DNA of 46,121 nucleotides. Source: Aporhodopirellula sallentina SM41 (lineage in GTDB: Bacteria > Planctomycetota > Planctomycetia > Pirellulales > Pirellulaceae). Made by a program: the position numbers and the translations under genes. The notes beneath the pieces are model-generated. The model was not told the origin of the DNA. It ran no database searches and saw only the letters and a program-made list of their open reading frames with translations. The number at the start of each line of letters is the position of its first letter. Position 1 is the stretch's first letter. The stretch spans positions 1-46,121 of the forward strand of contig NZ_ANOH01000489.1 in NCBI RefSeq assembly GCF_000346505.1, given 5' to 3'. Positions 1-46,121 of this stretch are shown one piece after another.

Positions 1-1
1 C

Positions 2-1330
2 GGATTGAAACTGCTCAGTTCACCCGCAACCGCGGTACGGGGCAACCAGCTCTCCTCGCTCGGGATGCTGGTCGCCGTCGTTGTCACACTTGCTTCCAAA
101 GAGATCCTTGATTTCCGCTGGATCGCCGTCGCGGCGGTACTCGGGACCATCATCGGTGCCGTCGCCGCACGACGCGTGGCGATGACCGGCATGCCGGAAA
201 TGGTGGCTCTGTTTAACGGTTCCGGAGGTGTTGCGAGCCTATTGGTCGGATGGGCGGCCCTCGACATGGGCGGCAACCCCGAAACCACCGTCCCTCAATC
301 AACCTTCACCATCATCACCATCCTCGTTTCGATCTTGATCGGTGGTGTGACATTCTCGGGCAGCATCGTGGCCTGGGGAAAACTCTCCGAAACGATGCCG
401 AGCCGAGCGATCACGCTGCCCGGGCAACAATTCATCAGCCTGTTACTGCTGATCGCGATGATCGGATGCGGCGCGATGATGGTCGCTCAACCGGAAACCT
501 GGAACGCGACCCTGATCTACGCGGTCATCGTGCTGTCGCTGGTCCTCGGTGTGATGGCGGTGATCCCGATCGGCGGTGCGGACATGCCCGTCGTGATCTC
601 ACTGCTCAACAGCTACTCCGGACTCGCCGCCTGTGCCGCCGGTCTTGCCATCAACAACACCATTTTGATCGTCGCCGGATCGCTCGTCGGTGCCGCCGGA
701 ATCATCCTAACGAACATCATGTGCAAAGCCATGAACCGTTCGCTCAGCCATGTGTTGTTCTCCGGATTCACCGCAGCCAAAACGGCGACCAAGGTCGAAG
801 GCGAGGTCAAACCGATCGTGCCCGATGACGCATACCTGATCCTGGAAGCCGCCTCATCGGTCGTCATGGTCCCCGGCTACGGAATGGCCGTCGCTCAGGC
901 GCAACACGTGGTACGCGAACTCGGTGAACTGCTCGAGCAAAACGGTGCCGAAGTCAGTTATGCGATCCATCCGGTCGCCGGTCGCATGCCCGGTCACATG
1001 AACGTTCTGCTCGCCGAAGCCAACGTGCCCTACGACCAACTGGTCGAGATGGACGACATCAACCGACGAATCGACAACGTCGATGTTGCGATCGTGATCG
1101 GAGCCAACGACGTCGTGAATCCGGCCGCCCGCGAGGACGAGAACAGCCCGATCTATGGGATGCCGATCATCAATGTCGACCACGCCCGAACCGTTTTCGT
1201 CCTCAAACGATCCATGGCCTCAGGCTTCTCCGGCGTCGAAAACCCGCTGTTTTTCGGTGAAAACACACGAATGCTCTTCGGCGACGCCAAGCAATCCCTC
1301 TCCAGCGTGATCGCGGAATTCAAGGACTAG
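2..1330 (+). CDS. pntB: NAD(P) transhydrogenase subunit beta, 5'-truncated
   Basis: Proton-translocating transhydrogenase beta subunit of the inner membrane, which exchanges hydride between NADH and NADP+ using the proton gradient. The frame is open to the window edge and begins with GLKLLSSPATAVRGNQ, a segment that is internal in PntB, so the true start lies upstream and the TTG at position 5 is not the start. The first two thirds hold multiple hydrophobic helices (domain II). The C-terminal NADP(H)-binding domain III shows GYGMAVAQAQ, then AGRMPGHMNVLLAEA, GANDVVNPAA and KRSMASGFSGVENPLF, all family hallmarks. The 442 visible residues are nearly full length. The alpha subunit genes would be expected just upstream. 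No terminator is obvious before the next gene. Confidence 0.96.
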   Translation, partial: GLKLLSSPATAVRGNQLSSLGMLVAVVVTLASKEILDFRWIAVAAVLGTIIGAVAARRVAMTGMPEMVALFNGSGGVASLLVGWAALDMGGNPETTVPQSTFTIITILVSILIGGVTFSGSIVAWGKLSETMPSRAITLPGQQFISLLLLIAMIGCGAMMVAQPETWNATLIYAVIVLSLVLGVMAVIPIGGADMPVVISLLNSYSGLAACAAGLAINNTILIVAGSLVGAAGIILTNIMCKAMNRSLSHVLFSGFTAAKTATKVEGEVKPIVPDDAYLILEAASSVVMVPGYGMAVAQAQHVVRELGELLEQNGAEVSYAIHPVAGRMPGHMNVLLAEANVPYDQLVEMDDINRRIDNVDVAIVIGANDVVNPAAREDENSPIYGMPIINVDHARTVFVLKRSMASGFSGVENPLFFGENTRMLFGDAKQSLSSVIAEFKD

Positions 1331-1447
1331 GAGTCCGTAGATTTCGCGAATCAGCCAGGTACATTCTTCTTCGAGAGTCGTTCTTAGTGTCCCGGTTGAC
1401 CAATATCGGTCAGCCGACGCAAGTCTTATCTCTCGTCTTTCTCACCG

Positions 1448-2995
1448 ATGACCTCATCCCCCAACCGACCACGTTTTGTGTCGGTCTCCAATGGCATCGA
1501 GTTCCTGCTGATACCACGCTCAGAACTCGCCCATGCGGAAGCCAATGGATACTACCGGCCCGAAAACCGTGGGCTCAAAATTCTTGAAAAACACGGACGC
1601 CTCTACGAGGTCCCCGCAGACTCCGCCCCCCCGGCTGAACTGCAAGGGTACCGGGATCTTCTTCAGCGAGAACGGCGTACTTCCTCCACGAAGCAAACCT
1701 CACCCGCCGCCGCGCCCACCCCAGAAGACAGCGTCTCGGAAGATCCGGAAGACCGCGTCTCGGAAGTTTCAGAAGACAGCATCTCGCAAGATAACGTCCC
1801 GGACGACGCTTGCCCCGAATTCAACAACCCCGCAGACAACACCGACAACGTCGCGACTTGTTCGGATACTCCTGTCCCCGACGCATCCGAGTCCCTCTCG
1901 ATGGCAGCGGTCATCGAACAGTCGCAACGAGAAACTGAGCAACAACAGCTCCAACGACAACGCCTGATCGACGAAAACGAAGGCTGGCGGAAGCATTGGT
2001 TGCGATGGAATTTTTGGTTCGCCGAGCGGCGTGATGCGATCTTCCGTCAAATCGGAACCAACAGCATCAGCATTCTCGTCCACGTCGCGATCATCCTGGC
2101 CTTGGCGAGTTTCTACTTGGTGAGTCCACAGGAAGACAGCCTCGTGATCATCGCTGCGCCCAGCGAAAACGAGACGCTCGTCGAAGAATTCACTATCGAG
2201 ACCGACCCCGTCGAGATCACCGAACCGGTCGACAACGAACCTGATTCAGCCCCGGTCGAAGACGTCGTACCGGAAGTCGTTGAGTCCGCCGCCGTGCCCG
2301 ACTTCCTGTCGACCGTTAGCACCGCATCGATCAAACCGCCCGCGATGCCGGCGAAATCATCAATGCTGCCGGGCAAAGGCAACTCGCCTACCAAAGGCAA
2401 ACCAACCATCTTCGGTAGCAAGTTCGCAGCAATCAATAACGTCTTTGTGATCGATAACTCAAACAGCATGACGCGGGGACGATTCGAAACCGCCCTCATC
2501 CAACTGATGATCACCATCAACCAACTCACACCCAAACAACGTTTCTACGTCATCTTCTACAGCGACACCGCCTACGGAATGATGCACCCGAACACGGTGC
2601 GAAAACTGGTTGCCGCCACCCCGAAGAACAAAGCCTCGCTGGCGAACTGGCTCGACACGGTGCCGCTCTGCCTGAGGACCAACGGCAAAAAGGCAATCCA
2701 GGTCGCGATGGATCTGAAACCCGACGTCATCTACGTGCTCGGTGACGGTGCCTTCACCGATGGCGCTGCCAAATACTTTGCCTCCAAACCCAACCCCAAC
2801 GTTGTGATCCACACGCGGGGAATGGAAGTCAACAAAGCGAACGCGGCTCAATTCAAACTGCTCGCGACATCGCACCGAGGGAACTACCGGGATGTCGGCG
2901 TCATGCCCGAAGGTCTAGCCATGTCAAACCGTTACCCGCGGAAAAGAAATAAAACGCGTGGCCCCATTTGGGGAATCACCCTAAAACTGCAATAG
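1448..2995 (+). CDS. membrane-anchored von Willebrand factor A domain protein
   Basis: Protein of 515 residues. The N-terminal region (1-200) is hydrophilic, with an acidic repeat built on SEDPEDRVSEVSED around 93-113 and a Gln-rich helical stretch near 158-175. One transmembrane segment lies at about 206-225 (ISILVHVAIILALASFYLV). An acidic, Pro-rich linker (230-310) leads to a C-terminal VWA-like domain starting VFVIDNSNSM; D336, S338 and S340 form the DxSxS MIDAS motif, and LGDGAFTD would supply a later metal-binding Asp. VWA domains usually mediate metal-dependent protein contacts. The specific partner is unknown. The downstream TPR/zinc-ribbon gene on the same strand is also a single-pass membrane protein, so the two may work together (inference). 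Confidence 0.8.
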   Translation: MTSSPNRPRFVSVSNGIEFLLIPRSELAHAEANGYYRPENRGLKILEKHGRLYEVPADSAPPAELQGYRDLLQRERRTSSTKQTSPAAAPTPEDSVSEDPEDRVSEVSEDSISQDNVPDDACPEFNNPADNTDNVATCSDTPVPDASESLSMAAVIEQSQRETEQQQLQRQRLIDENEGWRKHWLRWNFWFAERRDAIFRQIGTNSISILVHVAIILALASFYLVSPQEDSLVIIAAPSENETLVEEFTIETDPVEITEPVDNEPDSAPVEDVVPEVVESAAVPDFLSTVSTASIKPPAMPAKSSMLPGKGNSPTKGKPTIFGSKFAAINNVFVIDNSNSMTRGRFETALIQLMITINQLTPKQRFYVIFYSDTAYGMMHPNTVRKLVAATPKNKASLANWLDTVPLCLRTNGKKAIQVAMDLKPDVIYVLGDGAFTDGAAKYFASKPNPNVVIHTRGMEVNKANAAQFKLLATSHRGNYRDVGVMPEGLAMSNRYPRKRNKTRGPIWGITLKLQ

Positions 2996-3095
2996 CGAAT
3001 CGCAATCCTCTTCCCCACTGGCTTGAACGCACGGAGTCTCCTCGATCGCTACCGCCGCTTCCTACCGTAAAGGCATCTGTCCGGTTTGCCTCAAA

Positions 3096-4004
3096 GTGCA
3101 CCAACTCGATCTGAACTTCAGTTCGTCATTGAGATGCCAGTGCGGCGCGACTCTATTTCTATCCCCCAAAGGAAGACTCATCACTGCGATTGACGCGCAA
3201 GCGCCTTCGTTTGACGAAACAGACCTCGGTCCCACGGGAAACGATGACGCCTCTTCCGAACTGGTGGTCGATATAAATGAAGTCGATGCAGATGAAAACG
3301 TCTCGGAGAGTCCTCTCACCAGCGACGAACGTGAAAAAGAACCGGAGTCAAAATCCCCGATCATTATTCAAACGGAGGAGAAGCCACAGCAAACCGATCG
3401 CGATCCCGGCAACGATCGAAAACACCGTGCCAAGAACCGAAACAACCGCACGCCGATGATCGCCGGACTCAGCTTGGTATCGCTGCTGCTCGGAGCCTCG
3501 CTCGTCATGTTTCTGACGCGTTCGCCGGACAACGCGGCAACGAAACCATCCGCCACACAATCTCGCGCAACACGGCAACTCCAAACATCCGGGGAATCGT
3601 CTCCCCAAACCATCGCCATCGCTCCTGGAACACTCAAAGCCCTTGCCGCCAAGATCCCGACCCCCAATCGAAAGGACACCTCGGAACAACTCACCTCGCT
3701 CGCAAGTACAAACGACTCCCGGCCCCGGCCGACCAACAAGAAAAACACTGACAACAGGAAAAACACTGACAACAGGAAAAACACTGCCAACGAAGAAAAC
3801 ACTGCCAACGAAAAAAAACCGCTCACCCTTTGGCGGACCGACGGTAGCCCCCGACCTCGTCCTGCCACGCCCCTCCGAGCCTCGCAAACGAATCGCGATC
3901 ATTGCACCGGCACGAACGTCTCGGTACTTCGACGACGCCTACAACGATGCCTACCAAAAATACGAGTCCTGGTCCGAACTCGACGACAAGGCGACCGACA
4001 GTGA
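3096..4004 (+). CDS. zinc-ribbon/membrane N-terminal part of a frameshifted TPR protein
   Basis: This frame gives an N-terminal part with the half zinc-ribbon CQCG (residues 14-17), an acidic linker, one transmembrane helix at about 120-141 (MIAGLSLVSLLLGASLVMFL) and a Lys/Asn-rich repeat. The frame stays convincing only to the A8 run at 3811-3818; beyond it the reading is a shadow of the next frame. Removing one A would fuse it in frame to the TPR part (3643-5775). The first CxxC of the ribbon (CPVC, encoded 3078-3089) lies in frame upstream of the only available GTG start at 3096, and no ATG, GTG or TTG exists between it and the upstream stop at 3024, so the 5' end may also be damaged or use an unusual start. 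Confidence 0.6.
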   Translation: MHQLDLNFSSSLRCQCGATLFLSPKGRLITAIDAQAPSFDETDLGPTGNDDASSELVVDINEVDADENVSESPLTSDEREKEPESKSPIIIQTEEKPQQTDRDPGNDRKHRAKNRNNRTPMIAGLSLVSLLLGASLVMFLTRSPDNAATKPSATQSRATRQLQTSGESSPQTIAIAPGTLKALAAKIPTPNRKDTSEQLTSLASTNDSRPRPTNKKNTDNRKNTDNRKNTANEENTANEKKPLTLWRTDGSPRPRPATPLRASQTNRDHCTGTNVSVLRRRLQRCLPKIRVLVRTRRQGDRQ

Positions 4005-5775
4005 TGAATACGAGACGCAGTTTGGACAAGCCCTCGGCGCGATCAGGGCAGCCTATGAGATGTCCCTACATCGCGATGATCGCCAACGGCGAGAAGAGTT
4101 GCTCTACCTGCTGACGTATCTCTCGCATAAAGCAGGCCGATTGATGGAAGCGGCCATCTATGGCGAAACCATCGCTCGAACCGGAGATCCGTCCGCCAGT
4201 GCCACCCGTGACGGTGCATCGATCGCCTTGGCGGCACTGCAGGAGGCTTCCGCGATTCACTGGGGGAAACCGGACGATGTCGGCGAACTTCGGTACATGC
4301 AATCGATCGCCGAGGTTATCGACGCCCGCTGGCCGGACGACTCACAACACAACGAAATTTGGTTCACGCTCGCTCAGTCTTACGCCGCTTTTGGACAATA
4401 CGAACACGCGACCCGAGCCTATGCCAAAGTGCGCAAAGAATCATCGCTCTATGCCGATGCCAAACTCGGTTCCGGCACCGCGTACTGGTCCTTGTTTCTG
4501 CACCGAGCGAGCCAACCTGACGTAGATCCTGACGCGATGCTCGCGCTCTTGTCCAAGGCGTCCCAACAATACAACGCGGCGGTAAAGGTTCTCGAATCCA
4601 AACTCCGCAGCCCAACGCTGCCGCTGCTTACCGCAAAACAAATGATCGCCATCATCGCTGACCGCACCGGCGATTCGAACGCGGTCATACGCTCGACAAC
4701 GACCGGCAAATTCCCTCTGGTTCAATCACTGCGGATCGGACCGCCAAGCCCAAGAGGAAAACGAAAAAGAGGGCCCCCAAAAACACTCGCTGTCCCAAGC
4801 GATTTTTCGAGAACGGTCCTTCAACTCCTCTACCGAGCACAAACTCAACGAGGCGATCTGCAGGCCGCGCAAAGGACACTCTCGCAACTCGACAAACTGC
4901 CCGACGCGAAAGGAGGCAAAGACGTCGAGTCGATGCAACTCGCAACCACGGTCCGCCGATTCAAAGGAATGATCGCCAAACAGCGGATCGTCATGCCCGA
5001 GATCAAAGAGCTCGATGCGATGCTAGCAAAACTGCCACCGAAATCAAACGCGGTATCGCCGCAAGATTGGCTGTGGATTGGCCAGTCCTGGGCACAACTC
5101 GCATCCAAAGCAATCAACGCCCAAACCGCAAAGGCGTGCTATGACCGCGCCGCGAAAACGTGCAGCGTCGCCATCGCATTGCCATCCTTTCCCGAAGACC
5201 GAGTCGCTGCGACACAAGTTCGCCACGCAGAATGGCTCAGACGAGCAGGCAAAACCCAAGCGTCACTCAACGTCCTCGCCGAGATCCTCGAAAAATCTCC
5301 TAACGTATTCGACCTGCAAACGCAGGCCGCCATGTCGCTCGAGAAGTTGGCCATCGAGCAAGATTCTGAACCGGACCTGCGAGCCGCAATCCGCGGCCCA
5401 GACGACCAGCCCGCAATTTGGGGTTGGTCCAAACTCGCCGTGCAACTGCACAAACTGCGTTACTCAGATCGCGGAACCGTCGAACATGCCGACGCCTTGC
5501 TCGCCGCTCATTTTCACCTCGCTCGCTGCCGTTGGATGCTCGTCGAAGTTCTCGGCTGTGCCATTGAAGACAGTGCCATTGAAGACAGTGCTACTGAAGA
5601 CAGTACCCCTGGAGGCGTTGCGTTTGATGGCGTTCGCCAACAAAACACTCTTCGCAAACAAACATTGAAACAGATCGCAAACGCCCGCTTGGCGATCCCG
5701 CCGGACACCGACCTGGACGCCAAATGGAGCAAAACGTTTGGCCAGCTCGAATCGGAATTATCCACCAACCAATAG
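3643..5775 (+). CDS. TPR-like repeat protein, C-terminal part of a frameshifted gene
   Basis: From about position 3811 onward this frame is clearly coding. It encodes helical repeats with TPR character (for example FTLAQSYAAFGQYEHATRAY and AKLGSGTAYWSLFL), continuing over roughly 600 residues, and a late acidic repeat AIEDSAIEDSATEDST. There is no signal peptide in this part; the membrane anchor lies in the preceding frame (3096-3818). The residues before 3811 (rich in R, P and T) are probably not translated in this frame. The natural product is most likely a single protein of about 890 residues with zinc ribbon, membrane helix, linker and a TPR domain. TPR arrays serve protein-protein contacts; no catalytic motif is visible. 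Confidence 0.75.
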   Translation: MPPRSRPPIERTPRNNSPRSQVQTTPGPGRPTRKTLTTGKTLTTGKTLPTKKTLPTKKNRSPFGGPTVAPDLVLPRPSEPRKRIAIIAPARTSRYFDDAYNDAYQKYESWSELDDKATDSDEYETQFGQALGAIRAAYEMSLHRDDRQRREELLYLLTYLSHKAGRLMEAAIYGETIARTGDPSASATRDGASIALAALQEASAIHWGKPDDVGELRYMQSIAEVIDARWPDDSQHNEIWFTLAQSYAAFGQYEHATRAYAKVRKESSLYADAKLGSGTAYWSLFLHRASQPDVDPDAMLALLSKASQQYNAAVKVLESKLRSPTLPLLTAKQMIAIIADRTGDSNAVIRSTTTGKFPLVQSLRIGPPSPRGKRKRGPPKTLAVPSDFSRTVLQLLYRAQTQRGDLQAAQRTLSQLDKLPDAKGGKDVESMQLATTVRRFKGMIAKQRIVMPEIKELDAMLAKLPPKSNAVSPQDWLWIGQSWAQLASKAINAQTAKACYDRAAKTCSVAIALPSFPEDRVAATQVRHAEWLRRAGKTQASLNVLAEILEKSPNVFDLQTQAAMSLEKLAIEQDSEPDLRAAIRGPDDQPAIWGWSKLAVQLHKLRYSDRGTVEHADALLAAHFHLARCRWMLVEVLGCAIEDSAIEDSATEDSTPGGVAFDGVRQQNTLRKQTLKQIANARLAIPPDTDLDAKWSKTFGQLESELSTNQ
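3740..3811 (+). repeat. four 18-bp tandem units inside the frameshifted gene
   Basis: Two units of GAAAAACACTGACAACAG are followed by two close variants carrying ACTGCCAACGAA. Because 18 is a multiple of three, the repeat stays open in both frames (KNTDNR/KNTANE in one, KTLTTG/KTLPTK in the other). It runs directly into the A8 tract where the frames switch. Confidence 0.9.
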
Positions 5776-5843
5776 CGAGAATACACTCCGAACTCTTCAC
5801 TCTCTTCGAGTATCCCAACTCAACTAGGCATTCGGGTAACCCG

Positions 5844-5914
5844 TATTGGATCTAATTTAAGATCCCGCGGCATGAGGAGCTTTAACAAGCAGGATCTTTA
5901 ATAAGATCCACTCC
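5844..5914. repeat. degenerate GGATCTT-type palindromic intergenic element
   Basis: The left arm TTGGATCTAATTTAAGATCC and right arm GGATCTTTAATAAGATCCAC can pair imperfectly around a 26-bp centre. The right arm is nearly the same as that of the 56-bp elements at 22860 and 25126. It sits between convergent genes and could also act as a bidirectional terminator, although no clear T-tract follows. Confidence 0.6.
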
Positions 5915-5939
5915 CCAAAAATCGAAGTGCCATAAACCA

Positions 5940-7133
5940 CTAAAGGTTCTCTTCGATTTCCTCTGCGCTCGCCCGTGTCCCCAGTGCGCCCCACAACCCG
6001 TATGGACTGATCGCTCCCGGTTCACGTCCGGCGGTTCCGCCCGAAATAACTGTCCCCGATTCGGTATTGCCTGCCTCGATGGAGTCAGTAATGAATTTCA
6101 CGGCATCATCTGCCATTAACGCATGCGCGCCACCTTGGTGCCGACTGGACATTGACGCCATTCCGATGCCCGAGTCCCCGCCCGCAAAACACACCCCCGA
6201 ATTCGGCGGCAAGATCGTGTTGAACCCCGTGTATAGCGCCGCCCCGTCCGCCCAACGGAAGCCTCGCCGTTGATTCTCGCTGCCAATGCTCGCCGTTACC
6301 GCATCCTTGTTCGCCACGTCCCAAAACATCGGTCGTTCCGGATCAAGCTGTTCCCGGCACAAGACCGGCGAATCATGAATCATCGACCACGGATTCAAAA
6401 GCGATCCACTCGTTCGGCTATCGTGGTCACCTAGATCCGTACAAATTTCTCCGGCCATGATTGTGTTGGCCAAGCCGTCGAGAACATCCCGAAAACGGAT
6501 CACCTTTCGTGGCACGAACACACCACGTCCCGACGCCTTGATTTGCGATTCTCGGTCATTCGCCCACGCAGACAATTCTGCATTCCAACGAGTCGGCCCG
6601 GTATTGAGCCAATGAGTGGCGTCACCAAGGCATGCGGCGTAATTAGTCCGGCCATGCGACGGCAAACCCAATCCTGGATCGGAGGGGCATCGAAATGTCG
6701 GAATCTCCGTTTGCCACGGATCAAACTGCCGAGTCCACGGGGCAGGCCCCATCGGCGAAAACTGTTTGCTCTCCCCATCAGATAACTCCCCCGCCGACAC
6801 GTCTTCCCAAATCATCTGCTGTTCCACAAACGGCAATAGCCCGACGAGAAAACTCAATCGATAGCGGTTGTTTCCGGGTGCAGACGTGCCGCCGGAATCC
6901 GATTCCGAATCGTAGGTTCCTCCCATCTGCATCGGTAACTGGCTGTACGCCGAGTGATAGTTGTGCAAACCGAGACCGATCTGTTTGAAGTTATTACTGC
7001 AACTCATCCTCCGCGCAGCCTCCTTCGCCCCACGCGTCGCCGGCAGCAACAACCCAAAGAGCACTGCGCAGATTGCCACAACGACGAGCAATTCCACCAA
7101 AGTAAACGCGTCTCGCTTCTTTTGCGTCAACAT
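5940..7133 (-). CDS. DUF1559 prepilin-like exported protein (copy 1)
   Basis: Protein of 397 residues if started at the ATG at 7133, which has GGAGG about 8 bases upstream; a TTG at 7154 would add seven residues. The N-terminus MLTQKKRDAFTLVELLVVVA is a type IV prepilin/pseudopilin signal (basic leader, FTLVE, hydrophobic helix), followed by [20 protein letters not shown], the hallmark of the planctomycete DUF1559 (SBP_bac_10-like) family. Near the C-terminus, HALMADDAVKFITDSIEAGN corresponds to the usual DG motif but reads DD here. It closely resembles the copy at 23801-25012 (shared LPS.GRTNYA and FRDVLDGL.NTI.AGE). It follows a small lipoprotein gene on the same strand. The family is thought to be secreted or surface-assembled; its exact role is unknown. 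Confidence 0.93.
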   Translation of the reverse strand: MLTQKKRDAFTLVELLVVVAICAVLFGLLLPATRGAKEAARRMSCSNNFKQIGLGLHNYHSAYSQLPMQMGGTYDSESDSGGTSAPGNNRYRLSFLVGLLPFVEQQMIWEDVSAGELSDGESKQFSPMGPAPWTRQFDPWQTEIPTFRCPSDPGLGLPSHGRTNYAACLGDATHWLNTGPTRWNAELSAWANDRESQIKASGRGVFVPRKVIRFRDVLDGLANTIMAGEICTDLGDHDSRTSGSLLNPWSMIHDSPVLCREQLDPERPMFWDVANKDAVTASIGSENQRRGFRWADGAALYTGFNTILPPNSGVCFAGGDSGIGMASMSSRHQGGAHALMADDAVKFITDSIEAGNTESGTVISGGTAGREPGAISPYGLWGALGTRASAEEIEENL

Positions 7134-7171
7134 CCCCCACCCCTCCACATGCAAAACTTGTGCGTGACCCT

Positions 7172-7366
7172 TTATTCAGTCTGCCCGACCGAGAGTTCAT
7201 GCATTTCTTGATCGTACTGCTCATAGTCGGCGGGACTTGAGAACTCCGCGTCATCGGCCGGCACCCGCACCAACGATTCGCCTCCGCACCCAACCGTCGC
7301 CAGAACAATCAACACGATTCCGCCCCAACAAAGGCTCCTGCGAACCCGATTTTTCAAACCTGTCAT
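7172..7366 (-). CDS. small lipoprotein paired with DUF1559
   Basis: Protein of 64 residues. A basic start (MTGLKNRVRRS) is followed by a hydrophobic segment and a lipobox ending LATVGC, so the mature lipoprotein would be only about 40 residues, acidic and without a known domain. Its ATG overlaps the stop codon of the DUF2306 gene (ATGA, 7363-7366), which implies translational coupling, and it ends 38 bp before the DUF1559 start. A comparable small lipoprotein precedes the DUF1559 gene at 23801, so the order lipoprotein then DUF1559 recurs in the window. Confidence 0.85.
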   Translation of the reverse strand: MTGLKNRVRRSLCWGGIVLIVLATVGCGGESLVRVPADDAEFSSPADYEQYDQEMHELSVGQTE

Positions 7367-8091
7367 GGAACCGCCTCTTTTTCAGTGGGTATCGCCGCTG
7401 CACGATCTGGATTCCATTCTCTGCGCGGACGGCGGGCAAAGCAAGTTTCGTAAACGATCAGCGGAATCAACCAACTGATCCAAGAGTTCAATTGGTAGGA
7501 CCGTTCGGATTCCATCCCGGTCACAATGGCCGCGCCGGCGATCAAACGCAGCAACAACGGCGATGCGAGCAAGACAAAACACCTCATCGCCCATCGGCGG
7601 TGTGCGACGAAGCGGCGTTCTCGTGCCCGCAGCACCGCGAGGGCCAAACACCCCGCCGTCGCGAGGTTCAACACCACAAAACCTGCGGCCGAGATCGGCC
7701 CGGCGTAGGCGTCTTTTGCCATGATCATTCCGCTCGGGACAACCACCAACATCACCAACAAAAACTGCGTTCGCCCTGCCCAACGATGCCACCACCGCAA
7801 ACGGCCTTTGCCTTGACTGACAACGAGAAACGTCGCCAACATCAACGCTATCGGGCTAGACAAGATGTGGACGTAGAAGGCCTGCCGATACACGCCCGTG
7901 AACGAGTGCCGCCGTCCACTAAGAAAGTTGGATTCAAAATCGGCAGGAAAATAACGTCGATACTCGAGAACAATCGACAGAAAGACCTTGGCCAGCAACA
8001 GCACCACAGCCCACCCCAACAACCGCAAAAGCAATTCTCTCGAAGAACGCTTCTCGCTTTCAAACTCATCTCGTTTGAGCGATTGAACCAT
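7363..8091 (-). CDS. DUF2306 family multi-pass membrane protein
   Basis: Protein of 242 residues with about six or seven hydrophobic helices. The patterns YVHILSSPIALMLATF, WWHRWAGR and VAHRRWAMR (conserved His/Arg at helix ends) match the DUF2306 predicted membrane family, whose biochemical role is not established; a haem-related function is sometimes considered because of the conserved histidines. It starts with ATG at 8091 and its stop overlaps the start of the small lipoprotein by ATGA, so it is the first gene of a leftward three-gene cluster ending with DUF1559. Confidence 0.8.
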   Translation of the reverse strand: MVQSLKRDEFESEKRSSRELLLRLLGWAVVLLLAKVFLSIVLEYRRYFPADFESNFLSGRRHSFTGVYRQAFYVHILSSPIALMLATFLVVSQGKGRLRWWHRWAGRTQFLLVMLVVVPSGMIMAKDAYAGPISAAGFVVLNLATAGCLALAVLRARERRFVAHRRWAMRCFVLLASPLLLRLIAGAAIVTGMESERSYQLNSWISWLIPLIVYETCFARRPRREWNPDRAAAIPTEKEAVP

Positions 8092-8169
8092 GCGGGGCCG
8101 CTAGCAAGGGATGGTGATTGGAGACCTGACGTCTCCTTCACTATAACCCTTGCGAAATCTCTGCGTTGA

Positions 8170-10134
8170 CTAGCTCGCCCCCGACTGCCTACCGAAATAG
8201 CGTTCAATTAGGTCCTGCATCGCTTGCTGCGCCGCCTCACCGTCGGCCTCGCTATATGTCGCCGCCGTGGCACGATACCACCCGGTTCCGTACAGCGGGT
8301 TGGTGAGTTTTCCGAGCCCCTTCGGATAGACCCGTTTGAGATGCTGGCGAAACTCGCCATTGTCCATCGGAATCAACGTCTTGTAGTGCAACAACCGGTC
8401 ACGGATTTCCTTCGACGGTTGCAAGCCTTCTCGACGCATCATCCTCGCGAGTACCTGAGGCCGTTCGGGCTGAACTCCCCAAAAGTGTATCAACGGTGTC
8501 AGGTCAGCCCCGGCCGCCTTGGACAATCGCAAGATACGCGCGTCGGTCGGATCGGAGTTGTTAGGAACGCGATCTCCTGGTTTCCAACTGGCATTCTCCT
8601 CCTGCCAAAAACGACTCAACGCGTCCCAACCAAAGAGGTTGGCGATCTCGACATATTTCCCATAACCGCGGTGCTGATACTTCACCTCGTCACCGGGTTT
8701 GTTGCTGATGTTCATCGGTTTGCCGTTGCGGAAATTCTCCGTAACCATCCACATCACGGCAACCTCATCAATCGTGAGGTGATTCATCTTGTTCACCGAA
8801 GAACCGAAGGCTTCGTCCAAACTGAATCCAAACTTGCGGTTCATGACCGCAACGTGAGGAAGGTTGACGAGAGCTTCCGTTTCGCCACGGAACTTGGAAC
8901 AAAACTGCGAATGCCCGACTTCGTGGAACACCGTCCAATCTGCGAACTGTGGTCCTTTCAACATCCATGGATGCCGGCACTGTTCGGGTTGATATGCGTT
9001 GTACGGGTAATTCGATTGAGGATAGCCGGGGAAGTTCGCGTTGCCTCGCATCGCCACATCGGCTTGCAGGTACAGCACCGTTTTCGATCGAACGAGCGGA
9101 TGGCCGAATAATTCGGATACAGCATCCATCGCCTTATCCCAATCCTGCATCAGTTTGATCGGGTTGTTCAACTTGCTGAGCCAAGCGGTCGGGACTTGCA
9201 TCATGAATTTGTCGGTCTCGAAATCTGCCCACGGCCCTGGCCACCTCTTTTCAGTTCGATTCCACTCGGCCAATGTCGTCGAATGTGTCTTGGTCATTGA
9301 AAAAAACGGTGCCCGCGCCGCGTTCTTGACCCACACCTTCACCGCGCCAAGATTGGCTTGATACGGAACCTCAATGTAAACACCGCCCCCGAGAGGATTC
9401 GCGATCAGGGTCCGCGCCTCGGTGATCGGATAGACCAATGACACGCGATCGATGCGTTCGATCGTTTTCTTCTTCGACAGATCCCAAGAGTGCGCCCCGA
9501 CTCGGATTGAAAAGCCCTTGTTGACCATGGTAGGTGGCACTGCGACTTCCGCGATCTGCCCTGGCACCAGGTACCAACCCGTTGGTCGACGTGCCGCTCC
9601 GTCCGCACCGGCCACCGGACTTCCGACCGCTTTGGGATGCGACGCGTTGATCAACGCCGAATGAATCCCTTTTCCCGAACTCGCCTTGCCGACCGCACCG
9701 GGAAAGTACACTGATGTTTTGAAGAACATCCCGTCCATCATTCGGCGATACTTCTTCAAGTTGGCTGATGTGTACGCGTTGTCCAGCAACCCTTGTTGTA
9801 GAGCCAACATCGTGTGCTCGAGTTGCAGGTCAGGCGATGGCTTTCGCGGAAACCCATTCTTCGTCTTTGGATTCAAAAACAGCGGCCCTGCCTTCTGCTC
9901 ATAGAGCTCAACAACCGCAAACGCTTTCGCCATTGTTTTGGAATCCGCACCGAGCACGCCCGCGTTCTTTTCGATGAGCGCACGTCCCCGAGCGAGTTCT
10001 TCCGGAGACAACGAGGAGGTGCCCTCGATGTGCTGCTGCAGTCGCACCAACGCGGTGGTGATCGTGTCTTCGCTCGCACATACCGGGATCGCAAATCCGA
10101 CACACACGAAGGCTAGAAAGAATCGAAGATTCAT
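8170..10134 (-). CDS. exported M60-like (enhancin-type) zinc metallopeptidase
   Basis: Protein of 654 residues. The ATG at 10134 was chosen because it begins an ordinary signal peptide (MNLRFFLAFVCVGFAIPVCA); the frame stays open 42 codons further upstream but without a sensible N-terminus. The zinc site HEVGH (H404, E405, H408) is followed after nine residues by E418 in FRGETEALVN, matching the HExxHx(8,28)E gluzincin pattern of the M60 family. The supporting segments GWDALSRFW and LTPLIHFWGV are typical of the region after the catalytic site in M60-like proteins. Family members act on mucins or other glycoproteins; here the substrate is unknown, and secretion into a periplasmic or outer compartment is expected. 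It stands alone, with a 78-bp gap to the next gene. Confidence 0.85.
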   Translation of the reverse strand: MNLRFFLAFVCVGFAIPVCASEDTITTALVRLQQHIEGTSSLSPEELARGRALIEKNAGVLGADSKTMAKAFAVVELYEQKAGPLFLNPKTKNGFPRKPSPDLQLEHTMLALQQGLLDNAYTSANLKKYRRMMDGMFFKTSVYFPGAVGKASSGKGIHSALINASHPKAVGSPVAGADGAARRPTGWYLVPGQIAEVAVPPTMVNKGFSIRVGAHSWDLSKKKTIERIDRVSLVYPITEARTLIANPLGGGVYIEVPYQANLGAVKVWVKNAARAPFFSMTKTHSTTLAEWNRTEKRWPGPWADFETDKFMMQVPTAWLSKLNNPIKLMQDWDKAMDAVSELFGHPLVRSKTVLYLQADVAMRGNANFPGYPQSNYPYNAYQPEQCRHPWMLKGPQFADWTVFHEVGHSQFCSKFRGETEALVNLPHVAVMNRKFGFSLDEAFGSSVNKMNHLTIDEVAVMWMVTENFRNGKPMNISNKPGDEVKYQHRGYGKYVEIANLFGWDALSRFWQEENASWKPGDRVPNNSDPTDARILRLSKAAGADLTPLIHFWGVQPERPQVLARMMRREGLQPSKEIRDRLLHYKTLIPMDNGEFRQHLKRVYPKGLGKLTNPLYGTGWYRATAATYSEADGEAAQQAMQDLIERYFGRQSGAS

Positions 10135-10532
10135 GGGCTCACTCTGATGGAATCGTACTAACGGTGAACAGCCCAATAAAAACACCACATCCAAAGCAAT
10201 CGACAATGCAGCCTTGATGACGATGCAACATGGATTCGGCTCTCGCTGCCGAATCATCATGCGCTATCAACGGTCGTGAGAAACGTCCCAAGGCGAACGT
10301 CAACATGCGGTTTGCGATCCAACAATGACTCCACAAACCACACACATTGGACGACATCTCTCGTCTGTATTGGAGCTGTTCTTTGTTGCTAGCTTTGTCA
10401 GTAAAGAACGTCGTCGCAACCGTGATCATGCAGATAGGACAACGAATTTAGAACTTCTTTCGCTGCTGTGCGCCGGCGACCGAGACCCACACCGCGACGC
10501 GCACGGGGGGCTCTTCATCGCCCCGATGACGA
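10135..10532. other. intergenic, no gene seen
   Basis: This 398-bp stretch lies between the 3' end of recG and the start of the M60-like gene, both leftward. It should contain the promoter of the M60-like gene, but I cannot point to convincing -35/-10 boxes. No persuasive ORF, tRNA or strong hairpin was seen. Confidence 0.5.
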
Positions 10533-12794
10533 CTACGCACCATCGCCGAGATCGAGACGACTCGCGTAGCGCCGCAAGACCTGATCTCGCAGTCCCTCGA
10601 GCTCTTCCGCATCCATCTGCGGGTCCTCATCGATCAGGTCCTGAGCCATCTCTCGGGCGACCTGCAGGATCTCAACATCACGATTGAGATCAGCAATCCG
10701 CAGCGGTGCCAAACCACTTTGTTTCTTCCCCAACATGTCTCCCGGACCACGCAATCGGAAGTCCGCCTCGGCGAGTTCGAAACCATCGTTGGTTTGTTCA
10801 AACACTTTCAAACGCTCGCTCTCCTCAGGTGATCCCTCCCCGTCGGTAAAGACACACAGATAGCCCGCGTGAACACCTCGAGAAATTCTGCCACGCAACT
10901 GATGCAACTGAGCGAGTCCAAATCGATTGCCACCGAGGATTGTCATCACGGTTGCATTGGCGACATCGACTCCAACTTCGATGACTGTGGTGCTGACGAG
11001 AACGTCCACCTCTCCGTCAGCGAAACGCTGCATCACATCCTGTTTGGTTTCGGCATTCATCCGACCGTGCAGCAACTCAACCCGGAGCTTCGGAAACACA
11101 CGATCCCGCAGATGTTCGTAAGTTCGATTCACCGACGTTACATCTTCCACCTCATCGACCGCCGCGGCGCCGTCCTCATCTTCTTGGCGATCGTTGCCTC
11201 TTTCGGCGACATCATCACCCACACGTGGAGCGACGACGTAGGCTTGCCTTCCTTCGGCGATACGCTGTCTCACAAAATCCCACCATCGATCTCGCCATGA
11301 GTCCACCGCGAGATACGTATGCACCTCGCCACGTCCGGCGGGCTTCTCACGAAGCGTACTTAAATCGACATCACCGAACTGCGTCATCGCAACGCTGCGA
11401 GGAATCGGGGTCGCCGACATGACGAGGTAGTGCGGGTCGACGCCGCCTTCTCGCAACCGAACTCGTTGCCGGACACCGAACTTGTGTTGCTCGTCGATCA
11501 CACAGAGCCCGAGCGAGTGAAACTCGATGTCATACACGAGAGCCTGCGTGCCGATGATCAGATCCAACTCACCCGATGCGATCTTTTCGAGAGTCTCACG
11601 TCGTTGTGCCGTCGACAATGATCCGCAAAGCAGACCGATCCGCACGCGGCTGTCGGCGAGGATCTTGCCGAACGTTTGGTAGTGCTGACGGGCGAGCACT
11701 TCGGTCGGTGCCATCAACGTCGCTTGATGGCCCGACGCGACGGCGAGCATCATGGCGAAAATCGCGACTACCGTTTTTCCGCTACCGACATCACCCTGCA
11801 ACAATCGGTTCATCGGAAACTGCCGTCCCATCTCGGCGGCGATCTCATCGATCACACGATTCTGATCACTCGTCAGCTCAAAAGGGAACCGCCGAAGAAT
11901 GCGTTGCCGAATCTGCGCGGTGCAGGTCATCGCCGGTGCCTGCAATCGTCCGGTCAGTGACGAACGACGCATCGCCAAGGCGAGCTGCATGACAAACAAC
12001 TCTTGAAAAATCAGCCGAACGCGAGCCGCCGTTAGTTCCTCCTCCGACGGCGGATTGTGAAGGTCACGCAGCGTAGTCGCGATCGTCGGCAACGCCCCTT
12101 CAACTGCGACGCCGGCATCTCGCAAACGCCGCGCCGCATGCGACCGAATCTCACCCGGCATGACCTCTTTCACGCCGTCTGCGAGAACGTCGGCAACCCG
12201 CCGCGTCAGCCGCCGGAGTTCGTACTCCTTGATGCCTTCGGTCAGCGGATAAACCGGAAGGATCTCGCCGTTTCTCTCCTCATCGGCTCCGTCGACGTCT
12301 CCCTCGATGAGTTCGTACTTCGGATGCGTGAATTCCCATCGCAACCCAGCGAGCTTCGGCGTGCCGCTGATCCGCACGCGCCGATCCAAGGTCAACTGTT
12401 CGGCGCGGAACGGCTGGTTGAAGAAAACAATCCGCACCGCGCCGGAATCATTCTCCACGATCGCAGCAAACAGCGATTTTCCCGGAGTCCTCGAAACCAA
12501 CTCCGCATCGGTGATCTTACCGATAAACGTCGCCGGGCTCCCTTCCTTCAAATCCTCCACCTTGGTCGGCGGTGGAGGAAACTGGTGTTCCCGCGGGAAA
12601 AAAAAGAGCACGTCTTGGGCTTTCCGCAGCCCCAACTTCCTCAGTTTTTCCGCCCGCGCGGGCCCCACCCCCGGCAGAAACTGCAACAAAGTCGACGTCT
12701 CGAACTCAGGCACCGGCGGCGAATCCGCCTGCGAATCCGGCGTCATTTTCGACGAGGAAAGCGATTGTGGAGTGGATTCGTTGGGTTCAGCCAA
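10533..12794 (-). CDS. recG: ATP-dependent DNA helicase RecG
   Basis: Branch-migrating superfamily 2 helicase that remodels stalled forks and Holliday junctions in the cytoplasm. Protein of 753 residues: an N-terminal wedge/OB region beginning LQFLPGVGPARAEKLRKLG, Walker A GDVGSGKT, Walker B DEQHKFGVRQR, motif III SATPIPR, and C-terminal VSTTVIEVGVDV and QLRGRISRG. The TTG at 12794 gives the longest product; an ATG at 12746 would shorten it by 16 low-complexity residues, and neither has a clear ribosome site. One oddity is an acidic insert (DDVAERGNDRQEDEDG and following) between helicase motifs. Confidence 0.97.
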   Translation of the reverse strand: MAEPNESTPQSLSSSKMTPDSQADSPPVPEFETSTLLQFLPGVGPARAEKLRKLGLRKAQDVLFFFPREHQFPPPPTKVEDLKEGSPATFIGKITDAELVSRTPGKSLFAAIVENDSGAVRIVFFNQPFRAEQLTLDRRVRISGTPKLAGLRWEFTHPKYELIEGDVDGADEERNGEILPVYPLTEGIKEYELRRLTRRVADVLADGVKEVMPGEIRSHAARRLRDAGVAVEGALPTIATTLRDLHNPPSEEELTAARVRLIFQELFVMQLALAMRRSSLTGRLQAPAMTCTAQIRQRILRRFPFELTSDQNRVIDEIAAEMGRQFPMNRLLQGDVGSGKTVVAIFAMMLAVASGHQATLMAPTEVLARQHYQTFGKILADSRVRIGLLCGSLSTAQRRETLEKIASGELDLIIGTQALVYDIEFHSLGLCVIDEQHKFGVRQRVRLREGGVDPHYLVMSATPIPRSVAMTQFGDVDLSTLREKPAGRGEVHTYLAVDSWRDRWWDFVRQRIAEGRQAYVVAPRVGDDVAERGNDRQEDEDGAAAVDEVEDVTSVNRTYEHLRDRVFPKLRVELLHGRMNAETKQDVMQRFADGEVDVLVSTTVIEVGVDVANATVMTILGGNRFGLAQLHQLRGRISRGVHAGYLCVFTDGEGSPEESERLKVFEQTNDGFELAEADFRLRGPGDMLGKKQSGLAPLRIADLNRDVEILQVAREMAQDLIDEDPQMDAEELEGLRDQVLRRYASRLDLGDGA

Positions 12795-12997
12795 AACACT
12801 GCTTCATCGAACGCGGCTAGCAAGAAAACGATTGCACCATCGTATCCGGTGCGACGCTCTGCGGCACTCCACCCCAAACCACTTGCCAATGCGTCGCACA
12901 CCCACTCAAACCTCCGGCAAAACCGGCCCCATCAGGCTTCACCGCGAGTGCGTCTTGCCGAAGCCCCCCGCAGCGGATATCTTCACGCGACACACAT

Positions 12998-13082
12998 GCG
13001 GATGTGGCGGAATTGGCAGACGCGCTAGACTCAGGATCTAGTGCCCGATAAGGGCGTGGAGGTTCGAATCCTCTCATCCGTA
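12998..13082 (+). tRNA. tRNA-Leu (anticodon CAG)
   Basis: An 85-nt class II tRNA. The acceptor stem GCGGATG pairs with CATCCGT (first pair G-U) with discriminator A. The anticodon stem CTAGA/TCTAG (13025-13029 and 13037-13041) encloses loop CTCAGGA with CAG at 13032-13034. A long variable arm (TGCCCGATAAGGGCGT) is followed by T-loop TTCGAAT. CCA is not encoded. A strong terminator follows within 10 bp. Confidence 0.97.
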
Positions 13083-13090
13083 CTCCTACG

Positions 13091-13130
13091 AAAAAAGGGT
13101 TTTCGCTGAACGGCGAAAACCCTTTTTTCA
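13091..13130 (+). terminator. rho-independent terminator of tRNA-Leu
   Basis: A perfect 16-bp stem: AAAAAAGGGTTTTCGC at 13091-13106 pairs with GCGAAAACCCTTTTTT at 13113-13128 around a 6-nt loop. The T-run forms the lower right arm. The A-run on the other side makes it potentially bidirectional. Confidence 0.93.
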
Positions 13131-13536
13131 TTTGCCCATGGCACACACCAAGCCCCGCAGCGCAGATCGATCACCCGTGCTGTTCGGGGGCTGCGCCGTT
13201 TAAAAATGCCATGCTCGCAAGATTGATGTCCCCCTCCCGAACGCAGAGGCGGTGCAGTTTTTTAAGTGCTGTATTGCCAAGCGTTTATTATCACCCTCCG
13301 ATTGGGAGGGTCGAGCGAAGCGAGAAAAGGGCTCAGCATCAAATCCAGCGTGCAACCCTCCGCGGCCCGAAGCAGTCCGCCCCCCCCCAAAAAAAAGGAG
13401 TGGGGAGGGTAACGCAATACTGAAAGACCTCCGCACTTGGGGAGGGTCGGAATGCGAGCGTTCAGCGAGAGGTCCGAGAAGGGCAGTGCCTGCCGTTTCC
13501 CGTGCTCAGGCCAACTCCCTTATAGTATCTCGCCGC
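13131..13536. other. intergenic with GC-rich repeated segments, no gene
   Basis: No credible ORF. The stretch holds GGGAGGGTCGAGCGAAGCGA near 13305, a C10/A8 homopolymer pair at about 13380-13397, and GCGAGCGTTCAGCGAGAGGT near 13456, whose complement recurs at about 41745-41757. CAGCACTTAA-type sequence near 13255 (minus strand) recurs near 41957. These look like copies of dispersed intergenic repeats. Confidence 0.55.
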
Positions 13537-13989
13537 CTACGGAAGCACGAGGTCGAGACTCTCCGTATCTGCCGACACCACAACGGGCTCGGGAAGAGTG
13601 ACTTCCATCGGACCGCCTTCGCGTCTTCCTCTCGTTGGCGCCGCCCTTCGCGACGAAGGAGCTCCGGCTTCCACGGCCGGCGGCGGGCCTAACGAGGTCA
13701 TCGTCACCACCACCGTGTGGCTGCCCACAACAGCCCCTTCGACGTCCCTGGAATACTCCAACGAGTAATTGCCATTGGCATCTGAGGTGCCATACGAAGG
13801 GCGCCCCTGAGCGGCATAGAACGTGATCGATGCATTCGAGACAGGCTGCCCGTTTTGCAACACCGTGCCCGTCACCGGAACAATCTCTGGCCCCTCGGGA
13901 CCACACCCAACGCAGGCTACCAACAGAGCAACCGCCCACAGAGGAACACGCAAAACTTGTCGCGTTCCACTCAAACACTTCCTAATCAT
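13537..13989 (-). CDS. lipoprotein with transthyretin-like (carboxypeptidase regulatory-type) domain
   Basis: Protein of 150 residues. The N-terminus has a basic start, a hydrophobic segment and a lipobox LLVACVGC. The mature part contains VPVTGTVLQNGQPVSNASIT, then GTSDANGNYSL and a closing beta-strand pattern, the features of a small Ig/transthyretin-like regulatory domain common in planctomycete lipoproteins. A basic linker rich in R and G follows, then the C-terminus SLDLVLP. Its ATG overlaps the TGA of the upstream DUF1559 gene (13986-13989), so the two are very probably translated from one message. Confidence 0.88.
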   Translation of the reverse strand: MIRKCLSGTRQVLRVPLWAVALLVACVGCGPEGPEIVPVTGTVLQNGQPVSNASITFYAAQGRPSYGTSDANGNYSLEYSRDVEGAVVGSHTVVVTMTSLGPPPAVEAGAPSSRRAAPTRGRREGGPMEVTLPEPVVVSADTESLDLVLP

Positions 13990-15062
13990 TCGAACTCTCC
14001 TGGTACGGTCCCGTCATACCGGTCCATCAGAGCGGTATAAATATCAAACTGAATGCTCTCGGTGAGGAAATGCACCGATCCGTCCGCGAACAAGAACTGC
14101 GCTCCGCCCGTGTGCTGGGAACGAAACGCAGTGTTGCCCCACGATGTTGTGTACTGGTTGTTTGCCCACGCACCGCTGACCACACCTTGGCTGCTCTTGG
14201 CGGTCCAGCTATCTCCCGAGTAATTGATCGGGAAACGGGTGACCACGTAATTCGACAGGTCTGAACTGTGCGTACCGGTGGCACAGGACCACATTCCGCC
14301 ACGCACCGCACTGGCGCGGAAATCGTTGTCCAAACCGTGGAACGCACCCTGTTCACCAACTGCGATCGTATGCGACGTGCCGTCGAGCATCGTGGCGAAT
14401 CTCGTGATCGTCCCAGGCCAGTTCTGCCCCATGTTTTCACGCCACTTCACGCCAAAAAAGCCGTTGTCGGCGATGACACCGACACGTTGCCATTCCGCGG
14501 ATTCGTGCCAATCAGCCACGGTGCCGCCCTTGTAGTTGCAACCGTTGTTTCCCGCGTAGTCAGAAATCTGCACTTCGATCGTCTCCGGAGCCCCAAGAGC
14601 CTGTGTCGCCGCACTCGTTGGGTAAATCCAAGTCTTCGGCAGAACACTCGAGGGACAACTGTAACTCGGCACCCTCAACCGATTCATCGCATCCCACGCG
14701 CGAGCCGGTGCAGCCCATGACGCGTCCATCAAATCAAACGTCGTCCCCTCATAGGTAATCCCGTCGACGGCGGCCCCTTGTTCCAACTGCGGCAAAATCC
14801 GAATCAGCCAGGACGTCTGACGCTGCCAACCATCTGCCGACGGCCCCTCACCGAGCACCGCGAGCGGAAACTGCTTGTACGCGTCGTGATAGTTGTGAAT
14901 TGCCAAACCAATCTGCTTCAAATTGTTGGAGCAACTCATTCTTCGAGCCGCCTCACGAGCCGACTGCACCGCAGGAAGCAACAACCCAACCAACACTCCA
15001 ATAATTGCGATCACGACCAACAATTCAACAAGAGTAAAACCTTTACATCTTTTCCAACGCAT
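13986..15062 (-). CDS. DUF1559 prepilin-like exported protein (copy 2)
   Basis: Protein of 358 residues from the ATG at 15062 ([20 protein letters not shown]); starts at 15077 or 15119 would lengthen the leader atypically. After the pseudopilin helix comes [20 protein letters not shown], and the C-terminal domain ends with FLFADGSVHFLTESI, giving the conserved DG motif. The middle region includes LDGTSHTIAVGEQ. It is followed with ATGA overlap by a transthyretin-like lipoprotein, unlike copies 1 and 3, where a tiny lipoprotein precedes. Upstream lies an unusually long gene-free region. The role is not known; the family is typically exported through a type IV pilus/type II-like pathway. Confidence 0.93.
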   Translation of the reverse strand: MRWKRCKGFTLVELLVVIAIIGVLVGLLLPAVQSAREAARRMSCSNNLKQIGLAIHNYHDAYKQFPLAVLGEGPSADGWQRQTSWLIRILPQLEQGAAVDGITYEGTTFDLMDASWAAPARAWDAMNRLRVPSYSCPSSVLPKTWIYPTSAATQALGAPETIEVQISDYAGNNGCNYKGGTVADWHESAEWQRVGVIADNGFFGVKWRENMGQNWPGTITRFATMLDGTSHTIAVGEQGAFHGLDNDFRASAVRGGMWSCATGTHSSDLSNYVVTRFPINYSGDSWTAKSSQGVVSGAWANNQYTTSWGNTAFRSQHTGGAQFLFADGSVHFLTESIQFDIYTALMDRYDGTVPGEFE

Positions 15063-16608
15063 TACGCCTAATCCCATATATCTGCAGGGCACTAAATCAA
15101 AATCAAACTTGAATAACACAAACGCAACTGCTGTTCCAAAAACACATTCCTACTCGCCCAACATCACTGCCGCCCCAAACAAAAAAACACCGATCACCTC
15201 CAGACGATCCTTGCGTCTTGCACAAAGAAGCAAAAACGCCCCCCGTAGCCAATCATCAATAACGCTTAAGCCACCCTCCACTCAGACAACGAAACGCGAT
15301 CTGCCCACACACAAAAAACTAAAAACACTCCTGCCACACTTGCATCAAAACACACAAAGCAACACCCCCCTGCGCACAACTTAAGCACACACCCAAAAAA
15401 ACGAGCACGCACACAAGGCATGAAACGCCTAATAAAACAACGCCTTACACCACCTAAAGATCGCGTATCAAACACACGTTCATCATCACGCAGCAGTGGC
15501 TCGACAGCCAAGAAACAGCCCGCCCGCCAAATCCACACCGCGACAACCCAAAGGCGCATAAAAACCAAAAAGCCAACCTCAACAAACCTATAATCCGGTG
15601 GGCGCCATCCTAAACTCCCCCATCAAAACCGCGGCGAATAAAGATCGGCTAATAAGTCCCTGAGCAGACTTCAAGACGCAAGAATGTCTACGCGCGTTTC
15701 ACCAGAACAAACCTTGATCAAACCCAACCGAACAACGTTTTCTTGATCGGGCGATTATGTTTCTCGCGCGGCAATCCAGAATGCCGCAATAGCCAACAAG
15801 ATAGACAGCAACATCCCTCGATAGGAAACGACCATCCGAGAGGAGCCTGCATTGCATGCTTAAGACAACCGGCCAGAGAAAGACCGCATTCGCATGAGAC
15901 ATACAGGACTTAACAAACACCACCAAACCTATGCATACGAATTCATATGCAATCCAACAATATCACTTCTCAACAAGCCAGCAGCCGACGAGCGTTGGTC
16001 CCAGTTGCCTCATTTAAACCGCCGACCATTCTCTTCGCCTGACATACTTCCAATCAGGCTCTTAATACAACACCACCAACACTTCACTGATGCCTACTAG
16101 ACAACACTATCAATCGACAAGACATACAAACGAAAGAAAACACATCCCTTGCACATCAACGTCAACCAAGCATCAAACTCAATCCTTACAAACTTCGAAA
16201 TCACTACCAACCAGTATCGCAGCATATCAACAATAAAACGGAACATTCCGTTCCCGCTCTCGGCACCCTGAAACAGGCAACTCTCCAGTCGCAACAAACC
16301 TGATGCAAGCCGACGTTGAACATAGGATAGATCTCGCGACAAACGAGTCTTGTCCGTTTCCTAGGACGTCGCTTGAATATGCGCACGCATCGCGCATTCT
16401 GAGCCACCGCGCACCCTCCAAAACACGCCCGCACCCTCCTCATGGGGGAACAAAAGAGGCAAAGAGACCGGCACTTACCGTCGTTTCGCCGCAAATCAGC
16501 GATCCGGGGGCTTCTCCTCCGGCGGGCTGCGTGCCCCTCCAGGATGTCGCCTAAATGCTATATTCTTGGCCGTGATCACCCCACTTCGCAGATACGAGAG
16601 ACAAAACG
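15063..16608. other. 1.5-kb gene-free tract, strongly A/C-rich on the plus strand
   Basis: No convincing coding frame. For about 1.1 kb the plus strand is depleted in G (about 4 to 9 G per 60 bases in the lines counted by eye between 15121 and 15420) and rich in A and C, with many ACACAC and AAAAAC runs. The frame at 15266-15568 (minus) gives a Cys/Trp/Val-rich sequence with no domain and is judged to be an artefact of the composition. A possible -10 box TATATT lies at 16559-16564, 45 bp upstream of the isochorismatase gene; no clear -35 was seen. Confidence 0.6.
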
Positions 16609-17166
16609 ATGAGTCGTGCCCTATTGGTAATTGATGTCCAGCGAGAATATTTCGAAGGCGCGTTGCCGGTCTCTTACCCCGATGGCCACTTGCAGCGGAT
16701 CCTCGAAGTCATGGACGAGGCCGCCAAAGCCAAAGTCCCCACGGCCGTGATCCGTCACCATCAACCCGATCCGGATTCGCCAATGTTTCGGCTCAACTCG
16801 GACATGTGGCAACTGCACAGTGAAGTCGAAAATCGCCCTCGCGACATTTTGATCGACAAACAACTCCCCGGCTCGTTCACCGGTACCGATCTCGATCAAT
16901 GGCTGAAGTCGGTCAACGCCGACACCGTTTGCATCACCGGATACATGACCCAGATGTGCTGCGACACGACCGCTCGCCAAGCTTTTCACCGGGGATACAA
17001 AGTTGAATTCCTCAGTGACGCGACCGGAACGCTCGACGTCGAAAATGAAGCGGGAACCGCCAAGGCGGAAGAACTGCAGAATTCGATTCTCGTCGCCCAG
17101 CAAATGTTCATCAGCGAGGTCATCAAGACTCAGGACTGGCTGCCGCGTCTCGCTACCAACGCTTGA
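16609..17166 (+). CDS. isochorismatase-family cysteine hydrolase
   Basis: Protein of 185 residues, the usual length for the family. The catalytic triad is visible: D9 in [13 protein letters not shown]84 in [10 protein letters not shown] and C117 in [16 protein letters not shown], preceded by the usual non-prolyl cis peptide region. Members hydrolyse amides or enol ethers (nicotinamide, N-carbamoylsarcosine, isochorismate, ureidoacrylate); the substrate cannot be read from the sequence. A purine-rich GAGAGAC lies upstream of the ATG. The gene ends inside the 3' end of the leftward aminotransferase gene (37-bp tail-to-tail overlap). Confidence 0.92.
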
Positions 17167-18383
17167 TCCGTCGCGAGTACATCCGCGAGTCGCTCGTACT
17201 GCTCGATCGAGTTGTATGCCTGCGCCGAAATGCGCAGGCAGCCTTGATTCCCCACCCGCAGTACTGGGAACTCAAAACGATGTTCCCCGCGCAGTCGTTC
17301 GGCAATCTCGCGTAGCCGCTCGTCAGTCAAACCGCTCCACCCCGGCACAGGAATCGTTGCCAAACTGCCGAGCATGGACTCGGGAACGGGCGCATCGACT
17401 TCCAGTCGATCGAGCAGTCTCGATCGACCAGCGACAACCAGCCGATGGTTACGCTGCATCAACGCCCGCATTCCCTCGGTGTTGATCCCAGGCCCCACAT
17501 CACTGCCGCCTGCGAACAATCCGCTCAAAAATTTGATCGCCGTCGGAAGAGCGAGCAGCGGTGACGGATCGAATGTGCCGGGCCAATTGAAGTTGGCGTG
17601 AAACGACGTGTCGCCCAATCCTTCGGTGTTCGCCCCGTGACTGATCACGGTCGGCTGGATGTCGCTCTGCCATTCTTCGCGAGCAAACAAGAACCCGGAC
17701 ACTTTAGGGCCACACCACCATTTATGGTGATTCGCGGTGTAGTAGTCCGCCCCCAACGAAGAAAGGTCCACCGACAACATTCCCGGACCATGCGCGCCGT
17801 CTACCATCACGCGCACTCCGCGCGAGCGCGCCAAACGGACGATCTCAGCAACCGGCATCACGATCCCCGTGGGGCTGGTCACGTGATCCACCAACACCCA
17901 ACGCGTCTTTGGCGATAACGCGGCGGCGATCGCATCCAGGATTTCATCGGAACCACGAATCGGAAACGGAATGTCGGCCACAACCACATCCGCGCCGGCG
18001 ACCTCTGCCGCATGCCGCACGGCATTGTTGCACGCGTTGTATCCGTGATTGGTAATCAGAACCTCGTCGCCCTCCTGCAACGGCAGGGATCGGATCACGG
18101 CATTGACACCCTCGGTCGCGTTTCGAACGAACACGAGATCCCGAGACGACGCCTGCATCTGCGTCGCGACGACGTCACGCACCTCATCGAGCTTCGGCAG
18201 GAGCGTTCGCTCCGGTGCCAGAAACTCGATCGGCTCTCGCTCGAGCCGCTCCGACCACCCCCGCTGAGCCTCCAAGACACACTTGGGTGACGCACCGAAC
18301 GACCCATGATTGAGAAAATCAACGTCAGGGCGGAGCAACCAATGCTCGCCGAGCGAATGTCCATCCACAGCCAACTGGGTCAA
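17130..18383 (-). CDS. class V aminotransferase (isopenicillin N epimerase-like)
   Basis: PLP enzyme of 417 residues. The start is taken as TTG at 18383, which has GGAGG (complement of 18391-18395) seven bases upstream and gives [15 protein letters not shown], leading directly into [17 protein letters not shown], the typical family N-terminus. The open frame continues to 18710 but encodes Cys/Trp-rich nonsense. Catalytic features are the PLP Lys in [18 protein letters not shown], the DGAHGPG Asp that contacts the pyridine ring, and NATEGVNAV. The closest type is the CefD/isopenicillin N epimerase-like group, many of which are cysteine desulfurase relatives of unknown substrate. Confidence 0.9.
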
Positions 18384-18390
18384 GTTCAAG

Positions 18391-18395
18391 CCTCC
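18391..18395 (-). promoter_or_regulatory. ribosome binding site deciding a TTG start
   Basis: On the minus strand this reads GGAGG and stands seven bases before TTG at 18383. It is the reason for choosing that start, since no ATG exists between the conserved N-terminus and the long upstream extension. Confidence 0.75.
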
Positions 18396-18639
18396 ACACA
18401 CGATAGACAAACACCAAGCACAATCATAGAAACAGGCACCATCATCGAAGATGAAACCACACCAGCCCTTCCAGACCTCCCGCGCGGACGCATCCCGGCG
18501 AGCAGCATAGAGCGAACAACACATTCTTCCCAGCCAACAGACTTCCCAGCCAACAGATCTGCGATGCGTGCCCGCACACAGTCGTCCGACAACCCTTCCC
18601 AGAGGTTCGCCTCGCCTCTTTTGAAACTCAGCGCCACCC

Positions 18640-19683
18640 ATGCCCAGCGATTTCGAACGATCACCCGAACTCTGCCAATGGCTTCTCCAAGCCTTGTCGG
18701 CCCAAGACATCGTCAGCGTGCAACGTCTGCAATCACTTTGGAGCGGCTACGGAGAGATCGTTCGCGTCGAACTCAGCGGGGGCCCCGAAAAGTCAGTCAT
18801 CGTCAAACACGTTTCCCCGCCAACACAGAAAAGCCATCCCCGCGGATGGAACACATCACGATCGCACGAACGCAAAATTCGCTCGTACGACATCGAGTCG
18901 AATTGGTATCGATCATGGAGCGATCGCTGCGACGCAAACTGCCGCGTCGCACGATGCCTCGCGGAAGACACAATCTCGGGCGGGCGTGTCTTAGTCCTCG
19001 AAGACCTCGACGCCGCAGGCTTTCCGGTACGACGCCAACACCTCGATAGCCAGGGCGTCGCAACAGGACTGCGTTGGCTCGCGAACTTCCATGCGACCTT
19101 CATGGGAACACCCCCATTTGCCAAAGACAGCCCAAACGGATTGTGGCCAACCGGATGTTATTGGCACTTGCAAACCCGTCCCGACGAATGGGAAGCGATG
19201 CCCAGCGGACCGCTCAAAGATGCCGCCAAAGCCATTGACGACAAACTGCAGTCGGCAAAATTTCAAACACTGGTCCATGGCGATGCCAAAGTCGCCAACT
19301 TCTGCTTCGCAGACGCCCCCTCCATTGCACCGGCGATGGTCGACTTCCAATACGTCGGGCGAGGTTGTGGCATGAAAGACGTCGCGTACTTCCTCGGCAG
19401 TTGCCTCAATGAGACGCAGTGCGAGCAATTCGAGGAAGCCCACCTGGAAACCTATTTTGAAACGCTACGCAGCGCGACGGCGAACAGTGACACCCACCCC
19501 GACATCGCCCCCGACATCCACACCGACATCGATTTGCTCGAACGCGAATGGCGAGACCTGTACCCGATGGCATGGGCAGACTTCGTACGGTTTCTCGAAG
19601 GATGGTGTCCCGGCCACGCCAAACTGCATCAGTATTCTCGCAGAATGGTGGACACCGCGATCGAAAAGCTGAACGCCACCTGA
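18640..19683 (+). CDS. APH/choline kinase-like phosphotransferase
   Basis: Protein of 347 residues with a protein-kinase-like fold of the small-molecule kinase group. Visible motifs are VIVKHVSP (nucleotide-binding Lys), VLVLEDLDAAGFP (hinge), TLVHGDAKVANFCF (Brenner motif, catalytic Asp and Asn) and MVDFQYVGRGCGMKDVAYFL (metal-binding Asp). This layout is close to the ecdysteroid/choline-kinase-like subgroup (EcKinase or DUF1679-type). The substrate is unknown; an alcohol or amino-alcohol is likely. It is divergent from the aminotransferase at 18383, separated by 256 bp. A short DTHPDIAPDIHTDID repeat appears near residue 285. Confidence 0.82.
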   Translation: MPSDFERSPELCQWLLQALSAQDIVSVQRLQSLWSGYGEIVRVELSGGPEKSVIVKHVSPPTQKSHPRGWNTSRSHERKIRSYDIESNWYRSWSDRCDANCRVARCLAEDTISGGRVLVLEDLDAAGFPVRRQHLDSQGVATGLRWLANFHATFMGTPPFAKDSPNGLWPTGCYWHLQTRPDEWEAMPSGPLKDAAKAIDDKLQSAKFQTLVHGDAKVANFCFADAPSIAPAMVDFQYVGRGCGMKDVAYFLGSCLNETQCEQFEEAHLETYFETLRSATANSDTHPDIAPDIHTDIDLLEREWRDLYPMAWADFVRFLEGWCPGHAKLHQYSRRMVDTAIEKLNAT

Positions 19684-20037
19684 GCGTCAGCCGGCATAAT
19701 CGGTACCCACGGCATCGGGAAATGGCCCACATTCAACACGTGCCGGTCTATAGAAATCTTGTTGAGCAGCCCTATTTTGCGAGGTAAACTGGTTGGTTGG
19801 GAACGGTCGCGACGGTCTGCTGCGAATCGTCAGGACGGCCGTTGCCGGGTGACCGATCGGGCTCGCCTTTTTGTTGTAAATTACACCTACGGGGCTGTGC
19901 CATTTCTCCCGCTAAAGGTTGGGTCCGCCGCGTGAACCCTTTGGGTCCTCCAAGGCTGGCAAACCCTCGATCATGACCGCCCCCCAGACCCGTTTGTACC
20001 GCTTCGGTTAATCAGTGAGTGTCCGCCCGTCGGCCCC
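19684..20037. other. intergenic upstream of the sigma factor, no gene
   Basis: A 354-bp stretch with no credible ORF or structured RNA. It includes an AT-rich patch TTGTTGTAAATTACACC around 19872-19888 that could belong to a promoter for the sigma/kinase pair, but spacing to a matching box is not convincing. Confidence 0.45.
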
Positions 20038-20655
20038 ATGCAATCATCTAGAAACCTGCCGACCAGGATCACCTTGCTCGAACGGGCACAATCGGGAAAA
20101 GACCATCCCGATTGGAACGAACTGCTGCAGTACTACGAACCGTTCATCCGTCGCTTCCTGATCGGAATGGGGACCTCACCGTCGGACGTCGATGACGTGT
20201 GCCAACAAGTCCTCTCGCGTGTTTGGCAAGAACTCGTCAATTATCGACGGGTTGAAGAGAAAGCCCGGTTTCGAACTTGGCTCACTCGACTCATTCTCAA
20301 CGTCGCGACCAACGACTACTGGAAACGAAAACGGGCTCAACGCGTCGGCAGCACCGACGTTAGCAACCTCGAAGATTTACCACAAGATTCACCGGAGATC
20401 GAACAGCGTATCGAAGCCGAGTGGCAAAGGCATGTTGTTCACCTCGCAATGGACCGCATGAAGGAAATCTTCTCTGGAAACGCGATCGAGGTTTTCCTTC
20501 GCAGCACCGAAGGAGAATCATCGGCCAAAATCAGCGAAGACCTCGGCGTGAGTGTCCAGAGTGTTTACGTACTCAAGAATCGGGTGAAGAAGAGACTCGC
20601 CCAAGAAGTCAAACTGCTCCGAGAACAACTCGAATTTCCGGACTCTCCCGAATGA
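20038..20655 (+). CDS. ECF-type RNA polymerase sigma factor
   Basis: Protein of 205 residues. Region 2 covers about 30-105 (DVDDVCQQVLSRVWQELVNY, then FRTWLTRLILNVATNDYWKR), and region 4 is a helix-turn-helix near 160-190 (SAKISEDLGVSVQSVYVLKN). No region 3 is present, as expected for ECF factors. The TGA stop overlaps the ATG of the kinase gene, so the two are translationally coupled. In planctomycetes, ECF factors encoded next to transmembrane Ser/Thr kinases are a known arrangement in which the kinase is thought to control the sigma factor; that role here is inferred from context. Confidence 0.93.
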   Translation: MQSSRNLPTRITLLERAQSGKDHPDWNELLQYYEPFIRRFLIGMGTSPSDVDDVCQQVLSRVWQELVNYRRVEEKARFRTWLTRLILNVATNDYWKRKRAQRVGSTDVSNLEDLPQDSPEIEQRIEAEWQRHVVHLAMDRMKEIFSGNAIEVFLRSTEGESSAKISEDLGVSVQSVYVLKNRVKKRLAQEVKLLREQLEFPDSPE

Positions 20656-22778
20656 ACACCGAACCTGCGACCACCTCATCGGACGGCGAGAATGACGACT
20701 CTCATCGTCGTATCGATCCACTGGTGAAACTTCTCTACGACGCCTCCGAGGAGATCACTTCGGAGGAGATGAACGATCCCTCGACGTTCGACGAGATCTG
20801 TCCGCTCTACACGTCGATCTGCAAAATCGACGACCGATATCAAAACCCGGAGTTGATCGGTCGTGGTGGGATGAAAGAGGTCTTTCGGGTTTATGATGCC
20901 AAGACCGTCCGACACGTCGCATTGGCAAAACCGCTCGCCAAATTTTCTCATGACCACTTCGACGCATTCCTGCGTGAAGCCCACCTGACGGCGCGTTTGG
21001 AACACCCATGCATCATCAACCTGTTTGACATGGATGTCGACGCCGACGGTCGCCCGTTCTTCACCATGGAATTCAAACAAGGCCGTTCGCTCCGTGCGAT
21101 CCTTGATGAACTTCGCAACGGTCATGAACGCGATCGCTTTCCCCTTCGCAAACGGTTGATGCTGTTCATGCGGGTCTGCGAAGCGATCGCGTATGCGCAC
21201 TCGCAACGCGTGCTGCACCTCGATATCAAACCCGACAACATCCAAATCGGCGAGTTCGGCGAAACCCAAGTCTGCGACTGGGGACTCGGCGTCGTGATGC
21301 CCTCCGATGAAACGATGCATGACTCCGAGGTTTTACTCGACCCCGACCTGTACGGGCCGCTGCTCGATTCCGTAAAGGGGACACCCACGTACATGGCTCC
21401 CGAGCAAAAAAACCGGGGCACGAAGAAGACGCCTCAAATGGACATCTACGCTCTCGGTTGCGTGCTCTGCGAGATCGTCACCTTGCAACCGATCACTTCC
21501 TACCAAAAGAAGCGACCGCAGACGGATTCCGCGTTGGCCGCGATGATTCAGAAAGCCACCTCAACCGACCCTTCAGATCGCTATGCGGACGTCGACTGTC
21601 TGCACGAAGACATCTCACGGTTCTTGGCCGGATACAGTGCGTCCGTCGAACAAAGCAGCGTCCTACGCGAAGTCGGACTGTTTTGGCGTCGTCACCGTGA
21701 TGTGTGCGCCGTCGTCTCGGGGTCGGTCATCATCCTCCTTCTTTTTGCCGCATTGTTTGTTTCGCAACTCAGAGAAAAACACCAAACCGCAGTCGCCGCA
21801 CGCGCCGACGCTGAGACCGCATGGATCCGAGCCGATACCGAACGAGCACTCGCCACCACCGCACAGAAGAACGCGGAACGCGCCAAAGAACGCGCCGAAG
21901 AGTCACTCGCGAAATACATCGTTGAAAAGAACAAATCCGAAGAACGCCTCAAAGCACAGGTTCATTCGGCGGTCGAGGTGTCCGATCACCTGACCAGCAT
22001 TCCGCTGATCCCGAAAGACACCTTTGCCACGACGGTGAAGATGTCGATGCAACATATCGACACCGTGCTTTCTAACAATCCGCCACCGGAATCACGCGTC
22101 TGGCACAAAAAGTTTTGGCTGTATTTCCTGATGCAAGACTTCAAGTCAGCCACAAAACTGCTTGATGACGAAAAAGGAGTTGAACCCGACCTCGCCGACT
22201 TCGCTCGCCGCTACGTCGAAAAAACGAACAATAGTGGTTACCTCCACACCGCGGCGTTCAGACAACTCATCACCGACCTGTGCCACTCCAGCCGGTTCCG
22301 GGCCCCATTGGCGGAGAAGATGCTGATCTACGATATGAAATACCCACGTTCTATCGAAGACCGAGTGAAAATTGTCTACACCTGGGTCCGAATCAACAAC
22401 CGCAAACCAGCCGACTTGGAGCTGGATTTCGATGCCGACAGCAAAGCGGTCCGACTCCGCGGCAAAGTCCAGTCACTCGTTCGAACACTGTCATCGCCAT
22501 GGCCGCCCGGTGTCAGGGTAAACCTTCTTTACACGCTCCACCCAAAGTCACTCGACATGCGTGGCACGAACGTCAGCGATCTGTCGGAGCTCGCTGACCT
22601 TGAACTTCTCGAACTCGACGTTCGCGACACCAACGTCACCGATCTGTCCCCACTCGTTCAGAACCGCAGCCTACGCCGGCTCATCGTTGGCGTGGATCAG
22701 TTCACAGACGCGCAGCTAGCCCCCCTTCGAAACGCTCCCCACATCAACGTCATCAAAGAAAAGCAAACCGAAGAATAG
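20652..22778 (+). CDS. transmembrane serine/threonine protein kinase with LRR-like tail
   Basis: Protein of 708 residues, starting at ATG 20652, which overlaps the sigma stop by ATGA; the longer open frame to 20421 is read-through of the sigma region. The kinase domain is about 65-330: Gly loop LIGRGGMKEVF, K93 in VALAKP (a variant of the usual VAIK), E109, catalytic D191 in HLDIKPDN, D209 in DWG (instead of DFG) and APEQ. A transmembrane helix spans about 351-372, followed by an Ala/Glu-rich coiled coil to about 440. The C-terminal outer part ends with leucine-rich-like units (SLDMRGTNVSDLSELADLE, LDVRDTNVTDLSPL). The outer part probably senses a signal and the cytoplasmic kinase acts on the coupled sigma factor or its regulators (inference). 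Confidence 0.92.
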   Translation: MNTEPATTSSDGENDDSHRRIDPLVKLLYDASEEITSEEMNDPSTFDEICPLYTSICKIDDRYQNPELIGRGGMKEVFRVYDAKTVRHVALAKPLAKFSHDHFDAFLREAHLTARLEHPCIINLFDMDVDADGRPFFTMEFKQGRSLRAILDELRNGHERDRFPLRKRLMLFMRVCEAIAYAHSQRVLHLDIKPDNIQIGEFGETQVCDWGLGVVMPSDETMHDSEVLLDPDLYGPLLDSVKGTPTYMAPEQKNRGTKKTPQMDIYALGCVLCEIVTLQPITSYQKKRPQTDSALAAMIQKATSTDPSDRYADVDCLHEDISRFLAGYSASVEQSSVLREVGLFWRRHRDVCAVVSGSVIILLLFAALFVSQLREKHQTAVAARADAETAWIRADTERALATTAQKNAERAKERAEESLAKYIVEKNKSEERLKAQVHSAVEVSDHLTSIPLIPKDTFATTVKMSMQHIDTVLSNNPPPESRVWHKKFWLYFLMQDFKSATKLLDDEKGVEPDLADFARRYVEKTNNSGYLHTAAFRQLITDLCHSSRFRAPLAEKMLIYDMKYPRSIEDRVKIVYTWVRINNRKPADLELDFDADSKAVRLRGKVQSLVRTLSSPWPPGVRVNLLYTLHPKSLDMRGTNVSDLSELADLELLELDVRDTNVTDLSPLVQNRSLRRLIVGVDQFTDAQLAPLRNAPHINVIKEKQTEE

Positions 22779-22859
22779 AAGATGCGGAGGAACGCGAGCT
22801 CACGATCTAGCGGTCGCTAAAAGGGCGCGAGCAACAAGCACCGGAACCCCTCTCTTCGC

Positions 22860-22915
22860 GTAGTGGATCTTGTTAAAGATCCTCACCCACCAAGATCTTT
22901 AACAAGATCCACTAC
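22860..22915. repeat. 56-bp GTAG...CTAC palindrome, family 1
   Basis: The left arm GTAGTGGATCTTGTTAAAGA pairs with TCTTTAACAAGATCCACTAC around a CACCCACC centre (arms match at 22 of 24 positions). The second full copy is at 25126; the arms differ at GTTA/TAAC versus GCGA/TCGC with pairing preserved. Confidence 0.9.
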
Positions 22916-23424
22916 CCCCCTACCCGAAAACCAATCTCTGCCAAAGAGGGGAAGGCCTACACTAGACCCACCCACCGAACCACAGAGGGGCGATTTCGGA
23001 AGCGTTTTAAAAACACCTAGCCGATAACGCCGAACTTCGGTGGCCTGAATTCTGGCGAGTCCGACTACAGGCATCAGTCGCATCAAGTTTCTAGATGCAC
23101 TCTTCGCATCCCCCTCACGTGCGCATGCAACATCTTGTGAGGCCCCTTCGCGCACAGACTGCAAAACGCGGCACGAAGAGAACGATTTGCAGTCCACCAA
23201 ACGTGCTTAGAGAGCGACGAAACGCCACAAGAACACTCTACGGAAAGAATAGTTTCGTTTTTTTCTTCTCACAGTGTTTAGATCGGCGAGTTTGGCTTGT
23301 TTAACGCTATAGACAAGGCCTTTATCACAACACAAGGAGGCGGTCCGGAGCACTATTTCTCGCTTCGGAAATAGGACGCCTCTCCACCAAAAACAATGCC
23401 TATCAACAGTCTGGACATCCCCAA
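22916..23424. other. intergenic with repeat copies, no gene
   Basis: This gap between the kinase gene and the small lipoprotein gene has no credible ORF. It contains a family 3 element at 23021-23068. The promoter of the lipoprotein/DUF1559 unit should lie in its right part (AT-rich around 23250-23320), but I cannot assign boxes reliably. Confidence 0.5.
23021..23068 (-). repeat. family 3 palindromic element (minus orientation)
   Basis: Read on the minus strand it begins GTAGTCGGACTCGCCAGAAT and contains CCACCGAAGTTCGGCGTTAT, nearly identical to the plus-strand copies at 25450 and 26450. Confidence 0.85.
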
Positions 23425-23649
23425 ATGAAACTGATTGCACACCTCGCTTTGGCTCTTCTGGTCTCCGCCCCCCTCGCATGCACCGTCGGCTGCGGTGACT
23501 CCAACCAACCGGTTGACGTGCTTCAGGGTCAATCGCGTGAAGACCTCGACGCGCAAGCCGACGCCATTTCGGCTGAGTTCGAACGCTCTGGCGAAGAATC
23601 CGATACTCCAGGACCGACGGCCGAAGAAGAAGCAATGAACCGGTCATAA
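23425..23649 (+). CDS. small lipoprotein paired with DUF1559
   Basis: Protein of 74 residues starting MKLIAHLALALLVSAPLACT and reaching a lipobox with VGCGDS, then about 50 acidic residues (EDLDAQADAISAEFE) with no recognised domain. It precedes the DUF1559 gene at 23801 on the same strand, as the 64-residue lipoprotein does at 7172-7366. The pairing suggests a shared export or surface role, but no function is known. Confidence 0.85.
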   Translation: MKLIAHLALALLVSAPLACTVGCGDSNQPVDVLQGQSREDLDAQADAISAEFERSGEESDTPGPTAEEEAMNRS

Positions 23650-23800
23650 ACCCAACACAAACACGAGGAAGCTTGGTTGCCACATCAGCAAACGCGGCGT
23701 CCTTTAAAGTCAACAAAACGAAGTCAACGAAACCTTGATCAGCTCCCACCAGGCGTAGCTGATTTCCCGAACATTTTTGTTTTTACTAAGTGAGAAAACC

Positions 23801-25012
23801 ATGAACACCATGTCTCGTCCCTCTAACCGCTCCTCCAGAGACGGCTTCACCTTGGTGGAACTGCTCGTCGTAATCGCAATCATCGGCGTGTTGGTCGGCC
23901 TGCTGTTGCCCGCTGTCCAAGCCGCTCGAGAAGCCGCACGCCGCATGAGCTGCAGCAACAACTTCAAACAAATCGGCTTGGCGATCCACAACTACCACTC
24001 CGCCTACAACCAATTGCCCAAGAACATGTCCGGTACGGACGCCCGTGGCACCGGCGATAACAGCAAGAACAACGCTCTGCTGCTTAGCTGGCTCGTCGGT
24101 GTGACCCCGTTCATCGAACAGCAAGCAATCTGGGAACAAATCACCAACGGTGTCGACGCCGAAGGCGATCAGTACCAACCGATGGGACCAGCACCCTGGT
24201 ACGGTGGTTTTCAACCGTGGGCACTGGATATCCCCGCCTTCCGTTGCCCGAGCGATCCAGGCGTTGGTCTACCGTCGCTCGGACGCACCAACTATGCGTG
24301 TTCCCTTGGTGACAACCCACGCATGTCTCACTCGGGCGGTAAGAACCGGACCGATTATTATGACTGGAACGGAACCGCGGCGTGGCCAGGTTGGAACTCG
24401 GTTCAAGACCTCGCGGCACGAACCACCAGCGACTTGGCAAACGTCCCTGCATGGGTACGTGGCAGCAACCGCGGTATGTTCTGGAGCCGCCACGTGACCA
24501 AGTTCCGTGACGTTCTCGACGGTCTTTCCAACACCATCGCCGCTGGCGAAATGGCGACCAGCGTCGGACAGAAAGAGCTTATCGCCGAAGTCGCTCAGAG
24601 TGCTCACTACAGCACCTTGTTCACACCGAAAAAGTGCCAAGATCTGGCCGACCCCACTCGCCCTCAATTCTATCCGAGCAGCCAAAACGTTCTCTCCGGA
24701 AACCAAAGCCGTGGCTCACGTTGGGCTGACGGACGTTGGGTCTTCTCGGCAGTGCATACCGTGTTGCCACCGAACTCGGCGACCTGCTCGACCGGCGGTG
24801 ACAACGGCCAAGGCATCTCGACAATCTCCAGTCGTCACCAAGGCGGTGCTCACGTGCTGATGGGCGATGGTGCGGTCAAATTCATCACCGACTCCATCGA
24901 AGCCGGCGACGCCAACGCCGACCCAGTACAGAAAGGCGAGAAGAGCCCTTACGGACTTTGGGGTTCGCTCGGCACACGTGCTTCGAGAGAAATCATCGAC
25001 GAAGAGTTCTAA
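23801..25012 (+). CDS. DUF1559 prepilin-like exported protein (copy 3)
   Basis: Protein of 403 residues from the ATG at 23801 (the TTG at 23777 is less likely). The basic leader MNTMSRPSNRSSRDG is followed by [20 protein letters not shown], then [20 protein letters not shown]. The C-terminal part has VLMGDGAVKFITDSIEAGDA (DG motif intact) and ends GTRASREIIDEEF. It is the close paralogue of copy 1 (5940-7133), sharing the Trp-rich PMGPAPW segment and the GRTNYA block. A strong terminator follows 28 bp after the stop, so this gene ends its transcription unit. Confidence 0.95.
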   Translation: MNTMSRPSNRSSRDGFTLVELLVVIAIIGVLVGLLLPAVQAAREAARRMSCSNNFKQIGLAIHNYHSAYNQLPKNMSGTDARGTGDNSKNNALLLSWLVGVTPFIEQQAIWEQITNGVDAEGDQYQPMGPAPWYGGFQPWALDIPAFRCPSDPGVGLPSLGRTNYACSLGDNPRMSHSGGKNRTDYYDWNGTAAWPGWNSVQDLAARTTSDLANVPAWVRGSNRGMFWSRHVTKFRDVLDGLSNTIAAGEMATSVGQKELIAEVAQSAHYSTLFTPKKCQDLADPTRPQFYPSSQNVLSGNQSRGSRWADGRWVFSAVHTVLPPNSATCSTGGDNGQGISTISSRHQGGAHVLMGDGAVKFITDSIEAGDANADPVQKGEKSPYGLWGSLGTRASREIIDEEF

Positions 25013-25040
25013 ACCTCCGCGTCCGAATCGACTCGATCGA

Positions 25041-25075
25041 ACATCCCGTTGCCAAAAGCAACGGGATGTTTTTTT
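25041..25075 (+). terminator. rho-independent terminator after DUF1559 copy 3
   Basis: A perfect 12-bp stem: ACATCCCGTTGC at 25041-25052 pairs with GCAACGGGATGT at 25058-25069 around loop CAAAA, followed by a run of T to 25075. Confidence 0.93.
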
Positions 25076-25125
25076 GTAGACAGAGCAGCATAGTATTCCG
25101 ACGAGGCTTGCTCTTCGGATAGGCG

Positions 25126-25181
25126 GTAGTGGATCTTGCGAAAGATCCTCAGGCACCAGGATCTTTCGCAAGATCCACTAC
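25126..25181. repeat. 56-bp GTAG...CTAC palindrome, family 1
   Basis: The left arm GTAGTGGATCTTGCGAAAGA pairs with TCTTTCGCAAGATCCACTAC around a short centre. It has the same length and ends as the copy at 22860, with compensating base changes in both arms. Confidence 0.9.
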
Positions 25182-25239
25182 CTGAACGAAAGATGGCATA
25201 AACGACCAAAGCATTCTGAAATTCGGCGGATCCACCCCC

Positions 25240-25308
25240 GTAGCGAACGTCGCCAAGACTTTCGGTGATTCACCAGGGCCCGCCGAAGCTCTTGGCGAGT
25301 TTCGCTAC
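25240..25308. repeat. family 2 palindromic element, first of a tandem pair
   Basis: It starts GTAGCGAACGTCGCCAAGAC and ends CTTGGCGAGTTTCGCTAC. The 26-bp arms match at about 22 positions. An almost identical unit follows 105 bp later, and a third copy is at 27996. Confidence 0.88.
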
Positions 25309-25344
25309 CCAAGTGAATTCCAAATCTTGACGGGTCCAAATCCC

Positions 25345-25413
25345 GTAGCGAACGTCCCCAAGACTTTCGGTGATTCGCCAGGGCGCGCCGAAACTTTTGG
25401 CGAGTTTCGCTAC
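25345..25413. repeat. family 2 palindromic element, second of a tandem pair
   Basis: It starts GTAGCGAACGTCCCCAAGAC and ends TTTGGCGAGTTTCGCTAC. The flanks (AAGT-AA-TT-CAAAT-TTGACGGGTC) are duplicated with it, so the duplicated unit is about 105 bp. Confidence 0.88.
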
Positions 25414-25449
25414 CCAAGTAAGTTTCAAATTTTGACGGGTCGGAACCTC

Positions 25450-25501
25450 GTAGCTGGATTCGCCAGAATTCAGACGACCGAAGTTTGGCGACATCAACTA
25501 C
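25450..25501 (+). repeat. family 3 palindromic element
   Basis: A 52-bp element starting GTAGCTGGATTCGCCAGAAT and ending GGCGACATCAACTAC. The arms share GTAG.TG...TCGCCA with the family 2 arms, suggesting a common origin. Confidence 0.85.
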
Positions 25502-25625
25502 ATCATTTCCAAGAACACTCAAATAAGCATTGGCCTCATTTCCGACCTCAACATTCGCGCACACACCGCGCACGAAAGCCGACCGATTAACGGATTCGGC
25601 TCCCGCCCTTCTTTCAACACAGCAC

Positions 25626-26294
25626 TCACTCTACCCGAGGTGATTCCTCGAGTTCCTTTCCGTTGAGCACCGATTCATCAATCGATTCATGACGAAAAAC
25701 GATTTGATCCACGTTCCAACGAATCGACCTGCCTGACATTACCAGGGTGTAGGTCTCACCCGCTTTGAATTCGTAAAGCGGCAGGTGCTTCTTGTGATGA
25801 GCGTCGAGCATCTTGGCCCATCCCCACGAGTCGGCATTTCCTCCATACAGCTTCGTGTCCACCGTCAGGATATCTATGCCTGCCCCTTTCTCGTTGGCCT
25901 GAAAATCGCCGACCACACGAAAATAGCCGTCGTTGCATTTGTCACCCGGTTCACCCTCGAGACGTTTGCGTGACCGCACAGAGAGTTGATACGTTCCCGG
26001 CTTTTCAATCGTGAAACGGTACTGCAATGGCGACTTGGGATTGCCGCCGTTTTTCGTGTTCGCGGTGAACTCGATGTGCCCCTTCCCGCGATAGTCTTCG
26101 ACGTCAGTTTTCAAGACCCAATCGCCTAAATCGGAATGAGTCGATTCAGCCTCCATCACCACCAATCCGCCACTTTCTCGAAAGTGAACCACACCGCCAC
26201 TGGAGTCATTCGTAGCTACTTCCCCGCCGAAACACGGTGCCGAAAGCCCGACGAAAACAAGCAATGCTGCGCAACGAAAATCATACTTCTTCAT
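25626..26294 (-). CDS. exported protein with carbohydrate-binding-type C-terminal domain
   Basis: Protein of 222 residues from ATG at 26294, which begins a signal peptide (MKKYDFRCAALLVFVGLSAP, cleavage near CFGG). The frame is open further upstream to 26423 without a sensible N-terminus. The mature part has VVMEAESTHSDLGDWVL, then FTIEKPGTYQLSVRSRKRLE and the final IRWNVDQIVFRH, resembling the beta-sandwich modules found at the C-termini of glycoside hydrolases such as the GH115-associated domain and CBM6-like modules. No catalytic domain is present, so it may be a free-standing binding protein. It is transcribed alone, and its promoter region would lie in 26295-26450. Confidence 0.65.
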   Translation of the reverse strand: MKKYDFRCAALLVFVGLSAPCFGGEVATNDSSGGVVHFRESGGLVVMEAESTHSDLGDWVLKTDVEDYRGKGHIEFTANTKNGGNPKSPLQYRFTIEKPGTYQLSVRSRKRLEGEPGDKCNDGYFRVVGDFQANEKGAGIDILTVDTKLYGGNADSWGWAKMLDAHHKKHLPLYEFKAGETYTLVMSGRSIRWNVDQIVFRHESIDESVLNGKELEESPRVE

Positions 26295-26885
26295 CAAATT
26301 CCACCTTAGCAAAATCAAAGTTCGATGAACCCATCGTGAATTGTGAACAAAACCCAACCGTGAATTCGCGAGCCGATCGCTTTCGTCCGGAGATGTCATC
26401 CAAATCAACAAGCCGTTGAGCATTTTAAAATTGGACGCATCCGATACCTGTATCCGGATTCGTCAGAATACAGACCACCGAAGTTCGGCGTTATCGACTA
26501 CATCATTTTTGAATACGCTGCAGGCCCGTTATATCCGCGGCTAACGCCGACTGACTGAACGGTTCTCGGATCGATTCGTAATTCGAATGCCGTCGGTCGA
26601 TCACCAATATCTTTGGGTAGGTTCGAAAGCGCGCCGCAGTGTGATCCGGCACGAAACCCGAAACACTCTGCAACACAACAAACAAACCGCTCGCGATCTC
26701 AACGGATCACGAAGTCGGTTTACTACATAGCGGTTCGTGTTGAGAATGAATTCGTGCACAAAATTTGTTTGAGATTTCTGAAATTCCATCTGCGTCGACC
26801 TCGCATCACTCTCCGTCCGATTCCCACTGACGCGTTCACCGCGGTCCCGGGTTGCCGATTGCATTTGGTACGATGAGCCTCATCC
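26295..26885. other. intergenic with a family 3 element, no gene
   Basis: This 591-bp region between divergent genes holds a family 3 copy at 26450-26501 and the short motif AAATCAACAAGCCGTTGAG at 26402-26420, which recurs in part at 31537-31550. No credible ORF was seen. Confidence 0.5.
26450..26501 (+). repeat. family 3 palindromic element
   Basis: A 52-bp copy starting GTATCCGGATTCGTCAGAAT and ending CGGCGTTATCGACTAC. The start carries GTAT instead of GTAG, so this copy is slightly degenerate. Confidence 0.82.
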
Positions 26886-27779
26886 GTGGGCGGCGGCCGG
26901 AATGATCAAACGAGACCGATCGGCGAATGCCCCACGGGCACTGACGCATTTCTTCGATCCAACGTCTGCAACCGGAAACAACCCGTGCATATCGAAACGG
27001 CTGAAAATTGGGGACACCTACAAGACCTTCTGCTCGGCGGTGCCTGGAACGACCAGCTCGGCCGCTTTCGATCTTCCTGTGCATTCCGCGGACTTTCCGA
27101 CGCCGCCTACCCGCTCGACACCACGTTGATCCGCCTCGGCGGCGCCTTCGATCGGCTCGAGCAACACCTGCTGCGTAACTTCAAAAAGTACGCCCATCGC
27201 AATGTAGTCGCCCGTGACTCGTACTGGCACTGGCTCTCACTCGCCCAACACCATGGGTTGCCGACGCGACTGCTCGACTGGACTCACTCTCCGTTGATCG
27301 CCGCCCACTTTGCAACGGTCAGCACCGACAAAACGGATATCGATGGCGCGATCTGGCGAATCGATTACGAGCAAACTCACAAACTACTCCCCGTAAAGAT
27401 CCGCGACGCACTCCAAAAAGAAGGCGCCAACACCTTCACAACCGACATGCTCAATCACGCGGTATCCTCGCTGCGTGAACTCGACATGATGTCCGAAGAT
27501 CCCTTTCTCCTGTTCTTCGAGCCTCCCTCGATGGACGACCGGATCGTCAATCAGTACGCACTCTTTTCGGTGATGTCGAACGCCACTCTCGGGCTGAACA
27601 GTTGGATCGAGGAACACCCAGAGTTGTGCTGCAAAATACTGATACCTGCCGAACTGAAATGGGAAATCCGTGACAAACTCGATCAGTGCAACGTCACCGA
27701 ACGAGTCCTCTTTCCCGGCCTCGAAGGACTCAGCCGTTGGTTGCGAAGACACTACAGCCCGAAATCGCCCGCATCGTGA
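26886..27779 (+). CDS. FRG-domain protein
   Basis: Protein of up to 297 residues (GTG start at 26886; a second GTG at 26985, giving VHIETAENWGHLQDLLL, is closer to the usual family start and may be the true one). The FRG motif is CAFRGLSDAAYPL (F67, R68, G69), followed by LAQHHGLPTRLLDWTHSP, the second conserved block of the family, and then alpha-helical residues to the end. FRG domains occur in phage-defence and stress-related genes and are sometimes fused to toxins, but their activity is not established. There is no partner gene in tight linkage. The next gene is a short hypothetical 337 bp downstream. Confidence 0.85.
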   Translation: MGGGRNDQTRPIGECPTGTDAFLRSNVCNRKQPVHIETAENWGHLQDLLLGGAWNDQLGRFRSSCAFRGLSDAAYPLDTTLIRLGGAFDRLEQHLLRNFKKYAHRNVVARDSYWHWLSLAQHHGLPTRLLDWTHSPLIAAHFATVSTDKTDIDGAIWRIDYEQTHKLLPVKIRDALQKEGANTFTTDMLNHAVSSLRELDMMSEDPFLLFFEPPSMDDRIVNQYALFSVMSNATLGLNSWIEEHPELCCKILIPAELKWEIRDKLDQCNVTERVLFPGLEGLSRWLRRHYSPKSPAS

Positions 27780-27809
27780 ACGCGGTTGTTTTGTTCTAGA
27801 GACTGGTTT

Positions 27810-27833
27810 CGGTCTCGGGGAGACCGAGCTACG
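27810..27833 (-). repeat. short GTAG-footed hairpin (REP-like)
   Basis: The minus strand reads GTAG followed by CT and the hairpin CGGTCTCCCCGAGACCG, a foot plus simple stem arrangement like classical REP elements. It lies 30 bp after the FRG gene and could also help end its transcript. Confidence 0.7.
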
Positions 27834-27995
27834 TGGGAGCGGGGCAGGGGAGGGAAAGACAGAATTTGCGGAGGGCGTGGATGCTTGGAATCTCTGGCCC
27901 GTGATTTGCATCCGAGATGTATTCGATTCAACACAATCGTAAACATCCCTGCAATCCTAGTGGTGCGTCACGATCAAGTATGAGGGATCAAGGCC

Positions 27996-28063
27996 GTAGC
28001 GAAAGTCGCCAAGACTTTCGGTGATTCACCAGCCCTCCCAAAACTCTTGGCGAGTTTCGCTAC
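27996..28063. repeat. family 2 palindromic element
   Basis: It starts GTAGCGAAAGTCGCCAAGAC and ends CTTGGCGAGTTTCGCTAC. It is the third copy of the pair at 25240 and 25345 and fills most of the gap before the next gene. Confidence 0.87.
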
Positions 28064-28116
28064 CCGAAAACTAGGCATTGACGCACCACGAGACATCTCT
28101 GGAGAGTACGAAACCC

Positions 28117-28416
28117 ATGGCTACGCTCAACGTTCACTGGCGCCACACCGCGTTTTCCCACGATGCCGGCATGCGAACGAACCAAGAAACCGCTCGGATG
28201 AATACCGACGCGGCGCGCACCGGCGTTCTCACCGATGAACATCAAGAGGTCAATGACAACCGACCCGTCCTCGTCGAAGACGCGACCGGCAGAGTCTACC
28301 GTCCAGCCGACCTACCGCCCGATACGCGTGTCGTCGTCAGCGATCCCAATCATCTCAATGACACCATCGTTGACCACGCAAAGCGAGCTGGATTCGAAAT
28401 CCAAGTAAACGCATAG
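28117..28416 (+). CDS. hypothetical protein (99 aa)
   Basis: Small soluble protein starting MATLNVHWRHTAFSHDAG, with GGAGAG about 10 bases upstream of the ATG; a TTG at 28078 would add 13 residues but lies at the edge of the family 2 element. The central part PVLVEDATGRVYRPADLPPD is followed by an alpha/beta-looking end (HLNDTIVDHAKRAGFEIQV). There is no signal peptide and I recognise no family. The gene stands alone between an FRG gene and a large leftward gene. Confidence 0.6.
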   Translation: MATLNVHWRHTAFSHDAGMRTNQETARMNTDAARTGVLTDEHQEVNDNRPVLVEDATGRVYRPADLPPDTRVVVSDPNHLNDTIVDHAKRAGFEIQVNA

Positions 28417-28479
28417 CGCCTCGCCAAAAGAGAACGCGCTACACACCCAGCCACGAGCGATTCGCCGCCGGCTCTCGCA

Positions 28480-30864
28480 TCACTGAGACGGAGTCGCTCG
28501 TGTCTCGAACACCCACCGGCTCGTGGCGGTTCGGTCTAACGGCAAGTTGAAAGTAACTCGGTACGTGTTCGTAGCCGAATCAAAATCCACCTGCCAAAAA
28601 TCCATACCATGCACCGATTGGTCCAGAGTCACGCGGCGGCCATCGACCACCTCATGCAACTCAAAACCTTCCGAATTCGGTATGCCTCGAAACTGAATCG
28701 GGACCGCCCCCACACCGCCGTTGATTTCCATCGAAACGGTCGACTGCTCCACATCAACCACCACCGGATACCGCTGGCGCAACCGACCACCATCCACAGT
28801 CACTCGCAAGTCATTCCTGTTCACTTCGCGGTAGGTCGTTTTCCAGGATGACGGACTAGCCTCCAAGTGGTCGCGAAACGATTCGTTCGGACCGTAGTAG
28901 TCGTCCGCGACTCTTGGCAGAGTGATTAGCTCGAGATCCAACTCGATTCGATCTCCCTTGCGAAAACGCCGCATTCCCCCGGGAGGCAATAACTCGAGGT
29001 CCAGGTTGGTCGGTTCCGATCCATAGGAAGGACACCGGATCGTCGGCTTCTCATAATCTCGCCCGTTGATTTCCGCGTGATAGCGACGAACGATCAAGGA
29101 TCGGTAGCCGTTCGGTTTGCTGCGTTTCGCCCCCGCTTCGGACGCGCCGGTGAACGAAACCCAATGCGGCGCGTCACCGGTGAGCTCAGTGGATTTCAAA
29201 AACAGTTCGCCTTTGGGAACGTCAACCGGAACGTCCAGGGATCGAATGATCCCCTCTGCATTGCCGTAGTCCAACCGCGGCGTTTGATAGGTAAACGTTC
29301 GCCCGAGTTTGAAAAGCCAAACCTTTTCGACGTCCAGATCACGTTCGAACTCATACACCAAATTCATGAACGTTCGACAGTAATCGTCGGTCCGCAAGGT
29401 TTGCACGCGAGCGGTAAACTCGACCTCGCGGTCCTGCCCGTAATATCCCTCATGGCGAACATCCGTGAGGCAGGGGCCGTGCGACAGGTACGCGGTTTTG
29501 AGTCCGTTGGGAAAGTATTTCGCCTGCCGCGTGTCACTTAGGTTGAGCCAATCACCTCCCCAACCCGCGTTGGTCCATCCCCACTTCTTCCCTTTTTCGC
29601 CATCACGCATCATCAATGTTCGGATATCCGTGACCGCGACGTTGACCAGACTCATGTCCATGTCGAAACAAATCGTCTCGCCCCACGAACCGATCGCCAA
29701 CTGGTCCCATCGACCATTGCCGCCATACCCGATCAAACACAATTGCGCATGACTCGCCGCAGGAAGTGTCCCATAGAAACCGTAGACCATCTTCAATCGA
29801 TAAGTGGTCGGCTCATCTGCGGGCGGCAAAATCGTGTACGTCATGACGTAGGATCCCATCGGTGCGTAGTGCCAGTTTTTGCTCAACTGAACGGGCAGCC
29901 CGTTCGGCCTGCCTGCTTCGTCACAGAGAACCGGACAAACCCCGACAACACTCGCGGGAGGACGCAGGTCAATCAAAAGAGGAACAGACCCGTCTGCTCC
30001 CGCAACGGTGATCTCAAACTCATCGTACTCGCGCAGTTCGCGTGAAGCGGGCCCTCGTCGCCTTCTCAGATCCTCCGCGGTTGCGACGTAGCAGTTTTTG
30101 AGACGATCGAAGCGGACTGGTAGAGCCTTGCCGCCGACCACGGAAACCGACACCTCGGCTGAATCAGCATTCGGTCGCGAGATTGGCGAGTCCTGCATGC
30201 AACAGGTGACGGACAGTTGCTTTTCCTGGCCGTCGCGCAGCGGTCCCTCAAACGCAGTCGTTTCCTGCCATTTCCCCACACGGCTATCCACACCGAGTCG
30301 CATCTCGCAACGATTACAATCCATTGCACCGGAGACGATCAGATTCAACGTCAAGGAATCCGGCCAAGCCACCAAATCCATGCGAGCATCGCACTTCAGA
30401 ATACGTCCCGCCTCTGACCGAAAGTGAAGATCCAGGAAGTCATAGTGCTGAACGAAACGCCCTGACTCCCATAGCCGTACCGAAGAGAGATGTTTGACGC
30501 CTGACTGCAGTCCCGCCTCGCATGTTCGCGCGACATACTGCACCCCGTCAACTTCCATTTCGATCAGCAACTCAGCGTCAGGAAGCTGCAGGAATTTTTC
30601 CGTCTTGTGCTGAACGGCTTGTTCATAACTCACCGAGTTCTCAATCCACCCAAGCCGAAAACGATCAAAGTCGGCAACATCGAGGATCATCGCATACCGA
30701 TTGGTCTCGATCGCAAAGACATCCGCGCTCGGGTCGTTCGCGTTCTTTCGCCATCCATTGAACCAGCAACTGAACGTAAACTCTTCGGCAATGGCAGGCG
30801 TCCACGTCGAGACGAAACACCCCAACACAAACAGGGCGATCCATCGCAACGGGGCGTCATGCAT
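28480..30864 (-). CDS. large secreted protein of unknown function
   Basis: Protein of 794 residues from ATG at 30864, which starts a signal peptide (MHDAPLRWIALFVLGCFVST, cleavage after PAIAEE region). The longer frame to 31089 encodes an Arg-rich, implausible N-terminus. The mature protein is rich in beta-strand patterns; the middle carries IGYGGNGRWDQLAIGSWGE and WGWTNAGWGGDWLNLSD, and the C-terminal third has several Ig-like-looking strands (RYPVVVDVEQSTVSMEINGG). I recognise no catalytic motif and no family. The Trp/Gly-rich centre suggests carbohydrate or polysaccharide recognition (inference, weak). It is the longest single-domain-unknown product in the window. Confidence 0.7.
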   Translation of the reverse strand: MHDAPLRWIALFVLGCFVSTWTPAIAEEFTFSCWFNGWRKNANDPSADVFAIETNRYAMILDVADFDRFRLGWIENSVSYEQAVQHKTEKFLQLPDAELLIEMEVDGVQYVARTCEAGLQSGVKHLSSVRLWESGRFVQHYDFLDLHFRSEAGRILKCDARMDLVAWPDSLTLNLIVSGAMDCNRCEMRLGVDSRVGKWQETTAFEGPLRDGQEKQLSVTCCMQDSPISRPNADSAEVSVSVVGGKALPVRFDRLKNCYVATAEDLRRRRGPASRELREYDEFEITVAGADGSVPLLIDLRPPASVVGVCPVLCDEAGRPNGLPVQLSKNWHYAPMGSYVMTYTILPPADEPTTYRLKMVYGFYGTLPAASHAQLCLIGYGGNGRWDQLAIGSWGETICFDMDMSLVNVAVTDIRTLMMRDGEKGKKWGWTNAGWGGDWLNLSDTRQAKYFPNGLKTAYLSHGPCLTDVRHEGYYGQDREVEFTARVQTLRTDDYCRTFMNLVYEFERDLDVEKVWLFKLGRTFTYQTPRLDYGNAEGIIRSLDVPVDVPKGELFLKSTELTGDAPHWVSFTGASEAGAKRSKPNGYRSLIVRRYHAEINGRDYEKPTIRCPSYGSEPTNLDLELLPPGGMRRFRKGDRIELDLELITLPRVADDYYGPNESFRDHLEASPSSWKTTYREVNRNDLRVTVDGGRLRQRYPVVVDVEQSTVSMEINGGVGAVPIQFRGIPNSEGFELHEVVDGRRVTLDQSVHGMDFWQVDFDSATNTYRVTFNLPLDRTATSRWVFETRATPSQ

Positions 30865-31334
30865 TCGCGGCCGACGGCGTTCGTCGGATCGACAGGACCT
30901 CATCGAATCCACAAGGACAGCTTTTCGAAGAACAAGGTTTTCATGCATGACAACTGGAATACTTCGGCGGAAACGAACAGGCAGGCAAACGGTTCTCGGG
31001 CAGGGCAACGAGCCCTCCAAATGCCGAACCAGCAACTCGAACAAACACAAACAAGCGATCATCAGCAACAACAATCGTCTGCTATCCAACGTCTAGATCA
31101 TCGCTCAGAGAGACACAGCGTGCCGAGTGAGATTCGGTGCAAACGCTTCCATCATGCAACGTTCATGACGCAAAGACATGGTGCAAACGTAGGACAAGGG
31201 AGAAATAGGCGGGGAAAAACGCGCAGCGCATGCGGTGAAGGTTTGTCGATTTACCAGCCCGCTGCGCCAGCGAGGGATCACACACAACCACTCACTGACC
31301 GGTTTGTCGATTTAATCAAGAGCCAACCTGCTTT

Positions 31335-31400
31335 CGTTTAACCGGTAGCCGTAGGCGACGTGCAGTGGCAAGTAGGTCGCCTTCGGCTACCCGTTAAACG
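31335..31400. repeat. family 4 palindromic element
   Basis: CGTTTAACCGGTAGCCGTAG starts the left arm and CTTCGGCTACCCGTTAAACG closes the right arm; the 25-bp arms pair with about three mismatches. The inner part again shows GTAGCC...GGCTAC. Confidence 0.85.
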
Positions 31401-31417
31401 CAATAACGTTCAATTTT

Positions 31418-31484
31418 CGTTTAACCCGTGCCCGAAGGGTAGGTTGCGTTCCGTCAAGCGTCGCCTACGGCTACCGGTTAAACG
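31418..31484. repeat. family 4 palindromic element, diverged
   Basis: It starts CGTTTAACCCGTGCCCGAAG and ends CTACGGCTACCGGTTAAACG. The outer 9 bp are a perfect inverted repeat; the inner arms are less well matched than in the element at 31335. Confidence 0.75.
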
Positions 31485-31678
31485 AAAACGCCACAACCCG
31501 GTGCTTCATTGAACGGTATTGCCGTAAAACGAATAAATCAACAAGCCGTGACGCATCGGGCTGGTATCCGTTGGCTAACCTCGGGGCTTCTCATCAAATG
31601 AACAGTCCCGTGAGGGAGGATTGCGTTGAGGGGAAGCCTGTGTCCGGGAGGATTGGGCAAGGCAAAGTAAGCCAGGTC

Positions 31679-31757
31679 GGAGCAGGGCAGAGCGGGGCAG
31701 GGCAGAGCGGGGCAGGGCAGGGCAGAGCAGAGCAGGGCGGAACAAGGCAGGGCGGGG
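31679..31757 (+). repeat. G-rich tandem repeat (GGGCAGAGC units)
   Basis: Repeated 5- and 15-base units based on GGGCAGGGCAGAGCG, with the plus strand almost free of T. It is open in several frames, which explains the Gly/Gln-rich ORF here. Confidence 0.85.
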
Positions 31758-32288
31758 TGGTCGAAAATGCGACGATAATCGCGAAAGAATCGAGCGGCTA
31801 ATTCCGATTCGGAGCCTCAACTCAGACTCCACCGACGACACCTCGTCGGCTCTCTTTGCTTGGAACCGTTGGCGTATGGCGAAATCGCACGTGGAAATCG
31901 CACCAAGGAATCTTCAGGCAATTCCGACTCACACGACCATCCTATCCCCCGCAATCTGCCTATAGCGAACATTTTGCGGCAACCAGGCAAGCATTCACGA
32001 CAACCGCGAGCCCATTGAAGACAGCCACGAACCGGCCCACGCCGCGGCATGTCGATCACCCGGACGGCCGCTTTAGCCGCGAGCGACAAACGATTCCTTC
32101 ACGAAACGTTCTTCATCGGTGGCTCATACCGCGATCAAACGCGAGCCAATCTTTACCGAAGGCATCTCACACAATCATCAAATCTAAATATGCGTCTGCT
32201 AAAAATCCGCTCGTCGCTATCCCCGACATGACCTTCCCACCGACGTCCGACACCGGACGAAATCGTCCCCAACAAAAGTGAATATTTC

Positions 32289-33494
32289 ATGGCGCTTCAG
32301 TGGCTTGCTAATCGTTGCTTTACTGCGGTCCACCGTCAGAATTTGGTTTACAACACTTGCTGGGAAGATCCGGAAATCGATCGACGAGCTTTGGAACTAA
32401 CTTCCGAAGACAGCGTCGCATTGATCACCTCGGCTGGCTGTAACGCTCTGGATTACGCACTCGAGAGTCCCCGCGAGGTGCACGCGATCGACGTCAATCC
32501 GCTACAAAACGCGTTATTGGAATTGAAGATCGCGGCAATCAACACGCTGCACCACGATGACTTTTTCCAACTCTTCGGCAAAGGTCGCCACGAACAATGG
32601 CAGTCACTCTATCGTGATGCCGTCCGCGACCAACTCAGCCCCGAAGCGAAAAAAGTCTGGGACCTGCGCAGCAATTTCTTCGACGGCAGCCATCGCCGAC
32701 GCAGTTTCTACTTTCGTGGCACATCGGGTTTGTTCGCTTGGCTGATCAATCGATATGTCAAACGCTCTTCGGAACTGCGTGCCGCGATTGATGAACTGCT
32801 CGAAGCACCCGACATCGAAAGCCAACGTGAAATCTATGCCCGTCGAAACGTCGACCGGCTCCTCTGGACGCGTCCCTTGCGTTGGGCGCTTCGCCGTGAC
32901 ACGACGATGGCCATGCTCGGCGTGCCGCGCAGCCAACGCAACCAAATCGATCGCGACTACCCAGGAGGCATCGCCGGGTTCATCCAAGACCGCATTGCGT
33001 CGGTCTTTCAGAACACTCCGCTGAAACAAAACTACTTCTGGCGAGTTTACTTGACCGGCGAATACACCCAGGATTGCTGCCCCGAATACCTGCGTGCGTG
33101 CAACTTCGACCGTTTGAAAGACGGCCTTGCGAATCGCATTTCGGTCCACACCTCCACGATCGAAACGTTCCTGAACCATCATCAAGGCTCGATCTCTCGG
33201 TTCGTCCTGCTCGATCACATGGACTGGCTCTACGATCGATATCCAGAACACCTCGCGAGCGAATGGCAGGCGATCCTCGATCGCGCCGCATCGCACTCGC
33301 GTGTGCTGTGGCGGAGCGCCGCGTTGGAGGTCGACTTCATCGACCCGTTGCAGGTTTGGTACGATGGGAAACGTTGTCGCCTCGGTGAACTGCTCTCTTA
33401 TCACCGCGAACTCGCTCAAGAACTCCACAACTCCGATCGCGTGAACACCTACGGCAGCTTCTACATTGCGGACGTCAAAGGCATGGCAGCATGA
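32289..33494 (+). CDS. btaA: BtaA: S-adenosylmethionine:diacylglycerol 3-amino-3-carboxypropyltransferase
   Basis: First enzyme of betaine-lipid (DGTS) synthesis: it moves the 3-amino-3-carboxypropyl group of S-adenosylmethionine to diacylglycerol. Protein of 401 residues (DUF3419). Family signatures are NLVYNTCWEDPEIDRRALEL near the N-terminus, ALITSAGCNALDYALESP (SAM-binding loop), HAIDVNPLQNALLELK and, towards the end, DHMDWLYDRYPEHLASEW. The stop overlaps the start of btaB (ATGA, 33491-33494), so the pair is translationally coupled. In known bacteria the pathway is induced by phosphate limitation to replace phospholipids; no Pho-box-like sequence is evident upstream here. Confidence 0.93.
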   Translation: MALQWLANRCFTAVHRQNLVYNTCWEDPEIDRRALELTSEDSVALITSAGCNALDYALESPREVHAIDVNPLQNALLELKIAAINTLHHDDFFQLFGKGRHEQWQSLYRDAVRDQLSPEAKKVWDLRSNFFDGSHRRRSFYFRGTSGLFAWLINRYVKRSSELRAAIDELLEAPDIESQREIYARRNVDRLLWTRPLRWALRRDTTMAMLGVPRSQRNQIDRDYPGGIAGFIQDRIASVFQNTPLKQNYFWRVYLTGEYTQDCCPEYLRACNFDRLKDGLANRISVHTSTIETFLNHHQGSISRFVLLDHMDWLYDRYPEHLASEWQAILDRAASHSRVLWRSAALEVDFIDPLQVWYDGKRCRLGELLSYHRELAQELHNSDRVNTYGSFYIADVKGMAA

Positions 33495-34219
33495 GTGCCT
33501 GGGCAAGCGATTTTCGAGTCCTGCGGCAACTGCTGCTTCACCGAACGACAGGCAACACCCACCAGGACCGGCTCGAGAGTTTCTACGGAAAACAGGCCGG
33601 TGACTACGACGGCTTTCGATCGAGACTGCTGCACGGGCGACGACCGCTGATCGAAAAAATCGAATTCGAGAAAGGTGGCGTCTGGGTTGACCTCGGTTGC
33701 GGCACCGGTGAAAACCTGACTCTCGCCGGCGACCGGGCACGTGAACTGTCCGAGGTACATCTAGTCGACCTCTCACCATCCCTGCTGAAGTTCGCCGAGC
33801 ATCGCGGGTCGCAGGACGGACCGGTCGTCAAAACGCACCTGGCCGACGCGACCACCTTTCAGGCAATCGACCGGCAGGCCGACCTGGTCACTTTTTCGTA
33901 CTCCCTCACCATGATCCCGGATTGGTTTGCCGCGGTCGAGGCGGCGATCAAACTTCTCCGGCCGGGCGGGCAAATCGGCGTCACCGATTTCTACGTTTCT
34001 CGGAAACATGCCGACAAGGGCATGCACCAACACGGCGGGCTGCGACGGGCGTTCTGGCAGCACTGGTTCGCCGCCGACAACGTGTTCCTCAATGGGGACC
34101 ACTTGGCGATGCTGCAGCGTCATTTCGAAACGGTGCACCTGAGCGAAAACTTTGGCAAGGTTCCGTACCTGCCACTGCTGCGCGCCCCCTATTACGTCTA
34201 CGTCGGACGCCGCGTTTGA
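33491..34219 (+). CDS. btaB: BtaB: betaine-lipid N-methyltransferase
   Basis: Class I SAM-dependent methyltransferase of 242 residues that would methylate the diacylglyceryl-homoserine made by BtaA three times to give DGTS. Motif I is VWVDLGCGTGENLTLAG, then VHLVDLSPSLLKFAEHR and LVTFSYSLTMIPDWFAAVEA; IGVTDFYVSRK lies in the C-terminal half. The ATG overlaps the btaA stop by four bases. The function is inferred from this coupling and the family pattern, and it agrees with the separate btaA and btaB genes of alphaproteobacteria. Confidence 0.9.
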   Translation: MSAWASDFRVLRQLLLHRTTGNTHQDRLESFYGKQAGDYDGFRSRLLHGRRPLIEKIEFEKGGVWVDLGCGTGENLTLAGDRARELSEVHLVDLSPSLLKFAEHRGSQDGPVVKTHLADATTFQAIDRQADLVTFSYSLTMIPDWFAAVEAAIKLLRPGGQIGVTDFYVSRKHADKGMHQHGGLRRAFWQHWFAADNVFLNGDHLAMLQRHFETVHLSENFGKVPYLPLLRAPYYVYVGRRV

Positions 34220-34516
34220 GCACGCCTCGCTGACGGAGCGTGTTCACGAAACTTTCACGCCGGCCGGGCTCTGTCCCCCGAAGGTTCGTCGGGATGGCAA
34301 AAAGTCATAAGACGATTCACGCCAAACCTCTCTTTCGCCAGAAGATTACGGCCCGGGCAACCAGCGCGGATGACGCCCAAACACAGGGCCGCAATCTATG
34401 GAATGAACGTCAACCCCGGCGACCGGAACGCTGCCGCGAACATACCGCGTCTTCTGGCAAAAATGCCTGCTGCGTCGTCTGGTTTCCGGCCATACGTGTG
34501 GCTAGATTGTTCGGCT

Positions 34517-35332
34517 ATGAACACGAACAACCTTTTTGACCTTAGTAATGATGTCGCCGTTGTGATCGGCGGCACAGGCGAACTCGGCGGCCACATGGCC
34601 GAGGCCCTCGGATCCGCCGGAGCGAAAATCGCTGTCGTCGGCCGCAACGCGGAACGCGGCAACGCCCGTGCCGAGAAGATTGTGGCCGCGGGTGGCGACG
34701 CGAAATTTTTCGCCGCCGATGGACTTAAGAAAGAGTCGCTCCAATCCGCCAATGACGCGATCACCGAGTGGGCCGGCACGCCGACCGTGCTCGTCAACGC
34801 CGCCGGGGGCAACCACCCCGACGCCACGATTCCACCGGGAGGCGACATCTGCGGCCTGCCGATTGACGCCTGGCAATCGGTGTTCGACCTCAACCTGGTC
34901 GGCGGTGCCTTGTTGCCGAGCCAAGTGTTCGCGCCCGCGATGATCAAATCCGGCGTCGGCAGCATCATCAACATCGCGTCGATGTCCGGCATCATCCCGC
35001 TCTCGCGAGTCGTCGCGTACTCCGCCGCCAAAGCAGCCGTGATCAACTTCACGATGTGGCTCTCGCGTGAATGGGCCACGACCGGTGTCCGGGTCAACGC
35101 CATCAGCCCTGGATTCTTCCCCGCCGAACAAAACCGCAAACTGCTGTTCAATGACGACGGCACGTACACCGAACGCGGCGGCCAAATCATCGGCCACACC
35201 CCGATGGCTCGGTTCGGTAAACCCGAAGAACTCGCCGGAGCCGCGATTTGGCTAGCGAGCCGAAACGCGTCTTCGTTCGTGACCGGCCAAAACATTGCCG
35301 TCGATGGTGGTTTCGCATCGGTCACGATCTGA
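34517..35332 (+). CDS. SDR oxidoreductase, probable D-mannonate oxidoreductase (fructuronate reductase)
   Basis: Classical short-chain dehydrogenase of 271 residues. The ATG at 34517 is chosen because MNTNNLFDLSNDVAVVIGGT leads straight into the cofactor loop GGTGELGGH; the frame open from 34370 adds unconserved residues. Other motifs: NAAGG, SIINIASMSG, catalytic YSAAK, and the C-terminal NAISPGFFPAEQNRKLL with HTPMARFGKPEEL. The GFFPAEQNR/PMxRFG pattern is typical of SDR-type D-mannonate oxidoreductases. With the KDG kinase 245 bp downstream on the same strand, it suggests a uronate route: fructuronate to mannonate, then KDG, then KDPG. The mannonate dehydratase is not in the window. Confidence 0.75.
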   Translation: MNTNNLFDLSNDVAVVIGGTGELGGHMAEALGSAGAKIAVVGRNAERGNARAEKIVAAGGDAKFFAADGLKKESLQSANDAITEWAGTPTVLVNAAGGNHPDATIPPGGDICGLPIDAWQSVFDLNLVGGALLPSQVFAPAMIKSGVGSIINIASMSGIIPLSRVVAYSAAKAAVINFTMWLSREWATTGVRVNAISPGFFPAEQNRKLLFNDDGTYTERGGQIIGHTPMARFGKPEELAGAAIWLASRNASSFVTGQNIAVDGGFASVTI

Positions 35333-35577
35333 CCGACTAACTCAACCGAAACACCATGTTGCATCGCCGGAGTCTCGAACCCGCGACAAACTCCTCGAGT
35401 TCGAGACACCGCACGTCAGAAACACCGAGGCGGCGAGAGCGAATCGACGCCGATTTGCCGCCATCCTCCGTTAACCCGACAACGTTCTTGGTCACCGACG
35501 CGTCGGTCGCATTTGATTGACGCGGTTTCCACAACGCATCCCAATCGATCTTCCATCTTCACACTAAAGTTCTCAGC

Positions 35578-36657
35578 ATGAAAATTCCTGCTTCTGGTGC
35601 CGACCTCGACTTCCTGGCTTTGGGTGCTTTGGTGCACCGCCTCGACCCCGGTGTGACCCCGTTCCGCACCGCCACCAATTTTGACATTCACGTTTCCGGT
35701 GGCGAGTACAACTGCGCCGCCAACTTGGCGTCTTGCTTCGGTCTTTCGACCGGCGTTGCGACGGCCATGGTTGATAACGGGATTGGTGAACTGATCCAAC
35801 GTCAGGTCCGCGCGATGGGCGTGCGTCCGTACTACAAGCACTTCCAACACGACGGTGTGCGTGGTCCCAACATGGCGACCGTTTACAGCGACCGCGGCCA
35901 AGGTGTTCGTCCTCCTGTTGTGTTCTACAACCGAGCCAACGAAGCCGGTGCGATGCTCAAACCAGGCGACTTCGACTGGGATAAAATCTTCGCCGGCGGC
36001 GTTCGTTGGGTGCACAGCGGTGGTATCTTTGCCGCGTTGTCCGAAACGACCTCGCAAGTCGTCGTCGAGATGATGGAAGCCGCCGGACGCCACGGCGCGA
36101 TCCGATCGTTCGACCTGAACTACCGTGCGAAACTGTGGGACACCATCGGCGGCCTTTCGAAAGGCCAAGAGATGATGGCGAAGATCGTTTCCAACGTCGA
36201 CGTCCTGATCGGTAACGAAGAAGACCTGCAAAAGGGATGTGGGATCAAAGGCCCCGACGTGGAAGAAAAGTCCACCGGAAAACTCGACCCAGCGAATTTC
36301 TTCAAGATGATCGGCGACGCCGTCGAGAAGTTCCCGAACGTCAAAGCGGTTGCGACGACTTTGCGCGAAGTCCACTCCACCAACCGTCACTCCTGGAGTG
36401 CCGTGCTGTGGCACGACGGCAAAGAGTACGTCGCCCCGACCGCAGAACTCGATGTGATCGACCGCATCGGCGGTGGTGACGGGTTCGCCTCCGGCTTGAT
36501 CTACAGCCTGCTCGACGGACGCGATCCCCAAGAAGCCCTGCGAATCGGTTGGGCACACGGCGCGTTGCTGACCACGTTCACCGGCGACGTCAGCCGAGCA
36601 ACGCTTCCCGAAGTGGAAGCCTTCGCCAAAGGCGGCTCCGCCCGCGTGCAACGCTAA
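35578..36657 (+). CDS. kdgK: PfkB-family sugar kinase, probable 2-keto-3-deoxygluconate kinase
   Basis: Protein of 359 residues of the ribokinase/PfkB fold. N-terminal FLALGALVHRLDP, then SGGEYNCAANLASCFG (substrate Gly-Gly motif) and late VIDRIGGGDGFASGLIY, where the Asp of GGGDGF is the catalytic base and the Gly-rich loop is the anion hole. SFDLNYRAKLW and VLIGNEEDLQ fit the KDG-kinase group. It would phosphorylate KDG to KDPG for Entner-Doudoroff-type cleavage. Specificity is inferred from the neighbouring SDR and from overall pattern; another sugar kinase activity is possible. Confidence 0.75.
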   Translation: MKIPASGADLDFLALGALVHRLDPGVTPFRTATNFDIHVSGGEYNCAANLASCFGLSTGVATAMVDNGIGELIQRQVRAMGVRPYYKHFQHDGVRGPNMATVYSDRGQGVRPPVVFYNRANEAGAMLKPGDFDWDKIFAGGVRWVHSGGIFAALSETTSQVVVEMMEAAGRHGAIRSFDLNYRAKLWDTIGGLSKGQEMMAKIVSNVDVLIGNEEDLQKGCGIKGPDVEEKSTGKLDPANFFKMIGDAVEKFPNVKAVATTLREVHSTNRHSWSAVLWHDGKEYVAPTAELDVIDRIGGGDGFASGLIYSLLDGRDPQEALRIGWAHGALLTTFTGDVSRATLPEVEAFAKGGSARVQR

Positions 36658-36662
36658 GCGTC

Positions 36663-36680
36663 CCTGCCCATCCGGGCAGG
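36663..36680 (+). terminator. hairpin after kdgK, possible terminator
   Basis: CCTGCCC at 36663-36669 pairs with GGGCAGG at 36674-36680 around ATCC, five bases after the kdgK stop. No T-run follows, so it may be only a weak or factor-dependent terminator. Confidence 0.45.
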
Positions 36681-36688
36681 TGCTGGTT

Positions 36689-36737
36689 ATTAGCTATTAG
36701 CTATTAGCTATTAGCTATTAGCTATTAGCTATTAGCT
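36689..36737 (+). repeat. seven tandem copies of the 7-mer ATTAGCT
   Basis: Seven exact copies of ATTAGCT, followed by a degenerate eighth (TTTAGCT) and GGCTAGTGGCTAGTGACTC. A 7-mer array of this kind is prone to slippage in length. Confidence 0.95.
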
Positions 36738-36913
36738 TTTAGCTCATGGCTAGTGGCTAGTGACTCATGACCGTGACTCTCGGCTTCCGCTCGGGCTTGC
36801 CCCGGCGGAATCAACGCCACTCGCTCTTCTCTCCGTCTGCATTTTTTGGCAACCATGCCCGCCAACGGTTTGTCAATTTAATGAGTGGCGCCGATCGGAG
36901 CGTCTCTTACAAA

Positions 36914-36945
36914 CCGATCACGGAGTGATCGGCGACTTTCGCTAC
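36914..36945 (-). repeat. GTAG-footed hairpin (REP-like, related to family 2)
   Basis: On the minus strand GTAGCGAAAGTCG is followed by the hairpin CCGATCACTCCGTGATCGG. The foot GTAGCGAAAGTCGCC equals the left arm of the family 2 element at 27996, but the rest differs. Confidence 0.75.
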
Positions 36946-36949
36946 GGTT

Positions 36950-39064
36950 CTACTTCGATTGCATTTCCATCACCGGATTGACCTTCTTGGTCTGATTGGT
37001 GATGGCGTCGACGACGCGGCCTAGCAGCACCACGCTCGGCGTGTCGCCCGGGTGTTCGTGCACGAGCGACGCCAGTTCCCGCGCCGCCGACGTGAGGTCC
37101 GAATGGTGAAACGATCGCAGCGCCGACTCATACCGGTCGGCCATCGATCGCCACGTCGGGTCGTTTCCGGTCTGCAACTCGTGCAGCTCGACAATCTCTT
37201 TGACACCCAACGGCCGTACGTTCGCCAGCCGCCGTGTCTGCATCGCTTCATCGCACTCCGTCGCGATCGCTTCGCTGCCGAGAGCTTCGGCATGGCTGGC
37301 GCTGCTCTTGGCCAGCGCGTCTCGAGTGGCTTTCGTGATCAACGCCGACACCCCAAATCTTTTGGTGATCCCTTGCACACGGCTCGCCAAGTTCACCGTG
37401 TTACCGAGCGGACCGTACTTGAATTTCACCAACGATCCCGTGTTTCCCACTCGGGCCATGCCCGTGTTGATCCCGATCCCCACGCCAAACCGCTCCGGCG
37501 TAATCGCCTTCCATCGCTGCCGCAGCGGTTCGATCTGCTTGAGCATTTGACACGCCGCGTTGCAGGCTCGCCGGGCGTGATCGGGTTGCTCCGCCGGCGC
37601 CCCCCACATCGCCATCAACTCGTCTCCGACGTAATCAACCAACACGCCATCGGTCCGGGTCACGCACAAACTTAACTGCGTCAAAACATCATTGATCCAC
37701 TCGATCGTTTTCTCCGGACCAACCCGTTCAGTGATCGCACTGAAACCGCGGATGTCACAAAACAGCACCGACACCTCCGCATCACGACCGGTCAGCAAGT
37801 CTTCGTTTTGCTGCAAACGCTGAGTAATCGCGGGCGAGAAGAACTGCGTCATCGACGCCTGAATCGCCTCTTGTCGCTGGCGCAGTATCCCTGCGGACAC
37901 CGCACCGGCCATCACTTCGAGCAGCGTCGCCTCGAGGTCACCGATCGGCGTGTCCGGATGATTCGTACCGTAGCTACGATCACCGTAGAGTGCACCGATC
38001 ACGACGCCGTGGTCGTCAAAGATCGGCGACGCAACCGCACGGTCGAGCAGCATGATCGATGATCCGATGGTGTGCTTGTAACTCTCCGGTTCGTAAATGA
38101 CCGTTTCGCGTTTCTGCAAAACACGTTGCAACAACAACCGACTCCCTGAGGGCAGAGGGACATCGATCCGTGTATTCCGCTCGGCCGACGCCTCGGGATT
38201 GGCTTCCGCCTCGGCGTCCTCGACCGTTTCGTCGTTGTTAGACCGCTTTCGAAACAATCCGCCGCCGTTAGGTTCGGACGCCGATTCGAGGGACTCATCG
38301 GTTTCCTGTTCGCGTTGATCGAAATGGGCACGCACCCACCACTTCGACTCGCCTTCCCGCATCAAGACATACGCGCGATCCAGTTCGATCATTCCCGCGA
38401 CGCTCTGCACCGCCGTGTCAAAGAACTCATCACTGCCCGCTGACTTCTTCACCACCGCGAGAGCCTGACGGACCAAGTCGACCGCCGCGTGCCCACGATT
38501 CGGGTTGGAATCCTCCGTGAACGTCCGGATGAAACTCGCCCCCGGATTCATCGGCATCGTGAAATCAGCCCGAAACGCGTCCGGATCGGGCGACGGCGGT
38601 CGTTTCGAATCCGGCGAAATCGTCCGGAACGACGCCGAACCATGAGGCTCAAATTCGCCGCCCGAATCCGATTGGTTCTGAGACAAACTCGTGCACAACA
38701 CCACCTTCACGATCAGATTCTCGGGCAACAGAATCGTGAACTCACGGTCATCCTGAACGCTCGCCTGTGGCATCACCGGCACCGGATCCGACGCCACCTG
38801 AAACGTCGAGCGGGCATGCAGGTTTTTCAGGACGAGCTTCCCCTCGTCATTGACCGAAACGCTCAACGCGTGACGTGGCAACCCCAACGAAGTGATCGGC
38901 GCGATCGCGATGCGGTACTGATTGCCGAGATCCTGCACCTTTCGAAGAATCGCATTTTCCTCGTCGCGCGACTGCCGCCCAATCTCCAGCGGCAATCCCG
39001 ACTCGCCGATCCAGCATTCCTGCTGGCCTTGCCAAAGCGTGACATCCACCACGGGCGACGACAT
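36950..39064 (-). CDS. FHA-like/GAF class III nucleotide cyclase
   Basis: Soluble protein of 704 residues. Residues 1-125 look like an FHA-type beta-domain (weak), 195-395 a GAF domain (including MLLDRAVASPIFDDHGVVIG), and about 425-610 a class III cyclase catalytic domain. Metal-binding Asp residues are D437 (LFCDIRGFS) and D481 (VGDELMAMWG); N558 and R562 (NTVNLASR) match the transition-state pair. The residue normally Lys for adenine recognition is D477 (LVDYVGD) and the usual Asp is N555 (PLGNTVN), so the substrate cannot be assumed to be ATP. A Ser/Glu-rich linker (about 255-300) splits the GAF region. The GAF domain probably senses a small ligand and controls cyclic nucleotide output. 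Confidence 0.88.
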   Translation of the reverse strand: MSSPVVDVTLWQGQQECWIGESGLPLEIGRQSRDEENAILRKVQDLGNQYRIAIAPITSLGLPRHALSVSVNDEGKLVLKNLHARSTFQVASDPVPVMPQASVQDDREFTILLPENLIVKVVLCTSLSQNQSDSGGEFEPHGSASFRTISPDSKRPPSPDPDAFRADFTMPMNPGASFIRTFTEDSNPNRGHAAVDLVRQALAVVKKSAGSDEFFDTAVQSVAGMIELDRAYVLMREGESKWWVRAHFDQREQETDESLESASEPNGGGLFRKRSNNDETVEDAEAEANPEASAERNTRIDVPLPSGSRLLLQRVLQKRETVIYEPESYKHTIGSSIMLLDRAVASPIFDDHGVVIGALYGDRSYGTNHPDTPIGDLEATLLEVMAGAVSAGILRQRQEAIQASMTQFFSPAITQRLQQNEDLLTGRDAEVSVLFCDIRGFSAITERVGPEKTIEWINDVLTQLSLCVTRTDGVLVDYVGDELMAMWGAPAEQPDHARRACNAACQMLKQIEPLRQRWKAITPERFGVGIGINTGMARVGNTGSLVKFKYGPLGNTVNLASRVQGITKRFGVSALITKATRDALAKSSASHAEALGSEAIATECDEAMQTRRLANVRPLGVKEIVELHELQTGNDPTWRSMADRYESALRSFHHSDLTSAARELASLVHEHPGDTPSVVLLGRVVDAITNQTKKVNPVMEMQSK

Positions 39065-39457
39065 GGGAAAACAACCTTGGGTAAAAAACGCGAGCTATCA
39101 AAGCATGAACAGTGTTCATCGTAACCTAATCAGAAGTCCACACTGAGGGGACTCGCAACGCGACAATTTCCCATCCCGCATCGGCCCTCGCCGCAACCAC
39201 GGAAAAACACGATCTGCCGAACCAATCTTCCGGAAAACGCGCGAGGACGTGCGGCGTCCAATCGCACACGGAGCGAACTCCCTCTTACCTCGCGGGTAAC
39301 GGGAACTATCATATCGCTTCCCTTCTCGCCCGAACCCGCACGCAGCCCAAACCTGCCCGCAGCCCAGCACGGCCCCGCACGCAGACGGAACCTGCACGGC
39401 GCGACCTTCCTTCCTCGTTCGGCCACCTGAACCTCCTTCGCGACGATCACGACTTTC
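39065..39457. other. intergenic between divergent genes, no gene
   Basis: A 393-bp region that must hold the promoters of the cyclase (leftward) and the His-rich gene (rightward). It contains a GC-rich stretch with repeated CGCAGCCCA and CCCGCACGCAG words around 39339-39380. No ORF or structured RNA was recognised. Confidence 0.5.
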
Positions 39458-40183
39458 GTGAACTATCGACACCTCTACCGATCGTCCATCCTGGTGATGC
39501 TCGCCGCTGCCGCGGTGTGCGTGCTGGGGCTACGCAGCGTCACGTCGCACAGCCACTCCGACGGCGACAAAGGTCACACCCATGCCGCCCTGCCGCACGG
39601 TTTGATACCTCACGTTCACCCGGCCGAGCACGCTCATTCTCACGGCCGCTCGCACCAACATGCTCATGCACATTCTCATGATCACGCGCACGAACATTCA
39701 CACCCGCACTCGTCCTCGCACCCGCCCTCACAACCGACGATAGGTTCGTCGCACCCGGCACCTTCCGACGACCGACCGACGCTCGCCAAAACGTCAGATC
39801 CCTACTCGTCCAATAGTTCTGCGCCCCATCGTTCTGCGACCCTCACCGCGGCCAGCCACCACTCGCACTACGTCTTCTTCGGGTTCGAGTTCATCCTCTT
39901 CGAGTCCGCCGCTCAGAAATCCGCTGCATACGGATCAACTCCTTACCGAGCCACTCGCTACGATTGCACTCCGCGAGATTCGATCTCTCACGATGGCTTC
40001 TGCAACGTTGATCTCCGAGGCTGGCTCGCACGCATCTTTGACGTCCGCAGCCCGCTGCCTCCGGAAAGTCTGGCGTCGGCAATGACGCCCTCGAGCATTC
40101 GGTTCCACCGAACTCTCTGCCTAAACGGAGGACGCCTCGACGATCCTCCTTCCTCGCCGCCTCCCGAGTTGGTCTCTCACTGA
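39458..40183 (+). CDS. His-rich exported/membrane protein, possible metal binder
   Basis: Protein of 241 residues with a GTG start (no ATG near). The N-terminal hydrophobic stretch SSILVMLAAAAVCVLGL is followed by TSHSHSDGDKGHTH and a dense His array around 55-90 (HAHSHGRSHQHAHAHSHDHA, then HEHSHPHSSSH), typical of Zn/Ni/Co-binding segments. The remaining part is Ser/Pro-rich with FFGFEFILFES as a second hydrophobic patch and no known domain. It precedes a DUF1559 gene by 416 bp. A role in metal buffering outside the cytoplasm is inferred from composition only. Confidence 0.7.
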   Translation: MNYRHLYRSSILVMLAAAAVCVLGLRSVTSHSHSDGDKGHTHAALPHGLIPHVHPAEHAHSHGRSHQHAHAHSHDHAHEHSHPHSSSHPPSQPTIGSSHPAPSDDRPTLAKTSDPYSSNSSAPHRSATLTAASHHSHYVFFGFEFILFESAAQKSAAYGSTPYRATRYDCTPRDSISHDGFCNVDLRGWLARIFDVRSPLPPESLASAMTPSSIRFHRTLCLNGGRLDDPPSSPPPELVSH

Positions 40184-40599
40184 CGTGCGGCACGTCACCC
40201 CAACTCAATCCTTCGCAAATCGGCAGACGCCTGTTTGATCGCTACCGGCGATGAACCTTGCTGCCTGCGCTCGATCCCGCACTCATCGACCGTGTGTCGC
40301 TTGGGCGTTCGCCAGTATGGTTATCCAGCGCAGTTTCAGCGTGGTCATTCAGCGTGGTCATTCAGGGTGACCTATCCAGCGTGTTCATCCACCGAGATGA
40401 CTGCGTCCGGAAACGGTCCCGGTCCGCCGTGGTCGAGAGCGAACGCCCCGATCGCGCTGCATTCATTGAGTTACGAGCCGTTCGCGTCAGCAAGTCATTC
40501 GTCAACAACCGCGCACGTTGCCATGAAGTGGCAATTGCCACGAAGCAACAACGTGCGCTCCCATTTATCTGTTCCAACTCAATCATTCCAACTCAATCC
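40184..40599. other. intergenic with short GTGGTCATTCAG repeats, no gene
   Basis: Short tandem words CAGCGTGGTCATTCAGCGTG and its variants lie around 40338-40395. The frame of the DUF1559 gene is open back to 40258 but shows no sensible protein before 40600. No promoter could be assigned. Confidence 0.5.
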
Positions 40600-41544
40600 A
40601 TGCATCACTCACTCTCTCCCTTCTATCAACACCGCAGAGCCTTCACTCTCATCGAACTCCTTGTGGTGATCGCGATTATCGGCGTCCTCGTCGGGTTGCT
40701 TTTGCCCGCGGTACAGGCCGCCCGAGAAGCCGCCCGCCGCATGTCGTGCAGCAACAACCTCAAACAACTCGCCCTTGGAATCCACAACTACGAATCCACC
40801 TACGGACGGCTCCCCGCGGGATACCTTCACAAACCGGGCCCGAGCGGTCCGTTGTTCGACGCCAACCACATGGGCGTCGCCTGGGGGACAGCCATTCTTC
40901 CTCAGATCGAACAGCGCGGCCTGTTCGAGCAGTTCGACTTCAGCCGTCCGGTATGGGATGTCGCCAACCTCGACGCCCGAGAAACTTCACTGGCGACCTT
41001 CCTCTGCCCCTCGGACACGTACTCCGAAGGCTCATACGTGGTTCGCGACGATTCAGTGACGCCGATCGAACGTTACGCCGCCGCCTCCTACGCGGCCAAT
41101 TGGGGACCATCCACCGCGACAGTCAACCTCGACGACACGCCTTTGCAGAGCGAGGGCGTGTTCTATCGAAACAGCCCCACGCGATTTCGAGACATCCTCG
41201 ACGGGCTCTCCAACACCCTGGCACTGGGTGAACGCACCAACGGGCCACTCCCGATGAGCAACCCGTCGACCGGAGGCCACATGAACTTCGAGACCGCCTG
41301 GTCTGCCGCCGTCCGCGACATCGACGATTTGGGCGACGACCACGGACACATGGTGCTGTTCGAAACCCAATACCGTCCCAACGAAATCGATGGTGACGAC
41401 AAAGGCCTCTCCGCCCCACACGTCGGCCTATGCCAGTTCGCACTCTGCGACGGATCCGTCCGCGCGATCTCCTCGCAAATCGACGAAGAACTCTACAACG
41501 CGCTAGGCACCCGCAAAGGCAAAGAAGTAATCGAAGAGTTCTAA
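40600..41544 (+). CDS. DUF1559 prepilin-like exported protein (copy 4)
   Basis: Protein of 314 residues, the shortest DUF1559 copy here, from ATG at 40600: [20 protein letters not shown] then a hydrophobic helix. [20 protein letters not shown] follows, and the C-terminus has [20 protein letters not shown] with the DG motif. The middle part is compact ([16 protein letters not shown]). Unlike copies 1 to 3 it has no lipoprotein neighbour; a His-rich protein gene stands upstream instead. Confidence 0.94.
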
Positions 41545-41810
41545 ACCAAGAAGATCAAACACCCGGTTCATCCCTCCGAACTTGGAGGTCGTGCAGTTTG
41601 TCGAGGTCGCGTTTTAGCGGGTTTCAGCATTTGAGAACCTCTCCCGAAACGAAGTTTTGGGGGAGGTCGAGCGCCGCCGTTCAGGCGTACGCGAGGGAGG
41701 GGGGCCGAGCATGGGAAGCGGCGCGGTTTGCCCTCCCCCGGAAATCTCACTGAACGCTCGCTTTTCGCCCGCTCCCGCTGGGGATGTCGGTTGATTAAGG
41801 GCAGCATTTG

Positions 41811-41869
41811 GTAGTGGACGAGGCGACGAGTCCTTTGCGTGGGGAAGGACTCGTCGCCTCGCCCACTAC
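41811..41869. repeat. 59-bp GTAG...CTAC palindrome
   Basis: GTAGTGGACGAGGCGACGAG starts the left arm and CTCGTCGCCTCGCCCACTAC closes the right; 24 of 25 positions pair around a 9-nt centre. The ends equal those of family 1 (GTAGTGG...CCACTAC) but the stem sequence is entirely different. Confidence 0.92.
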
Positions 41870-42113
41870 GGTTCAGGTCCTGGGCCAAGGACGCCTCGAA
41901 GAACGTCAGTAATAAAATCGACGTCCCGCGCGGGCGGGGTTCTCAACGCGTTACTGCACAGCACTTAATAACTGCACGACCTCTTTGCCGCGTGGGGAGG
42001 GTGCTTCCCAACAGGAGCCACTCTCCCTGCGATCGGCCTGTCGCGTAATCTTCATCGGAAAGAAAGGGTTCACGGACAACTTTTCAGGTTCACCTGCAAG
42101 TGGCACTGTCTTG

Positions 42114-42237
42114 AACTTGAGTGCGGAAACGTTTTCTTGATCGAAGGAAAGGAACACTCATTGTCACTAATCGATGCGTGGATGCCTGCACCTTTGGGAG
42201 CTCTGAATTAGTGTGATCAGTGCGGATTAGTGTTCCC
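42114..42237 (+). repeat. long direct repeat, left copy
   Basis: It starts AACTTGAGTGCGGAAACGTT, includes AGGAAAGGAACACTCATTGT and CACTAATCGATGCGT, and ends GGATTAGTGTTCCC. The right copy is at 45792-45918. GGAACACT and AGTGTTCC form a short inverted repeat inside it. Confidence 0.9.
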
Positions 42238-42408
42238 ATTCTCCCATGAGACGATACCGGTTCCTCTCACGGCGGCTCTGCAAATGGAATTGGAGCTTTG
42301 TCTCGCGATTATGGAGGGGAGATGGCAACGCGTTTTACGTCTCTGCAACTGCGAGGGTGCAGATATCCAACCAACCCTGCAATCTTGCCACGGTAGTCGA
42401 GGCGATTC

Positions 42409-43884
42409 TTAGCTCATCTCTCTAGCCCAGCGGCGAACGGTTCTCTGAATGGTTTGAGTATCAAACGCGGCGAAGCCGAGAATCATCCCTTGCGTTTCGT
42501 GCGTTCGTGAATAGATGCTGACGGGATGAAACTCTACTTTCGCTCGGCATGCGGCGGTGATGAGTCTCTCTTCAGCTTCCTTGGCGACGCCCCGTACCGT
42601 GAGGTGCATTCCAGACTCAGGTTTCTGGACTTCAATGAAATCGCCTAAGTGTTTTTGCAACGATTCATAGAGCGTTGTCTGACGCTGAGCGTACAGTGAA
42701 CGCATACGGCGAATGTGCTTGACAAAATTCCCGGACTCGATGAACCGGTGGAGAGTCATTTGAACGAGCTGCGGCGATGAACGATCTTGAAGGAATCGCA
42801 CGTAGGCAAACGCCTTCGCCAACTGCGGGGGAACAATTAGAAAGCCCAGTCGGATGGCCGGAAACAACAATTTGCTGAACGTTCCCATGTAGATCGTTCG
42901 GCCGGAAGAGTCGAGACTGCTGAGCGAAGCATGCGGGCGTCCCGTGTAGCGAAACTCGCCGTTGTAATCATCCTCAATGATCCAGCTCTTGTGCCGCTGT
43001 GCGGTGGCGATCAGCTGCAGTCTTCGGTTCAGGCTCATGGTCATTCCCATTGGCCATTGCCCGCCCGGCGTCACGCAGATGAGTCTTGGCGTGGGCTTCA
43101 TTTTTGGGGCTCGTGACAGGTCGATTCCTTCGGAGTCCAGCGGCACGGGAACCAGTTGTGCTCCCGCGATGTCGAGCAATCGATTTGCCGGTGCGTTTCC
43201 TGGTTCTTCTACCCACGCGTTGTCGCCTGGAGTCAGTAGCAACTGAGCGATCATTGTGAAGGCTTGTTGAGACCCCGAGGTGATCACGACCTGTTGAGGC
43301 GTGCATGACAAGCCACGTGAAACGGCCATGTACTGGGCAATGGACTCTCGCAGCGGAAGATATCCCTGCGGCTCGCCCAGATTCAGGTGCCTCGACGACC
43401 ATCGAGCCTGCTCGTTGCTGAATCGGTTCCAAATTTGAAGTGGAAATTCATCGGTCGCGGGCAAGTGAGGCGTGAATGCTTTGGGATGCGTTGCCACGGG
43501 TGGCAACCAGTGCGACTCTTCGGACAGTTGCTGTCCCAAAGGGGAAAGATCGTCGAGCGAATTGACCGGAGGATCATTGGATTTTGATGCCGTGTCAAAT
43601 TCAAAAGCCTGCGGCGGAATCTTGGCCACCCGCGTACCGCTGCCTCGAACGGATTCCAAATACCCTTCCGAAATCAGCTGTTCGTAAGCGGACAAAACGG
43701 TGTTTCGTGACACGCCGATCGCCGACGCGAGATTGCGACTCGAAGGAACGCGGTCTTCCGGTTGTAAGACTTGATTGGTGATGGCATGGCGAAGCTGGTT
43801 TTCCAGTTGCTGATAGACCGGAGTCGCGGCGTTGTTGTCCAGTTGAATCCAGTCAAACTCAAATTGTTCCTTTCTTCGCGGCAT
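42409..43884 (-). CDS. MocR/PdxR-type GntR transcription regulator
   Basis: Protein of 491 residues from ATG at 43884, preceded by GGAGAG at good spacing. The N-terminal winged helix (about 15-80) reads TPVYQQLENQLRHAI, then DRVPSSRNLASAIGVSRNTV. The rest is an aminotransferase-fold domain with DDYNGEFRYTGRP (PLP-ring Asp region) and the Schiff-base Lys in YMGTFSKLLFPAIRLGF. Such proteins bind PLP and regulate, usually, a divergent neighbour. The divergent gene here is the AhpD-like gene at 43997, and the 112-bp gap has paired half-sites fitting a MocR operator. The codon use looks less GC-rich than in the surrounding genes. Confidence 0.93.
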   Translation of the reverse strand: MPRRKEQFEFDWIQLDNNAATPVYQQLENQLRHAITNQVLQPEDRVPSSRNLASAIGVSRNTVLSAYEQLISEGYLESVRGSGTRVAKIPPQAFEFDTASKSNDPPVNSLDDLSPLGQQLSEESHWLPPVATHPKAFTPHLPATDEFPLQIWNRFSNEQARWSSRHLNLGEPQGYLPLRESIAQYMAVSRGLSCTPQQVVITSGSQQAFTMIAQLLLTPGDNAWVEEPGNAPANRLLDIAGAQLVPVPLDSEGIDLSRAPKMKPTPRLICVTPGGQWPMGMTMSLNRRLQLIATAQRHKSWIIEDDYNGEFRYTGRPHASLSSLDSSGRTIYMGTFSKLLFPAIRLGFLIVPPQLAKAFAYVRFLQDRSSPQLVQMTLHRFIESGNFVKHIRRMRSLYAQRQTTLYESLQKHLGDFIEVQKPESGMHLTVRGVAKEAEERLITAACRAKVEFHPVSIYSRTHETQGMILGFAAFDTQTIQRTVRRWAREMS

Positions 43885-43893
43885 TGGCTCTCC

Positions 43894-43941
43894 AAAGTGG
43901 CTCCGTTGTTTCTGCCTAAAGTGGATCTTTCTAGGAGCCAC
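43894..43941. promoter_or_regulatory. putative MocR operator with direct and inverted half-sites
   Basis: AAAGTGGCTCC at 43894-43904 and AAAGTGGATCT at 43918-43928 form a direct repeat with 24-bp period, and GGAGCCAC at 43934-43941 is the inverted complement of GTGGCTCC. Direct repeats plus one inverted site between divergent genes are the arrangement reported for MocR/PdxR regulators. Confidence 0.6.
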
Positions 43942-43996
43942 CGGATATTTATGATTCTACTCAACAACGATGCTCGACAACCACATGGAGAAGAGA

Positions 43997-44473
43997 ATGC
44001 GAGCCGACTATTTTCGATTGATTTCACGCGAAATTCAGCAGTTGTCCAAGATCGAAGCAACGATTGCGGATTACCCGATGGCGGCCGAGTTGCTCGAGCT
44101 GGTCAAGCTACGTGTGTCGCAACTCAATGGCTGTTCATTTTGCGTCAGTCTGCATACCCAACAACTGCGATTGATGAATGAAACGAATGAACGCATCGAC
44201 TTGGTCAGCGTTTGGGAAGAAGCCGGTTGCTACACAGCGCGAGAACGAACGGCTTTTTGTTGGGCGGAAGCAGTGACTCGGCTTGCCGGTGGAGAAGGAG
44301 TCAGCGACCAACTCTATCAGGAAACCGTTGCCGTATTTGGCGAAGAAGGAATCTGCCAGTTGAGCATCGTGGTTTCCATGATCAACACATGGAACCGATT
44401 AGCGGTTCCATTCCAGACCGATCACAAATACATCGAATCTTTGTTGAAGCAACCAACCAAATTGACCAATTGA
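43997..44473 (+). CDS. AhpD-like carboxymuconolactone decarboxylase family protein
   Basis: Protein of 158 residues; the start at 43997 (MRADYFRLISREIQQLSKIE) is chosen because GGAG lies six bases upstream; ATG codons at 43970 and 43985 would add up to nine residues. The redox/peroxidase core is VKLRVSQLNGCSFCVSLHTQ with the CxxC (C and C of NGCSFC) and following His, then RERTAFCWAEAVTRL, as in the AhpD-related CMD family. The product would be a peroxidase or redox relay. It is divergent from the MocR gene and is followed after 10 bp by the cupin/DJ-1 gene, so both are probably one operon under MocR control. Confidence 0.9.
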   Translation: MRADYFRLISREIQQLSKIEATIADYPMAAELLELVKLRVSQLNGCSFCVSLHTQQLRLMNETNERIDLVSVWEEAGCYTARERTAFCWAEAVTRLAGGEGVSDQLYQETVAVFGEEGICQLSIVVSMINTWNRLAVPFQTDHKYIESLLKQPTKLTN

Positions 44474-44483
44474 AGGAAAAGAA

Positions 44484-45668
44484 ATGAAGACAAGCCCATT
44501 GATCACTCTTTCTCTGTATGTGCTCTTGATTGCTTCTGGCAGCACCTCGCATGGTCGAGACACCGAGTCCGGGGCGGCAAAAACGCCGCGTCATCCTGTG
44601 GCAGAACAACCGTCGCATTCAAAGATGCCGGTTGTCAAATTACTTCGCACCGATCCCATTTCAAGCAAGGTGGACGGAGCCCTCATGTCGAAGTCGCTGA
44701 TCAAACTCACCTTCGCTCCCGGTGCGTCCTCTCCGCCACACCATCATCCCGGTGAAGTGGTCGGCTACGTCTTGAAAGGAACATTGGAATTCAAAATCGA
44801 AGGGAAGCCCCTGCGGGTGTTGCACCAAGGTGACACATTCTTTGAACCCACCATGGTTCTGCACGAAGTCGCCCGAAATCCGGACACCACAAAAGAAACG
44901 CAAGTCGTTGTGACCATGGTTCACCCCAGAAACGCTCGGCGTCTGACCATTCCCGCCGAAGAAGTCGCAAAAGCAAAAACTGATTCAAAGGCTGCTGCGA
45001 TCACCGCGTCACCCCAAACGTGCACCATCAATGTGAACGACAGTGTCAATCGTGCCACGTTTGACAAGTCGTTGCCGACCATCGGTGTCTTGTTGTTCGA
45101 CAATGTCTTGATGACGGAAGTCACTGCTCCGATCGATGTTTTCTCCAAGCCCAACGAAGAAGGCAAGCGGATCTTCAACGTCGTCACAATCGCCCAATCG
45201 CATCAACCAGTTCCGATGGAAAGCGGGTTGCGAGTGGTCCCGGACTATTCGTTCGACGACTGTCCGGATTTGAACGTGCTGGTCGTGTCCAGCTCGTATG
45301 ACATGGAAACGGTGGTCGCGACGGATGCGATTGTGGAGTTTGTCAAAACGAAGGGGAAAACGACTGACTTCACGATGAGCAACTGCGCCGGAGCTCATTT
45401 GATTGGCGCTTCGGGTGTCGCGAACGGACGCAAAATCGTGACCTACATCGGTGGAGGCGACCTATTGCAGCAGACCTACCCAAGCCTGTCCGTGCAGGAC
45501 GACAGTCAAGTGAGTTTCGTCAAAGACGGCAAGATGATCTCATCCAACGGGAATCTCGCCAGCTATATCTCAGCACTGGAGTTGCTCGAGGAGATGACGG
45601 ATTCGGCGCACCGGAACTTCGTCGAATCACATTTGTACCTCGAACGATTGCAGAACTACGAACGCTAA
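44484..45668 (+). CDS. exported cupin-DJ-1/PfpI fusion protein
   Basis: Protein of 394 residues. A signal peptide (MKTSPLITLSLYVLLIASGS) is followed by a cupin domain at about 65-155 with the metal-site set PPHHHPGEVVGYVLKG (H86-H88, E91) and LHEVARNP (H127). Residues 197-375 form a DJ-1/PfpI-type domain: TIGVLLFDNVLMTEVTAPID, then MSNCAGAHLIGASG with the nucleophile-elbow C301, and a C-terminal NGNLASYISALELLEE pattern like the N-terminal ligand domains of GlxA-type AraC regulators. GGAAAAGAA precedes the ATG. It is 10 bp after the AhpD-like gene. The activity is unknown; a periplasmic oxidative-stress or small-ligand role is inferred. Confidence 0.85.
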   Translation: MKTSPLITLSLYVLLIASGSTSHGRDTESGAAKTPRHPVAEQPSHSKMPVVKLLRTDPISSKVDGALMSKSLIKLTFAPGASSPPHHHPGEVVGYVLKGTLEFKIEGKPLRVLHQGDTFFEPTMVLHEVARNPDTTKETQVVVTMVHPRNARRLTIPAEEVAKAKTDSKAAAITASPQTCTINVNDSVNRATFDKSLPTIGVLLFDNVLMTEVTAPIDVFSKPNEEGKRIFNVVTIAQSHQPVPMESGLRVVPDYSFDDCPDLNVLVVSSSYDMETVVATDAIVEFVKTKGKTTDFTMSNCAGAHLIGASGVANGRKIVTYIGGGDLLQQTYPSLSVQDDSQVSFVKDGKMISSNGNLASYISALELLEEMTDSAHRNFVESHLYLERLQNYER

Positions 45669-45791
45669 AAGTGACCAGACAAAGAATTGGTGCCCGGCGC
45701 CGGAGAACCAATCTGCATATCGAGTTCGCAGGACCAACTTTGTTTTGGGATGGGTTTTGATTCAGTGCCACCCGCGGGTGGTATTAACCTT

Positions 45792-45918
45792 AACTTGAGT
45801 GCCGGAACGTTTTCTTGCCCGGAGGAAAGGAACACTCATTGTCACTAATCGATGCGTTGATGCCTGCACCTTTTGGGGTGCTCAGGATTAGTATCGATCA
45901 GTGCCGATTAGTGTTCCC
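45792..45918 (+). repeat. long direct repeat, right copy
   Basis: It matches 42114-42237 closely over its whole length, with AACTTGAGTGCCGGAACGTT at the start and CGATTAGTGTTCCC at the end. Together the copies bracket the MocR/AhpD-like/cupin-DJ-1 module. Confidence 0.9.
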
Positions 45919-45926
45919 TTTCCAAT

Positions 45927-45945
45927 AAAGGTGTCGGACACCTTT
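45927..45945. terminator. AAAGGTGTC/GACACCTTT hairpin next to the CRISPR array
   Basis: A nine-base inverted repeat with one central G: AAAGGTGTC at 45927-45935 and GACACCTTT at 45937-45945, followed by TT. It reads as a terminator from either side. If the array is transcribed leftward it would end the array transcript. Confidence 0.6.
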
Positions 45946-45949
45946 TTAG

Positions 45950-46121
45950 GTTCCAATCCACGCGCTCCCGTGAGAGCGCGACGGTAGCGGCGTGGTGACA
46001 CGCAACGTGCAGGTTGGTGTTTCAATCCACGCGCTCCCGTGAGAGCGCGACACGCCTCGATCGACCGAACGACCTGCGTGGCCGGGTTTCAATCCACGCA
46101 CTCCCGTGAGAGCGCGACTAA
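45950..46121 (-). CRISPR. CRISPR array edge, type I-C-like repeat (3 repeats seen)
   Basis: Three 33-bp repeats at 45950-45982, 46019-46051 and 46086-46118, with spacers of 36 bp (45983-46018) and 34 bp (46052-46085), and three bases of a further spacer at the window edge. On the minus strand the repeat starts GTCGCGCTCTCACGGGAGCG and ends TGGATTGAAAC, the type I-C pattern. The left repeat has one change near its outer end and the right one G to A in the stem. No cas gene is in the window. The leader should lie to the right if transcription is leftward. Confidence 0.95.

Follow-up and report, generated by a model that had tools for sequence, protein, structure and literature searches.

REPINs were reportedly described by Bertels and Rainey in 2011 (PMC3116915) and are taken here as a pair of inverted hairpins whose GTAG feet lie on the outer sides. 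GTAG-tagged repeats with repeat-specific RAYTs have already been published, R. baltica included (Di Nocera et al. 2013; PMC3733652), and these REPs and REPtrons are characterized, in the parts of that paper compared here, by a GTAG foot, stems of 6–9 bp, head-to-head dimers, several families per genome and repeat-specific RAYTs. The same parts describe GTAG-15 dimers of A. variabilis inside long palindromes, with one palindrome per REP family (PMC3733652).

The window, meaning the whole stretch of 46,121 nt that was analysed, contains between positions 5844 and 41869 palindromes sharing all of these features with the published repeats; families A–F were compared at the level of the published description. 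They are very probably GTAG-type REPs, mostly REPINs, forming several populations in one genome, each of which traces to a RAYT reading its own stem. The families are new REPIN/RAYT members of the kind already reported from R. baltica. Beyond what the compared parts of PMC3733652 contain, the present data add that RAYTs and stems diverge in parallel across Pirellulales-type genomes and that outer palindromes exchange cores. As in the REPINs covered by the consulted sections of the model paper (PMC8049555), the unit is an inverted REP pair, with a RAYT in the same genome for families B, D and F, whereas family A differs in that no clade RAYT was found for it here. The E. coli TnpA-REP (4er8; PMC8266576, as far as the cited portion goes) resembles the present enzymes in predicted fold, HxH motif and Y1 tyrosine, and in the GTAG at the hairpin foot, but has a bulged stem, whereas the stems of families A, B and C are perfect over 7–8 bp.

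Repeat families in the window

The GTAG foot was found on five stem families (A–E), arranged mostly as inverted pairs of the form GTAG-hairpin...hairpin-CTAC. In all five it lies directly at the 5' foot of the hairpin, and in family F it lies inside a longer arm. Nine elements had been listed in the preliminary description as starting with GTAG and/or ending with CTAC, and seven of them have both ends (strands are given where one was assigned): two family-A REPINs of 56 bp (22860–22915 and 25126–25181), two family-B REPINs of 69 bp with a start-to-start distance of 105 bp (25240–25308 and 25345–25413), a family-C REP pair with an imperfect second arm (25450–25501, plus strand), a third family-B REPIN, of 68 bp (27996–28063), and a family-D REPIN of 59 bp (41811–41869). 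The third family-B REPIN is enclosed by an outer palindrome (27957–28092; CTAGTGGTGCGTCA ... TGACGCACCACGAG) with terminal complementarity above the 99% level of the null. The element listed at 27810 does carry the foot, but as a single family-E REP (27809–27832) on the minus strand, where the GTAG at 27832 reads. The one listed at 36914 is no GTAG-footed hairpin; it is a fragment (36914–36945, minus strand) in which the CTAC is part of a family-B tail (CGACTTTCGCTAC) adjoining an unrelated hairpin (CCGATCAC-GGA-GTGATCGG), away from the hairpin foot.

Three further elements had been called close to this form. Those at 23021 and 26450 are decayed REP pairs of family C (23020–23068, minus strand; 26450–26501, plus strand, with GTAT in place of GTAG), but the one at 31335 belongs to the separate family F (31335–31400, CGTTTAACCGGTAGCC..., with a second copy at 31418–31484), the kind of palindrome that also flanks a Y1 gene on contig C248. 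The region begins with a decayed family-A REPIN, as read from the sequence, with the foot GTAT (5843–5912). A length of 56 bp was found in 45 of the 47 family-A pairs read, that is, inverted pairs at fixed spacing; family E consists mostly of single hairpins.

In the mechanical ORF list the window repeats fall between long ORFs, some of them being overlapped by shorter ones. Such positions would also suit transcription terminators or RNA-stabilising hairpins that are kept by selection and do not move, REPs elsewhere can act on RNA according to the relevant passage of PMC3733652, and compensatory changes, which were found in the family-B stem, are expected from RNA selection as well. However, the hairpin in this region that does resemble a terminator (25040–25070, followed by T's) is without GTAG, the family-A copies near it have no T run after them, and a terminator needs neither a GTAG foot, nor hundreds of near-identical copies, nor a flanking transposase gene matched to its stem. 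This alternative is therefore quite improbable and unlikely as the main explanation, while a secondary RNA role may exist.

Copy number and the GTAG foot

Enrichment was scored as the tetramer located 0–2 nt ahead of a perfect stem with 7 bp or more; the sample was 592,407 bp of this genome, taken as 60 stretches picked by contig number. GTAG preceded perfect hairpins in 31 of 1995 occurrences, 9.2 times the mean rate and first of all tetramers by p-value (8e-20, a value not to be taken literally because repeat copies are not independent). The runner-up in this sample was TAGT (16/1060), a word overlapping GTAG, and CTAC reached 5/1997. The 31 cases comprised 11 of family A or A-like, 7 of family B, 10 of family E and 3 others. 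In the window alone GTAG scored 7/175 (10.7-fold, p 5e-6), second by p-value after AAAA (11/421).

Clustering by stem, which the preliminary description had proposed, was carried out on all 322 perfect hairpins in 638,528 bp with no prior families given, and yielded five groups of at least three members. The foot stood directly beside the stem in 8/9, 9/9, 7/8 and 3/3 members of four of these groups; the fifth (4 members) consisted of whole family-A pairs. Single hairpins counted genome-wide with up to 2 mismatches numbered 249 for family A, 228 for B and 114 for D, dispersed and in high copy number, with reversed-pattern controls of 0 for all three. The elements are thus not few in the genome, and the GTAG ends are commoner before hairpins than expected.

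A chance origin of the GTAG ends, in hairpins of this base composition, could appeal to the dependence among copies within a family and to the fact that GTAG at the start of a perfect palindrome entails CTAC at its end, which makes the two ends a single observation. It has a negligible probability and is refuted by the 9.2-fold enrichment that places GTAG first, against 5/1997 for CTAC, by the five repeated hairpin groups obtained without prior families, each of them GTAG-tagged, and by the linkage of GTAG repeats to RAYT genes; the empty reversed-pattern controls also speak against it.

RAYT genes and their partner hairpins

The genome does contain RAYT-type transposase genes, and Y1 genes flanked by the same hairpins were found on three contigs. 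The gene on C146 has a family-B REPIN on each side, the gene on C8, which the contig end truncates, has family D on the one side contained in the contig, and the Y1 gene on C248 has family-F palindromes on both sides. All three kinds of flanking repeat are present in the window too. The genome's two clade genes share 52% identity and each is single; ordinary IS200/IS605 elements were rejected, near-identical transposase copies being absent. Against NCBIfam NF047646 (REP_Tyr_transpos, equivalog; curated cut-off 80 bits) the genes on C146, C8 and C248 scored 31.1, 38.4 and 49.4 bits and the highest row of this genome 71.1 bits, so that its genes fall outside that family because they score below the cut-off; other genes above it are present in 8 of 13 genomes of the genus. 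In this assembly no clade RAYT was found for family A, though it is the most numerous of the three families counted, and no RAYT for family E. The Y1 genes on C121 and at C95:72247 and C95:49886 were rejected as partners, as they are surrounded by other repeats without a visible GTAG foot. Y1 genes of about 400 aa on C326, C334, C188 and C228 have other repeats as flanks.

Across genomes, GTAG repeats lie within 350 bp of all 29 clade genes tallied, and on both sides in 25, the patterns having been composed after the flanks had been read, which makes this a tally and not a blind test. Near 19 clade genes, 66 GTAG-footed hairpins were counted in 16 loci; 15 other tetramers gave at most 9 hairpins and at most 8 loci. 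Families A and C were found beside RAYTs in other genomes only. Stem class, assigned by eye, changes 5 times on the RAYT tree, which is the minimum (shuffled mean 15.2), and RAYT and stem distances are correlated (Mantel r 0.72, p 1e-4). The compensatory changes in the family-B stem are a further point in favour of RAYT-read hairpins.

One set of 14 rows included four that are not among the 29 genes: L244 (as L144), L248 (flanking repeats as for L141), and L245 and L254 (the genes of this genome again). L133 and L256 (inner stop) were tallied but excluded from alignments and trees; the stem-class tree was made without L247 (stem not entered) and L255 (no frame found) and kept L244, which has zero branch length to L144 and is uninformative. 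Seven weak matches (E 2e-6 to 9e-4) were excluded from the clade, and several of them have GTAG hairpins with other stems. Hairpins flanking L203–L205 and L212 (GTAGCCTAGGCTTCCAGCCTGGG, GTAGGTTGGGCTTCCAAGCCCGAC) resemble family E in layout.

The HxH motif is invariant and the Y1 tyrosine is retained in 17/18. The fold of the RAYT is a prediction: the model of the C146 enzyme has as its top match among solved structures 4er8, the E. coli TnpA-REP on its REP hairpin (E 7.5e-9; 16% identity in the structural alignment), and searching PDB sequences with the clade gave one chance match only (E 0.19). As in the TnpA-REP enzymes that have been studied, the RAYT would bind the hairpin as single-stranded DNA, GTAG would help both in binding and in choosing where cleavage occurs, and cutting and rejoining of the strand would fall to the conserved tyrosine, so that the REPIN would move as a non-autonomous unit. 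Each population would trace to a RAYT (TnpA-REP) reading its own stem and loop, with the GTAG foot common to all. A planctomycete REP system with several specificities in one genome had been proposed; the system itself is borne out by the copy number, the GTAG enrichment and the RAYT genes flanked by matching hairpins, and the several specificities are supported because stem class follows RAYT clade.

No strong clade RAYT was found for families A and B in genome G009, for B in G008, or for D in G011, which has 237 D hairpins. These gaps, like those for families A and E above, count against the RAYT explanation, as do the scores below the NCBIfam cut-off and the copy numbers of D, which do not track RAYT presence.

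Outer palindromes around REPINs

One and the same outer palindrome, or shell, encloses different REPIN cores in related genomes, so the two may be modules separate from each other. In the parts of PMC3733652 considered, the GTAG-15 dimer of A. variabilis is likewise central in a longer palindrome; the difference is that here one core occurs in three shells and one shell has two core families in two species. The end sequences of outer palindromes include CTAGTGGTCTGTCA and CTAGTATTCC.

Terminal inverted repeats of outer palindromes exceeded the 99% level of the null in 9/16 family-A copies of G009 and in 7/16 D copies of genome G007. These observations bear on the possibility, which we consider doubtful but worth weighing, that the copies in part, above all those of family A, spread as cargo of larger MITE-like palindromes with a central REPIN, moved by another transposase: a RAYT would have made the first REPINs and the outer element would have multiplied them. 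Such a route would add to RAYT-driven spread for some families and compete with it for others. In G009, where no strong clade RAYT was found, 20 of the 22 family-A REPINs read have one arm or both of one out of three unrelated palindromes (6, 9 and 5 REPINs, respectively), and in our reading the 10-bp REPIN centre goes with the shell. Shell iii of that genome also contains other hairpin pairs, which are GTGG-footed. Around family D in G007, the left-arm profile of shell ii was found at 14/20 D loci and the right arm at 7/20, against 0/20 B loci. On the other hand, significant terminal complementarity was present in only 2 of 45 family-A copies of the genome studied here (4/45 at the 95% level), so that its family A is not shown to have MITE terminal repeats, and none of 42 of its family-A loci matched the G009 shell profiles. 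The family-A flank profile reached some of this genome's family-D copies weakly only (E 0.14 to 2.4). The search in G009 gave no long element with shell-ii ends (28 ends, as 12 close pairs and 4 singles), and the CTAG ends are self-complementary, so that target duplications are indistinguishable from them. Shells are also not limited to genomes missing a RAYT, an idea rejected since G007 has a D-type RAYT and yet carries D in shell ii.

We tentatively entertain a wider reading, in which REPIN cores and the surrounding palindromes are mobile modules independent of each other, able to combine and to swap. RAYTs would seat REPINs at the centre of hairpin-forming palindromes, perhaps because single-stranded DNA is exposed in the loop, and the transposase of the outer element would then multiply the composite. 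If so, a REPIN population could grow without a matching RAYT, as A in G009 and perhaps here.

With RAYT-read REPINs as the preferred explanation, the genus and its relatives offer more than two dozen related RAYTs whose partner hairpins are known; the foot stays the same in these hairpins, and stem and loop vary with the enzyme. RAYT-hairpin recognition has been studied in vitro in few systems so far, and the matched pairs form a natural data set for working out which residues of a RAYT read which bases of its hairpin. Large populations for which the search gave no RAYT (family A in two genomes and family D in one other) raise the question of whether a REPIN can survive or multiply in the absence of its enzyme; swapping of cores among outer palindromes points to a route by which it might do so. 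So many matched pairs could reveal how transposase-like enzymes recognise hairpins.

GTAG-footed elements and their abundance

The assembly of Aporhodopirellula sallentina SM41 comprises 8.19 Mb in 491 contigs, one of which, C489, is the window. The preliminary description had listed nine palindromes starting with GTAG and/or ending with CTAC. Both ends were confirmed in seven; of the remaining two, one is a single hairpin with its foot on the minus strand, and the element at 36914 is a fragment, for which the claim failed. Of three elements considered close to this form, two are decayed copies of family C and the third differs, being a family F palindrome with GTAG within the arm. The GTAG...CTAC elements are inverted hairpin pairs (REPINs), composed of GTAG, 0–1 nt, stem, short loop, spacer and the mirror image. 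The stems are GGATCTTgttaAAGATCC (family A), CGAAAGTCgccaaGACTTTCG (family B), CTGGATTCgccaGAATTCAG (family C), GGACGAGGCGACGAGTCC (family D, imperfect) and CTCGGTCTCcccGAGACCGA (family E). In a mechanical ORF list the elements fall between the long ORFs, and shorter ones overlap some of them. A terminator-like hairpin with a T run (25040–25077) lies directly past ORF 23777–25012, the start of which resembles a prepilin-type protein.

Sixty stretches of this genome (592,407 bp), picked by contig number, were sampled, and tetramers located 0–2 nt ahead of perfect stems of at least 7 bp were ranked by p-value. GTAG was the top tetramer (31/1995, 9.2 times the mean rate) and CTAC was found in 5/1997. 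The 31 hairpins comprise 11 of family A or A-like, 7 of B, 10 of E and 3 others, and the copies are therefore not independent. When only the window was counted, GTAG (7/175) ranked second after AAAA. Grouping all 322 perfect hairpins in 638,528 bp regardless of family yielded five groups of at least three members; four of them have the foot adjoining the stem (27 of 29 members), and whole family-A pairs make up the fifth. Genome-wide, 249 A, 228 B and 114 D single hairpins were detected with up to two mismatches, and reversed-pattern controls gave 0 for each.

RAYT genes and their hairpins

RAYT genes beside matching hairpins, expected under the system proposed in the preliminary description, were found in this genome. 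The Pfam Y1 model matched three places, and the NCBIfam RAYT model gave 13 rows at E ≤ 10 (8 at E ≤ 0.001), none of the 13 exceeding the model cut-off. Contig C146 carries a RAYT-type gene of 196 aa with a family-B REPIN on either side; contig C8 starts inside a gene 52% identical to it, with family-D hairpins adjoining its 5' end; and contig C248 contains a 244-aa ORF flanked by two family-F palindromes. The top RAYT-model score (71 bits) corresponded to a 209-aa Y1 gene on contig C95 (locus L019, 1387–2016), with GTTGGAGTCAAGGCTTTAGCC repeats lacking a GTAG foot on both flanks. Y1-type proteins of about 390–430 aa were also observed amid GGTGGGTGGCACCAT-type repeats (L023, L024 and L026, on C326, C334 and C188) and CCCACTAGG-type repeats (L025, on C228); open frames of 380–385 aa occur in at least nine rows of genome G009 of the genus and look like one multiplying gene.

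Of the 13 genomes of the genus (this one and twelve others), 9 carry the clade defined by the C146 and C8 genes at E ≤ 1e-3, and 7 carry it strongly (E < 1e-80). Across the order it was detected at E ≤ 1e-20 in 10 of 196 genomes, this one counted, and it also occurs in six loci of records named Pirellulaceae, Planctomycetaceae, Stieleria, Planctomycetes or simply bacterium. The tally of 29 genes includes 13 strong genus rows, the six named-record loci and 10 of 14 order-wide rows. GTAG-tagged repeats lie within 350 bp of all 29, and on both sides of 25; the one-sided exceptions are L129, where the gene runs off the contig, and L123, L130 and L133, under the patterns used. In the vicinity of 19 of the clade genes, 66 hairpins in 16 loci have GTAG at the foot, the maximum for 15 other tetramers being 9 hairpins or 8 loci; as background, a GTAG hairpin was present in 49 of 400 randomly drawn 600-nt segments from the SM41 genome. 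Family A flanks L142 (uncultured Pirellulaceae) and L246 and L250 (two genomes of another genus), a close variant flanks L143, and family-C-like stems flank L133, L135 and L251–L253 (three genes, from genomes in a different taxonomic family).

The six stem classes, assigned by eye, required five changes when placed on a tree of 26 RAYT proteins, the minimum possible (shuffled mean 15.2, 0/200 as low). Class B forms one side of a fully supported branch, D and C received 84/83, and A is split. Distances between proteins correlated with those between hairpins (Mantel r 0.72, p 1e-4; with the first 18 proteins, r was 0.77). L144 and L244 are duplicate rows, and close relatives contribute to a correlation of this kind. 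Twenty family-B hairpins, chosen from the window and from the flanks of RAYT genes, have 97.5% of their stem cells paired, against at most 49.4% with the partner slid; in 3 of the 8 pairs both sides have changed (10 cells). On the evidence of these sequences, a RAYT and its hairpin change together.

The predicted structure of the C146 RAYT (18-row alignment, mean pLDDT 90, pTM 0.86) had as its best solved match 4er8, the E. coli TnpA-REP with REP hairpin (E 7.5e-9, TM 0.58/0.68), followed by ISDra2 TnpA and IS608 TnpA; a sequence search of the PDB gave a single chance match. In the 18-row clade alignment every row has HxH, and 17 of the 18 retain the YIARNP tyrosine. In the exception, L144 of Stieleria tagensis (2007–2561 of NZ_JAMYFE010000069.1), D replaces it, yet family-D hairpins lie on both sides; the near-identical L125, in G006, retains the tyrosine. 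According to PMC8266576, any change of GTAG abolishes binding and cleavage by the E. coli enzyme, group 3 enzymes are more tolerant and also loop-dependent, and in one of them GTAG sets the cleavage dinucleotide. By analogy, GTAG would be the constant guide in recognition by these RAYTs, specificity would reside in stem and loop, and the REPIN may move as single-stranded DNA.

GTAG hairpins with other stems also occur near Y1 genes of other clades within the genus, for instance at L196, L197, L199–L201, L203–L205, L212 and L219, and at L033–L036, L038, L045, L046, L056, L057 and L059. In one set of 28 Y1 loci, 14 lacked a GTAG hairpin at the threshold applied, and in another set of 28 none was detected at L202, L206, L208–L211, L213, L215–L217 and L220. 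Among the Y1 genes of this genus, then, the foot is frequent without being universal. Three tandem Y1 genes of equal score, about 1 kb apart (G012:C1:6437942–6440280; L045, L056), are separated by GTAGCCATTGGCGTTAGCCAATGG hairpins.

Outer palindromes around REPINs

Twenty-two family-A REPINs of G009 were read with their flanks; by our own assignment, 20 bear one or both arms of an outer palindrome, or shell, belonging to one of three unrelated types: i, CTAGTATTCC...GGAATACTAG (six REPINs); ii, CTAGTGGTCTGTCACAGCT...AGCTGTGACAGACCACTAG (nine); and iii, AAGCATCGCGGGATCA...TGATCCCGCGATGCT (five). The 10-bp REPIN centre varies with the shell type in 20 of 20 copies. Shell ii encloses family D in genome G007, where the G009 left-arm profile matches 14 and the right-arm profile 7 of 20 D loci; neither profile matched any of 20 B loci or any part of the 592-kb SM41 sample. 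In clear copies of shell ii from both genomes, the core begins 7 nt past the left-arm TTAGG and ends directly before CCTAA. Shell iii also encloses GTGG-footed hairpin pairs, and at L238 its arms join directly, without a core. The GTGG-footed pair GTGGCGACTTTCAGTCGCC... lies within it at L224–L229 and L240 (G009); copies for which both ends are listed measure 112 bp overall, as does shell iii around family A.

In SM41, flanks near the family-A core are partly conserved, with TTTTCGGGTAGGCG upstream and CCGAAAA downstream, and the family-B copy at 27996 of the window is enclosed by CTAGTGGTGCGTCA...TGACGCACCACGAG. Terminal complementarity exceeded the 99% null in 2/45 A, 1/6 D and 1/5 B copies of this genome, 9/16 A in G009, 7/16 D in G007 and 0/19 B in G002, G003, G005 and G007. 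Since SM41 copies mostly fall below this null, the shell-and-core reading is based on G009 and G007 and not on SM41.

Hairpin populations and known GTAG repeats

No clade RAYT for family A was found in the SM41 assembly, where one could be concealed by contigs ending in repeats, and none was found for family E. Strong clade RAYTs were absent in G009 (89 A and 86 B hairpins), G008 (45 B) and G011, the last having none at E ≤ 1e-3 despite 237 family-D hairpins. B counts were higher in the six genomes with a B-type RAYT found (26–228) than in the seven without (4–86). D counts do not track the enzyme, being 114 in SM41, 244 in G007 and 7 in G006, with a D-type RAYT, and 3–237 in the ten genomes without.

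In Di Nocera et al. 2013 (PMC3733652), GTAG repeats fall into 24 families, R. baltica is among the genomes with several, species with several have repeat-specific RAYTs, and GTAG-15 dimers of A. variabilis occur within long palindromes. From these accounts the kind of system is already known, this genus very likely included. Among titles and abstracts on Rhodopirellula repeats, planctomycete RAYTs and REP/REPIN and MITE elements, with incomplete coverage, none on core exchange between shells was found. Both the observation and the idea of a REP/RAYT system of several specificities in a planctomycete were right. As a kind, the system is ordinary; what gives it value is its numerous enzyme-hairpin pairs, together with the large populations with no RAYT found.
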